NCBI GenBank assembly: GCA_947561715.1 | Contig: OX387201.1 | Span: forward strand, 5,412,001-5,476,000 | Direction of reading: 5' to 3' | Origin: Ascidia mentula | Taxonomy: Eukaryota; Chordata; Ascidiacea; Phlebobranchia; Ascidiidae | DNA: 64,000 bases | Part shown: one piece after another, positions 1 to 64,000 of the stretch | Layout of the letters: every line of letters begins with the position of its first letter | Numbering within the stretch: the stretch's first letter is position 1 | Notes under the pieces: generated by a model | Databases searched by the model: none | Told to the model about the DNA's origin: nothing | What the model saw: only the letters and a program-made list of their open reading frames with translations | Position numbers and translations under genes: made by a program

Positions 1-2369
1 GTGTTATACCAAGCTTGTTTATAGCAGTGGTTCTCCACATTTGTCAAACAAATTTTACGGTGTAGTCAGTCTAAACTCATCAACATAACCAAACGATGTT
101 TTTAGATACTTTTTTAACAACCTTTCGTTTTTGGCAACTTTGGACGTTACCTTGGCCATAGGTAGTCAATTCGTCTCATCCGAAATCTATACCAGCAATA
201 CTGCATATATATGACTACGTCTATTATGACGTCAAACTTCCCACAAAGGGTTTTGGAAAAATTATCAGTGTGACATCAGTGAAATAATGTTGGAGAACTA
301 GCACTGGTCTATTGGTTTTTGTTCAAGGGTAACCAACAGTTAATTGCAGCCCTTGTTACTGTAGCCACACATGGTTTATATTTTAAACAATGTAAAAGCC
401 TACTCATTCGTTGTGTTGGCTTGTCATAAATCTACTGTTGACACAGTGCCGTGGTGAGCCTTTTACTGTGTTAAAGAGCTAGTCAATTATTAACCATATG
501 CTCTTAACTGAAATTTTTGTATCGCACAAGTTATTGTGCAACATATTGTAGAAAGGTCTACCAGGCTTGCGTAAAGGTTTCCTTTGTTTTTTTGTGTCGG
601 GGTATTCCTTTGATTTGGTCTATAATTCGACCAATCCAAATTTTGTGACTAATTCCGCAGTCAGTTTTCAGCTCAACTAGTACTTTTATATGGTATGAAT
701 CATACTCATTAGTGACTTGTCCATATCCTGACAATGCAGCAAGCAGGAAGCTGGGTCGTGACGTGTGATTTCACTGTTTCTTCGTTGGTTGCGGGTCAGA
801 AAGGTGTACAGTGCCAATGGTGGTAATTTTCCTGTGAAGGAAGCGTCATTCTTTTTACCGCTGGTTAGCCACAGGTGTTCGCAACCAGTATTTAACCTAT
901 CTCTTGTTTTATTGCTTACTTTACGCTGGTTAAGCATGGCAAATGTTTAGCCAAGCCAAGCGGAACTGTTTGTGGCCAAAGGGCAAAACGACTGAAAGCG
1001 TGCATACCTTGGGCTGTTATTTTTTTCAACCTATAAGCGCCGTCCCGAATGTGGGTCGCTGAACCTTTGGCAGTCAATTTACGTCAAATTTTAGCCCAAA
1101 TCTGGATTGATTCTTGTCTAGATTTATTTTATGCTTCGCACCTAAACTACGTTGTTACATCAGTTTAGCTCAAATTGTACAGTTGATTATTAACAATGTG
1201 ATGTGTCAAGTACAAAGCAATGGTTTAACGCGGGATTTATAGACTTACTGAAGGCAAAATAAGTTGTTTTTAGATAACAAATATCTTAATGTTTACCAGT
1301 TCTCCACTTTTGTCTGGGGTTTTCAACGACTAGCGCTTTTAGGTCGCAAAAGAAAAAGGTTGAGAAGCGCTGCCTTAGGCCTTCAGCCAAGCGTTTAGGA
1401 AAGCCTGTTTTGTTTCGTTTTACGCCTTTCACGGTGCTGCTAGCTAATTCAGTGTTTGTGGCGCAACACACAATGTAAGCTTAAGGCACTTTATAAGTAA
1501 AAGATGCAAGTGGCTCGTAGATAAACTAAGCTAAGTTAAGCTTTGTTGAATATGCGTCAAGATATATGCTTTGGATTTTAAATGCGAAATATACTTGTTT
1601 TCGCTACATGGGCATTGTCGTTCAGCACAATGTTTCCAGGTTTGCATAGAACTAAAAACAGCCTAATTTTGTTGATAACTAATTTGCCAGTAACCTCAGT
1701 GTTGTAAGGCAAACATTTAGGTCTGTAGTTAAACATCGCATGTATAGGATAACAACTTTTTCATTGAGCTGAAATGCTGAATATCATGCTGCCCCTCTGT
1801 GCGTCACAATGGCAGTGTTTTGTTTTAAATTCCTACCTATCAGTTGCTCGCGTCCGTAAGTTTTAAGTGTCTTTTGTTTGAAGCCTAACCTTTCGCTTAA
1901 GTGTGGAGCTAATATAGTGTTGATCATTTTCGAAAGGAACTGGCTACGCGGTCACAAGGGAAGGTGTTCATATGGCAGTATTCCGTGATGACTGTCTGTT
2001 TGCATTATTTAGAAGGTACATGTTGTTTATTTAAACACCTGAGCTTTAGTATTTTGTTTCAGACTTTTAGTATTGCTGTTAACCTATATGCAGAGAATAC
2101 ATGCCGTCGTTTCAGGTTTATTCCAGACATTTATTTAAACAGTTCTAGTAATTCATTTTCTTTGTTTATATTAGTAGGTCACAGTAGTTTAGTTGCTTGC
2201 AGTGCTTGACGAAACCTAACAGTTGACCTATTCTATTGTATTGTCAAAATTTGTCAATTCAGGAAGACATTCAGCCGACCGCATCTTTTATTTCTCCGCT
2301 GCAGCAGTTCTATTCCCAAAGCATTATGGCGTTTATTGTACCATGCCTGTAACAATATCTTTCCAACAG
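1..2369. other. No gene recognised; upstream region of the SR-rich gene
   Basis: I see no coding exon here. Open frames on both strands are short (at most about 117 codons), lack recognisable domains, and have AT-rich composition like the neighbouring introns. The stretch probably holds the promoter, any 5' untranslated exon, and an intron or outron of the gene whose first coding exon begins at 2370. No convincing core promoter motif could be singled out by eye. Confidence 0.5.
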
Positions 2370-2372
2370 ATG
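2350..2372 (+). other. Splice acceptor placed directly on the start codon
   Basis: A pyrimidine-rich stretch ending in CAG at 2367-2369 is followed at once by ATG at 2370. The acceptor could close an ordinary 5'-UTR intron or receive a trans-spliced leader, as is common in tunicates. No matching upstream 5' exon can be recognised. If the acceptor is used, the in-frame ATG at 2342 lies in the removed RNA, so 2370 is the preferred start. Confidence 0.5.
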
Positions 2373-5300
2373 CCGTTAGAATTGCAAAAAGGAAGCAAAA
2401 TGGTTGGCGATGGCAAAGGACACCGTCTCAACGAAGATTTGATTAAAGTTGAATATACAACATGTGCTGGTGTCAGATTGCCTGCGTATCAACGCAAAGA
2501 TCAACAAGTGATTCCTATTCGTGTTTTACATGCGGTACGTATTTGCAATATTACGAGTACTGGGTTACCTTCGTAACCATTAACATTTTTTATCATACCA
2601 CCAACGATGCGTAGGACGTTTGCCTTGACTAAACGCAGACGTGCAACAAATCATTATTCTAATGGTGGGTAAAACGATATTTTATGACAGGTTGAGAAAT
2701 AATAGCAGGAAGTCAAACAAATTTAAATGTGCAGAGTGGCTGCAGCCGTTTCGAACTTTATACAATACTGTTGGTGGACAACAGAGGTCTTTTGTTAAGG
2801 CTTAGGCGTCAGGCGGAAGAAATCTCAGACGGAGAAACAGTGGGCTGCGCGTTTTCGTGCACGCTTGGATACACTCGCGTGTGTGTGCACCCACGCGTAC
2901 ACGAACGCGGGCACACACGCACGCGCGCGCGCGATCTCTGACAAACAAATGTAAAAGACTGGCCTCTGTAAAGAGAGACGTGGCTCTCTGTCACTGGGCT
3001 TGTTTGGCAATTATAGCTTCCGATGCCTTTATCAACACATTAAAATGTGTTAGTTTACAGGTAAGTTGCGCAACATGTGGTGTGCGAACGTGTGTGTCGG
3101 AGCGGGCGTGTTTGAGTGTTTTGTTCGCCTGCCAACCAGTAGGTTGAAGGCATTGCGCTAAAAAGTTTTGTGTGGGCGTTTGTCTGGAGATTACGCAACG
3201 GTTTTGCTATTTATTACAGAAGAGCCAATTTTCGAATATATTAGGTTTGCTACATTTGGCACAAAACTATATTAAAGCGGTTTCTATCTGGAGCTTTTTT
3301 TTGGTTAAATGTACCTTATGTGCAAGTTCTTAAATGTGCCATACGTTGTGCGAGTTTTCAACATCAGTTGGTTGTGTGTAGCGTCATATTACACAATGTG
3401 TCTAAATTTAGGGCCACCAATTTTCACTGCGCGCTGTCAAGCAACGCCTTACTGCTACGACCAATTCATAGATACTTCCTGATGTCGTGACGTAAGGTTC
3501 AGTGCGCCTCGTTGTTAGCAATTGTCGATTGGTGCTTAGTCACGCGGAAAAGTTTATTTGCGCCAATTTCCTGTCTGCTATTTGGTTGTTGGCTAAAATA
3601 CTTATTCGTTTGTAGTGCTGGGAAGAGTTTTCAAGAGTTCTATTTATACTTTTTTATTTTTTGTGCATAGTTAAAAGCGTGACGGCAAAATTGTGTATAT
3701 GACTATGGATTGTTGTAAACTTTTTTTGAAGTTTTAGAAGAAATGTTGAAAGCTGCATGAATTTGTTTGTTTTGCAGACTATTTTTTCGGAGTTTGAATT
3801 GGTTGACGTGGAATATGTTATCGAACAAACAGTCGAAACTTATCCAATGCGTCCACGTCAAGTACGAGCTTATAATATTTGGCTAACTGTGAATCTACAC
3901 ACTGAATTTGGAAAAGGTTTTACAACAAAAACAAGGTCAAAAATCGTTGCAAGCGATAAAAGTTGTAATGTCATCACGACTGAGGTAAGTTCCAGACATT
4001 TACGGTTGTTTCTGATCCTACTATTGCTATTTTTAGATTAAATATTAAGTTTTGTTAAACTACAAAAATGTTCAAAACATTATTTTAAAAGCCAGTGTAG
4101 AGCTAGTTTCTGTTTCTATTCAAGTAACCAATATATGTTTTTTAAGGACGATTTCTCAAAGAAAGTAAAATCTTTATAACTAAAAAACAAAGTTAATGTT
4201 TTTAAGTTTCATAGACACAAACAAAATCAGTTTGATAATATATTTTCTACTTTTTGGCAATAATTTAGGTCGAAATATTAAACAAACATTACCATCAAGC
4301 AAACATTTTTTTAACCGTTTTGTTATTCATTTTATTGCTCAAATTACATTACTTTTGTTGCTATTGTATTGTATAATGCTTGTCAAGTTATAAAACAAAA
4401 CACCTGATTATACAAGAAAGGCGTTCCAACCAATTTAACACAAAACTTCAAAGTTTAATTTTCTTTTGTTGCTCGTAAAAGTTGTGTTTTACTTGGTCAA
4501 ACTGTGACTATATTGCTTGCTTGTGCACAAATAACCAGGTTATTTGCTGCACCTGAAGAAGCGAGATCAATCTCGCGAAAGCTCGTGCTAATAAAGTGGT
4601 TTCATAGTCAGTCTCTTATAAAAGCAGTGCGCAAGCAAGCAATATGGTCATAGATCAGAGACTGACACGGCAAATTGAAGAAATTGGTCAAACTGTGTAA
4701 TACCATTGGCCCAAACTCATTGCAGAAATGATTTGGTTTCTTGTTTATATTTTTTATATTTATATTCATGCAGGAGTGCCAGAAGATTAAAAATATGATC
4801 CGATCTCGCGTGGAACAAAAGAAGAAAATAAAATCCCTGTCGGACAGCGTTAAACGTGTAAGTGTCAACAGTGGAAATGCAAAGCCTGATTGTGGTGTGG
4901 TTAACTACTCAGACTCGGGACAAGGCTCGACCGACTCGAGCGATACCTCCCCATCCCGTAAGGTAAAAACCAAAAAACAGAACGGTCAACGCAAAACAAA
5001 TTCAGCTGACAATGACAAACGGTCGTCACACCGACGACATTCAAGATCTTCATCGAACCATTCATACAGCAGATCTGATAGAAGTCATTCAAGGAATTAC
5101 AGGTCGCGATCGAGAAGGAGTTCGGAGTCTTACACTAGCTGTTCATCTCTATCTCGCAGTAACAGCAGCCGCTCGCGCAGTCGCAGCAGGCGTACCAAAC
5201 GATACAAGTCCAAACGATATCGATCGCGATATAGCAGGTCCGCATCGGTCTCCACCAGAAGATCTAGTTCAAGATCAAGCAATGACACTTATTCAAAGTC

Positions 5301-8300
5301 GCGCGATCGTTCGCGAAGAAGTCGTTCTAGAAGCTACGCCAGATCGCGGTCACGAAGATCTTACGACAGGTATGACAGGCGAAGTTCGAGTTACAACAGG
5401 CGAACGCCCAGTCGCTCAGATTCGAAGACAAGGGATGAAACAAACGATTACGGGCGCCGAACCCATCACCACCGCTACTACTACGGTTCGTATAGGTCCT
5501 GGGAAAGAGACTCTCACAACACTTTGTATACAAGTCGAAACGGACGCCGAAGCCACGACGATAGCAGAAGGGACTACAGTGGGGAAAGAAATATTTCCAA
5601 CAACTATCATCGGCCGCATTATGATTACTACCAACACAGGCGGTTTCCGAGATCCGATACGGACTCGGATGAACGCCAAAACGACAAATTATCCTCCTAT
5701 CCAACGTATAGCGAAAAGCATCGGAAAGCCAGCCATGACACAAAAGAAGCCAGTACTTCAGAGGGTAACTCGAAACATAAATCACGTAAAGTTAAAAAAA
5801 AGAAGAAGAAAAAGAAGGAAATGCGAAAATTTAAAGGAAAACCGGTTCAGTCAAAAGAAAAGGACAAAAGCGAAACCGAAACGAAACGGTCTGTGAGCCC
5901 TCAAGAGGCAACTGACGTCAAAGTAAAAGAACCGGAGGTCGGTGAATCACCTAAAAGTCCAGTGCTTGACGAGACTGATGATGAACGCAAGACAACAAAT
6001 GTGCACGAGGAAAATTCACAGGCACAGTCAGTCAACCTAAACAGCGCTGAAATAAAAGTCAAATCGGAACCAATGGAAATGGAGGAAAGCGGTGGGGAAA
6101 ATATCTCTGAATTTTTCGGCCCTCGGCCGCCCGTAAAACAGCATGTGGTTAGGAAGTTAACCAAGCTTTCGTCACCGTCCAGTTCTGACACAAGCTCGTC
6201 TGAGTCATCCGAGCGACACGAGTCTGCTCCGACCACCACCAGTGAAGACGAATCAACTTTACAAATGCTTCGGGCTTTGCCTGCAAATGGTCCAACGTCG
6301 GAATCTTCTTCAGACAACGAAGCAGCGGACAAAAATGAGACAGATGAAATTTCGCCATTTAAAGCCAAAGGAAAATTCAAACCAACGACATCCGCCATTC
6401 TACCAAATCCAGTGCCAGCAGTTCCACGGGATGTCGTGTCACTTGACATTAACCGTCCCACATATGCTGTCAACATGCCAATCTTGTTCACACCTTACAT
6501 GCTCTATCCGGGCCCCGCTGGTACTCAAACCAACATGCCAGGAAGTCATTTGCAACAGTTTGCCGCTTTCAAACCGGTAGCAGTGCAACAAAATCAACGT
6601 TTGGCACATGTTCCACCTAGTTCAACGTGTGTTGCTGCGCCGCAATCCCTTGATTTGCCCAACTTGGACCAAAGCAATAATGGCTTTACAGAAAACGCCA
6701 ACAACAACAATAAGTCATTTATAGGCGCTGCAGAAATGTCGAGTATGTCGTCCAAGCAATCAAACAACTTGAAAACTATTGATCATTTAACGAACCATGT
6801 CAATGCTCATAGCACGAAAGTACAGCACACAACTTCCAGTGATTGTTCGTTCCCGGCTGTTAATACGCCTGGTTTTCAAGATTCGTCAGAAAAGTTTCGC
6901 AGTGCCTCGCCGCAATTTCGGAACAGGCTACATAGTATAGTGAACACCTTCACGAAACAGAGTACAAAGTTTGATGACGTGCTTCCGGCAAGGGCAAGAG
7001 ATGAAGATGTTTCAGATTATCGCTGGCGGTTTGATAAGAATAATCACAGTGACCGTGAAGAACAATTACACGCTCCTACCTACCATCAATATTCTTATTT
7101 GGGGCAGAAGAAACATCGATTATGGTTGCATCGAAGTTCATCAAACAGAAAAGATTTCTGTAATAATGTTTTTGATCAGGACTCTAAAGTAGAGGCACCT
7201 CACCAAGAGGTAGAAGAGAATTTGGCAAAATTAATATCCATTATTAGGAATACCACCAGCACTGGGAGTGGTACTGATGACAGACAAAAAAAGATGGAAC
7301 GCAAACAATCCTTTCATTTCGACCTAGAAGATATTAGCGATGCTCCTTTAGAGTTCAGTGACGACGAAATTACAAACACTGGCAAAATTCATGCGGATCA
7401 GCTAGTTGACGAACATGTGAGTATGGAATGGCCTTTTAGTGAAACTGAAGGAAGTCGTTGGGGTTCAGATGTATTTCGGGCACTCTGGAATGCATTTGAA
7501 GAAAAAGCAAATGAAATCATTACTAGAAGTTCACCGCGTTTACTAAATAAAGATTTAGAAACTGCACGCAGAAACTCTGTGGAATCTTCTTCGTCGAAAA
7601 CTGATGACACTGAATCGTTGGCACAAAGACCAGCGGAAGATAATGATCCGCAATTAAAAGTAAATTCTACAGTTAACACAAATTTACCAACTGGTTTAGA
7701 AACACCTGTCAATCCTGTGTGTGAATGTGTGGCATTTCCAGTTTCCTCGACTTCCGTTGCGTTGGTTTCTACAAGCGGAACCGAACCTACATTCCAGCTT
7801 ACCACAACTGCGTCCACAGGCAACACGTCGAAAGAAACAAGCACTCCCCAGCCAATTATGAGACAATCGTGGAAGAAAAAGCTCTTGGAAAAGGCTATTG
7901 TTGATACAGTACAGTCAATAAATACAGTCCCAACGCCGTGCGCGAACTCCGACCAAACATCCCAAAGAGCCAAGGATCAAAGCAAAACTATCCCAGATGA
8001 ATCTATGCAGTCGGTCAGTGTCAAAGAAACCGAAGCGTCTAAGAAGACGACAAAGACCGCACCTACTCGTGGCCGAAAAAAGCGACCGGACAAAAAGTTC
8101 GAAAAAAGAGTTATGTTAAGGCGAAGGGCGAAAGTCAACTCGGAGTTAACAGTTGGTGACGGTGAAGTGCAGAAAACAGTTGGTGATGTAGAAACTCCAA
8201 AAACGTCTGAAAGTTGTGGACCGATACTGAAAGATATTTGCAACACTGATGCTACAGAAAGGGGAAAGGATGCACTTCCTCGAAAGCACGACAAATCTTT

Positions 8301-11300
8301 AGAAGAAACAAATCACAATGTCAGTGAAAAGTTTGCACAAAACCTGGCAACTGAGCACGAAACCCCTTGTGTTAGTGGGTCCGTAGATGAAGAAAACGTA
8401 ATAACCACAGAAACTAATTCAAGCCCCACACCCGAAATCGTAGATCATGAGCAATTGTTGGAGACCAATTGCCAACCAATATCAGACGTACAGTCCACTG
8501 GTTCAAGTAATCTCGAACCGATGTTGTGCGATGCCAACGATAATCGTCCAGAAATATACACAGACAAGGAACCAATTGACGCAACGGCCATATTTAGGTC
8601 TGCCAATAGTGATGGGACTAATAATGAATGCAACAATTCAAAACTGGAAGCGCGCGCAAAAGCTTTTAACTCTGACAATAATGGCAAAGAATTCAACACA
8701 CTGAACACTAATTCATCTAAGGTTGCAGAAAATGGTGAAAATTCAGGCGACGATAGGGCCGTTACCGATAAGAAAAATGGCAACATCGCATCCGACAATC
8801 GCATGGAAGCTGTTAAAAACCTGAGCACTTTTGACAAGGTAGTTTTGAAGAGTTCCGTTGACAAACTGGACAAAGCTTTCGTTGACCGTTCTGGAGATTT
8901 AAATGATCCAGGCCAAAAGCAACATAGTAACAATATCAAGGTGGCAGTTCAACACCAACAGCCGCTTGAAACAAATTCCGGAGTCCTTGGAACAAATCAA
9001 GTAAAGGTCATAACTTCGGTATCGGGCAACATTCAGAATTCAATCAAGCCTTCAAAAAATTTTCAATCATCTGAAGCCAATGCTGAGAAACTCGGCTCAA
9101 AACAGGACGTCTTAAACCCAACCGTGATGTTAAATGATTTTGCTAAAACGTACAAGCTGGATGATCTGTCCCGTCCATTACCACGGCGAAAGCCTCTTCC
9201 ATCAATATCATCAGACGAGGAAGAAGTTCAGACCAAAGAAGAATCTGAAACTGTGAGCAATATATCCCGAGAAGCTGTGGAGGAAGATCAAGATCCGGAA
9301 GAGGAGGATTGCGTTTTTCTGTCGGTTCTCTCCAACAAGTTTAATTTGAAAGAAACGGTGTTAGATGGGAATTCCCCCAATCCGCCCAAAGTGGCCAAAC
9401 AATTGGGCAACGGCATTGTGAAACAAGAAATCGCATCACCAACTGACGTTTTTCAAAGAGAAAAAGTTAAGGTGCAGCCAAGAAAAAAGGAAGTTAAAGA
9501 TTTACATCCAGATGAAAGCAGTGCGAAACGACAAAAGGTATATTTCGGTTTAAACTCAAAACACCATTTGGTTTCGCTGGTTTGAGCATGGTATTTTCTA
9601 TTTCAGTTGGACAAACACACAACGAACATGAACCCACATTTTTCTCAGACAGGAGAGTTACAGGAACGTGCCCTAAAATTTCCAATGGTTATCACGAATG
9701 AATCGAATTCAAACAAATCAAAGGTTTCACTTGGTATGTGTTTGCCGTTTAACAAAACTATTGGTTTGGGTAATTTGATTAAAAAAAATACCACAAAATG
9801 TTAACTTTCTTTTTGTAACTGAACTGAAAACAGAAATGTGAAAATAAGAGTGTGAAAAATAGCAGTAAAAAAAATCTTTTCGAAATGTGGTGTCAGAAAA
9901 TGTTCTTTAGCTGTGTTGAAAAGTAATCTTATTAAACTTTTGTTTTCAGGATCATCCTTCCTGCCCCAAAACCCATTAAACACCATTTCATTTCCGCCGC
10001 AAAGAGATTTCAACACCACTGGTCATGACACTGAACGAATTGGTGAATATAACCCAGAACCACATTTTCCGCTGTCACATGACACGACTACAGGTATCGC
10101 TACAACGGAAAGCAGCAAACATCATATACCAACTATTGGCTCGGTATCCAGTGGTATACATTACCACGGCATCCTTGAAGTTGACATGCTAGTGCCGTTT
10201 CGATACATCAAGGGTGTCCGTTCTTTTGGCTTGCAACCAAGCAAATACAGAAAGCGTCGAATTGCGTACATGCAAACGCAATTGTCATGCAATGAACCTT
10301 TGGCAAAACCGCTGCCTCAACGTGCCGGTGTCACTCAGCTGAGAGTTCGTGACGTGGCCTTCGTGATTGGGATATCTCCACAGCAGCTTTACACCCACCT
10401 GATCTTCTCCAAAATTCCCATGTATCCACCGTTGGAGTTTTTCCGTGACATTTACTGTCGAATATACGGCCGCGAAATATCACAGGAAGTCCGTTTGGAG
10501 AAAGAGCTCGGTCCAATGGAAGACCCGAACCTCGACAAAATGTTGCACATGGAAGACTTCTTGAAAGTCATTCTTCCGGTTAGTCAATTCATGAGAAAAT
10601 TATGCAACAAAAGTATGAAACAATTCTGTGTAACATGTGTGCCTTGTAATGTATAGGAAACAAGGCATATGTCAGTCATAATTGTTTTTTAAGGTTTTTT
10701 TTAAGTTTAGCGTTAAAGAACGCCGTCCATAATATAGAACGTAAAAAGTAAATTTTATTTTCCAAAAAAGTTTGTATAGTAATGAACATAAGTTTTGTCT
10801 GTTGGTAAAAGGTAGTTTTTTTGTCGTTTTTATAAACTCTGTTATTGATTTGAGTATTCCGTTTTTATTGGGTACTCATGTGGTCGTTTCGTAATAACAA
10901 AACATTTCACCAAACCAAGTTTTCTAATTAGAAAAACACAATTTTAGGATTTTTATGATAAGCATTTTGGAATCAAAAGCAACCAACTTCCAAACTTCGT
11001 TAGTGTTAAAACCTACCAACCAATCAACTTCATCGATGATAACATAACTGAGGTAATGTTGGCATGAAGAAATTTTGATATGAATTGTGTAATTTTGTTT
11101 TTAAAATTTTTTTTTTAAATATATTGTGATTAACTAGTTGTTAACTCGGTAGACATTAAACTTATTTGTTTTTAGCTGAAATTTAGTGAATTTACATGAA
11201 TGTTTTTCATCATTTTGTTCGCATGCATTAAATTAATTTTCTTTTTATATTTACAACTTACAACACTTATTAAAATGAGAACCAAGGCAACTTGAAGATA

Positions 11301-14056
11301 AAACCTTTGTAAAGATAACCATATTAAAATGTATGTATTTAAATCATTGCATGCCATGTGTGTTTTTAATAAGTGGAAATATTGTCGTATGAGTAAACAG
11401 TTGCCGCAACGAAGTTATTTCTAACAAAATTTCTTTGACAAAAATTTATTTAAAAAAAAATGTTTACTCATTTTTTGATTCAATACGGTACGTTGAGAGT
11501 GATTGCTATCAGCTACAATAACAAGTGATTAAAAATCATATTTTTTACGTGATATGTAATATTTGGCGCATATAAATAACACCAGCAAACCAATCTTGGA
11601 CAGATGTTTTCAACATCGTTCTCGTATAACATGCTGCTAATGGAGTCGGATGCAGAGCTTAAGCCCAAGGTCCTGCGGAAAGGAGTTCCGCAAAAGCGAA
11701 AACAGCGATCAGTTCCAAACAGCATCGAACAGTCTAAGAAAGGAAAGACTGGGGAACTGGTCAAAGTGCAAATAGCATCCATTTCTCCCCCTCCGACCAT
11801 GTCCCAAAATTCCGTCCATCCGATCAATTCACCAAGCATAAATTTGGCAACGCAACCAGTAGTCAATATTTCCACACCTCGACTTTATAACCCGGCGTCT
11901 TTACCTGCTTTGGAGTCCGTTCACAACCAAAGTAAGGTTTGCGCAGGGTTGTCGCAACCTCTGCCCTCTTACTCCCCCTCCTTGATAACTTCAATGGGTC
12001 AAAATCAAAACCGCGCCTTGCCATCTTACCCAGGTGTTAACTTATTATCTGGACATACGGCACCAATGACCATCCGGTTTACCATGAATACTTTACCGCA
12101 CGGTCAATCGATGGTTAACAACCATATTCACCATGGTTTATCCCTCATGGCACCACACAACCACCAGCAACGGTTAGGGACCCCGGTAAATCTTACGCAA
12201 CATCACGTTGCCTTACCAAACAACCAATACTTGGTCAGGTTGATGAACCAGCAGGACTCGCAGCAAACGGTGGTGCGTTCAGAAACACCATCTCAACGAA
12301 CACCCATAACGTTGGGATTCGATCGATCAATAGGTTGCAACAGCCCTTCACTCGGTGCCAAGTTTGTTAGCGGCAACGTGGACCACTTGGACGACGCAAA
12401 TTCGTCGCAAATCACGCGCGAGTATCACGAAATTTTGCAACAGATCGAGACTTCGGAAAACGGTCCCAAGTTCCAGCAAACCGCATCTGTAAATGGCAAC
12501 AGCAACGGCAACAACAATGTTGTAACCTTGCCTTTCGTAACAGCGGATAACCCACCTTTACACCCATCGTCCACTTTGTCCAATTGCTATCCAGATAGTA
12601 AAACGTCGCGTTCAAACTTTCGTGATGTTGAAATTCCCAGTGACCTCCAGGTTGCGACAAACTACGGGTTTGAAGGGGTTAAAGGCGATATTGCCATTTC
12701 ATCGGTGTTTTCATTAAACCCAAGCGAAAGTCACAAGGACGAACTGAAAACTACTTCGGAATATTTGAGTAGCGCGAATCTACGGACAAGTGGTGAAGAA
12801 ACCGATACCGCTCAGGAAAGTTCAGGTATAGGTGATCTCATTGTATTTACTTGATCTCAAGATTTCAAAGGTTTGCTTTCGATTGTAGTTGAACGCTTGA
12901 GATTGCCAACCGTAATTAATTCTGTTTCCTTGTTGGCAAGGAAAGTTTTTGTTAAATTATCAGATGTGCCGAAAGAAAAACTTTTTCAACATTTAGCTAT
13001 TTCACACAAATCGCACTGTGGTGATTAATTTGTCGAGTAGACCAGTAGGTTTCTTCCCGTTAATTAATTCTTTTTGCATGTTGAACGCAATGATGCCTTT
13101 ATTCATTTTGGTTTGTTTCTTCCTGTGTGTAGATACGAATAGCGTTGGCGCCAAAATCAAAAGCATCGTCCAATCAATCCAACACGGTATGTTCAAAATA
13201 GTGCTTCGTGAATCTTAATCGCCTTGCGCCTTTTCGAATATTTTAAAGCTGCATGTCGTATTTTTCAACCTGGCGTTAATCTGTGTGGCTTGGCGCAGTA
13301 TTTTACATTTGGTTTGTATAAGTTAAGATTAGCAATCTTAACCCAGCAATATCGTTTGCAGCTGATGAAATATGTCCCGACAACGGGACGGAACTGTCAA
13401 AGCCAAAGCGTCGTTACTCACGACGGACGCGCGGTAAGATTTCACTTAAAAGTAGTTTGTATGACCAACTACGAAAAAACTCACAATCGCTAACGTGGAG
13501 AAGGGCCAAGCTTCCATGTATTGATCTCATCTTTGTTTTGAACTTTCGGTTTCCTCGAACAGAAAAACCTTAGAAGAGGAACCGAAACAGAATAACAATA
13601 GCCCTTCGTAGCCATGGCAGATCTTGCCTGCTTTGTTTGCTTAATGATTCATTGCACTTTCCTTGTTAACTTTGTAGTGCGTAACAGTTAGCTCGTGAAC
13701 AATTGATCGTCAAGTTGTTAAATGCGCCTACTGCATACTTTAGGTCATGATACTGCGTTAGTTATATTGTTGAAATTGGAAGTTTAAGTTATTCGTCCAT
13801 AACGAGACGAACATTGTTTAGTTATATATTGTGTGTGTTTTCCCATGTTAAAACTATTTTGATCAAAATGTCATCATACTTTTCTTCATTTTGTTTCAAA
13901 CCTCCACTTTGGTAATTTGATAATATTTGAAAAACTATCATCTGCTTTTTTATGTTTCCTGCATATTAAATTTTACCTTGCGCAGGTGCAGTGAAAGCTA
14001 CCGAGCTGAAGACGGTTGTAAAAAAGCTGTCGACCCGCGTAAAAGACAAAAGCTGA
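2370..14056 (+). CDS. Large serine/arginine-rich nuclear-type protein, family not recognised (nine exons)
   Basis: Exons: 2370-2534, 3778-3984, 4774-9537, 9607-9733, 9950-10578, 11604-12825, 13133-13186, 13362-13433, 13986-14056. All joins are GT-AG and keep one frame, giving about 2,436 residues with the stop TGA at 14054. Residues 1-124 form a non-repetitive N-terminal domain. The 4.76-kb third exon carries an RS-dipeptide-rich domain (about 207-346), a poly-lysine tract resembling a nuclear localisation signal (about 458-481), acidic/serine-rich disorder, and two psi-K-x-E SUMO-consensus sites (VKSE near 553, VKQE near 1673). Exon 5 encodes a conserved-looking globular block (about 1820-1964). 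The C-terminus is basic. RS domains are typical of splicing or transcription-coupled nuclear proteins, so a nuclear RNA-processing or chromatin role is inferred; I cannot name an orthologue. Weakest point: the 10578/11604 join. Exon 6 starts with ATG behind a poor pyrimidine tract, so 11604-14056 could be a second gene or an alternative start. Confidence 0.75.
2845..2937. repeat. Alternating purine-pyrimidine (CA/CG)-rich tract
   Basis: In intron 1 of the SR-rich gene, a stretch rich in GTGTGTG, ACACACAC and CGCGCGCG runs is almost strictly alternating purine/pyrimidine. Its base composition differs sharply from the AT-rich intron around it. Such tracts can adopt Z-DNA and are unstable in length. 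Short open frames crossing it translate to Arg/His/Thr/Ala-rich nonsense and are not genes. Confidence 0.7.
4493..4697 (+). mobile_element. Short retroelement-like insertion carrying a hammerhead-like motif, flanked by 14-bp direct repeats
   Basis: Identical 14-bp sequences (TTGGTCAAACTGTG) lie at 4493-4506 and 4684-4697, bracketing 177 bp and resembling a target-site duplication. Inside, TATTGCTTGCTTG at 4511-4523 is the inverse complement of CAAGCAAGCAATA at 4632-4644. A hammerhead-ribozyme-like fold sits between them. Hammerhead motifs near element ends are known in Penelope-like retroelements and in small non-autonomous relatives; the assignment here is inference. The insertion lies wholly inside intron 2 of the SR-rich gene and carries no coding capacity. 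Confidence 0.5.
4540..4594 (+). ncRNA. Type I hammerhead ribozyme-like motif
   Basis: The core elements occur in the right order. CTGAAGA at 4553-4559 fits CUGANGA. Stem II is GCGAGA (4561-4566) and TCTCGC (4571-4576) with a TCAA loop. GAAA is at 4577-4580. A very short self-complementary stem III (AGCT, 4580-4583) is followed by the expected cleavage nucleotide C4584. Stem I pairs GCAC (4549-4552) with GTGC (4585-4588) and, beyond an internal loop, TTATT (4540-4544) with AATAA (4590-4594). A minimal stem III with an internal loop in stem I is the form described for Penelope-like elements, where a dimer may be the active form. One departure is an extra A at 4560 between the core and stem II. 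Activity is not proven. Confidence 0.55.
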
Positions 14057-15349
14057 ACATTGACTTACTGAGTATTGCCTAATGAGATGACATTAACCGC
14101 TGTTTCATGGTTCTGTGCAGTCACACCATCCTCAATACCGGCCAAATTTTTCTTTTCTTGCCTCTGGATGTAATTCGAAGATGTTTAAACGAAATCCATG
14201 TGCTGGATGTAAGTTAGGCCGGATAGTGTATTGTATTATTTGCAGTGAGATCATTGGACGTTGGACAACTAGTGATTGACTATAGCTTATCCAGTGTGGC
14301 TGAATCTTGATTGGAAAGGAAGTAATTTTATTTCGAAGAACAAATCATCTGTTGCGATAAATGGAACAAACAGCAGTCTCGAAAATGATTGTGCCAGCGA
14401 AATTATTTAAAATGCGTGCCGACCGTCGTTGTGATTAATTCGGTGCAGTAAGGCAATGCATTAAACACATTAAACGCGACAGCTTCCGTTACAAATCGCA
14501 ACCCTGATCAGACACCTGCCACAGATTGACGTTTAACCTGTGCGAAACTCTGAAGTGAATTCATGTTTTTTTTCTTCTATAATTAGCCTTCTTATTTCAT
14601 ATGCGTGGTAATTGACAGGCAGCAGGCGTGATTAAAACCATTTAACACTAAACGATTCTCCCAGTTACTATTTTAGGCCGAGGGAATCTCGCGCGCAATG
14701 TGTGTGTGATGGTATGCGCTTGACTGTCTGTTCCACACATCCCAAACGCTGTACCTTATTTTTGTTTTGTACAAAGCTATCAACCCTCGCAGGTGCGGAC
14801 AGTGTGCATCAAAGCATTGTTGTAGTGCTACGTGTTTGTGTAGTTTTACCGATAATGTGGGTTTAGAGAGTTGCACTGCCTTCCAGCACCCCGGCGAACA
14901 GCAAATTTATTGTACTACTTTTTACTCGTCTTTGTTTTTTTTTGCCAAATTCCGATTGGTAATTCGGGCATTTCGGTATACTGTATTTTACCATGTTTGA
15001 AACACATGCACTACACCAAGCAGATGTCAATATACAGTGTGTTAATTTCTTGACAAAACGATGTAATCGTGGGTGTTTCTTCAAACGAGTTTTAGTTCCA
15101 TTCGTGTATTTGTCATCGTTTGCAGTGTGTTTACAGTATGCATAAAATCCCGCTTCTTCCTTATTTAATTGCTGTGAATTGTGTCCATACAACGACTTTT
15201 TTTACCATTCTGTCTTGTTGCTCAACCTTGTTTTTAAATACACCTTGTGTAAAATTATATTTCTTGTGCGTTGTTTGACGTACTATTGTCGAAATGATAT
15301 CAAGACATTATGCTTGACTTGCAAGTTTCAAAATTTAAATATGTTCATA
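14057..15349. other. 3' flank of the SR-rich gene, no gene seen
   Basis: Sequence after the TGA at 14054-14056 is AT-rich and non-coding. ATTAAA motifs near 14459 and 14470 are possible weak polyadenylation signals. A 109-codon minus-strand open frame at 14863-15192 has no recognisable domain and no splice context, so I do not call it. Confidence 0.5.
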
Positions 15350-15575
15350 CAGTGTTTCCCAACCGGTGGTACGCGAAGGCATTCCAGGTGGTACGCGAGC
15401 ACCTTTCCGTAATTTACGGATATAGTTTGAATTCCAAAAATCGTATGTGATCTCAAAATGTTTGTTACTTCATCCCCTGGGCCTAGGTTACTTTGTGACA
15501 TTCAACTAGGTGGTACGCGTCGAAATTGTTTGACCTCCAAGTGGTACGCAACCACAAAAAGGTTGGGAATCACTG
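15350..15575. mobile_element. Non-autonomous hAT-type element (MITE), complete
   Basis: The element begins CAGTGTTTCCCAACC at 15350 and ends with the imperfect inverse GGTTGGGAATCACTG at 15575. Such termini are typical of hAT-superfamily DNA transposons. The 8-bp flanks TGTTCATA (15342-15349) and TGTTTACA (15576-15583) agree at 6 of 8 positions, as expected of an aged hAT target-site duplication. The 226-bp interior has repeated GGTGGTACGCG motifs and no transposase frame, so it must have been mobilised in trans. A truncated relative lies at 21321-21403. Confidence 0.75.
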
Positions 15576-16609
15576 TGTTTACACAATATTATTTGCCTGG
15601 TGGCACTCATCGTTGGTCATTTTTTTGTCCCCAACCTTGTTATAAACTAAATCGTCGCAAAAGGTATGCGGAACAGAAAATTTTAGATACGAATTAAAAA
15701 ACCACCAAATCTTTTGCAATAAAACCTGAATTAATTGAAAAACGTTAGGTGCATGAGATGGTAAATAGTTCACATTTACATCAACAATATTGCACGGTTA
15801 ATCGAAAGCCGTGGTGATTGTGTGCTCATTCCTCAAACACATTGGCGATTTACTTTATTTAAGAAATATACTCGTTAGTTCCTGCCTTCGTGGTGACATT
15901 TGTTCACGTTTCTAAGACTGAAATGTTGCATATTTGGAGCCAAAAGCCCCAAAACGATGAACTTGCGTGTCAATGTCCGTCCTCGTGCTGCAGTTGCATC
16001 AGCGTGTATGATACAGAAGTTGGATAGGCCTATTGTTAGTACTGCAGGTAATAAATTGATAGTTAAACTAGATAATTGCAGCAATTAAGTCAATGGAACA
16101 GCAAAATTTTATTAAAGTGCAAAGTTTTAAAATATAATGAACGAGTTTTTCGGTCTATCTATCTCTATCATAGTTAAGCATTTCATTGACATCCAAGGAA
16201 ATGAATGTTCTCCTTCGAGCTCATGTAACACAGAAGATGCTATAGTGTGGGTATGATGAAAGTTTTACACAAAACCACTGTAAAATGGTGAAATTTTATT
16301 GTTTTATCAATTTGGAAAAGAAATCATTTAAAACGAGTTTTTAACCATGATCTTGACCCATAAACAAAACATGCATGTTTCTGGTGCAACAGAGTAAACA
16401 GCTAACAAATAAAATCTTCTACATTTTCATGCCAGTCAATACACGTGGCAGGAATTCTCATTTAAAGGTCAGCCCAAAACAAACACCCAAAAAACAATAT
16501 AATTTTTAAATACATAGGTATTGGAATACACAGGCACCCCTACACGTTAAGTCAAACACAAATTACAGCAAAATTGCATCTTTTGCAAACATTTAAAAGC
16601 CTTTATTCA
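15576..16609. other. Intergenic region, no gene seen
   Basis: AT-rich sequence with only short, featureless open frames. AATAAA motifs on the plus strand near 15719 and 16051 could serve as transcript ends, but no transcript is tied to them. Confidence 0.4.
16602..16607 (-). terminator. Polyadenylation signal of the NUPR1-like gene
   Basis: On the minus strand AATAAA lies two bases downstream of the TGA at 16612-16610. The short 3' UTR this implies is unusual, but no better signal lies nearby; another minus-strand AATAAA occurs near 16297. Confidence 0.4.
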
Positions 16610-16927
16610 TCACTTTGATTGCTTTTCCTTTGCCTCTTTCTTCCTTTTCTCTTCAGCATTAGCAATTACTGTTGGGGCTTTGCGACTTGGATCTTTCACA
16701 TGGTGTTGTGCAGATTCTTTTTTTGTTCTTCCTGCGAACACAAAATATGTTGTAAAAAAACTCTGCAACCTTTAGAATTTTAGAATACTGTAGCAAATAA
16801 AACAAAAATCATGTTGTAGGTGCATACCTTTACCCCCGTGACCAGTCAACTTGTCTTGTTCATAGTTATAATGTTCGTACTCATCTGTTTCTTCCTGGAA
16901 GCCACCTGCTGCTGCTTGTTCTGCCAT
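16610..16927 (-). CDS. NUPR1-like nuclear protein 1 (p8-type stress-response protein)
   Basis: Two exons, complement of 16828-16927 and 16610-16731, joined at a GT-AG intron of 96 bp, give 73 residues. The N-terminal half contains the acidic/aromatic DEYEHYNYEQDK segment seen in invertebrate NUPR1 relatives. A glycine-rich turn leads into GRTKKESAQ, matching the GRTKREAA core of vertebrate NUPR1. The tail is strongly basic. Family members are small, intrinsically disordered, HMG-like nuclear proteins induced by stress that act with transcription and chromatin partners. I chose the ATG at 16925-16927 because the conserved segment follows directly; an in-frame ATG at 17024-17026 would add about 33 unrelated residues. 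A minus-strand AATAAA (16607-16602) follows two bases after the stop. The gene is divergent from POLR3G with about 860 bp between starts. Confidence 0.75.
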
Positions 16928-17786
16928 ATTTTTTGCAGATTCTGAGTTTTCCTTCACAAATCTTTCCAACAACAACAGTTTTACACTATATCCCTGACCA
17001 CACCTACAACTTACTTTAACCTTCATAAAAGTATAAAAACTTATATTTCAAAAGAAATGAATTGCCCTTAAGGGACATTTGTGCTAAGCCACAAAGGGTC
17101 AGCTGTGCTGTGAAGCCCTCCAGTCAAGTCAAGTGCCACATAATTGAACAACTAATGGCACGTTGAAACCTAAAAAATCCTCTACAGCGTTACAAAATAG
17201 GCCCTAATTTTTTTTGATAATACCAAAAATCATTAATATTATACAATAATTTTCAATATATTTTAATAAATAACAATACGAATTATTATACTTTTCGGCT
17301 TCTGGAAGGAATACGCAGATAATAAACAAATTGTTAACTGTACTGTTACGGATTAAAAATTTTAAATATCACGTGGCAATCAGGAGCATCACAACATAGA
17401 GAATTTGCTGAGAATCAACGAAGCATTGCAGCTACAATTGTTGTAACCATCACTTATCATTAGTCGCTTAACTTGTGCAAAGCAATAAATACAAGGTAAA
17501 CCATTTTATTATGTGGTAGTTTCCAGCTACAACATATGTAAATGTTTTTCACCGTATCGAAGGTAACGTTTCGGAAAGAACTTACAACGCTGCTAAGTCT
17601 GTGACTGATGCACTGCTCACTGCTGCATCAGCGATTTGCGTAAAATAAAGGTTTTTAAAATATTGTTTGTAAGAAATCCACGTTTGTTTGATGGCCCCAT
17701 TACATGTGCAACACGAAAATTAAACAGAAATGTGTTTCACACTGTATATCACTTCATTTTGGGTGTTTTGTTAAAAGCTGGTGAAA
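16928..17786. promoter_or_regulatory. Divergent intergenic region between NUPR1-like and POLR3G genes
   Basis: This 859-bp gap separates two start codons pointing away from each other, so it must hold both promoters and both 5' UTRs. It is AT-rich without a clear TATA box that I would defend. A TTTTGTTAAAAG sequence ending at 17777, just upstream of the POLR3G start, could be a splice acceptor for a 5' exon or trans-spliced leader. Confidence 0.45.
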
Positions 17787-20215
17787 ATGTCTCGAGGAGG
17801 TCGAGGTAGAGGTCGCGGGAATGTGACATTCAACATGGAAGCGATTGGTTTTGGGAAAGGGGATGCCTTGCCACCACCAACTCTTCAACCACCTCCGTTA
17901 TATCCGGTAAGACATGTTTACAAGATATAATTTGTTGTGCTGTAGACAAACTCTTACAATCTACCATTGACTTGTTATTTCTCACACAAAATATATTGCC
18001 TTGGCGTTGGTAAAAAGCAGACATGACCAAATTGTGTCATGGAGCCATTACAAATGACTTTCAAGACCATGCGTTTAAAGACCAAGTTTAGTGAATGATC
18101 AAGCACACTGGTAACTTTAGCAAATGAGCTTAAGCTTGTGTTGCATTTTCAGCATATATTTTGTAGGCCTCTTGTGTATGTATATATGCCTTAAAATTAT
18201 ACATACATATATTTTTCAGGCACTTCGCCAACCTGCATTGCCACTGTTGTCTGGGGACGACGTGAATTATATGCTTGCCCTAAAGAAGGAATTTATTCAA
18301 ACTATGAGAAACTCACCATATTACATACAAGCGGAAGATACCAAAACTGGTTTGTATCACAGAAACCCAATAAGTAAAACCCTACCAATATGAATTTAAC
18401 AAACAATTGCCAACTGGCTAGCTTTGTAAAAAAATGTCTGTTCCTGATATGGAGTCATTTGCTTCCCCTAGTTGTTGTAATATTCAACTGTGTGTTACTG
18501 CTGTGTGGATGTTAAACTGCCTCAAATAACTAATTTAATGATGCTGGATTATACTTTTTATTTGATATTCAAAACAAAAAATATTGAAAGTTTCTGATCA
18601 ACCAAATGCTGCTTTTTGAGACAAGTACATTTGTTTATTTATAAACAAGCAAGAAAGCAGATTACTGCTTTAATTTACCAAGACCTCATAGGTCAAAACA
18701 GTGCGTGCACTACTGACAGCAGCTCAATGATTGTTATAGCTGTAGAGCAGAATAAATTGCATCCTATGGCCGAGCGTTTTGTCCCAAAATATTGATAAAA
18801 TCATGCATAAGCCACATTTTTCCTATGATTGCATTATACATTGGCCTACATCATTTTAGTACTTTGTGCAAGATTTTGAAAAAAATCCTTTTTTTGTTGG
18901 GCATTGAACAATGTTTTGTTGCATATTGAATAACTTTGCATAATTTTGCAAGAAAAACTAATGTTCAGAATGCATCAAAATGCCTGATAAATGTCAAAAT
19001 GCAAGTGTTGTTGAGGTATATATCAAACCTATTCTAATGTTTTAGTCTGTTTAATGTTTAGTTCTAAAGCTTGTAGTTTACATTAACTTGATGTTATAGA
19101 TGTTGATCGATATTCGGATAAATACAGAGCAATTAGGAACACTGACAATACCATCGCTTGGAAACCAGATTGGAAGCGATTACCAAAAGAGCTACAAATT
19201 GCTGTTAGGTTGTTAATGTTTCATTATTGGCTTGTTCACGCTAAAGTATGTTTTCAATGCATTACAGAAAAAAGCGTAAAAGTAGTTCCACAGCTGTCCC
19301 AAATGTATCAAAATCAAGAAAAAGATTGGTAAATGGTGAGTTTTTTTCAGCGTCTTTTAGCAATGTTTAGAACTTGTCTAAAAGATCATTGTTTATACAC
19401 AGCTTTTGTGTTTGCAATATTGTGCTCGCAACGCTGATTGCAAGCATATTCCCCAACCCTATTTGGGAGCGAAAATTTGCTGAAAAAATTAAACCATGCA
19501 CCTTGCCTGGAATAAGTGTTTCGCAAAGCACAGACGGAGAAATGGTCGGGAGTTTTGCGTAACGCATCATGCTATGTAATTGAATAATTCATTTGCCTAC
19601 CCATATAGTATCCGCGTTGTGTGGTGCAACAAAAAACAAAAAAATCACCGACAGCTCAATTTGCTGTCACGTACGTGACTACTGATCAAGTTGGATCGTC
19701 TTTCAGGGAAAGTTTTATGGCTGTGATTTATTAAAATATCGGGTTACATCGGCTTGTATTAGTCTTTTTGATCAAATGTGTGTTTCATGTATGCTTTTAA
19801 GCGGATGAAAGCGACATAAAGGCGAAGTTGGAGGTACTTGAGAAAAAAGACGCCAGTGCTGAAAATCAAGGAAGTGATGAGGTACGCTCAATTACCGGCG
19901 CTTGTGATCGATTACGCAGTGAAAGTGTTGTAATTTATTGCTGCCTAATTATCTTTGTGCAAAACAAAATGTCTCTAAGCGACTTGTTGGGTTTGTATTA
20001 ACCTCCTCCGTTGGGAGTGTTCGGCGATATCTTGGAAAATAATGTCTTTGAAGGAAGAAGATTCGGAAGCAGGAGAGGAGGAGGAGGTGGTGGTGGAAGA
20101 TGAAGACGATAATGAGGAGGAAAACGATTACCTCACATCTTACTTCGATAATGGCGAGACTTACCTCGACGAAGAAGAAGACAACCTGGATGAGAAGGAA
20201 GGTGGAATTTATTGA
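17787..20215 (+). CDS. POLR3G: DNA-directed RNA polymerase III subunit RPC7
   Basis: Six exons (17787-17906, 18220-18349, 19100-19208, 19268-19335, 19802-19881, 20054-20215) join in frame to 222 residues, close to the 218-223 of the human paralogues. The N-terminus is the diagnostic glycine/arginine start, MSRGGRGRGRG, followed by a GKGDALPPPTLQPPPLYP segment. The middle has the conserved ALKKE, DVDRYSDKY and WKPDWKRLPKEL motifs. The C-terminus is a long acidic tail ending in DYLTSYFDNGE and a final IY. RPC7 belongs to the RPC3-RPC6-RPC7 heterotrimer of Pol III, which acts in initiation and promoter opening at tRNA, 5S and other small RNA genes. Intron 3 is only 59 bp. Exon 6 was started at 20054 because that acceptor restores the frame to the acidic tail. 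Presence of one POLR3G/POLR3GL-type gene fits a pre-duplication invertebrate, though a second copy elsewhere cannot be excluded. Confidence 0.93.
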
Positions 20216-20315
20216 ATTTGTAAACGACGTGAAATGGTTTCTGTCGTCCTCGGGTTTAAGGGATTCAAGTTGGTTGAAGTAACTTGGCATAACTGACTGT
20301 AAGGAAGGGCTGTGG

Positions 20316-20321
20316 AATAAA
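20316..20321 (+). terminator. Polyadenylation signal of POLR3G
   Basis: AATAAA lies about 100 bp after the POLR3G stop codon, the first canonical signal downstream and at a normal 3'-UTR distance. Confidence 0.6.
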
Positions 20322-22942
20322 CTGGGAGTTTTACCTGACGTGCAAATACAGCGGCCAAGTGCTTCCCGAACCTAAAGCTGAATTTTGGTTCAGAAATACA
20401 TCAGGCATGGAAACGAGACGCTTTGCACGGTTTTATGTTTTTTCAAGTTTGCTTTCTTTTGTCGTAAAGCGGCTTGATACAGAACGGTGAATAAAATGAA
20501 ACGAGCCCACAAAGAATTTGTTGTTTGTTTTGTGTTTATTTTTACTTGCGGAACTGAAAAGTGCCTAGTATTCACTTCAACAATGCGCGGGCCGGAATGT
20601 CAGGAATACCTTTGTTGTGCACTCTTTACCACAACTTTATTGACAAAAGCGGCCGCCATTATAGTCGTTCATTCAAATGCTTCAGTGTTTTAGAAGCTCG
20701 GGCTCAGCAGCAGGGTATTGTTCCTGCCGGTGGCGCACAATATTTATGGAGGACTACCACCACACGGGTTTTTCCCCGGGGTTAGTGAGGTGGTACAAGC
20801 CCACTTGTTTGCGTTAGCACACTGTCGAACATCCGGGACTGCCATGGATTGGTATGTGAACCTCTTGCGCCACCTAACAGTTTCCCCACAATATTTTTTA
20901 TTTTCCGTGAGATAAACCGAACGTTGTTCGCATGTTTTTCTTATGTAGCCCTGCATATTCCATGACGGGCCCTAATACTAAATACATATGCGACATGACG
21001 GTGCGCTCCTAAACGAGTAGGCTTCTATAGTTTCAAATTATTTTTGCCCCAAATAGGCCCACATTAACGAGCTCAATCAACATGTATGTTACAGTTTATA
21101 GGTTTACTATTGTTTCCATTCTCAAAAGCTACATGTTATAAGATTTAAATGTGGCATTCTATAATTCATTAGCACGGCTGGGTAGTTCGCGGCAGCTGTG
21201 TAGGACTTGTGGTATATGATAGAATTAAGGTTGCCACTTGTTTGAAGGAACTGTGTCGCCTTTTAATCGGCGCATTCTTTGTAATATCATAATTTTTACG
21301 GCAGCGTGTTTTTTTTATATATTCTAACTATATCCGCAAATTACGGAAAGGTGCTCACGTACCACCAGGAATGCCTTCGCGTGCCACCGGTTGGTAAACA
21401 CTGACGTAGACGTGAAGTAACTTTTACTCAAAGTCGCAAAAAAGGTCGGCCAAAATTTTAATCTGTTGCTGCGTGCCAGTTGAACTCGGGGGAAAAAAAG
21501 ATTTCTGAGATGTGGTTTTGATCATGCATTTATTCCCGCCCGTTACATGAAACAAGGAAGGGAAACGTAAAGAAAGTTACATTCACCAAAGCAACACACA
21601 CTATATGAAGTCATCCGAAAACACCATATTATAACTCATACCGGTACATGAGACAACCAGCTAACCAACATTAAAATACCCTTTAAATACTTAACCCTCT
21701 CCCCGCGTTCACGTCACCGGGTCTCTGGAAACATTTTGTAAACAACTATTACCGGTAAAGAAACCGGATGGTGACGCACGCCACTTGGCGGAGGCTACAG
21801 TGAACTTGACGTCAGGACAGTTAAACACCAACACATATCAGTTACGGGACATACATACGTCTACGGGCTTTCTGTGATAAGGCTTTGCAAACTAAAAAGG
21901 CGGCGACTGTACAGTGTAAAGCAATAGGATTGTGTCGCGCGACTGCCGAAAACCCCGTTCCCCAACCAGGGCCAGCGACGTCACGCGACTGAAAGGACAG
22001 AAAGGGAAATGGTATGTGGCAAGTTTTCGCCAGAGACGGAAAAACGTCCCCAGATCGCTTATGTCCGTCAGGTTAATAGCTGCCGGAAAAAGGTGCCAGA
22101 GATAAGGCCACCAGAACATTCATGGGACTAATGCACTGAACTTGCAGACCGACTAGTTTTCGACGATAGCCGGGTGCAAATCAGCGCTGAATTGCTTAGT
22201 TACGTCGTATCGATCAGGATAAAGTGCCGTCCGAAATCCATTCGCGCTCTCCAGTTGCCATGCATGCCGTGTGTAAAATCAGTTGCACCAATAGAACCTT
22301 GTGGCAGTCCCGCCAAAATGACTGCGTCTGTGGTTTTTGTACAAAGGCATGTTTATCGATGTTTGCAGTCGTCAGGTGAAATGTTGACTTTCGGCATTGG
22401 AAACCGTGACGTCGAATCGGCCCCTCGATTTTCGACCACCAGCAATCCGCACTCTATTGTGATGTCAGAGGAAGAACGACATCGCGCGAAGCAAAAAGAA
22501 CAGAAAGAATGAGAAAAGCACGACTAAACAACTAAAACAGGGCGGGAAAATAATATAAATAAAAGAGGGGGGTCAGTCGTGGTTGTGCAATGGTAAGACG
22601 AACGCGTGGCATCTTCGACAAGAGCCGACAAAAAGATTACGTTACAATATAAATATGTGGCAAATAACTGTCATGTAAGGCAAACAAAGTCGACTCACTT
22701 TATCCACTTAAAACACATAGTACAAGAAAATACACTCTAGAAAAATATATTAGACGTGAAAGTAAATAGCTATAGAAAAATTAAGTTATACAAACAAGAA
22801 CATCCTTTACACCTTGTCGTTTATCGTTAGGTTTACTCCTTGTTTTGCTATAATATGGCAGACCAGCGCACGCGATACGTCCACCATGCAAGTCGTCAGC
22901 AGTAGGGTCAGTCCGTCAGTTTTCTGTTTGTTCCGTCAGTTT
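20322..22942. other. Convergent intergenic region, no gene called
   Basis: This lies between the 3' ends of POLR3G and the giant minus-strand gene. It holds a truncated hAT-type fragment (21321-21403). A plus-strand 112-codon frame (22174-22512), with an AATAAA at about 22558, and a minus-strand 75-codon frame (21892-22119) have no recognisable domain. The 3' UTR of the giant gene should enter from 22942 downwards; I see no canonical minus-strand AATAAA close by, only weak AATATA-like variants near 22745. Confidence 0.45.
21321..21403. mobile_element. Truncated hAT-type MITE fragment
   Basis: This segment is the reverse complement of the first ~80 bp of the element at 15350-15575, including the GTACCACC and TTCGCGTGCCACCGG motifs. 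It ends in a degraded terminal repeat (TTGGTAAACACTG). The other end is missing. Confidence 0.7.
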
Positions 22943-23247
22943 TTACAGTATGGGTTCAGCACCGCATGCCGAGGAGTGACACGCGCACTCTAGCGCCACC
23001 TCATACACGTACACCTTACTCGATCCGTCTGGACAGAAGAGGTCAGCTGTGCGTTTTTCTGTCTTCACCGTGCTACAGCAGGAACATTGCTTCTCGAAGG
23101 TTCCTGCCTCGGACGAGAACACTGATGCGCTGGTACACGCTCCTTCGCACATGGTCACGTTGACCTTATCAGAAGAGCGGCATCCGTCGTGTTCAAGTTC
23201 CTCAACGTAGTCGGTAACTGGTCGACACTTGCTCTCCGGAACGTTTC
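22943..23247 (-). other. C-terminal cystine-knot (CTCK) domain
   Basis: The last exon encodes about 100 residues with the complete CTCK cysteine spacing: CRPV, GCRSS, CEGAC, CSCCST, FCPDG and CACHSSAC, followed by GAEPIL and the stop. The C-x-G-A-C and C-x-CC elements are hallmarks. In VWF and mucins this domain forms disulfide-linked dimers in the endoplasmic reticulum. One N-glycosylation sequon (NVT) is present. Confidence 0.88.
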
Positions 23248-26200
23248 CTGTAGGCAATTACATTCGTTTAAAGTATGTTTCGTTTTTACATATGAACAAA
23301 CTAAGGAACCACAGGGACTTACTTGTGAGACATACAGTACAGCAACCATCAGCAGTCGTGACGATGTTTTCGGGTTCACAGAGTGGATCGAGCGGAGCAC
23401 AGGCTGGTGCACTACATTGACTGTAAACCTCGTTCGACACTGGATCGATCAAACACTCACACGTGGTACAAGAGTCGTCTGAGCGTAGTAACCAGCGTTA
23501 ATTTTTGTTGGTTAAAACAACCACCCATGTGAAAGAAATATGTGGACAAAATATGGCCAAATACACACTTTAGCACAACTGCAGCTTTTCCTCACAAGCA
23601 TACAATAAAATCGTTTCCCCCAAAAAAATTGTTGTTTTAATTTTTAATCAAGCTTAAAATTCGCACATTTAGGTAAACGAATGTTCAAAGCAAAGATAGT
23701 TTTCTCACCCGTCGCCACCCAAGTCTGTCCAGGGTGATACTGTTTGCCCTCGAAGTGACACACAGTTGGCACGCAATCGCCACAGCATTGTCCAGCCACT
23801 GGCACGTACGTGTATCCGGAACTGCAGCTCGGACACTTGAACGCGGTGCATGAGGTTTCGTATTCGCCGTCAAGGTTCGTAATTGATGAGCAAGTGCATT
23901 CAGTGCAGATGTCTTCTTGCCACGTCTCACCTAATAAAGGCCATTCAGCGCATGTTTAACCCTGACGTTTATTTTAACTTGCAAGGTAAGATTTTATGCT
24001 GGGTGCATTTGTCTGTCCCTGAATACGATCCACATTTGGTTTGCTGCTAAATGACCGTACGAATAATAGTAACCATTAGGAAAAATAATCTTCCACAACA
24101 TAATTTTAATGGCAATTTCCTGTAAAGTTAACCCAATACCAGATTCATTTAGTTTGTTTTACATAACAACCGACTCAGCTACGATTACCCGATTTCCCCA
24201 ATATGGTATTTCCACATACAATTAAGTAATAAAATCGCTGTGTAGTCTCAGTAACTAATCTACCGCATGCAAACAAGTGCGATCACACACCTGGAGCGTG
24301 GGTTTCTCCGTAGTAGACGCATTCGGTCGGTGGTTGGCATTCACGTTGCACGCAACCGCATTCATCGGTGGTATCGCACGGAGTCCATCCCTCCTTGCAG
24401 AGCTTGGGTTCCTCACAAACGTTGCACTCACAGAATGAAACCGAGCAGCACGGGTTAACGACCCTCTCGGACAGGTGGTAGTTCGATGGGCAACTGAACT
24501 CGCCCGCTTCACAGAGAGCTGCAAAAGAGTTTTTATGGTTAGCGGATGTACGGTCTCTATGCCACTGCGGCATCTTTATAATTTACAAAAACGTGAATTT
24601 CGAAATGGGAGCAGAACATATGTTTTACCCCCGCTGCACATCACTCAACTGCGCAGTTGTAATTCCAACCCTATTTAACTTCTAACAATAAATGGTAGCT
24701 TATGGCAAATCAGACCATATACGTTTGATCACGAAAGGTTTTTTGTTTAGTTGACAATGTAGTTGTATATTATTCGAATCTACAAAATATCACTTACTAT
24801 TGTCGCATTCGCAGGCGTAAGTGGGACAGCATTCTCCTGGGTTGGTCTGATACTTGCGTTCATATGATGCGCAAACAACGCTGTCTACCGGGCAACTAGC
24901 CACGTCACAAACACAGATCTGCTCGATTTCGCTTGGACAGCAATCGGGCAAGCCTGGTTCTCTGGTCTCTTTGCCGGTCGAAATGAGTCTGAAAGATTTA
25001 CAAGGCTTAAATGTAGGTGTAAGGTTATACAAACTCTACACTAAAAATATGTCATACATTATGAGGTGTAAGGATTCCTTATCTGCACAAAAATGCGCCT
25101 ATTTTGATTTTTAGCATAACAATGTATGCGGATTCTGAACGGACTCGAAACGGATCCTTTTGTTCTTTTGTTATTGTAAACAACATTTTCTGCGTATGCA
25201 AGGACTACAAAAATATTATAATTTGGTACTTGCAATGTCGTTAGCAACTCATATTTTCCCACCTGTATCCCGGAAGCGCTGAGCACTTGGTAGTCTTGGT
25301 GGCCGGACACTGGGTCACGTCACACTCGCATTCGTACACATCACAGCAGTCTCCTGGCGCACTTGTCCTGACCAGCGTAAAGCCAATCGCGCACTTGGTG
25401 AGCGCTGGCGGACATTGCTCTGGCTCGCAAGCACATTCGTACACAGGACAGCATTCGCCTGGGTTCGACACGACTGGCACTTCTCCGCCTTCGCAAGCTG
25501 GTACCTCGCAGAATGGACACGAGTCACGTGAACACACGCACTCGTACGTCACACAGCATCGACCTTCGTCGACCACGTTAAGCACGTGACCAGGTGCGTC
25601 ACACATCGGCTTCGCTGGACAAGTTTCCGGTCTGCATACACAGGTGGCAGTTGGGCAGCACTGGTCGGCTCCCACAACTTCCAATTCCTCGCCATCTTCG
25701 CAAATCTATAAACGTATACTCTGTTTTATATCAATCTTGGGTTTGGAGCTTGTTGCAATTAGACATGAGATGATTGCGAAACTACGCTGTATTAATAAAA
25801 CAGTATCTTCACTTTTAAATATCCTGTTTCAGCATGATCAATACGTCCTACTTTTGGTCCCTTTGGTACCGTGTTTTATGTACCTTTCAAGGCGATAACC
25901 ATTCAAAAACAAACAATTTGTGTGGTGATTAATATATGCGCAAACATACCGGCACTGGAGTGATGGGGCATGAGTCGGGGTTGCATTCGCAAGAGTAAGT
26001 CAAACAGCAACCGCTTGGTCCAGATGGAGTCGCTTTCCATTGTTCGCCAACTGCGCAGCGTGGTCGGATGATTGGTGGACATCTGAGTCCAGCGCAGAGC
26101 GACTGGTGGTTCTTCGGTAGGCAAATATAAGCCGGGCAACACACCGAGTCATCGTTGGCCGTTGCCAGGTTCTAGAACATCATAAATATTTTTAATTTGG

Positions 26201-29200
26201 GGGATACAAATATTTCCATACCACCAGAACAACACTTATATACTAACAGAATAAACACAACGCGACTGAAAGGTAACAGAAAAAGATACTGACCTCATCT
26301 GGTCCGCACAATGGTTCTGGTGAGCACAAGACCTGTGATTGAACGATGGTGGAATCTGGTTGACAGGTAGCAACAATGCAGGCATCGCTAGCGTACTGCC
26401 ACTGTTCCCCTGCCTTGCGCCCGTATCCGCTTTCGTCGGCACACACAGGGCAAGCCATCGTTTCAATACATTTGCCGTCCAAGAGGACCTGATTGAACAA
26501 AAATGGTGTGTTAATTTATTTTCATAACAAAATTTACACGTCAGTCAACCTGTAACTCTTTGGGGTCATTTAAAAACCAAACAATACAATCATACAATAT
26601 AAAAGTTTACCTTTCCATCTGAGCAGAAGCATCCCTCGTTGATGTACTGAACGCTCTCGGCGTCAAATGTTTTGAAGTTGTCGCACGTTTTGGTGACAGA
26701 AGGTCCGCATCCACTGAACAGAGTGTCGGCAACGGTACAACCAGTGTATGGACAGAAGTTGTCCGTTCGCCATTCCACGCATTTGCCCAGGCGAGCAGCG
26801 GCGCTGACGTAGGCGGAGAACACCGAGCAACCAGGCCAGTCGGCACCGAGCGGCGTTCCCTCCTTGAGGACAGGCAAGCCAGCTATAACTTGCACGCACG
26901 TGTCAACGTACTCTGCCGGATCCACAACTGAAGCCAAATCAGCAAAGACGCTGTTCTTGAAGAAACTCTCGCAAGATGAACGCACAAGCGAGGATCCGCC
27001 TCCGACAATAACGCCAGTGTCGGGAAGAGCATCAGTGAGACAAGATGGCAAAGCACTACCAGATCCTCCAGACGCGCCGGCCGCCCCAAGGGCAGTTGAA
27101 CCGCTGTTGTCTGCCAGCCAGTGGTTGAAGAACAACGCAAGTTCGTCATTAGCAGTTGAAGAACCAGCAGAAACGGAAGCCACAGCGTAACTTCCCACCC
27201 AGAGGTCGTTGCGAATGTCTCCGTCAGCAAGGCCGCACAGACCTTCCGTTTTGCCTGAGAACCTGGCTGGTACGTGGACAGACCAGGTGTCTGAGACAGT
27301 ATCGAAGACAACCTTGACTCCAACACTTCGAATGGTCACGGTCACAACCGATCCGACTTCTTCCACCGTGAAGCTGGCTGAAGCGTCCAAGTTGACCTGG
27401 ACAAAGAAAATTACCCAAATTTATTTTCCATGCAAAACAAATATATCAAGATTCTTTGCAAAAATGAGCATTTTTAATGTCGTAACAACTGAGAGAAAAG
27501 AGCGATTTCAAACTCTTTGTTCATTGAAAACAACTCATATCGTACATCGCTGTGCGACTAACAAACGCACACATTCTCTTGTTTTTCTACCGAAAGCAAA
27601 GGTCAAGCCCCACCTGGCCATCCTTGTTGATGCGCATCACATCAGATGATAGAGTATCTGTGATCACCAAGGCCTTGGTACAAATCGAGCCTGCACAATA
27701 ACCGCGCTCGACAGAAACGTCGAAGTCAAGGCCGAATGAATCCCTTGCCAGCACGTGCGAGCATGGACATGATCTCGCGTAACTGTAGCCGTCGAAGGTG
27801 TGGATTCTGCTGCTTCCAGCGTATCCGCGACACACGACTGGAGAAAATATGATTTGCTTGTTTAATTACGCGATAAGGGTGAAACCTGCAAATGCATTTT
27901 GCTTTGTGGAAATGAACAAAGGCTGGTGGTTATAATCAACTACTTCCCACATATTATTTATATATTTTTGTAAACATGTATACATTATGAGGTTTTCAGG
28001 CTTGGCAGCCCAGGCAATGCAGCCTAGCTGGATCAGCCAAGCCTGAAAACCTCATGATCGCGATACGATAGCTGTGATCGCCAAGCAAGGACCTGCGCAG
28101 TGGGGCGATCCTGCCTATCATGCTATTGCATGTAATATTACTGCGTCATGTATACATTATTTTGTTTTTGAAGGATACAAGTATTTAACAAAGTACATTA
28201 AAATTTTTGGTTTTACAATGAAACCGCATCTCTAGGTAACAAGCTCCACCATTTAAACAACAAAAGCATTAGAGAACATGATGTCTTACAATCGCAAACG
28301 TAGCTCGGACAACATCCCTTCACGTCCATTACAAGTGTGGGCTCGACGCCACTCGCGCATACTGGTTTCACATGTTCTTCACATGACAGTGCCTTGCACA
28401 TCACGTTTCGGTCGCTCACACAAGTGCAAGTCTGGCAAGCGTCGGTTGACAGTTCCCAACTAGCCTGCACGTCATGGAAGGTACCGCAGTCATCCACGCA
28501 TCCAATGCCTGCTCAACAAAAATTATGTTCCCAAATTTGATAGTTCCCAAATTATGCATCATGTGAAACCTTATTATTAACAGAAATAAAATTCATTTGC
28601 GACAAAGTATTTTAAGCTTCATAAAACAAAAAATGGAATATCGGAAATCTTTTTAATATCAGTTAGTTCTTGAGATTTTTTTCCCCGAAAATTTAATAAC
28701 ACCTCAATCAAGTACTTGATCAAGTACGTAATTTGTTTGGTAAAAAATCGTTTAGTTAGGTAAAGGTTAACTTAATCACAATATTGGCGAACAACTGCGA
28801 ACCGAAATTCCACGAGTCTGATTTACACTTACGTTCACATCTGTAAAGACCGCAACATTCGGTGTCATCGTTGAGTCGCTCTCTTCTCTCATTGGACAAG
28901 CAGATAGGAGCTGGGGGACAAGTGTCCGGTCGACAAACTGTACAAAAATGGTAGAAATGAAGCGGATTTATATGAAATAAATGTACATTTGCTTTCCGAA
29001 CTTTTGGTCAATTATATACGACAGGCATGTCCAGAATTAAATTTTTGCCGTAACATTAGAAAAGTCGATCACAAAGACAGGAGAAAAGGGATAAAAATAA
29101 CGATATTTTGCTTACCACACTCGTAGATAGGACAACAGTCGGTGGGATTGATAACGACGGCAGTGTAGTGGTCTTCACAGGTTGGTATTACTGAATCACA

Positions 29201-32200
29201 TAGCGAGCTGTCGCACACTAAACGAAAAATTCACCCATAAGCATTTAAACAGCACTTCGAGTTTTATCCAAAATTCCAGTACAAAACCGCGTGCCCTAAG
29301 AGTCAATAATGGCACATTTGCATTTATAATTGATTCCCTGCAAAACGTTGGTAGTAGGTATGGATAAACCCGCCTGAGAACTTACCGCATTCGTATTCTT
29401 CACAGCATCCGCTCTTCTTGGAAACTAGTACGTAACCCGCATCACAAACCGGTTGTGCCACCGCTGGACAAACTGCTGGATCACACACAACACCATCCGC
29501 ACTGCATACGCATTCCTTGCAGCTGTCAATGGGATCTGTCCAACTATCACCAATCTAAACACAGCACAAATGATACAGTGAACATAGGTGTTTGAACACA
29601 CCATCAGAAAACCAACAACCGGTCTAGTTAAGTTTAGTTGGTAGTTAAATGTGAGTGCGTTTGCTTTTATGTTACATCACATTCTTTGTGCTGTTTCTGT
29701 GCAATTAACTGTTTTTCAAAAACAGCAACTGAAGTGCTTACGTTATGAGGCACGCCGGCAGCATCTTTACAGCTCGTGTCGTCGAAAACACACACAGGGC
29801 AACAGTCATAGGGGTTGACAAGTTCGAGTTTTTGTCCCGCCGGGCAAGAGCTAATCTCACAGGTCTCTGGGACACATTGTGCCTTGCCGCCCATACAAAT
29901 ACAGTTCGTGCATCCACCATCCTCTTTCCAAACGGCTCCGGTCTGCAATCACAACAAATCCTAATTTAAATTACGCAGTCGCTGGCAGGCATAACAGACA
30001 AATACCAAAGGCGGTACTGGTCGAAACTTAATACACGTTTATGTGACAAACACGACTAAAATTCAGAACTCATTGAAGTTGATGAATTACGTTTTTTGAA
30101 CATTTGTACTCGGCTGATACCAATAAAGAACTTACCGCTCTTCGGACCGAATCTCTGTAGCAGGGACAGTCGCTAGTGTAGACGCACGTCGTACCATCGC
30201 AAACTTGTTCTGCTGGACACACTCCGCATGTAGAAGCATCCACAACGCCTGGGCATGATCCATCCATGTAACCGGACTCGGCCGAAGCCAGAGCCTTAGC
30301 GTAAGATTCGGAGAGGGCACTATAACGGCCAGCTGCGTAAGCGTCGTAGTCGGATGCAAGAGCGAGCCCGGACTTTGCAGCAGCGTCGGCCCCGATTTCA
30401 ACGCCACCGGCCGTGAACGACACCAACAACTCTGAGTTCTTTGAGTCAGAGGTATCGCTGACAACAGATGACCCGCCATTGTTTGCTGAGGCGCCGGCCG
30501 CCGAGGCAGCATTGTTGTTGGAAGATTGCGCAACGGCAGAAGTTTTGCCACTGCCATCTGATGACGACGTGGAGAAGAACAAATTGGGCGGCAGTAGAGA
30601 GCTACTTGCGCCAGAAACTCCAGTACCATATGCCATATTGATGCATTTTGAGACCAAGCAACATGCCTGTTTATCAACAGGGGTCTTGACGGAATCCGCA
30701 GGGCACTTGATATCATCAGAGGTCATACATTTGGAGGGATTGCAAGCACATTCGTATGATCCGCAACAATCGCCATCGTCTTCAGGGAGGAATAATATAT
30801 CCTCGAAGTAATCGCAAACAGGAGCAGTAGTATCACATGACGAAATATCGCAGTTCTCGTCAACAACACGATAACTTAAACAACAGTCGTCTGTCTTTTC
30901 ACTAACAACCTTCTTTCCAATTTCCGCGATTGGATATGCATCACATACCCGGTCAGAACAACTAAAACAAACAAAAAGATGAAGGATAAAACGTAGGAAA
31001 TAAATTAAAATACAAACGAATAACGAAAACAAAACACTAACCTGACTGAAGAACCGCTTGAGCAGCTGCAAACAATGCAAGAATCGCCATATTTGTACCA
31101 CGTCTCACCATAACAGCGACTGACACCAAATTCATCAATACAATCCGGGGAATCTAAATGACCATAACCAACGTCGCTGCCTTGAGCGTTCGCTGCCAGT
31201 GCCTTTCCGAGAGCCGCGTTGTCGGCCTTGTTCGCAAGTTGCACGTCGCTGCCCGAGCTGTCATCGTCGCCAGTCACCATTTCGAAGGTTGAACCTCCAA
31301 GCACGATGCCGGACTTGGCCGCTCCGTAAGCGTCGCCGCCATATTGGCCGCCGTACTCTCCTGGATAGTATCCGTGGCCCGCTGTACCGAGACCTGCCGC
31401 GCCAGCACCGATCAGAGTGTCGCCGGCGGTGAAGATCGCCTTGCTGCCCTTGCCGCCCTTCTTGCCGCCGTCCACAAAGACGCCGCTGTCCTGAGCACCG
31501 TACGCCGCACCGAGGCCAGCTGCCAGGTTTTCGCCGAACTGGTCAGCCTTGACAGTGCCGTCGTGGCCTTCATCTCCGTAATCCTCGATCATGAACGAGT
31601 GTCCGCCAACAATGATGTCGGAAGCGGCGGCACCCATCGCCTTGCCGTGTCCGCGGAATTTGCCTGGACCTCCGTAGGGGCCATAGCCGTGACCAGCGCC
31701 AGCGAGAGCACCCGCTCCAATCACCGTGTCGCCCATGGCGTGCACGAACTTGCTAAAGTCCGCGCCGCTGTCCTTGCCTCCGACGAACACGTCGCTGCCT
31801 TGAGCGTTCGCTGCCAGTGCCTTTCCGAGAGCCGCGTTGTCGGCCTTGTTCGCAAGTTGCACGTCGCTGCCCGAGCTGTCATCGTCGCCAGTCACCATTT
31901 CGAAGGTTGAACCTCCAAGCACGATGCCGGACTTGGCCGCTCCGTAAGCGTCGCCGCCATATTGGCCGCCGTACTCTCCTGGATAGTATCCGTGGCCCGC
32001 TGTACCGAGACCTGCCGCGCCAGCACCGATCAGAGTGTCGCCGGCGGTGAAGATCGCCTTGCTGCCCTTTCCGCCCTTCTTGCCGCCGTCCACAAAGACG
32101 CCGCTGTCCTGAGCACCGTACGCCGCACCGAGGCCAGCTGCCAGGTTTTCGCCGAACTGGTCAGCCTTGACAGTGCCGTCGTGGCCTTCATCTCCGTAAT

Positions 32201-35200
32201 CCTCGATCATGAACGAGTGTCCGCCAACAATGATGTCGGAAGCGGCGGCACCCATCGCCTTGCCGTGTCCGCGGAATTTGCCTGGACCTCCGTAGGGGCC
32301 ATAGCCGTGACCAGCGCCAGCGAGAGCACCCGCTCCAATCACCGTGTCGCCCATGGCGTGCACGAACTTGCTAAAGTCCGCGCCGCTGTCCTTGCCTCCG
32401 ACGAACACGTCGCTGCCTTGAGCGTTCGCTGCCAGTGCCTTTCCGAGAGCCGCGTTGTCGGCCTTGTTCGCAAGTTGCACGTCGCTGCCCGAGCTGTCAT
32501 CGTCGCCAGTCACCATTTCGAAGGTTGAACCTCCAAGCACGATGCCGGACTTGGCCGCTCCGTAAGCGTCGCCGCCATATTGGCCGCCGTACTCTCCTGG
32601 ATAGTATCCGTGGCCCGCTGTACCGAGACCTGCCGCGCCAGCACCGATCAGAGTGTCGCCGGCGGTGAAGATCGCCTTGCTGCCCTTTCCGCCCTTCTTG
32701 CCGCCGTCCACAAAGACGCCGCTGTCCTGAGCACCGTACGCCGCACCGAGGCCAGCTGCCAGGTTTTCGCCGAACTGGTCAGCCTTGACAGTGCCGTCGT
32801 GGCCTTCATCTCCGTAATCCTCGATCATGAACGAGTGTCCGCCAACAATGATGTCGGAAGCGGCGGCACCCATCGCCTTGCCGTGTCCGCGGAATTTGCC
32901 TGGACCTCCGTAGGGGCCATAGCCGTGACCAGCGCCAGCGAGAGCACCCGCTCCAATCACCGTGTCGCCCATGGCGTGCACGAACTTGCTAAAGTCCGCG
33001 CCGCTGTCCTTGCCTCCGACGAACACGTCGCTGCCTTGAGCGTTCGCTGCCAGTGCCTTTCCGAGAGCCGCGTTGTCGGCCTTGTTCGCAAGTTGCACGT
33101 CGCTGCCCGAGCTGTCATCGTCGCCAGTCACCATTTCGAAGGTTGAACCTCCAAGCACGATGCCGGACTTGGCCGCTCCGTAAGCGTCGCCGCCATATTG
33201 GCCGCCGTACTCTCCTGGATAGTATCCGTGGCCCGCTGTACCGAGACCTGCCGCGCCAGCACCGATCAGAGTGTCGCCGGCGGTGAAGATCGCCTTGCTG
33301 CCCTTTCCGCCCTTCTTGCCGCCGTCCACAAAGACGCCGCTGTCCTGAGCACCGTACGCCGCACCGAGGCCAGCTGCCAGGTTTTCGCCGAACTGGTCAG
33401 CCTTGACAGTGCCGTCGTGGCCTTCATCTCCGTAATCCTCGATCATGAACGAGTGTCCGCCAACAATGATGTCGGAAGCGGCGGCACCCATCGCCTTGCC
33501 GTGTCCGCGGAATTTGCCTGGACCTCCGTAGGGGCCATAGCCGTGACCAGCGCCAGCGAGAGCACCCGCTCCAATCACCGTGTCGCCCATGGCGTGCACG
33601 AACTTGCTAAAGTCCGCGCCGCTGTCCTTGCCTCCGACGAACACGTCGCTGCCTTGAGCGTTCGCTGCCAGTGCCTTTCCGAGAGCCGCGTTGTCGGCCT
33701 TGTTCGCAAGTTGCACGTCGCTGCCCGAGCTGTCATCGTCGCCAGTCACCATTTCGAAGGTTGAACCTCCAAGCACGATGCCGGACTTGGCCGCTCCGTA
33801 AGCGTCGCCGCCATATTGGCCGCCGTACTCTCCTGGATAGTATGCGTGGCCCGCTGTACCGAGACCTGCCGCGCCAGCACCGATCAGAGTGTCGCCGGCG
33901 GTGAAGATCGCCTTGCTGCCCTTTCCGCCCTTCTTGCCGCCGTCCACAAAGACGCCGCTGTCCTGAGCACCGTACGCCGCACCGAGGCCAGCTGCCAGGT
34001 TTTCGCCGAACTGGTCAGCCTTGACAGTGCCGTCGTGGCCTTCATCTCCGTAATCCTCGATCATGAACGAGTGTCCGCCAACAATGATGTCGGAAGCGGC
34101 GGCACCCATCGCCTTGCCGTGTCCGCGGAATTTGCCTGGACCTCCGTAGGGGCCATAGCCGTGACCAGCGCCAGCGAGAGCACCCGCTCCAATCACCGTG
34201 TCGCCCATGGCGTGCACGAACTTGCTAAAGTCCGCGCCGCTGTCCTTGCCTCCGACGAACACGTCGCTGCCTTGAGCGTTCGCTGCCAGTGCCTTTCCGA
34301 GAGCCGCGTTGTCGGCCTTGTTCGCAAGTTGCACGTCGCTGCCCGAGCTGTCATCGTCGCCAGTCACCATTTCGAAGGTTGAACCTCCAAGCACGATGCC
34401 GGACTTGGCCGCTCCGTAAGCGTCGCCGCCATATTGGCCGCCGTACTCTCCTGGATAGTATGCGTGGCCCGCTGTACCGAGACCTGCCGCGCCAGCACCG
34501 ATCAGAGTGTCGCCGGCGGTGAAGATCGCCTTGCTGCCCTTTCCGCCCTTCTTGCCGCCGTCCACAAAGACGCCGCTGTCCTGAGCACCGTACGCCGCAC
34601 CGAGGCCAGCTGCCAGGTTTTCGCCGAACTGGTCAGCCTTGACAGTGCCGTCGTGGCCTTCATCTCCGTAATCCTCGATCATGAACGAGTGTCCGCCAAC
34701 AATGATGTCGGAAGCGGCGGCACCCATCGCCTTGCCGTGTCCGCGGAATTTGCCTGGACCTCCGTAGGGGCCATAGCCGTGACCAGCGCCAGCGAGAGCA
34801 CCCGCTCCAATCACCGTGTCGCCCATGGCGTGCACGAACTTGCTAAAGTCCGCGCCGCTGTCCTTGCCTCCGACGAACACGTCGCTGCCTTGAGCGTTCG
34901 CTGCCAGTGCCTTTCCGAGAGCCGCGTTGTCGGCCTTGTTCGCAAGTTGCACGTCGCTGCCCGAGCTGTCATCGTCGCCAGTCACCATTTCGAAGGTTGA
35001 ACCTCCAAGCACGATGCCGGACTTGGCCGCTCCGTAAGCGTCGCCGCCATATTGGCCGCCGTACTCTCCTGGATAGTATGCGTGGCCCGCTGTACCGAGA
35101 CCTGCCGCGCCAGCACCGATCAGAGTGTCGCCGGCGGTGAAGATCGCCTTGCTGCCCTTTCCGCCCTTCTTGCCGCCGTCCACAAAGACGCCGCTGTCCT

Positions 35201-38200
35201 GAGCACCGTACGCCGCACCGAGGCCAGCTGCCAGGTTTTCGCCGAACTGGTCAGCCTTGACAGTGCCGTCGTGGCCTTCATCTCCGTAATCCTCGATCAT
35301 GAACGAGTGTCCGCCAACAATGATGTCGGAAGCGGCGGCACCCATCGCCTTGCCGTGTCCGCGGAATTTGCCTGGACCTCCGTAGGGGCCATAGCCGTGA
35401 CCAGCGCCAGCGAGAGCACCCGCTCCAATCACCGTGTCGCCCATGGCGTGCACGAACTTGCTAAAGTCCGCGCCGCTGTCCTTGCCTCCGACGAACACGT
35501 CGCTGCCTTGAGCGTTCGCTGCCAGTGCCTTTCCGAGAGCCGCGTTGTCGGCCTTGTTCGCAAGTTGCACGTCGCTGCCCGAGCTGTCATCGTCGCCAGT
35601 CACCATTTCGAAGGTTGAACCTCCAAGCACGATGCCGGACTTGGCCGCTCCGTAAGCGTCGCCGCCATATTGGCCGCCGTACTCTCCTGGATAGTATGCG
35701 TGGCCCGCTGTACCGAGACCTGCCGCGCCAGCACCGATCAGAGTGTCGCCGGCGGTGAAGATCGCCTTGCTGCCCTTGCCGCCCTTCTTGCCGCCGTCCA
35801 CAAAGACGCCGCTGTCCTGAGCACCGTACGCCGCACCGAGGCCAGCTGCCAGGTTTTCGCCGAACTGGTCAGCCTTGACAGTGCCGTCGTGGCCTTCATC
35901 TCCGTAATCCTCGATCATGAACGAGTGTCCGCCAACAATGATGTCGGAAGCGGCGGCACCCATCGCCTTGCCGTGTCCGCGGAATTTGCCTGGACCTCCG
36001 TAGGGGCCATAGCCGTGACCAGCGCCAGCGAGAGCACCCGCTCCAATCACCGTGTCGCCCATGGCGTGCACGAACTTGCTAAAGTCCGCGCCGCTGTCCT
36101 TGCCTCCGACGAACACGTCGCTGCCTTGAGCGTTCGCTGCCAGTGCCTTTCCGAGAGCCGCGTTGTCGGCCTTGTTCGCAAGTTGCACGTCGCTGCCCGA
36201 GCTGTCATCGTCGCCAGTCACCATTTCGAAGGTTGAACCTCCAAGCACGATGCCGGACTTGGCCGCTCCGTAAGCGTCGCCGCCATATTGGCCGCCGTAC
36301 TCTCCTGGATAGTATGCGTGGCCCGCTGTACCGAGACCTGCCGCGCCAGCACCGATCAGAGTGTCGCCGGCGGTGAAGATCGCCTTGCTGCCCTTGCCGC
36401 CCTTCTTGCCGCCGTCCACAAAGACGCCGCTGTCCTGAGCACCGTACGCCGCACCGAGGCCAGCTGCCAGGTTTTCGCCGAACTGGTCAGCCTTGACAGT
36501 GCCGTCGTGGCCTTCATCTCCGTAATCCTCGATCATGAACGAGTGTCCGCCAACAATGATGTCGGAAGCGGCGGCACCCATCGCCTTGCCGTGTCCGCGG
36601 AATTTGCCTGGACCTCCGTAGGGGCCATAGCCGTGACCAGCGCCAGCGAGAGCACCCGCTCCAATCACCGTGTCGCCCATGGCGTGCACGAACTTGCTAA
36701 AGTCCGCGCCGCTGTCCTTGCCTCCGACGAACACGTCGCTGCCTTGAGCGTTCGCTGCCAGTGCCTTTCCGAGAGCCGCGTTGTCGGCCTTGTTCGCAAG
36801 TTGCACGTCGCTGCCCGAGCTGTCATCGTCGCCAGTCACCATTTCGAAGGTTGAACCTCCAAGCACGATGCCGGACTTGGCCGCTCCGTAAGCGTCGCCG
36901 CCATATTGGCCGCCGTACTCTCCTGGATAGTATGCGTGGCCCGCTGTACCGAGACCTGCCGCGCCAGCACCGATCAGAGTGTCGCCGGCGGTGAAGATCG
37001 CCTTGCTGCCCTTTCCGCCCTTCTTGCCGCCGTCCACAAAGACGCCGCTGTCCTGAGCACCGTACGCCGCACCGAGGCCAGCTGCCAGGTTTTCGCCGAA
37101 CTGGTCAGCCTTGACAGTGCCGTCGTGGCCTTCATCTCCGTAATCCTCGATCATGAACGAGTGTCCGCCAACAATGATGTCGGAAGCGGCGGCACCCATC
37201 GCCTTGCCGTGTCCGCGGAATTTGCCTGGACCTCCGTAGGGGCCATAGCCGTGACCAGCGCCAGCGAGAGCACCCGCTCCAATCACCGTGTCGCCCATGG
37301 CGTGCACGAACTTGCTAAAGTCCGCGCCGCTGTCCTTGCCTCCGACGAACACGTCGCTGCCTTGAGCGTTCGCTGCCAGTGCCTTTCCGAGAGCCGCGTT
37401 GTCGGCCTTGTTCGCAAGTTGTACGTCGCTGCCCGAGCTGTCATCGTCGCCAGTCACCATTTCGAAGGTTGAACCTCCAAGCACGATGCCGGACTTGGCC
37501 GCTCCGTAAGCGTCGCCGCCATATTGGCCGCCGTACTCTCCTGGATAGTATGCGTGGCCCGCTGTACCGAGACCTGCCGCGCCAGCACCGATCAGAGTGT
37601 CGCCGGCGGTGAAGATCGCCTTGCTGCCCTTGCCGCCCTTCTTGCCGCCGTCCACAAAGACGCCGCTGTCCTGAGCACCGTACGCCGCACCGAGGCCAGC
37701 TGCCAGGTTTTCGCCGAACTGGTCAGCCTTGACAGTGCCGTCGTGGCCTTCATCTCCGTAATCCTCGATCATGAACGAGTGTCCGCCAACAATGATGTCG
37801 GAAGCGGCGGCACCCATCGCCTTGCCGTGTCCGCGGAATTTGCCTGGACCTCCGTAGGGGCCATAGCCGTGACCAGCGCCAGCGAGAGCACCCGCTCCAA
37901 TCACCGTGTCGCCCATGGCGTGCACGAACTTGCTAAAGTCCGCGCCGCTGTCCTTGCCTCCGACGAACACGTCGCTGCCTTGAGCGTTCGCTGCCAGTGC
38001 CTTTCCGAGAGCCGCGTTGTCGGCCTTGTTCGCAAGTTGCACGTCGCTGCCCGAGCTGTCATCGTCGCCAGTCACCATTTCGAAGGTTGAACCTCCAAGC
38101 ACGATGCCGGACTTGGCCGCTCCGTAAGCGTCGCCGCCATATTGGCCGCCGTACTCTCCTGGATAGTATGCGTGGCCCGCTGTACCGAGACCTGCCGCGC

Positions 38201-41200
38201 CAGCACCGATCAGAGTGTCGCCGGCGGTGAAGATCGCCTTGCTGCCCTTTCCGCCCTTCTTGCCGCCGTCCACAAAGACGCCGCTGTCCTGAGCACCGTA
38301 CGCCGCACCGAGGCCAGCTGCCAGGTTTTCGCCGAACTGGTCAGCCTTGACAGTGCCGTCGTGGCCTTCATCTCCGTAATCCTCGATCATGAACGAGTGT
38401 CCGCCAACAATGATGTCGGAAGCGGCGGCACCCATCGCCTTGCCGTGTCCGCGGAATTTGCCTGGACCTCCGTAGGGGCCATAGCCGTGACCAGCGCCAG
38501 CGAGAGCACCCGCTCCAATCACCGTGTCGCCCATGGCGTGCACGAACTTGCTAAAGTCCGCGCCGCTGTCCTTGCCTCCGACGAACACGTCGCTGCCTTG
38601 AGCGTTCGCTGCCAGTGCCTTTCCGAGAGCCGCGTTGTCGGCCTTGTTCGCAAGTTGCACGTCGCTGCCCGAGCTGTCATCGTCGCCAGTCACCATTTCG
38701 AAGGTTGAACCTCCAAGCACGATGCCGGACTTGGCCGCTCCGTAAGCGTCGCCGCCATATTGGCCGCCGTACTCTCCTGGATAGTATGCGTGGCCCGCTG
38801 TACCGAGACCTGCCGCGCCAGCACCGATCAGAGTGTCGCCGGCGGTGAAGATCGCCTTGCTGCCCTTGCCGCCCTTCTTGCCGCCGTCCACAAAGACGCC
38901 GCTGTCCTGAGCACCGTACGCCGCACCGAGGCCAGCTGCCAGGTTTTCGCCGAACTGGTCAGCCTTGACAGTGCCGTCGTGGCCTTCATCTCCGTAATCC
39001 TCGATCATGAACGAGTGTCCGCCAACAATGATGTCGGAAGCGGCGGCACCCATCGCCTTGCCGTGTCCGCGGAATTTGCCTGGACCTCCGTAGGGGCCAT
39101 AGCCGTGACCAGCGCCAGCGAGAGCACCCGCTCCAATCACCGTGTCGCCCATGGCGTGCACGAACTTGCTAAAGTCCGCGCCGCTGTCCTTGCCTCCGAC
39201 GAACACGTCGCTGCCTTGAGCGTTCGCTGCCAGTGCCTTTCCGAGAGCCGCGTTGTCGGCCTTGTTCGCAAGTTGCACGTCGCTGCCCGAGCTGTCATCG
39301 TCGCCAGTCACCATTTCGAAGGTTGAACCTCCAAGCACGATGCCGGACTTGGCCGCTCCGTAAGCGTCGCCGCCATATTGGCCGCCGTACTCTCCTGGAT
39401 AGTATGCGTGGCCCGCTGTACCGAGACCTGCCGCGCCAGCACCGATCAGAGTGTCGCCGGCGGTGAAGATCGCCTTGCTGCCCTTGCCGCCCTTCTTGCC
39501 GCCGTCCACAAAGACGCCGCTGTCCTGAGCACCGTACGCCGCACCGAGGCCAGCTGCCAGGTTTTCGCCGAACTGGTCAGCCTTGACAGTGCCGTCGTGG
39601 CCTTCATCTCCGTAATCCTCGATCATGAACGAGTGTCCGCCAACAATGATGTCGGAAGCGGCGGCACCCATCGCCTTGCCGTGTCCGCGGAATTTGCCTG
39701 GACCTCCGTAGGGGCCATAGCCGTGACCAGCGCCAGCGAGAGCACCCGCTCCAATCACCGTGTCGCCCATGGCGTGCACGAACTTGCTAAAGTCCGCGCC
39801 GCTGTCCTTGCCTCCGACGAACACGTCGCTGCCTTGAGCGTTCGCTGCCAGTGCCTTTCCGAGAGCCGCGTTGTCGGCCTTGTTCGCAAGTTGCACGTCG
39901 CTGCCCGAGCTGTCATCGTCGCCAGTCACCATTTCGAAGGTTGAACCTCCAAGCACGATGCCGGACTTGGCCGCTCCGTAAGCGTCGCCGCCATATTGGC
40001 CGCCGTACTCTCCTGGATAGTATGCGTGGCCCGCTGTACCGAGACCTGCCGCGCCAGCACCGATCAGAGTGTCGCCGGCGGTGAAGATCGCCTTGCTGCC
40101 CTTTCCGCCCTTCTTGCCGCCGTCCACAAAGACGCCGCTGTCCTGAGCACCGTACGCCGCACCGAGGCCAGCTGCCAGGTTTTCGCCGAACTGGTCAGCC
40201 TTGACAGTGCCGTCGTGGCCTTCATCTCCGTAATCCTCGATCATGAACGAGTGTCCGCCAACAATGATGTCGGAAGCGGCGGCACCCATCGCCTTGCCGT
40301 GTCCGCGGAATTTGCCTGGACCTCCGTAGGGGCCATAGCCGTGACCAGCGCCAGCGAGAGCACCCGCTCCAATCACCGTGTCGCCCATGGCGTGCACGAA
40401 CTTGCTAAAGTCCGCGCCGCTGTCCTTGCCTCCGACGAACACGTCGCTGCCTTGAGCGTTCGCTGCCAGTGCCTTTCCGAGAGCCGCGTTGTCGGCCTTG
40501 TTCGCAAGTTGCACGTCGCTGCCCGAGCTGTCATCGTCGCCAGTCACCATTTCGAAGGTTGAACCTCCAAGCACGATGCCGGACTTGGCCGCTCCGTAAG
40601 CGTCGTCGCCATATTGGCCGCCGTACTCTCCTGGATAGTATGCGTGGCCCGCTGTACCGAGACCTGCCGCGCCAGCACCGATCAGAGTGTCGCCGGCGGT
40701 GAAGATCGCCTTGCTGCCCTTGCCGCCCTTCTTGCCGCCGTCCACAAAGACGCCGCTGTCCTGAGCACCGTACGCCGCACCGAGGCCAGCTGCCAGGTTT
40801 TCGCCGAACTGGTCAGCCTTGACAGTGCCGTCGTGGCCTTCATCTCCGTAATCCTCGATCATGAACGAGTGTCCGCCAACAATGATGTCGGAAGCGGCGG
40901 CACCCATCGCCTTGCCGTGTCCGCGGAATTTGCCTGGACCTCCGTAGGGGCCATAGCCGTGACCAGCGCCAGCGAGAGCACCCGCTCCAATCACCGTGTC
41001 GCCCATGGCGTGCACGAACTTGCTAAAGTTCGCGCCGCTGTCCTTGCCTCCGACGAACACGTCGCTGCCTTGAGCGTTCGCTGCCAGTGCCTTTCCGAGA
41101 GCCGCGTTGTCGGCCTTGTTCGCAAGTTGCACGTCGCTGCCCGAGCTGTCATCGTCGCCAGTCACCATTTCGAAGGTTGAACCTCCAAGCACGATGCCGG

Positions 41201-44200
41201 ACTTGGCCGCTCCGTAAGCGTCGCCGCCATATTGGCCGCCGTACTCTCCTGGATAGTATGCGTGGCCCGCTGTACCGAGACCTGCCGCGCCAGCACCGAT
41301 CAGAGTGTCGCCGGCGGTGAAGATCGCCTTGCTGCCCTTGCCGCCCTTCTTGCCGCCGTCCACAAAGACGCCGCTGTCCTGAGCACCGTACGCCGCACCG
41401 AGGCCAGCTGCCAGGTTTTCGCCGAACTGGTCAGCCTTGACAGTGCCGTCGTGGCCTTCATCTCCGTAATCCTCGATCATGAACGAGTGTCCGCCAACAA
41501 TGATGTCGGAAGCGGCGGCACCCATCGCCTTGCCGTGTCCGCGGAATTTGCCTGGACCTCCGTAGGGGCCATAGCCGTGACCAGCGCCAGCGAGAGCACC
41601 CGCTCCAATCACCGTGTCGCCCATGGCGTGCACGAACTTGCTAAAGTCCGCGCCGCTGTCCTTGCCTCCGACGAACACGTCGCTGCCTTGAGCGTTCGCT
41701 GCCAGTGCCTTTCCGAGAGCCGCGTTGTCGGCCTTGTTCGCAAGTTGCACGTCGCTGCCCGAGCTGTCATCGTCGCCAGTCACCATTTCGAAAGTTGAAC
41801 CTCCAAGCACGATGCCGGACTTGGCCGCTCCGTAAGCGTCGCCGCCATATTGGCCGCCGTACTCTCCTGGATAGTATGCGTGGCCCGCTGTACCGAGACC
41901 TGCCGCGCCAGCACCGATCAGAGTGTCGCCGGCGGTGAAGATCGCCTTGCTGCCCTTTCCGCCCTTCTTGCCGCCGTCCACAAAGACGCCGCTGTCCTGA
42001 GCACCGTACGCCGCACCGAGGCCAGCTGCCAGGTTTTCGCCGAACTGGTCAGCCTTGACAGTGCCGTCGTGGCCTTCATCTCCGTAATCCTCGATCATGA
42101 ACGAGTGTCCGCCAACAATGATGTCGGAAGCGGCGGCACCCATCGCCTTGCCGTGTCCGCGGAATTTGCCTGGACCTCCGTAGGGGCCATAGCCGTGACC
42201 AGCGCCAGCGAGAGCACCCGCTCCAATCACCGTGTCGCCCATGGCGTGCACGAACTTGCTAAAGTCCGCGCCGCTGTCCTTGCCTCCGACGAACACGTCG
42301 CTGCCTTGAGCGTTCGCTGCCAGTGCCTTTCCGAGAGCCGCGTTGTCGGCCTTGTTCGCAAGTTGCACGTCGCTGCCCGAGCTGTCATCGTCGCCAGTCA
42401 CCATTTCGAAGGTTGAACCTCCAAGCACGATGCCGGACTTGGCCGCTCCGTAAGCGTCGCCGCCATATTGGCCGCCGTACTCTCCTGGATAGTATGCGTG
42501 GCCCGCTGTACCGAGACCTGCCGCGCCAGCACCGATCAGAGTGTCGCCGGCGGTGAAGATCGCCTTGCTGCCCTTTCCGCCCTTCTTGCCGCCGTCCACA
42601 AAGACGCCGCTGTCCTGAGCACCGTACGCCGCACCGAGGCCAGCTGCCAGGTTTTCGCCGAACTGGTCAGCCTTGACAGTGCCGTCGTGGCCTTCATCTC
42701 CGTAATCCTCGATCATGAACGAGTGTCCGCCAACAATGATGTCGGAAGCGGCGGCACCCATCGCCTTGCCGTGTCCGCGGAATTTGCCTGGACCTCCGTA
42801 GGGGCCATAGCCGTGACCAGCGCCAGCGAGAGCACCCGCTCCAATCACCGTGTCGCCCATGGCGTGCACGAACTTGCTAAAGTCCGCGCCGCTGTCCTTG
42901 CCTCCGACGAACACGTCGCTGCCTTGAGCGTTCGCTGCCAGTGCCTTTCCGAGAGCCGCGTTGTCGGCCTTGTTCGCAAGTTGCACGTCGCTGCCCGAGC
43001 TGTCATCGTCGCCAGTCACCATTTCGAAAGTTGAACCTCCAAGCACGATGCCGGACTTGGCCGCTCCGTAAGCGTCGCCGCCATATTGGCCGCCGTACTC
43101 TCCTGGATAGTATGCGTGGCCCGCTGTACCGAGACCTGCCGCGCCAGCACCGATCAGAGTGTCGCCGGCGGTGAAGATCGCCTTGCTGCCCTTTCCGCCC
43201 TTCTTGCCGCCGTCCACAAAGACGCCGCTGTCCTGAGCACCGTACGCCGCACCGAGGCCAGCTGCCAGGTTTTCGCCGAACTGGTCAGCCTTGACAGTGC
43301 CGTCGTGGCCTTCATCTCCGTAATCCTCGATCATGAACGAGTGTCCGCCAACAATGATGTCGGAAGCGGCGGCACCCATCGCCTTGCCGTGTCCGCGGAA
43401 TTTGCCTGGACCTCCGTAGGGGCCATAGCCGTGACCAGCGCCAGCGAGAGCACCCGCTCCAACCACCGTGTCGCCCATGGCGTGCACGAACTTGCTAAAG
43501 TCCGCGCCGCTGTCCTTGCCTCCGACGAACACGTCGCTGCCTTGAGCGTTCGCTGCCAGTGCCTTTCCGAGAGCCGCGTTGTCGGCCTTGTTCGCAAGTT
43601 GCACGTCGCTGCCCGAGCTGTCATCGTCGCCAGTCACCATTTCGAAGGTTGAACCTCCAAGCACGATGCCGGACTTGGCCGCTCCGTAAGCGTCGCCGCC
43701 ATATTGGCCGCCGTACTCTCCTGGATAGTATGCGTGGCCCGCTGTACCGAGACCTGCCGCGCCAGCACCGATCAGAGTGTCGCCGGCGGTGAAGATCGCC
43801 TTGCTGCCCTTTCCGCCCTTCTTGCCGCCGTCCACAAAGACGCCGCTGTCCTGAGCACCGTACGCCGCACCGAGGCCAGCTGCCAGGTTTTCGCCGAACT
43901 GGTCAGCCTTGACAGTGCCGTCGTGGCCTTCATCTCCGTAATCCTCGATCATGAACGAGTGTCCGCCAACAATGATGTCGGAAGCGGCGGCACCCATCGC
44001 CTTGCCGTGTCCGCGGAATTTGCCTGGACCTCCGTAGGGGCCATAGCCGTGACCAGCGCCAGCGAGAGCACCCGCTCCAATCACCGTGTCGCCCATGGCG
44101 TGCACGAACTTGCTAAAGTCCGCGCCGCTGTCCTTGCCTCCGACGAACACGTCGCTGCCTTGAGCGTTCGCTGCCAGTGCCTTTCCGAGAGCCGCGTTGT

Positions 44201-47200
44201 CGGCCTTGTTCGCAAGTTGCACGTCGCTGCCCGAGCTGTCATCGTCGCCAGTCACCATTTCGAAGGTTGAACCTCCAAGCACGATGCCGGACTTGGCCGC
44301 TCCGTAAGCGTCGCCGCCATATTGGCCGCCGTACTCTCCTGGATAGTATGCGTGGCCCGCTGTACCGAGACCTGCCGCGCCAGCACCGATCAGAGTGTCG
44401 CCGGCGGTGAAGATCGCCTTGCTGCCCTTTCCGCCCTTCTTGCCGCCGTCCACAAAGACGCCGCTGTCCTGAGCACCGTACGCCGCACCGAGGCCAGCTG
44501 CCAGGTTTTCGCCGAACTGGTCAGCCTTGACAGTGCCGTCGTGGCCTTCATCTCCGTAATCCTCGATCATGAACGAGTGTCCGCCAACAATGATGTCGGA
44601 AGCGGCGGCACCCATCGCCTTGCCGTGTCCGCGGAATTTGCCTGGACCTCCGTAGGGGCCATAGCCGTGACCAGCGCCAGCGAGAGCACCCGCTCCAATC
44701 ACCGTGTCGCCCATGGCGTGCACGAACTTGCTAAAGTCCGCGCCGCTGTCCTTGCCTCCGACGAACACGTCGCTGCCTTGAGCGTTCGCTGCCAGTGCCT
44801 TTCCGAGAGCCGCGTTGTCGGCCTTGTTCGCAAGTTGCACGTCGCTGCCCGAGCTGTCATCGTCGCCAGTCACCATTTCGAAGGTTGAACCTCCAAGCAC
44901 GATGCCGGACTTGGCCGCTCCGTAAGCGTCGCCGCCATATTGGCCGCCGTACTCTCCTGGATAGTATGCGTGGCCCGCTGTACCGAGACCTGCCGCGCCA
45001 GCACCGATCAGAGTGTCGCCGGCGGTGAAGATCGCCTTGCTGCCCTTGCCGCCCTTCTTGCCGCCGTCCACAAAGACGCCGCTGTCCTGAGCACCGTACG
45101 CCGCACCGAGGCCAGCTGCCAGGTTTTCGCCGAACTGGTCAGCCTTGACAGTGCCGTCGTGGCCTTCATCTCCGTAATCCTCGATCATGAACGAGTGTCC
45201 GCCAACAATGATGTCGGAAGCGGCGGCACCCATCGCCTTGCCGTGTCCGCGGAATTTGCCTGGACCTCCGTAGGGGCCATAGCCGTGACCAGCGCCAGCG
45301 AGAGCACCCGCTCCAATCACCGTGTCGCCCATGGCGTGCACGAACTTGCTAAAGTCCGCGCCGCTGTCCTTGCCTCCGACGAACACGTCGCTGCCTTGAG
45401 CGTTCGCTGCCAGTGCCTTTCCGAGAGCCGCGTTGTCGGCCTTGTTCGCAAGTTGCACGTCGCTGCCCGAGCTGTCATCGTCGCCAGTCACCATTTCGAA
45501 GGTTGAACCTCCAAGCACGATGCCGGACTTGGCCGCTCCGTAAGCGTCGCCGCCATATTGGCCGCCGTACTCTCCTGGATAGTATGCGTGGCCCGCTGTA
45601 CCGAGACCTGCCGCGCCAGCACCGATCAGAGTGTCGCCGGCGGTGAAGATCGCCTTGCTGCCCTTGCCGCCCTTCTTGCCGCCGTCCACAAAGACGCCGC
45701 TGTCCTGAGCACCGTACGCCGCACCGAGGCCAGCTGCCAGGTTTTCGCCGAACTGGTCAGCCTTGACAGTGCCGTCGTGGCCTTCATCTCCGTAATCCTC
45801 GATCATGAACGAGTGTCCGCCAACAATGATGTCGGAAGCGGCGGCACCCATCGCCTTGCCGTGTCCGCGGAATTTGCCTGGACCTCCGTAGGGGCCATAG
45901 CCGTGACCAGCGCCAGCGAGAGCACCCGCTCCAATCACCGTGTCGCCCATGGCGTGCACGAACTTGCTAAAGTCCGCGCCGCTGTCCTTGCCTCCGACGA
46001 ACACGTCGCTGCCTTGAGCGTTCGCTGCCAGTGCCTTTCCGAGAGCCGCGTTGTCGGCCTTGTTCGCAAGTTGCACGTCGCTGCCCGAGCTGTCATCGTC
46101 GCCAGTCACCATTTCGAAGGTTGAACCTCCAAGCACGATGCCGGACTTGGCCGCTCCGTAAGCGTCGCCGCCATATTGGCCGCCGTACTCTCCTGGATAG
46201 TATGCGTGGCCCGCTGTACCGAGACCTGCCGCGCCAGCACCGATCAGAGTGTCGCCGGCGGTGAAGATCGCCTTGCTGCCCTTTCCGCCCTTCTTGCCGC
46301 CGTCCACAAAGACGCCGCTGTCCTGAGCACCGTACGCCGCACCGAGGCCAGCTGCCAGGTTTTCGCCGAACTGGTCAGCCTTGACAGTGCCGTCGTGGCC
46401 TTCATCTCCGTAATCCTCGATCATGAACGAGTGTCCGCCAACAATGATGTCGGAAGCGGCGGCACCCATCGCCTTGCCGTGTCCGCGGAATTTGCCTGGA
46501 CCTCCGTAGGGGCCATAGCCGTGACCAGCGCCAGCGAGAGCACCCGCTCCAACCACCGTGTCGCCCATGGCGTGCACGAACTTGCTAAAGTCCGCGCCGC
46601 TGTCCTTGCCTCCGACGAACACGTCGCTGCCTTGAGCGTTCGCTGCCAGTGCCTTTCCGAGAGCCGCGTTGTCGGCCTTGTTCGCAAGTTGCACGTCGCT
46701 GCCCGAGCTGTCATCGTCGCCAGTCACCATTTCGAAGGTTGAACCTCCAAGCACGATGCCGGACTTGGCCGCTCCGTAAGCGTCGCCGCCATATTGGCCG
46801 CCGTACTCTCCTGGATAGTATGCGTGGCCCGCTGTACCGAGACCTGCCGCGCCAGCACCGATCAGAGTGTCGCCGGCGGTGAAGATCGCCTTGCTGCCCT
46901 TTCCGCCCTTCTTGCCGCCGTCCACAAAGACGCCGCTGTCCTGAGCACCGTACGCCGCACCGAGGCCAGCTGCCAGGTTTTCGCCGAACTGGTCAGCCTT
47001 GACAGTGCCGTCGTGGCCTTCATCTCCGTAATCCTCGATCATGAACGAGTGTCCGCCAACAATGATGTCGGAAGCGGCGGCACCCATCGCCTTGCCGTGT
47101 CCGCGGAATTTGCCTGGACCTCCGTAGGGGCCATAGCCGTGACCAGCGCCAGCGAGAGCACCCGCTCCAACCACCGTGTCGCCCATGGCGTGCACGAACT

Positions 47201-50200
47201 TGCTAAAGTCCGCGCCGCTGTCCTTGCCTCCGACGAACACGTCGCTGCCTTGAGCGTTCGCTGCCAGTGCCTTTCCGAGAGCCGCGTTGTCGGCCTTGTT
47301 CGCAAGTTGCACGTCGCTGCCCGAGCTGTCATCGTCGCCAGTCACCATTTCGAAGGTTGAACCTCCAAGCACGATGCCGGACTTGGCCGCTCCGTAAGCG
47401 TCGCCGCCATATTGGCCGCCGTACTCTCCTGGATAGTATGCGTGGCCCGCTGTACCGAGACCTGCCGCGCCAGCACCGATCAGAGTGTCGCCGGCGGTGA
47501 AGATCGCCTTGCTGCCCTTTCCGCCCTTCTTGCCGCCGTCCACAAAGACGCCGCTGTCCTGAGCACCGTACGCCGCACCGAGGCCAGCTGCCAGGTTTTC
47601 GCCGAACTGGTCAGCCTTGACAGTGCCGTCGTGGCCTTCATCTCCGTAATCCTCGATCATGAACGAGTGTCCGCCAACAATGATGTCGGAAGCGGCGGCA
47701 CCCATCGCCTTGCCGTGTCCGCGGAATTTGCCTGGACCTCCGTAGGGGCCATAGCCGTGACCAGCGCCAGCGAGAGCACCCGCTCCAATCACCGTGTCGC
47801 CCATGGCGTGCACGAACTTGCTAAAGTCCGCGCCGCTGTCCTTGCCTCCGACGAACACGTCGCTGCCTTGAGCGTTCGCTGCCAGTGCCTTTCCGAGAGC
47901 CGCGTTGTCGGCCTTGTTCGCAAGTTGCACGTCGCTGCCCGAGCTGTCATCGTCGCCAGTCACCATTTCGAAGGTTGAACCTCCAAGCACGATGCCGGAC
48001 TTGGCCGCTCCGTAAGCGTCGCCGCCATATTGGCCGCCGTACTCTCCTGGATAGTATGCGTGGCCCGCTGTACCGAGACCTGCCGCGCCAGCACCGATCA
48101 GAGTGTCGCCGGCGGTGAAGATCGCCTTGCTGCCCTTTCCGCCCTTCTTGCCGCCGTCCACAAAGACGCCGCTGTCCTGAGCACCGTACGCCGCACCGAG
48201 GCCAGCTGCCAGGTTTTCGCCGAACTGGTCAGCCTTGACAGTGCCGTCGTGGCCTTCATCTCCGTAATCCTCGATCATGAACGAGTGTCCGCCAACAATG
48301 ATGTCGGAAGCGGCGGCACCCATCGCCTTGCCGTGTCCGCGGAATTTGCCTGGACCTCCGTAGGGGCCATAGCCGTGACCAGCGCCAGCGAGAGCACCCG
48401 CTCCAATCACCGTGTCGCCCATGGCGTGCACGAACTTGCTAAAGTCCGCGCCGCTGTCCTTGCCTCCGACGAACACGTCGCTGCCTTGAGCGTTCGCTGC
48501 CAGTGCCTTTCCGAGAGCCGCGTTGTCGGCCTTGTTCGCAAGTTGCACGTCGCTGCCCGAGCTGTCATCGTCGCCAGTCACCATTTCGAAGGTTGAACCT
48601 CCAAGCACGATGCCGGACTTGGCCGCTCCGTAAGCGTCGCCGCCATATTGGCCGCCGTACTCTCCTGGATAGTATGCGTGGCCCGCTGTACCGAGACCTG
48701 CCGCGCCAGCACCGATCAGAGTGTCGCCGGCGGTGAAGATCGCCTTGCTGCCCTTGCCGCCCTTCTTGCCGCCGTCCACAAAGACGCCGCTGTCCTGAGC
48801 ACCGTACGCCGCACCGAGGCCAGCTGCCAGGTTTTCGCCGAACTGGTCAGCCTTGACAGTGCCGTCGTGGCCTTCATCTCCGTAATCCTCGATCATGAAC
48901 GAGTGTCCGCCAACAATGATGTCGGAAGCGGCGGCACCCATCGCCTTGCCGTGTCCGCGGAATTTGCCTGGACCTCCGTAGGGGCCATAGCCGTGACCAG
49001 CGCCAGCGAGAGCACCCGCTCCAATCACCGTGTCGCCCATGGCGTGCACGAACTTGCTAAAGTCCGCGCCGCTGTCCTTGCCTCCGACGAACACGTCGCT
49101 GCCTTGAGCGTTCGCTGCCAGTGCCTTTCCGAGAGCCGCGTTGTCGGCCTTGTTCGCAAGTTGCACGTCGCTGCCCGAGCTGTCATCGTCGCCAGTCACC
49201 ATTTCGAAGGTTGAACCTCCAAGCACGATGCCGGACTTGGCCGCTCCGTAAGCGTCGCCGCCATATTGGCCGCCGTACTCTCCTGGATAGTATGCGTGGC
49301 CCGCTGTACCGAGACCTGCCGCGCCAGCACCGATCAGAGTGTCGCCGGCGGTGAAGATCGCCTTGCTGCCCTTGCCGCCCTTCTTGCCGCCGTCCACAAA
49401 GACGCCGCTGTCCTGAGCACCGTACGCCGCACCGAGGCCAGCTGCCAGGTTTTCGCCGAACTGGTCAGCCTTGACAGTGCCGTCGTGGCCTTCATCTCCG
49501 TAATCCTCGATCATGAACGAGTGTCCGCCAACAATGATGTCGGAAGCGGCGGCACCCATCGCCTTGCCGTGTCCGCGGAATTTGCCTGGACCTCCGTAGG
49601 GGCCATAGCCGTGACCAGCGCCAGCGAGAGCACCCGCTCCAATCACCGTGTCGCCCATGGCGTGCACGAACTTGCTAAAGTCCGCACCGCTGTCCTTGCC
49701 TCCGACGAACACGTCGCTGCCTTGAGCGTTCGCTGCCAGTGCCTTTCCGAGAGCCGCGTTGTCGGCCTTGTTCGCAAGTTGCACGTCGCTGCCCGAGCTG
49801 TCATCGTCGCCAGTCACCATTTCGAAAGTTGAACCTCCAAGCACGATGCCGGACTTGGCCGCTCCGTAAGCGTCGCCGCCATATTGGCCGCCGTACTCTC
49901 CTGGATAGTATGCGTGGCCCGCTGTACCGAGACCTGCCGCGCCAGCACCGATCAGAGTGTCGCCGGCGGTGAAGATCGCCTTGCTGCCCTTTCCGCCCTT
50001 CTTGCCGCCGTCCACAAAGACGCCGCTGTCCTGAGCACCGTACGCCGCACCGAGGCCAGCTGCCAGGTTTTCGCCGAACTGGTCAGCCTTGACAGTGCCG
50101 TCGTGGCCTTCATCTCCGTAATCCTCGATCATGAACGAGTGTCCGCCAACAATGATGTCGGAAGCGGCGGCACCCATCGCCTTGCCGTGTCCGCGGAATT

Positions 50201-53200
50201 TGCCTGGACCTCCGTAGGGGCCATAGCCGTGACCAGCGCCAGCGAGAGCACCCGCTCCAATCACCGTGTCGCCCATGGCGTGCACGAACTTGCTAAAGTC
50301 CGCGCCGCTGTCCTTGCCTCCGACGAACACGTCGCTGCCTTGAGCGTTCGCTGCCAGTGCCTTTCCGAGAGCCGCGTTGTCGGCCTTGTTCGCAAGTTGC
50401 ACGTCGCTGCCCGAGCTGTCATCGTCGCCAGTCACCATTTCGAAGGTTGAACCTCCAAGCACGATGCCGGACTTGGCCGCTCCGTAAGCGTCGCCGCCAT
50501 ATTGGCCGCCGTACTCTCCTGGATAGTATGCGTGGCCCGCTGTACCGAGACCTGCCGCGCCAGCACCGATCAGAGTGTCGCCGGCGGTGAAGATCGCCTT
50601 GCTGCCCTTTCCGCCCTTCTTGCCGCCGTCCACAAAGACGCCGCTGTCCTGAGCACCGTACGCCGCACCGAGGCCAGCTGCCAGGTTTTCGCCGAACTGG
50701 TCAGCCTTGACAGTGCCGTCGTGGCCTTCATCTCCGTAATCCTCGATCATGAACGAGTGTCCGCCAACAATGATGTCGGAAGCGGCGGCACCCATCGCCT
50801 TGCCGTGTCCGCGGAATTTGCCTGGACCTCCGTAGGGGCCATAGCCGTGACCAGCGCCAGCGAGAGCACCCGCTCCAATCACCGTGTCGCCCATGGCGTG
50901 CACGAACTTGCTAAAGTCCGCGCCGCTGTCCTTGCCTCCGACGAACACGTCGCTGCCTTGAGCGTTCGCTGCCAGTGCCTTTCCGAGAGCCGCGTTGTCG
51001 GCCTTGTTCGCAAGTTGCACGTCGCTGCCCGAGCTGTCATCGTCGCCAGTCACCATTTCGAAGGTTGAACCTCCAAGCACGATGCCGGACTTGGCCGCTC
51101 CGTAAGCGTCGCCGCCATATTGGCCGCCGTACTCTCCTGGATAGTATGCGTGGCCCGCTGTACCGAGACCTGCCGCGCCAGCACCGATCAGAGTGTCGCC
51201 GGCGGTGAAGATCGCCTTGCTGCCCTTTCCGCCCTTCTTGCCGCCGTCCACAAAGACGCCGCTGTCCTGAGCACCGTACGCCGCACCGAGGCCAGCTGCC
51301 AGGTTTTCGCCGAACTGGTCAGCCTTGACAGTGCCGTCGTGGCCTTCATCTCCGTAATCCTCGATCATGAACGAGTGTCCGCCAACAATGATGTCGGAAG
51401 CGGCGGCACCCATCGCCTTGCCGTGTCCGCGGAATTTGCCTGGACCTCCGTAGGGGCCATAGCCGTGACCAGCGCCAGCGAGAGCACCCGCTCCAATCAC
51501 CGTGTCGCCCATGGCGTGCACGAACTTGCTAAAGTCCGCGCCGCTGTCCTTGCCTCCGACGAACACGTCGCTGCCTTGAGCGTTCGCTGCCAGTGCCTTT
51601 CCGAGAGCCGCGTTGTCGGCCTTGTTCGCAAGTTGCACGTCGCTGCCCGAGCTGTCATCGTCGCCAGTCACCATTTCGAAGGTTGAACCTCCAAGCACGA
51701 TGCCGGACTTGGCCGCTCCGTAAGCGTCGCCGCCATATTGGCCGCCGTACTCTCCTGGATAGTATGCGTGGCCCGCTGTACCGAGACCTGCCGCGCCAGC
51801 ACCGATCAGAGTGTCGCCGGCGGTGAAGATCGCCTTGCTGCCCTTTCCGCCCTTCTTGCCGCCGTCCACAAAGACGCCGCTGTCCTGAGCACCGTACGCC
51901 GCACCGAGGCCAGCTGCCAGGTTTTCGCCGAACTGGTCAGCCTTGACAGTGCCGTCGTGGCCTTCATCTCCGTAATCCTCGATCATGAACGAGTGTCCGC
52001 CAACAATGATGTCGGAAGCGGCGGCACCCATCGCCTTGCCGTGTCCGCGGAATTTGCCTGGACCTCCGTAGGGGCCATAGCCGTGACCAGCGCCAGCGAG
52101 AGCACCCGCTCCAATCACCGTGTCGCCCATGGCGTGCACGAACTTGCTAAAGTCCGCGCCGCTGTCCTTGCCTCCGACGAACACGTCGCTGCCTTGAGCG
52201 TTCGCTGCCAGTGCCTTTCCGAGAGCCGCGTTGTCGGCCTTGTTCGCAAGTTGCACGTCGCTGCCCGAGCTGTCATCGTCGCCAGTCACCATTTCGAAGG
52301 TTGAACCTCCAAGCACGATGCCGGACTTGGCCGCTCCGTAAGCGTCGCCGCCATATTGGCCGCCGTACTCTCCTGGATAGTATGCGTGGCCCGCTGTACC
52401 GAGACCTGCCGCGCCAGCACCGATCAGAGTGTCGCCGGCGGTGAAGATCGCCTTGCTGCCCTTGCCGCCCTTCTTGCCGCCGTCCACAAAGACGCCGCTG
52501 TCCTGAGCACCGTACGCCGCACCGAGGCCAGCTGCCAGGTTTTCGCCGAACTGGTCAGCCTTGACAGTGCCGTCGTGGCCTTCATCTCCGTAATCCTCGA
52601 TCATGAACGAGTGTCCGCCAACAATGATGTCGGAAGCGGCGGCACCCATCGCCTTGCCGTGTCCGCGGAATTTGCCTGGACCTCCGTAGGGGCCATAGCC
52701 GTGACCAGCGCCAGCGAGAGCACCCGCTCCAATCACCGTGTCGCCCATGGCGTGCACGAACTTGCTAAAGTCCGCGCCGCTGTCCTTGCCTCCGACGAAC
52801 ACGTCGCTGCCTTGAGCGTTCGCTGCCAGTGCCTTTCCGAGAGCCGCGTTGTCGGCCTTGTTCGCAAGTTGCACGTCGCTGCCCGAGCTGTCATCGTCGC
52901 CAGTCACCATTTCGAAGGTTGAACCTCCAAGCACGATGCCGGACTTGGCCGCTCCGTAAGCGTCGCCGCCATATTGGCCGCCGTACTCTCCTGGATAGTA
53001 TGCGTGGCCCGCTGTACCGAGACCTGCCGCGCCAGCACCGATCAGAGTGTCGCCGGCGGTGAAGATCGCCTTGCTGCCCTTTCCGCCCTTCTTGCCGCCG
53101 TCCACAAAGACGCCGCTGTCCTGAGCACCGTACGCCGCACCGAGGCCAGCTGCCAGGTTTTCGCCGAACTGGTCAGCCTTGACAGTGCCGTCGTGGCCTT

Positions 53201-56200
53201 CATCTCCGTAATCCTCGATCATGAACGAGTGTCCGCCAACAATGATGTCGGAAGCGGCGGCACCCATCGCCTTGCCGTGTCCGCGGAATTTGCCTGGACC
53301 TCCGTAGGGGCCATAGCCGTGACCAGCGCCAGCGAGAGCACCCGCTCCAATCACCGTGTCGCCCATGGCGTGCACGAACTTGCTAAAGTCCGCGCCGCTG
53401 TCCTTGCCTCCGACGAACACGTCGCTGCCTTGAGCGTTCGCTGCCAGTGCCTTTCCGAGAGCCGCGTTGTCGGCCTTGTTCGCAAGTTGCACGTCGCTGC
53501 CCGAGCTGTCATCGTCGCCAGTCACCATTTCGAAGGTTGAACCTCCAAGCACGATGCCGGACTTGGCCGCTCCGTAAGCGTCGCCGCCATATTGGCCGCC
53601 GTACTCTCCTGGATAGTATGCGTGGCCCGCTGTACCGAGACCTGCCGCGCCAGCACCGATCAGAGTGTCGCCGGCGGTGAAGATCGCCTTGCTGCCCTTG
53701 CCGCCCTTCTTGCCGCCGTCCACAAAGACGCCGCTGTCCTGAGCACCGTACGCCGCACCGAGGCCAGCTGCCAGGTTTTCGCCGAACTGGTCAGCCTTGA
53801 CAGTGCCGTCGTGGCCTTCATCTCCGTAATCCTCGATCATGAACGAGTGTCCGCCAACAATGATGTCGGAAGCGGCGGCACCCATCGCCTTGCCGTGTCC
53901 GCGGAATTTGCCTGGACCTCCGTAGGGGCCATAGCCGTGACCAGCGCCAGCGAGAGCACCCGCTCCAATCACCGTGTCGCCCATGGCGTGCACGAACTTG
54001 CTAAAGTCCGCGCCGCTGTCCTTGCCTCCGACGAACACGTCGCTGCCTTGAGCGTTCGCTGCCAGTGCCTTTCCGAGAGCCGCGTTGTCGGCCTTGTTCG
54101 CAAGTTGCACGTCGCTGCCCGAGCTGTCATCGTCGCCAGTCACCATTTCGAAGGTTGAACCTCCAAGCACGATGCCGGACTTGGCCGCTCCGTAAGCGTC
54201 GCCGCCATATTGGCCGCCGTACTCTCCTGGATAGTATGCGTGGCCCGCTGTACCGAGACCTGCCGCGCCAGCACCGATCAGAGTGTCGCCGGCGGTGAAG
54301 ATCGCCTTGCTGCCCTTTCCGCCCTTCTTGCCGCCGTCCACAAAGACGCCGCTGTCCTGAGCACCGTACGCCGCACCGAGGCCAGCTGCCAGGTTTTCGC
54401 CGAACTGGTCAGCCTTGACAGTGCCGTCGTGGCCTTCATCTCCGTAATCCTCGATCATGAACGAGTGTCCGCCAACAATGATGTCGGAAGCGGCGGCACC
54501 CATCGCCTTGCCGTGTCCGCGGAATTTGCCTGGACCTCCGTAGGGGCCATAGCCGTGACCAGCGCCAGCGAGAGCACCCGCTCCAATCACCGTGTCGCCC
54601 ATGGCGTGCACGAACTTGCTAAAGTCCGCGCCGCTGTCCTTGCCTCCGACGAACACGTCGCTGCCTTGAGCGTTCGCTGCCAGTGCCTTTCCGAGAGCCG
54701 CGTTGTCGGCCTTGTTCGCAAGTTGCACGTCGCTGCCCGAGCTGTCATCGTCGCCAGTCACCATTTCGAAGGTTGAACCTCCAAGCACGATGCCGGACTT
54801 GGCCGCTCCGTAAGCGTCGCCGCCATATTGGCCGCCGTACTCTCCTGGATAGTATGCGTGGCCCGCTGTACCGAGACCTGCCGCGCCAGCACCGATCAGA
54901 GTGTCGCCGGCGGTGAAGATCGCCTTGCTGCCCTTTCCGCCCTTCTTGCCGCCGTCCACAAAGACGCCGCTGTCCTGAGCACCGTACGCCGCACCGAGGC
55001 CAGCTGCCAGGTTTTCGCCGAACTGGTCAGCCTTGACAGTGCCGTCGTGGCCTTCATCTCCGTAATCCTCGATCATGAACGAGTGTCCGCCAACAATGAT
55101 GTCGGAAGCGGCGGCACCCATCGCCTTGCCGTGTCCGCGGAATTTGCCTGGACCTCCGTAGGGGCCATAGCCGTGACCAGCGCCAGCGAGAGCACCCGCT
55201 CCAATCACCGTGTCGCCCATGGCGTGCACGAACTTGCTAAAGTCCGCGCCGCTGTCCTTGCCTCCGACGAACACGTCGCTGCCTTGAGCGTTCGCTGCCA
55301 GTGCCTTTCCGAGAGCCGCGTTGTCGGCCTTGTTCGCAAGTTGCACGTCGCTGCCCGAGCTGTCATCGTCGCCAGTCACCATTTCGAAGGTTGAACCTCC
55401 AAGCACGATGCCGGACTTGGCCGCTCCGTAAGCGTCGCCGCCATATTGGCCGCCGTACTCTCCTGGATAGTATGCGTGGCCCGCTGTACCGAGACCTGCC
55501 GCGCCAGCACCGATCAGAGTGTCGCCGGCGGTGAAGATCGCCTTGCTGCCCTTGCCGCCCTTCTTGCCGCCGTCCACAAAGACGCCGCTGTCCTGAGCAC
55601 CGTACGCCGCACCGAGGCCAGCTGCCAGGTTTTCGCCGAACTGGTCAGCCTTGACAGTGCCGTCGTGGCCTTCATCTCCGTAATCCTCGATCATGAACGA
55701 GTGTCCGCCAACAATGATGTCGGAAGCGGCGGCACCCATCGCCTTGCCGTGTCCGCGGAATTTGCCTGGACCTCCGTAGGGGCCATAGCCGTGACCAGCG
55801 CCAGCGAGAGCACCCGCTCCAATCACCGTGTCGCCCATGGCGTGCACGAACTTGCTAAAGTCCGCGCCGCTGTCCTTGCCTCCGACGAACACGTCGCTGC
55901 CTTGAGCGTTCGCTGCCAGTGCCTTTCCGAGAGCCGCGTTGTCGGCCTTGTTCGCAAGTTGCACGTCGCTGCCCGAGCTGTCATCGTCGCCAGTCACCAT
56001 TTCGAAAGTTGAACCTCCAAGCACGATGCCGGACTTGGCCGCTCCGTAAGCGTCGCCGCCATATTGGCCGCCGTACTCTCCTGGATAGTATGCGTGGCCC
56101 GCTGTACCGAGACCTGCCGCGCCAGCACCGATCAGAGTGTCGCCGGCGGTGAAGATCGCCTTGCTGCCCTTTCCGCCCTTCTTGCCGCCGTCCACAAAGA

Positions 56201-59200
56201 CGCCGCTGTCCTGAGCACCGTACGCCGCACCGAGGCCAGCTGCCAGGTTTTCGCCGAACTGGTCAGCCTTGACAGTGCCGTCGTGGCCTTCATCTCCGTA
56301 ATCCTCGATCATGAACGAGTGTCCGCCAACAATGATGTCGGAAGCGGCGGCACCCATCGCCTTGCCGTGTCCGCGGAATTTGCCTGGACCTCCGTAGGGG
56401 CCATAGCCGTGACCAGCGCCAGCGAGAGCACCCGCTCCAATCACCGTGTCGCCCATGGCGTGCACGAACTTGCTAAAGTCCGCGCCGCTGTCCTTGCCTC
56501 CGACGAACACGTCGCTGCCTTGAGCGTTCGCTGCCAGTGCCTTTCCGAGAGCCGCGTTGTCGGCCTTGTTCGCAAGTTGCACGTCGCTGCCCGAGCTGTC
56601 ATCGTCGCCAGTCACCATTTCGAAGGTTGAACCTCCAAGCACGATGCCGGACTTGGCCGCTCCGTAAGCGTCGCCGCCATATTGGCCGCCGTACTCTCCT
56701 GGATAGTATGCGTGGCCCGCTGTACCGAGACCTGCCGCGCCAGCACCGATCAGAGTGTCGCCGGCGGTGAAGATCGCCTTGCTGCCCTTGCCGCCCTTCT
56801 TGCCGCCGTCCACAAAGACGCCGCTGTCCTGAGCACCGTACGCCGCACCGAGGCCAGCTGCCAGGTTTTCGCCGAACTGGTCAGCCTTGACAGTGCCGTC
56901 GTGGCCTTCATCTCCGTAATCCTCGATCATGAACGAGTGTCCGCCAACAATGATGTCGGAAGCGGCGGCACCCATCGCCTTGCCGTGTCCGCGGAATTTG
57001 CCTGGACCTCCGTAGGGGCCATAGCCGTGACCAGCGCCAGCGAGAGCACCCGCTCCAATCACCGTGTCGCCCATGGCGTGCACGAACTTGCTAAAGTCCG
57101 CGCCGCTGTCCTTGCCTCCGACGAACACGTCGCTGCCTTGAGCGTTCGCTGCCAGTGCCTTTCCGAGAGCCGCGTTGTCGGCCTTGTTCGCAAGTTGCAC
57201 GTCGCTGCCCGAGCTGTCATCGTCGCCAGTCACCATTTCGAAGGTTGAACCTCCAAGCACGATGCCGGACTTGGCCGCTCCGTAAGCGTCGCCGCCATAT
57301 TGGCCGCCGTACTCTCCTGGATAGTATGCGTGGCCCGCTGTACCGAGACCTGCCGCGCCAGCACCGATCAGAGTGTCGCCGGCGGTGAAGATCGCCTTGC
57401 TGCCCTTGCCGCCCTTCTTGCCGCCGTCCACAAAGACGCCGCTGTCCTGAGCACCGTACGCCGCACCGAGGCCAGCTGCCAGGTTTTCGCCGAACTGGTC
57501 AGCCTTGACAGTGCCGTCGTGGCCTTCATCTCCGTAATCCTCGATCATGAACGAGTGTCCGCCAACAATGATGTCGGAAGCGGCGGCACCCATCGCCTTG
57601 CCGTGTCCGCGGAATTTGCCTGGACCTCCGTAGGGGCCATAGCCGTGACCAGCGCCAGCGAGAGCACCCGCTCCAATCACCGTGTCGCCCATGGCGTGCA
57701 CGAACTTGCTAAAGTCCGCGCCGCTGTCCTTGCCTCCGACGAACACGTCGCTGCCTTGAGCGTTCGCTGCCAGTGCCTTTCCGAGAGCCGCGTTGTCGGC
57801 CTTGTTCGCAAGTTGCACGTCGCTGCCCGAGCTGTCATCGTCGCCAGTCACCATTTCGAAGGTTGAACCTCCAAGCACGATGCCGGACTTGGCCGCTCCG
57901 TAAGCGTCGCCGCCATATTGGCCGCCGTACTCTCCTGGATAGTATGCGTGGCCCGCTGTACCGAGACCTGCCGCGCCAGCACCGATCAGAGTGTCGCCGG
58001 CGGTGAAGATCGCCTTGCTGCCCTTGCCGCCCTTCTTGCCGCCGTCCACAAAGACGCCGCTGTCCTGAGCACCGTACGCCGCACCGAGGCCAGCTGCCAG
58101 GTTTTCGCCGAACTGGTCAGCCTTGACAGTGCCGTCGTGGCCTTCATCTCCGTAATCCTCGATCATGAACGAGTGTCCGCCAACAATGATGTCGGAAGCG
58201 GCGGCACCCATCGCCTTGCCGTGTCCGCGGAATTTGCCTGGACCTCCGTAGGGGCCATAGCCGTGACCAGCGCCAGCGAGAGCACCCGCTCCAATCACCG
58301 TGTCGCCCATGGCGTGCACGAACTTGCTAAAGTCCGCGCCGCTGTCCTTGCCTCCGACGAACACGTCGCTGCCTTGAGCGTTCGCTGCCAGTGCCTTTCC
58401 GAGAGCCGCGTTGTCGGCCTTGTTCGCAAGTTGCACGTCGCTGCCCGAGCTGTCATCGTCGCCAGTCACCATTTCGAAGGTTGAACCTCCAAGCACGATG
58501 CCGGACTTGGCCGCTCCGTAAGCGTCGCCGCCATATTGGCCGCCGTACTCTCCTGGATAGTATGCGTGGCCCGCTGTACCGAGACCTGCCGCGCCAGCAC
58601 CGATCAGAGTGTCGCCGGCGGTGAAGATCGCCTTGCTGCCCTTTCCGCCCTTCTTGCCGCCGTCCACAAAGACGCCGCTGTCCTGAGCACCGTACGCCGC
58701 ACCGAGGCCAGCTGCCAGGTTTTCGCCGAACTGGTCAGCCTTGACAGTGCCGTCGTGGCCTTCATCTCCGTAATCCTCGATCATGAACGAGTGTCCGCCA
58801 ACAATGATGTCGGAAGCGGCGGCACCCATCGCCTTGCCGTGTCCGCGGAATTTGCCTGGACCTCCGTAGGGGCCATAGCCGTGACCAGCGCCAGCGAGAG
58901 CACCCGCTCCAATCACCGTGTCGCCCATGGCGTGCACGAACTTGCTAAAGTCCGCGCCGCTGTCCTTGCCTCCGACGAACACGTCGCTGCCTTGAGCGTT
59001 CGCTGCCAGTGCCTTTCCGAGAGCCGCGTTGTCGGCCTTGTTCGCAAGTTGCACGTCGCTGCCCGAGCTGTCATCGTCGCCAGTCACCATTTCGAAGGTT
59101 GAACCTCCAAGCACGATGCCGGACTTGGCCGCTCCGTAAGCGTCGCCGCCATATTGGCCGCCGTACTCTCCTGGATAGTATGCGTGGCCCGCTGTACCGA

Positions 59201-62200
59201 GACCTGCCGCGCCAGCACCGATCAGAGTGTCGCCGGCGGTGAAGATCGCCTTGCTGCCCTTGCCGCCCTTCTTGCCGCCGTCCACAAAGACGCCGCTGTC
59301 CTGAGCACCGTACGCCGCACCGAGGCCAGCTGCCAGGTTTTCGCCGAACTGGTCAGCCTTGACAGTGCCGTCGTGGCCTTCATCTCCGTAATCCTCGATC
59401 ATGAACGAGTGTCCGCCAACAATGATGTCGGAAGCGGCGGCACCCATCGCCTTGCCGTGTCCGCGGAATTTGCCTGGACCTCCGTAGGGGCCATAGCCGT
59501 GACCAGCGCCAGCGAGAGCACCCGCTCCAATCACCGTGTCGCCCATGGCGTGCACGAACTTGCTAAAGTCCGCGCCGCTGTCCTTGCCTCCGACGAACAC
59601 GTCGCTGCCTTGAGCGTTCGCTGCCAGTGCCTTTCCGAGAGCCGCGTTGTCGGCCTTGTTCGCAAGTTGCACGTCGCTGCCCGAGCTGTCATCGTCGCCA
59701 GTCACCATTTCGAAGGTTGAACCTCCAAGCACGATGCCGGACTTGGCCGCTCCGTAAGCGTCGCCGCCATATTGGCCGCCGTACTCTCCTGGATAGTATG
59801 CGTGGCCCGCTGTACCGAGACCTGCCGCGCCAGCACCGATCAGAGTGTCGCCGGCGGTGAAGATCGCCTTGCTGCCCTTGCCGCCCTTCTTGCCGCCGTC
59901 CACAAAGACGCCGCTGTCCTGAGCACCGTACGCCGCACCGAGGCCAGCTGCCAGGTTTTCGCCGAACTGGTCAGCCTTGACAGTGCCGTCGTGGCCTTCA
60001 TCTCCGTAATCCTCGATCATGAACGAGTGTCCGCCAACAATGATGTCGGAAGCGGCGGCACCCATCGCCTTGCCGTGTCCGCGGAATTTGCCTGGACCTC
60101 CGTAGGGGCCATAGCCGTGACCAGCGCCAGCGAGAGCACCCGCTCCAATCACCGTGTCGCCCATGGCGTGCACGAACTTGCTAAAGTCCGCGCCGCTGTC
60201 CTTGCCTCCGACGAACACGTCGCTGCCTTGAGCGTTCGCTGCCAGTGCCTTTCCGAGAGCCGCGTTGTCGGCCTTGTTCGCAAGTTGCACGTCGCTGCCC
60301 GAGCTGTCATCGTCGCCAGTCACCATTTCGAAAGTTGAACCTCCAAGCACGATGCCGGACTTGGCCGCTCCGTAAGCGTCGCCGCCATATTGGCCGCCGT
60401 ACTCTCCTGGATAGTATGCGTGGCCCGCTGTACCGAGACCTGCCGCGCCAGCACCGATCAGAGTGTCGCCGGCGGTGAAGATCGCCTTGCTGCCCTTTCC
60501 GCCCTTCTTGCCGCCGTCCACAAAGACGCCGCTGTCCTGAGCACCGTACGCCGCACCGAGGCCAGCTGCCAGGTTTTCGCCGAACTGGTCAGCCTTGACA
60601 GTGCCGTCGTGGCCTTCATCTCCGTAATCCTCGATCATGAACGAGTGTCCGCCAACAATGATGTCGGAAGCGGCGGCACCCATCGCCTTGCCGTGTCCGC
60701 GGAATTTGCCTGGACCTCCGTAGGGGCCATAGCCGTGACCAGCGCCAGCGAGAGCACCCGCTCCAATCACCGTGTCGCCCATGGCGTGCACGAACTTGCT
60801 AAAGTCCGCGCCGCTGTCCTTGCCTCCGACGAACACGTCGCTGCCTTGAGCGTTCGCTGCCAGTGCCTTTCCGAGAGCCGCGTTGTCGGCCTTGTTCGCA
60901 AGTTGCACGTCGCTGCCCGAGCTGTCATCGTCGCCAGTCACCATTTCGAAGGTTGAACCTCCAAGCACGATGCCGGACTTGGCCGCTCCGTAAGCGTCGC
61001 CGCCATATTGGCCGCCGTACTCTCCTGGATAGTATGCGTGGCCCGCTGTACCGAGACCTGCCGCGCCAGCACCGATCAGAGTGTCGCCGGCGGTGAAGAT
61101 CGCCTTGCTGCCCTTGCCGCCCTTCTTGCCGCCGTCCACAAAGACGCCGCTGTCCTGAGCACCGTACGCCGCACCGAGGCCAGCTGCCAGGTTTTCGCCG
61201 AACTGGTCAGCCTTGACAGTGCCGTCGTGGCCTTCATCTCCGTAATCCTCGATCATGAACGAGTGTCCGCCAACAATGATGTCGGAAGCGGCGGCACCCA
61301 TCGCCTTGCCGTGTCCGCGGAATTTGCCTGGACCTCCGTAGGGGCCATAGCCGTGACCAGCGCCAGCGAGAGCACCCGCTCCAATCACCGTGTCGCCCAT
61401 GGCGTGCACGAACTTGCTAAAGTCCGCGCCGCTGTCCTTGCCTCCGACGAACACGTCGCTGCCTTGAGCGTTCGCTGCCAGTGCCTTTCCGAGAGCCGCG
61501 TTGTCGGCCTTGTTCGCAAGTTGCACGTCGCTGCCCGAGCTGTCATCGTCGCCAGTCACCATTTCGAAGGTTGAACCTCCAAGCACGATGCCGGACTTGG
61601 CCGCTCCGTAAGCGTCGCCGCCATATTGGCCGCCGTACTCTCCTGGATAGTATGCGTGGCCCGCTGTACCGAGACCTGCCGCGCCAGCACCGATCAGAGT
61701 GTCGCCGGCGGTGAAGATCGCCTTGCTGCCCTTGCCGCCCTTCTTGCCGCCGTCCACAAAGACGCCGCTGTCCTGAGCACCGTACGCCGCACCGAGGCCA
61801 ACTGCCAGGTTTTCGCCGAACTGGTCAGCCTTGACAGTGCCGTCGTGGCCTTCATCTCCGTAATCCTCGATCATGAACGAGTGTCCGCCAACAATGATGT
61901 CGGAAGCGGCGGCACCCATCGCCTTGCCGTGTCCGCGGAATTTGCCTGGACCTCCGTAGGGGCCATAGCCGTGACCAGCGCCAGCGAGAGCACCCGCTCC
62001 AATCACCGTGTCGCCCATGGCGTGCACGAACTTGCTAAAGTCCGCGCCGCTGTCCTTGCCTCCGACGAACACGTCGCTGCCTTGAGCGTTCGCTGCCAGT
62101 GCCTTTCCGAGAGCCGCGTTGTCGGCCTTGTTCGCAAGTTGCACGTCGCTGCCCGAGCTGTCATCGTCGCCAGTCACCATTTCGAAGGTTGAACCTCCAA

Positions 62201-64000
62201 GCACGATGCCGGACTTGGCCGCTCCGTAAGCGTCGCCGCCATATTGGCCGCCGTACTCTCCTGGATAGTATGCGTGGCCCGCTGTACCGAGACCTGCCGC
62301 GCCAGCACCGATCAGAGTGTCGCCGGCGGTGAAGATCGCCTTGCTGCCCTTGCCGCCCTTCTTGCCGCCGTCCACAAAGACGCCGCTGTCCTGAGCACCG
62401 TACGCCGCACCGAGGCCAGCTGCCAGGTTTTCGCCGAACTGGTCAGCCTTGACAGTGCCGTCGTGGCCTTCATCTCCGTAATCCTCGATCATGAACGAGT
62501 GTCCGCCAACAATGATGTCGGAAGCGGCGGCACCCATCGCCTTGCCGTGTCCGCGGAATTTGCCTGGACCTCCGTAGGGGCCATAGCCGTGACCAGCGCC
62601 AGCGAGAGCACCCGCTCCAATCACCGTGTCGCCCATGGCGTGCACGAACTTGCTAAAGTCCGCGCCGCTGTCCTTGCCTCCGACGAACACGTCGCTGCCT
62701 TGAGCGTTCGCTGCCAGTGCCTTTCCGAGAGCCGCGTTGTCGGCCTTGTTCGCAAGTTGCACGTCGCTGCCCGAGCTGTCATCGTCGCCAGTCACCATTT
62801 CGAAAGTTGAACCTCCAAGCACGATGCCGGACTTGGCCGCTCCGTAAGCGTCGCCGCCATATTGGCCGCCGTACTCTCCTGGATAGTATGCGTGGCCCGC
62901 TGTACCGAGACCTGCCGCGCCAGCACCGATCAGAGTGTCGCCGGCGGTGAAGATCGCCTTGCTGCCCTTTCCGCCCTTCTTGCCGCCGTCCACAAAGACG
63001 CCGCTGTCCTGAGCACCGTACGCCGCACCGAGGCCAGCTGCCAGGTTTTCGCCGAACTGGTCAGCCTTGACAGTGCCGTCGTGGCCTTCATCTCCGTAAT
63101 CCTCGATCATGAACGAGTGTCCGCCAACAATGATGTCGGAAGCGGCGGCACCCATCGCCTTGCCGTGTCCGCGGAATTTGCCTGGACCTCCGTAGGGGCC
63201 ATAGCCGTGACCAGCGCCAGCGAGAGCACCCGCTCCAATCACCGTGTCGCCCATGGCGTGCACGAACTTGCTAAAGTCCGCGCCGCTGTCCTTGCCTCCG
63301 ACGAACACGTCGCTGCCTTGAGCGTTCGCTGCCAGTGCCTTTCCGAGAGCCGCGTTGTCGGCCTTGTTCGCAAGTTGCACGTCGCTGCCCGAGCTGTCAT
63401 CGTCGCCAGTCACCATTTCGAAGGTTGAACCTCCAAGCACGATGCCGGACTTGGCCGCTCCGTAAGCGTCGCCGCCATATTGGCCGCCGTACTCTCCTGG
63501 ATAGTATGCGTGGCCCGCTGTACCGAGACCTGCCGCGCCAGCACCGATCAGAGTGTCGCCGGCGGTGAAGATCGCCTTGCTGCCCTTGCCGCCCTTCTTG
63601 CCGCCGTCCACAAAGACGCCGCTGTCCTGAGCACCGTACGCCGCACCGAGGCCAGCTGCCAGGTTTTCGCCGAACTGGTCAGCCTTGACAGTGCCGTCGT
63701 GGCCTTCATCTCCGTAATCCTCGATCATGAACGAGTGTCCGCCAACAATGATGTCGGAAGCGGCGGCACCCATCGCCTTGCCGTGTCCGCGGAATTTGCC
63801 TGGACCTCCGTAGGGGCCATAGCCGTGACCAGCGCCAGCGAGAGCACCCGCTCCAATCACCGTGTCGCCCATGGCGTGCACGAACTTGCTAAAGTCCGCG
63901 CCGCTGTCCTTGCCTCCGACGAACACGTCGCTGCCTTGAGCGTTCGCTGCCAGTGCCTTTCCGAGAGCCGCGTTGTCGGCCTTGTTCGCAAGTTGCACGT
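22943..64000 (-). CDS. Giant secreted mucin/VWF-like protein with a >53-copy 206-residue repeat (5' end outside the window)
   Basis: Seventeen visible exons on the complement: 31042->64000, 30136-30961, 29742-29942, 29386-29554, 29116-29217, 28833-28937, 28290-28508, 27614-27837, 26611-27396, 26294-26488, 25950-26171, 25263-25705, 24798-24988, 24291-24518, 23709-23930, 23323-23478, 22943-23247. Every join is GT-AG and phase-consistent, giving over 12,500 residues with the start missing. Order: tandem repeats; VWC-like modules split by a Ser/Ala/Gly linker; a D4-like VWD with GLCG and DGDIRND motifs; C8; TIL; further cysteine-rich VWC-type modules with recurring CCPxYxC signatures; C-terminal cystine knot. 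In VWF and gel-forming mucins this tail drives disulfide dimerisation in the secretory pathway, so an extracellular polymer is inferred. The repeat has no cysteine or tryptophan and is rich in Gly, Ala, Asp, Tyr and His, like silk or adhesive proteins rather than an O-glycosylated mucin domain. The upstream part, possibly D1-D2-D3 and a signal peptide, lies outside. Tissue and precise role are unknown. Confidence 0.9.
23323..26171 (-). other. C-terminal VWC-type cysteine-rich modules
   Basis: Exons from 25950-26171 to 23323-23478 encode further modules with the recurring signature CCPxYxC or CCxxYxCxC, including four in exon 25263-25705. The last, with GQCCGDCV and CCTVCLT, resembles the region just before the cystine knot in VWF and mucins. 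Confidence 0.75.
26294..27837 (-). other. D4-like VWD-C8-TIL assembly
   Basis: Exon 27614-27837 starts a VWD domain (IHTFDGYSYARSCPC). Exon 26611-27396 completes it (FSGKTEGLCGLADGD) with the calcium-site-like DGDIRND. A Gly/Ser-rich insertion follows, then the C8 domain with the CESFFKN and CVEWRTDNFC regions and the start of the TIL domain (GCFCSDGKVLLDGKC, across the splice). Exon 26294-26488 closes the TIL and enters a VWC-type module. The GDPH self-cleavage motif of some mucin D4 domains is not seen. Confidence 0.85.
27975..28160. mobile_element. Short insertion flanked by 14-bp direct repeats, with a terminal hairpin
   Basis: CATGTATACATTAT occurs at 27975-27988 and 28147-28160, bracketing 158 bp and resembling a target-site duplication. 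The first 69 bp or so form a perfect 20-bp inverted repeat (27987-28006 with 28036-28055) and a 29-nt loop. No coding capacity, A-tail or tRNA-like boxes are evident, so I cannot assign it to a SINE or MITE family. It lies in the intron between exons 28290-28508 and 27614-27837 of the giant gene. Confidence 0.5.
27987..28055. repeat. Perfect 20-bp inverted repeat (hairpin)
   Basis: ATGAGGTTTTCAGGCTTGGC at 27987-28006 is exactly complementary to 28036-28055, with a 29-nt spacer. It could fold as RNA from either strand. It sits at one end of the insertion described separately. Confidence 0.85.
28290..29942 (-). other. Run of VWC-type modules encoded by small exons
   Basis: Exons 29742-29942, 29386-29554, 29116-29217, 28833-28937 and 28290-28508 each carry one or part of one module with the pattern C-x-C ... 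CCP/CCG/CCE ... Y-x-C. The last four boundaries are phase 1, the symmetrical arrangement that permits exon shuffling and duplication. VWC modules are small disulfide-bonded extracellular domains involved in oligomerisation and ligand binding. Confidence 0.75.
30136..31170 (-). other. Post-repeat segment: VWC-like modules and Ser/Ala/Gly linker
   Basis: Exon 1 ends in a cysteine-rich start (CIDEFGVSRCYGETWYKYGD) that continues over the 31042/30961 splice into VWC-like modules with repeated CC pairs. A low-complexity linker follows, rich in Ser, Ala, Asn and Gly, at about 30280-30640. It contains short phrases (LLVSFTAGG, SYAKALASAE) that faintly recall the tandem repeat. A TIL-like cysteine cluster (SCPGVVDASTCGVC) closes the exon. 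Confidence 0.6.
31171..31788 (-). repeat. Single 206-residue repeat unit made of two ~103-residue halves
   Basis: The last copy serves as type unit. Half A runs from QGSDVFVGGKDSGADFSK to AAGLGAAYGA and half B from QDSGVFVDGGKKGGKGSK to ALGKALAANA. They share in register VFVxGGK, AGDT(V/L)IGAGA-like (MGDTVIGAGA in half A), GHxY, GAAxSxI(I/V)(V/L)GG(H/S)(S/T)F, an acidic DYGDEGHD/GDDDSSGSD stretch, an AD/A pattern and an Ala-rich end. Short V/I-rich strands alternate with Gly turns, which suggests a beta-rich, possibly solenoid-like fold; that is inference. Confidence 0.8.
31171..64000 (-). repeat. 618-bp coding tandem array, at least 53 copies, within one exon
   Basis: The period is exactly 618 bp (206 codons) from 31171 to the window end, with no indel and no stop. 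Copies differ at only a few positions, many silent. The unit is GC-rich with G/C-ending codons, unlike the AT-rich flanks. It encodes nine Tyr, six His, three Pro, one Arg and no Cys or Trp. The homology ends abruptly at 31171, where the unique sequence reading GYGHLDSPDC begins. The array is open at the right edge, so the true copy number is higher. Confidence 0.98.

Follow-up and report, generated by a model that had tools for sequence, protein, structure and literature searches.

The window, by which we mean the whole 64,000-nucleotide stretch of Ascidia mentula DNA that was analyzed, was placed at C69:5412001-5476000 by a DNA search of its own genome (195.8 Mb, 79 contigs). On the minus strand, positions 31008 to 63998 form an uninterrupted frame of 10,997 codons. 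Positions 31001 to 64000 are 99.4% identical at a lag of 618, compared with 23.4% at lags of 617 and 619. Thus, the original prediction of an open minus-strand frame with an exact 618-bp period held. The same DNA search found that copies of the 618-bp unit continue beyond the window. We joined the window to the 100 kb that follow it on the contig, with no N in the sequence, and call positions in this sequence extended coordinates. Here the minus-strand frame runs to extended position 124571 as a single open frame of 31,188 codons. The anchor SDIIVGGHSF occurs in it 143 times, and every spacing is exactly 206 residues.

A giant exon on C69

The modeled giant exon lies at extended 31042-124526 (C69:5443042-5536526) and measures 93,485 bp between its AG acceptor and its GT donor. 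Its limits come from a home-made splice model that uses splice sites and reading frames and no cDNA. The exon has 31,161 whole codons with no stops and would encode 3.02 MDa. Within the window it occupies 31042..64000 on the minus strand, of which 31171..64000 belongs to the array of 206-residue (618-bp) units as judged from periodicity, anchors, variation, and composition. The splice model places a GT after 31042, in agreement with the exon end predicted there. A single exon of more than 32.9 kb had been claimed; that it is a single exon was confirmed, but its size was understated. Similarly, the claimed repeats (at least 53) are real but too few, as the window edge had stopped the count, and the exon holds 143.7 units. 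The model adds about 1,510 residues before the giant exon and about 1,530 after it. We found that the modeled protein is indeed giant, and the earlier figure of over 12,500 residues is corrected to about 34,200, as far as the protein is modeled toward its N terminus. Among the papers listed by literature searches for giant exons and proteins, we saw no tunicate case. Tandem Repeats Finder handles periods up to 500 and therefore did not report the array, and scans of the window with Rfam (gathering scores) and for tRNAs gave no matches.

As assembled, the array has 29,608 residues, or 143.7 units, a copy number that depends on the assembly. It contains no cysteine, its G+A content is 41%, and with P+T+S at 10.7% it does not form the PTS-rich center of strict mucins. 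An N-glycosylation sequon was absent from the one unit checked. The two halves of the unit are alike (43 identities in 107 columns), which indicates that an older doubling gave rise to the unit. We found no Pfam match for 309 array residues at E 1. One PDB match to the unit (E 0.073) was judged to be chance, leaving no credible PDB relative.

The giant exon opens with 1,520 residues that are not part of the array and whose frame is open throughout. Here four similar Cys pairs alternate with repeat-like stretches that have diverged, among them one full copy of the unit, 205 residues long. Cys pairs 2 to 4 are 43 to 52% identical to the first and are VWC-like by eye, and Pfam gave no match at E 0.01 in residues 1 to 1,729 of the exon, Cys pairs included. 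Compared with the unit, the diverged copy has a dN of 0.24 and a dS of 0.90. The ratio of about 0.27 indicates that the repeat evolved as protein.

Several other features were noted in and around the window. On the plus strand, window positions 18121-18390 and 19087-19329 resemble exons of the RNA polymerase III subunit Rpc31 (PF11705, below cut-off), and 4732-9582 is an open frame of 1,617 codons that is rich in Arg/Ser at its start and drew no match from Pfam at E 1. The upstream neighbor gene, at extended 141858-143103 on the minus strand, encodes SAM domains; we take it to be liprin-alpha-like. Elsewhere in the genome, COX1 on the mitochondrial contig (C79) reads AGA/AGG as glycine, with 18 such codons listed, many of them at invariant glycines. 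This is code table 13, the code of tunicates, and it marks the genome as a tunicate's. In line with it are two weak matches to GH6 glycosidases (32 and 27.8 bits; Pfam cut-off, 27), since GH6 is not known in animals other than tunicates. The mitochondrial contig is 19,461 bp long; ascidian mitochondrial genomes are generally shorter than this.

Exons on both sides of the array encode a VWF/gel-forming-mucin scaffold

All exons on the C-terminal side lie on the minus strand. The giant exon closes with a nonrepeat stretch at 31042..31170, in which a VWC-like Cys module starts by eye (DSPDCIDEFGVSRCYGETW...). The exon at 30136..30961 holds the rest of this module and a serine-rich linker (splice model, alignment). 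Its Cys module is 46% identical to one near the giant exon's other end (query residues 34-139). Another VWC-like module, recognized by eye, occupies 29742..29942. VWC-like Cys-module exons follow within 28290..29535, at 29386-29535, 29116-29217, 28833-28937, and 28290-28508 (splice model; Pfam or by eye). A 22-bp model exon at 29602-29623 is doubtful. Three stretches of the spliced C-terminal protein pass as VWC in Pfam, the best being residues 1333-1395. At 26611..27837, Pfam identifies a D4 assembly (exons 27614-27837 and 26611-27396), with VWD at E=3.4e-12 and C8 at C69:5438749-5438973 (window 26749-26973) at E=4.9e-7. Next, within 23323..26488, come Cys-rich exons at 26294-26488, 25950-26171, 25263-25705, 24798-24988, 24291-24518, 23709-23930, and 23323-23478, the last ones VWC (splice model, Pfam, alignment). 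The last coding exon, at 22943..23247, encodes a C-terminal cystine knot ending ...CHSSACGAEPIL-stop, as judged by alignment and open frame. Pfam gave no match to the knot at E 0.01; it was identified by alignment to VWF (4nt5, E=4.6e-12) and MUC2 (7qcu, E=4.7e-17). The splice-model tail after the knot was wrong, since it left the last exon early, and was overruled by the open frame. Thus, D4, VWC, and a cystine knot are all present C terminal of the array. An intronic inverted repeat at window positions ~27988-28054, with arms of TGAGGTTTTCAGGCTTGGC and its complement, resembles a small mobile element.

On the N-terminal side, we found Pfam VWD, C8, and TIL in three stretches each. In PDB alignments, residues 208-1381 of the model align to MUC2 (E=5.8e-155), MUC5AC, and VWF, and the third VWD-C8-TIL unit aligns best with D3 of these proteins. 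D1-D2-D'-D3 is therefore present N terminal of the array. Upstream of D1 there may be one or more sushi-like modules: one stretch gave a weak Pfam match (E 1.1e-4), the second of the two stretches tried was unmatched, and so was the N side searched whole at E 0.01. Model exons beyond extended 135976 were judged not credible. Among the Pfam matches of the modeled parts, which leave the extreme N terminus outside, there is neither a VWA nor a chitin-binding domain. The encoded domains support the extracellular nature claimed for the protein. It had been described as unrecognized, which stands for the unit, with no Pfam match and no credible PDB match, but not for the gene, which has the VWF/gel-forming-mucin scaffold.

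A second giant gene on C67

Used as a query, the first Cys pair of the C69 giant exon matched, besides C69, position C67:12658298, inside an open frame of 32,200 codons. This second giant frame spans C67:12658280-12754879 (96.6 kb) in a gene that we place at C67:12646630-12761254 from its open frame and from reading its ends. Three C8 matches lie upstream of the frame. By eye, reading as far as the D4-like exons that come after the frame, we found sushi-like, VWD, and VWC-like exons. Queried with its C67 copy, the junction motif CIRYYCWNN gave matches at the two giant loci only. On C67 this motif and the first Cys module occupy exons of their own ahead of the giant frame, an arrangement that differs from that on C69.

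The second giant carries 48-residue repeats of the type YGPKPSAPLVEVFEEGQGFKPMTPVYGGDFGTQPIKQLGPEYVDTGIG. All 150 scored matches of this repeat, taken from 402 first-look candidates, fall in the C67 frame, and all 148 matches of the 206-residue unit fall on C69. Each repeat thus matches only its own locus, and the giant arrays must have arisen or diverged in two paralogous genes. Neither 320 residues of the C67 array against Pfam at E 1 nor the 48-residue repeat against the PDB up to E 1 gave a match. We sampled 147 units from eight short best-match loci, some overlapping, and dropped spacings other than 48. These units depart from their consensus at about 9 of 144 bases, and an explanation of the C67 gene by assembly fault alone is accordingly less likely. 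The ratio of nonsynonymous to synonymous rates in the C67 array is about 1.0, and no constraint is therefore visible beyond the absence of stops. No stops were found, compared with 21.6 expected from 406 differences; these differences share descent, and over 67 variant types only 3.6 stops are expected.

The genome contains 79 C8 matches, many grouped by about three, on contigs that include C2, C52, C67, C72, and C73, which suggests a large D-assembly gene family. A VWC/TIL-like gene with a Thr/Ser/Pro-rich stretch at C67:4841767-4844904 is perhaps, by eye, a classic gel-forming mucin. At C73:10578364-10581576 there are two near-identical Cys-rich open frames, one of 234 codons and one of 255, separated by about 920 bases.

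Linking cysteines and a possible disulfide-linked thread

In MUC5AC, the C8-3 cysteine that links D3 dimers is Cys1132, and a D3 intermolecular cysteine in TIL3 is Cys1174 (passages of PMC11933400). We found the C8-3 cysteine in both giants: GDCECLC of the C69 giant aligns to GDCACFC of VWF, and GECECFC of the paralogue aligns to GDCECFC of MUC2. We take the VWF equivalents of Cys1132 and Cys1174 to be cysteines 1099 and 1142. The equivalent of Cys1174/Cys1142 is absent from both giants in the D3 alignments because they lack the short ...ECEW... insertion in which VWF and MUC2 have this cysteine. In the knot of the C69 giant, QCSCC and the last cysteine align to VWF 4nt5 at the sites of tail-to-tail dimerization, presumably VWF cysteines 2771, 2773, and 2811. 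With these positions assumed as the set of five linking cysteines, four of the five align and one D3 cysteine is absent. The CGLC motif belongs to D1 and D2 of the VWF/gel-forming-mucin scaffold. By eye, its first cysteine is absent in D1, D2, and D3 (QGLCG, AGMCG, and EGLCG). Since this cysteine and the D3 cysteine are both missing, the N-terminal linkage may differ from that of VWF.

These features suggest how the protein could be assembled. The C-terminal cystine knots would pair chains tail to tail, and D3 would link them head to head, giving linear disulfide-linked multimers. Between the ends, the Cys-free units, with 29,608 residues of 0.34 nm each, would span up to about 10 μm at full extension. 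Since the units have few glycosylation sites, the product would be a long protein thread and not a sugar-coated gel chain or bottle-brush. In a less certain step, the thread would be secreted by the endostyle as a structural fiber of the mucous feeding net. Overall, we lean toward a secreted, VWF/gel-forming-mucin-like thread protein of about 34,200 residues that is disulfide linked and serves as an endostyle feeding-net fiber, a reading drawn from sequence to which we give somewhat better than even chances.

The tissue placement would follow from VWF-like genes of other ascidians. Passages of PMC2527998 describe a VWF-like gene of Botryllus with an EST match to Ciona VWF-like 1. Its expression lies in zones 2 and 4 of the endostyle and, mildly, in zones 6 and 8, a pattern said to coincide with that of the Ciona VWF orthologues. 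In passages of other papers, Botrylloides endostyle clusters are marked by Muc5a and VWF transcripts (PMC12212465), mucin 5AC is detected in an ascidian endostyle transcriptome (PMC9953650), and the mucous net is secreted by the endostyle (PMC5465252). Neither von Willebrand nor mucin occurs in the main text of a Ciona tissue-specific gene study (PMC8462739), and in the passages found of PMC9953650 and PMC8462739 no VWF protein is named as an endostyle gene. Among the papers listed, mostly as titles and abstract starts, we saw none that names the structural protein of the net. We consider the feeding net the likeliest place of the giant protein, which would make the gene a gene-level candidate for tunicate feeding-net material.

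The same scaffold could instead serve in the food envelope of the gut, as Ci-GFM1 of Ciona does, and not in the pharyngeal net. According to passages of PMC6109156, Ci-GFM1 has the same domain order and is third in abundance in the envelope proteome. However, it has 2,880 residues, a 50-residue PTS, and a chitin-binding domain, and no chitin-binding domain is among the Pfam matches in the modeled parts of the C69 protein. We regard a gut role as unlikely. We judge it improbable that the scaffold works as an adhesive, tunic, egg-coat, or blood-clot protein. In favor of such roles, parts of the published work report BvWF transcripts also in macrophage-like cells of Botryllus (PMC2527998), VWD proteins in the Oikopleura house (PMC3390340), and a frog glue made of IgGFc-binding domains and disordered repeats (PMC11237159). 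The repeats of the frog glue are predicted to be O-glycosylated in passages of the same paper (PMC11237159), whereas the C69 unit is poor in Ser/Thr/Pro.

Probable recent amplification of the array

To describe variation within the array, we compared 142 full units, leaving out the first (diverged at its start) and the last (truncated). They comprise 22 nucleotide versions and 14 protein versions, with 20 of 618 sites variable and a unit-to-unit diversity (pi) of 0.0018 per site. Set against the dS of 0.90 for the diverged copy, this agrees with the earlier claim of a giant, repeat-rich, and recently homogenized protein. The recent variant types (13 nonsynonymous, 7 synonymous) show no evident selection. 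Unit position 171 is C in 72 of the 142 units and A in 70. The mean difference between units is 1.00 at distance 1 and 1.05 at distance 80; far units are about as similar as neighbors, with no decay. A runs test on the commonest variant (z=-1.5) likewise gave no clear distance pattern. The longest duplicated block, of 9 units, was reached in 2 of 100 shuffles and is a weak hint of block duplication. Units 42-49 (counted from 0, 5' end first) carry the four-version block 8,9,8,10 twice in succession, a trace of block duplication. We read these data as recent amplification and exchange among copies, which they do not separate. Tandem amplification with exchange between copies would set the array length and keep the units alike.

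Could the array length be an assembly error, the real unit count being much lower (or higher)? Such an error is compatible with the other readings, and units this close to identical would invite it. The longest exact duplicate within the array, however, is 6,014 bp, within ordinary long-read reach, so reads longer than that could order the array. The variant sites, chiefly the 72:70 one, give an order code, and the 32,200-codon frame on C67, with its more divergent units, is harder to misassemble. We consider an error of this kind quite improbable. Finally, a noncoding satellite or decayed gene that is open by chance is most implausible: a stop-free 618-bp unit stays open trivially when repeated, and the recent variants are without clear selection, but the flanking modeled exons are in frame with GT/AG sites and conserved domains, the 1,520 nonrepeat residues at the exon start are also open, the diverged copy has a dN/dS of 0.27 relative to the unit, and the C67 gene, whose repeat is of another kind, is likewise open.

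Taken together, the sequence evidence suggests that the C69 gene very likely encodes a real, titin-sized member of the VWF/gel-forming-mucin family with a silk-like center and is not a strict mucin. The scaffold of clotting and mucus gels would here have been turned into a titin-sized protein thread. The two open frames of more than 90 kb are also material for tests of splicing, translation, and uniformity. The tunicate mucous feeding net is rectangular. It is conceivable, though very doubtful, that the two giants, whose repeats are unrelated and whose frames (93.6 and 96.6 kb) are almost the same length, are its two fiber systems. If so, the mesh would owe its regularity to chains of equal length, fixed by the size of the arrays, and the net, far from being a mucin gel, would be a fabric woven of silk-like protein on a VWF scaffold.

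Comparison with known systems

Silk fibroins and spidroins have Gly/Ala-rich, near-identical repeats between nonrepeat ends, as does the C69 giant. Titin is like the C69 giant in size. The silks and titin differ from the C69 giant in that its ends belong to the VWF family, the sequence relation being compared through Pfam and PDB only. MUC2 and MUC5AC have the same D1-D2-D'-D3 and D4-VWC-cystine knot ends. In contrast to theirs, the center of the C69 giant is not PTS-rich, its array is without cysteine, and one D3 intermolecular cysteine is missing. VWF has the scaffold and the cystine knot in common with the C69 giant, which differs in having no VWA among its Pfam matches and in being about twelve times longer than VWF, given as 2,813 residues in passages of PMC6109156.

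The amphibian glue PRIT, as described in parts of PMC11237159, is a secreted member of a VWD-supradomain gene family in which repeats arose between domains. It differs in its 18-residue disordered repeats, predicted O-glycosylation, lost VWD, and far smaller size. In passages of PMC2527998, Ciona VWF-like 1 and 2 and Botryllus BvWF are VWF-like and endostyle expressed. Ci-GFM1 is a tunicate member with the same order of domains, D1-D2-D'D3-D4-VWC-knot; it differs in its 2,880 residues, its 50-residue PTS, and its chitin-binding domain, and it keeps all five intermolecular cysteines, compared with four in the C69 giant (passages of PMC6109156).
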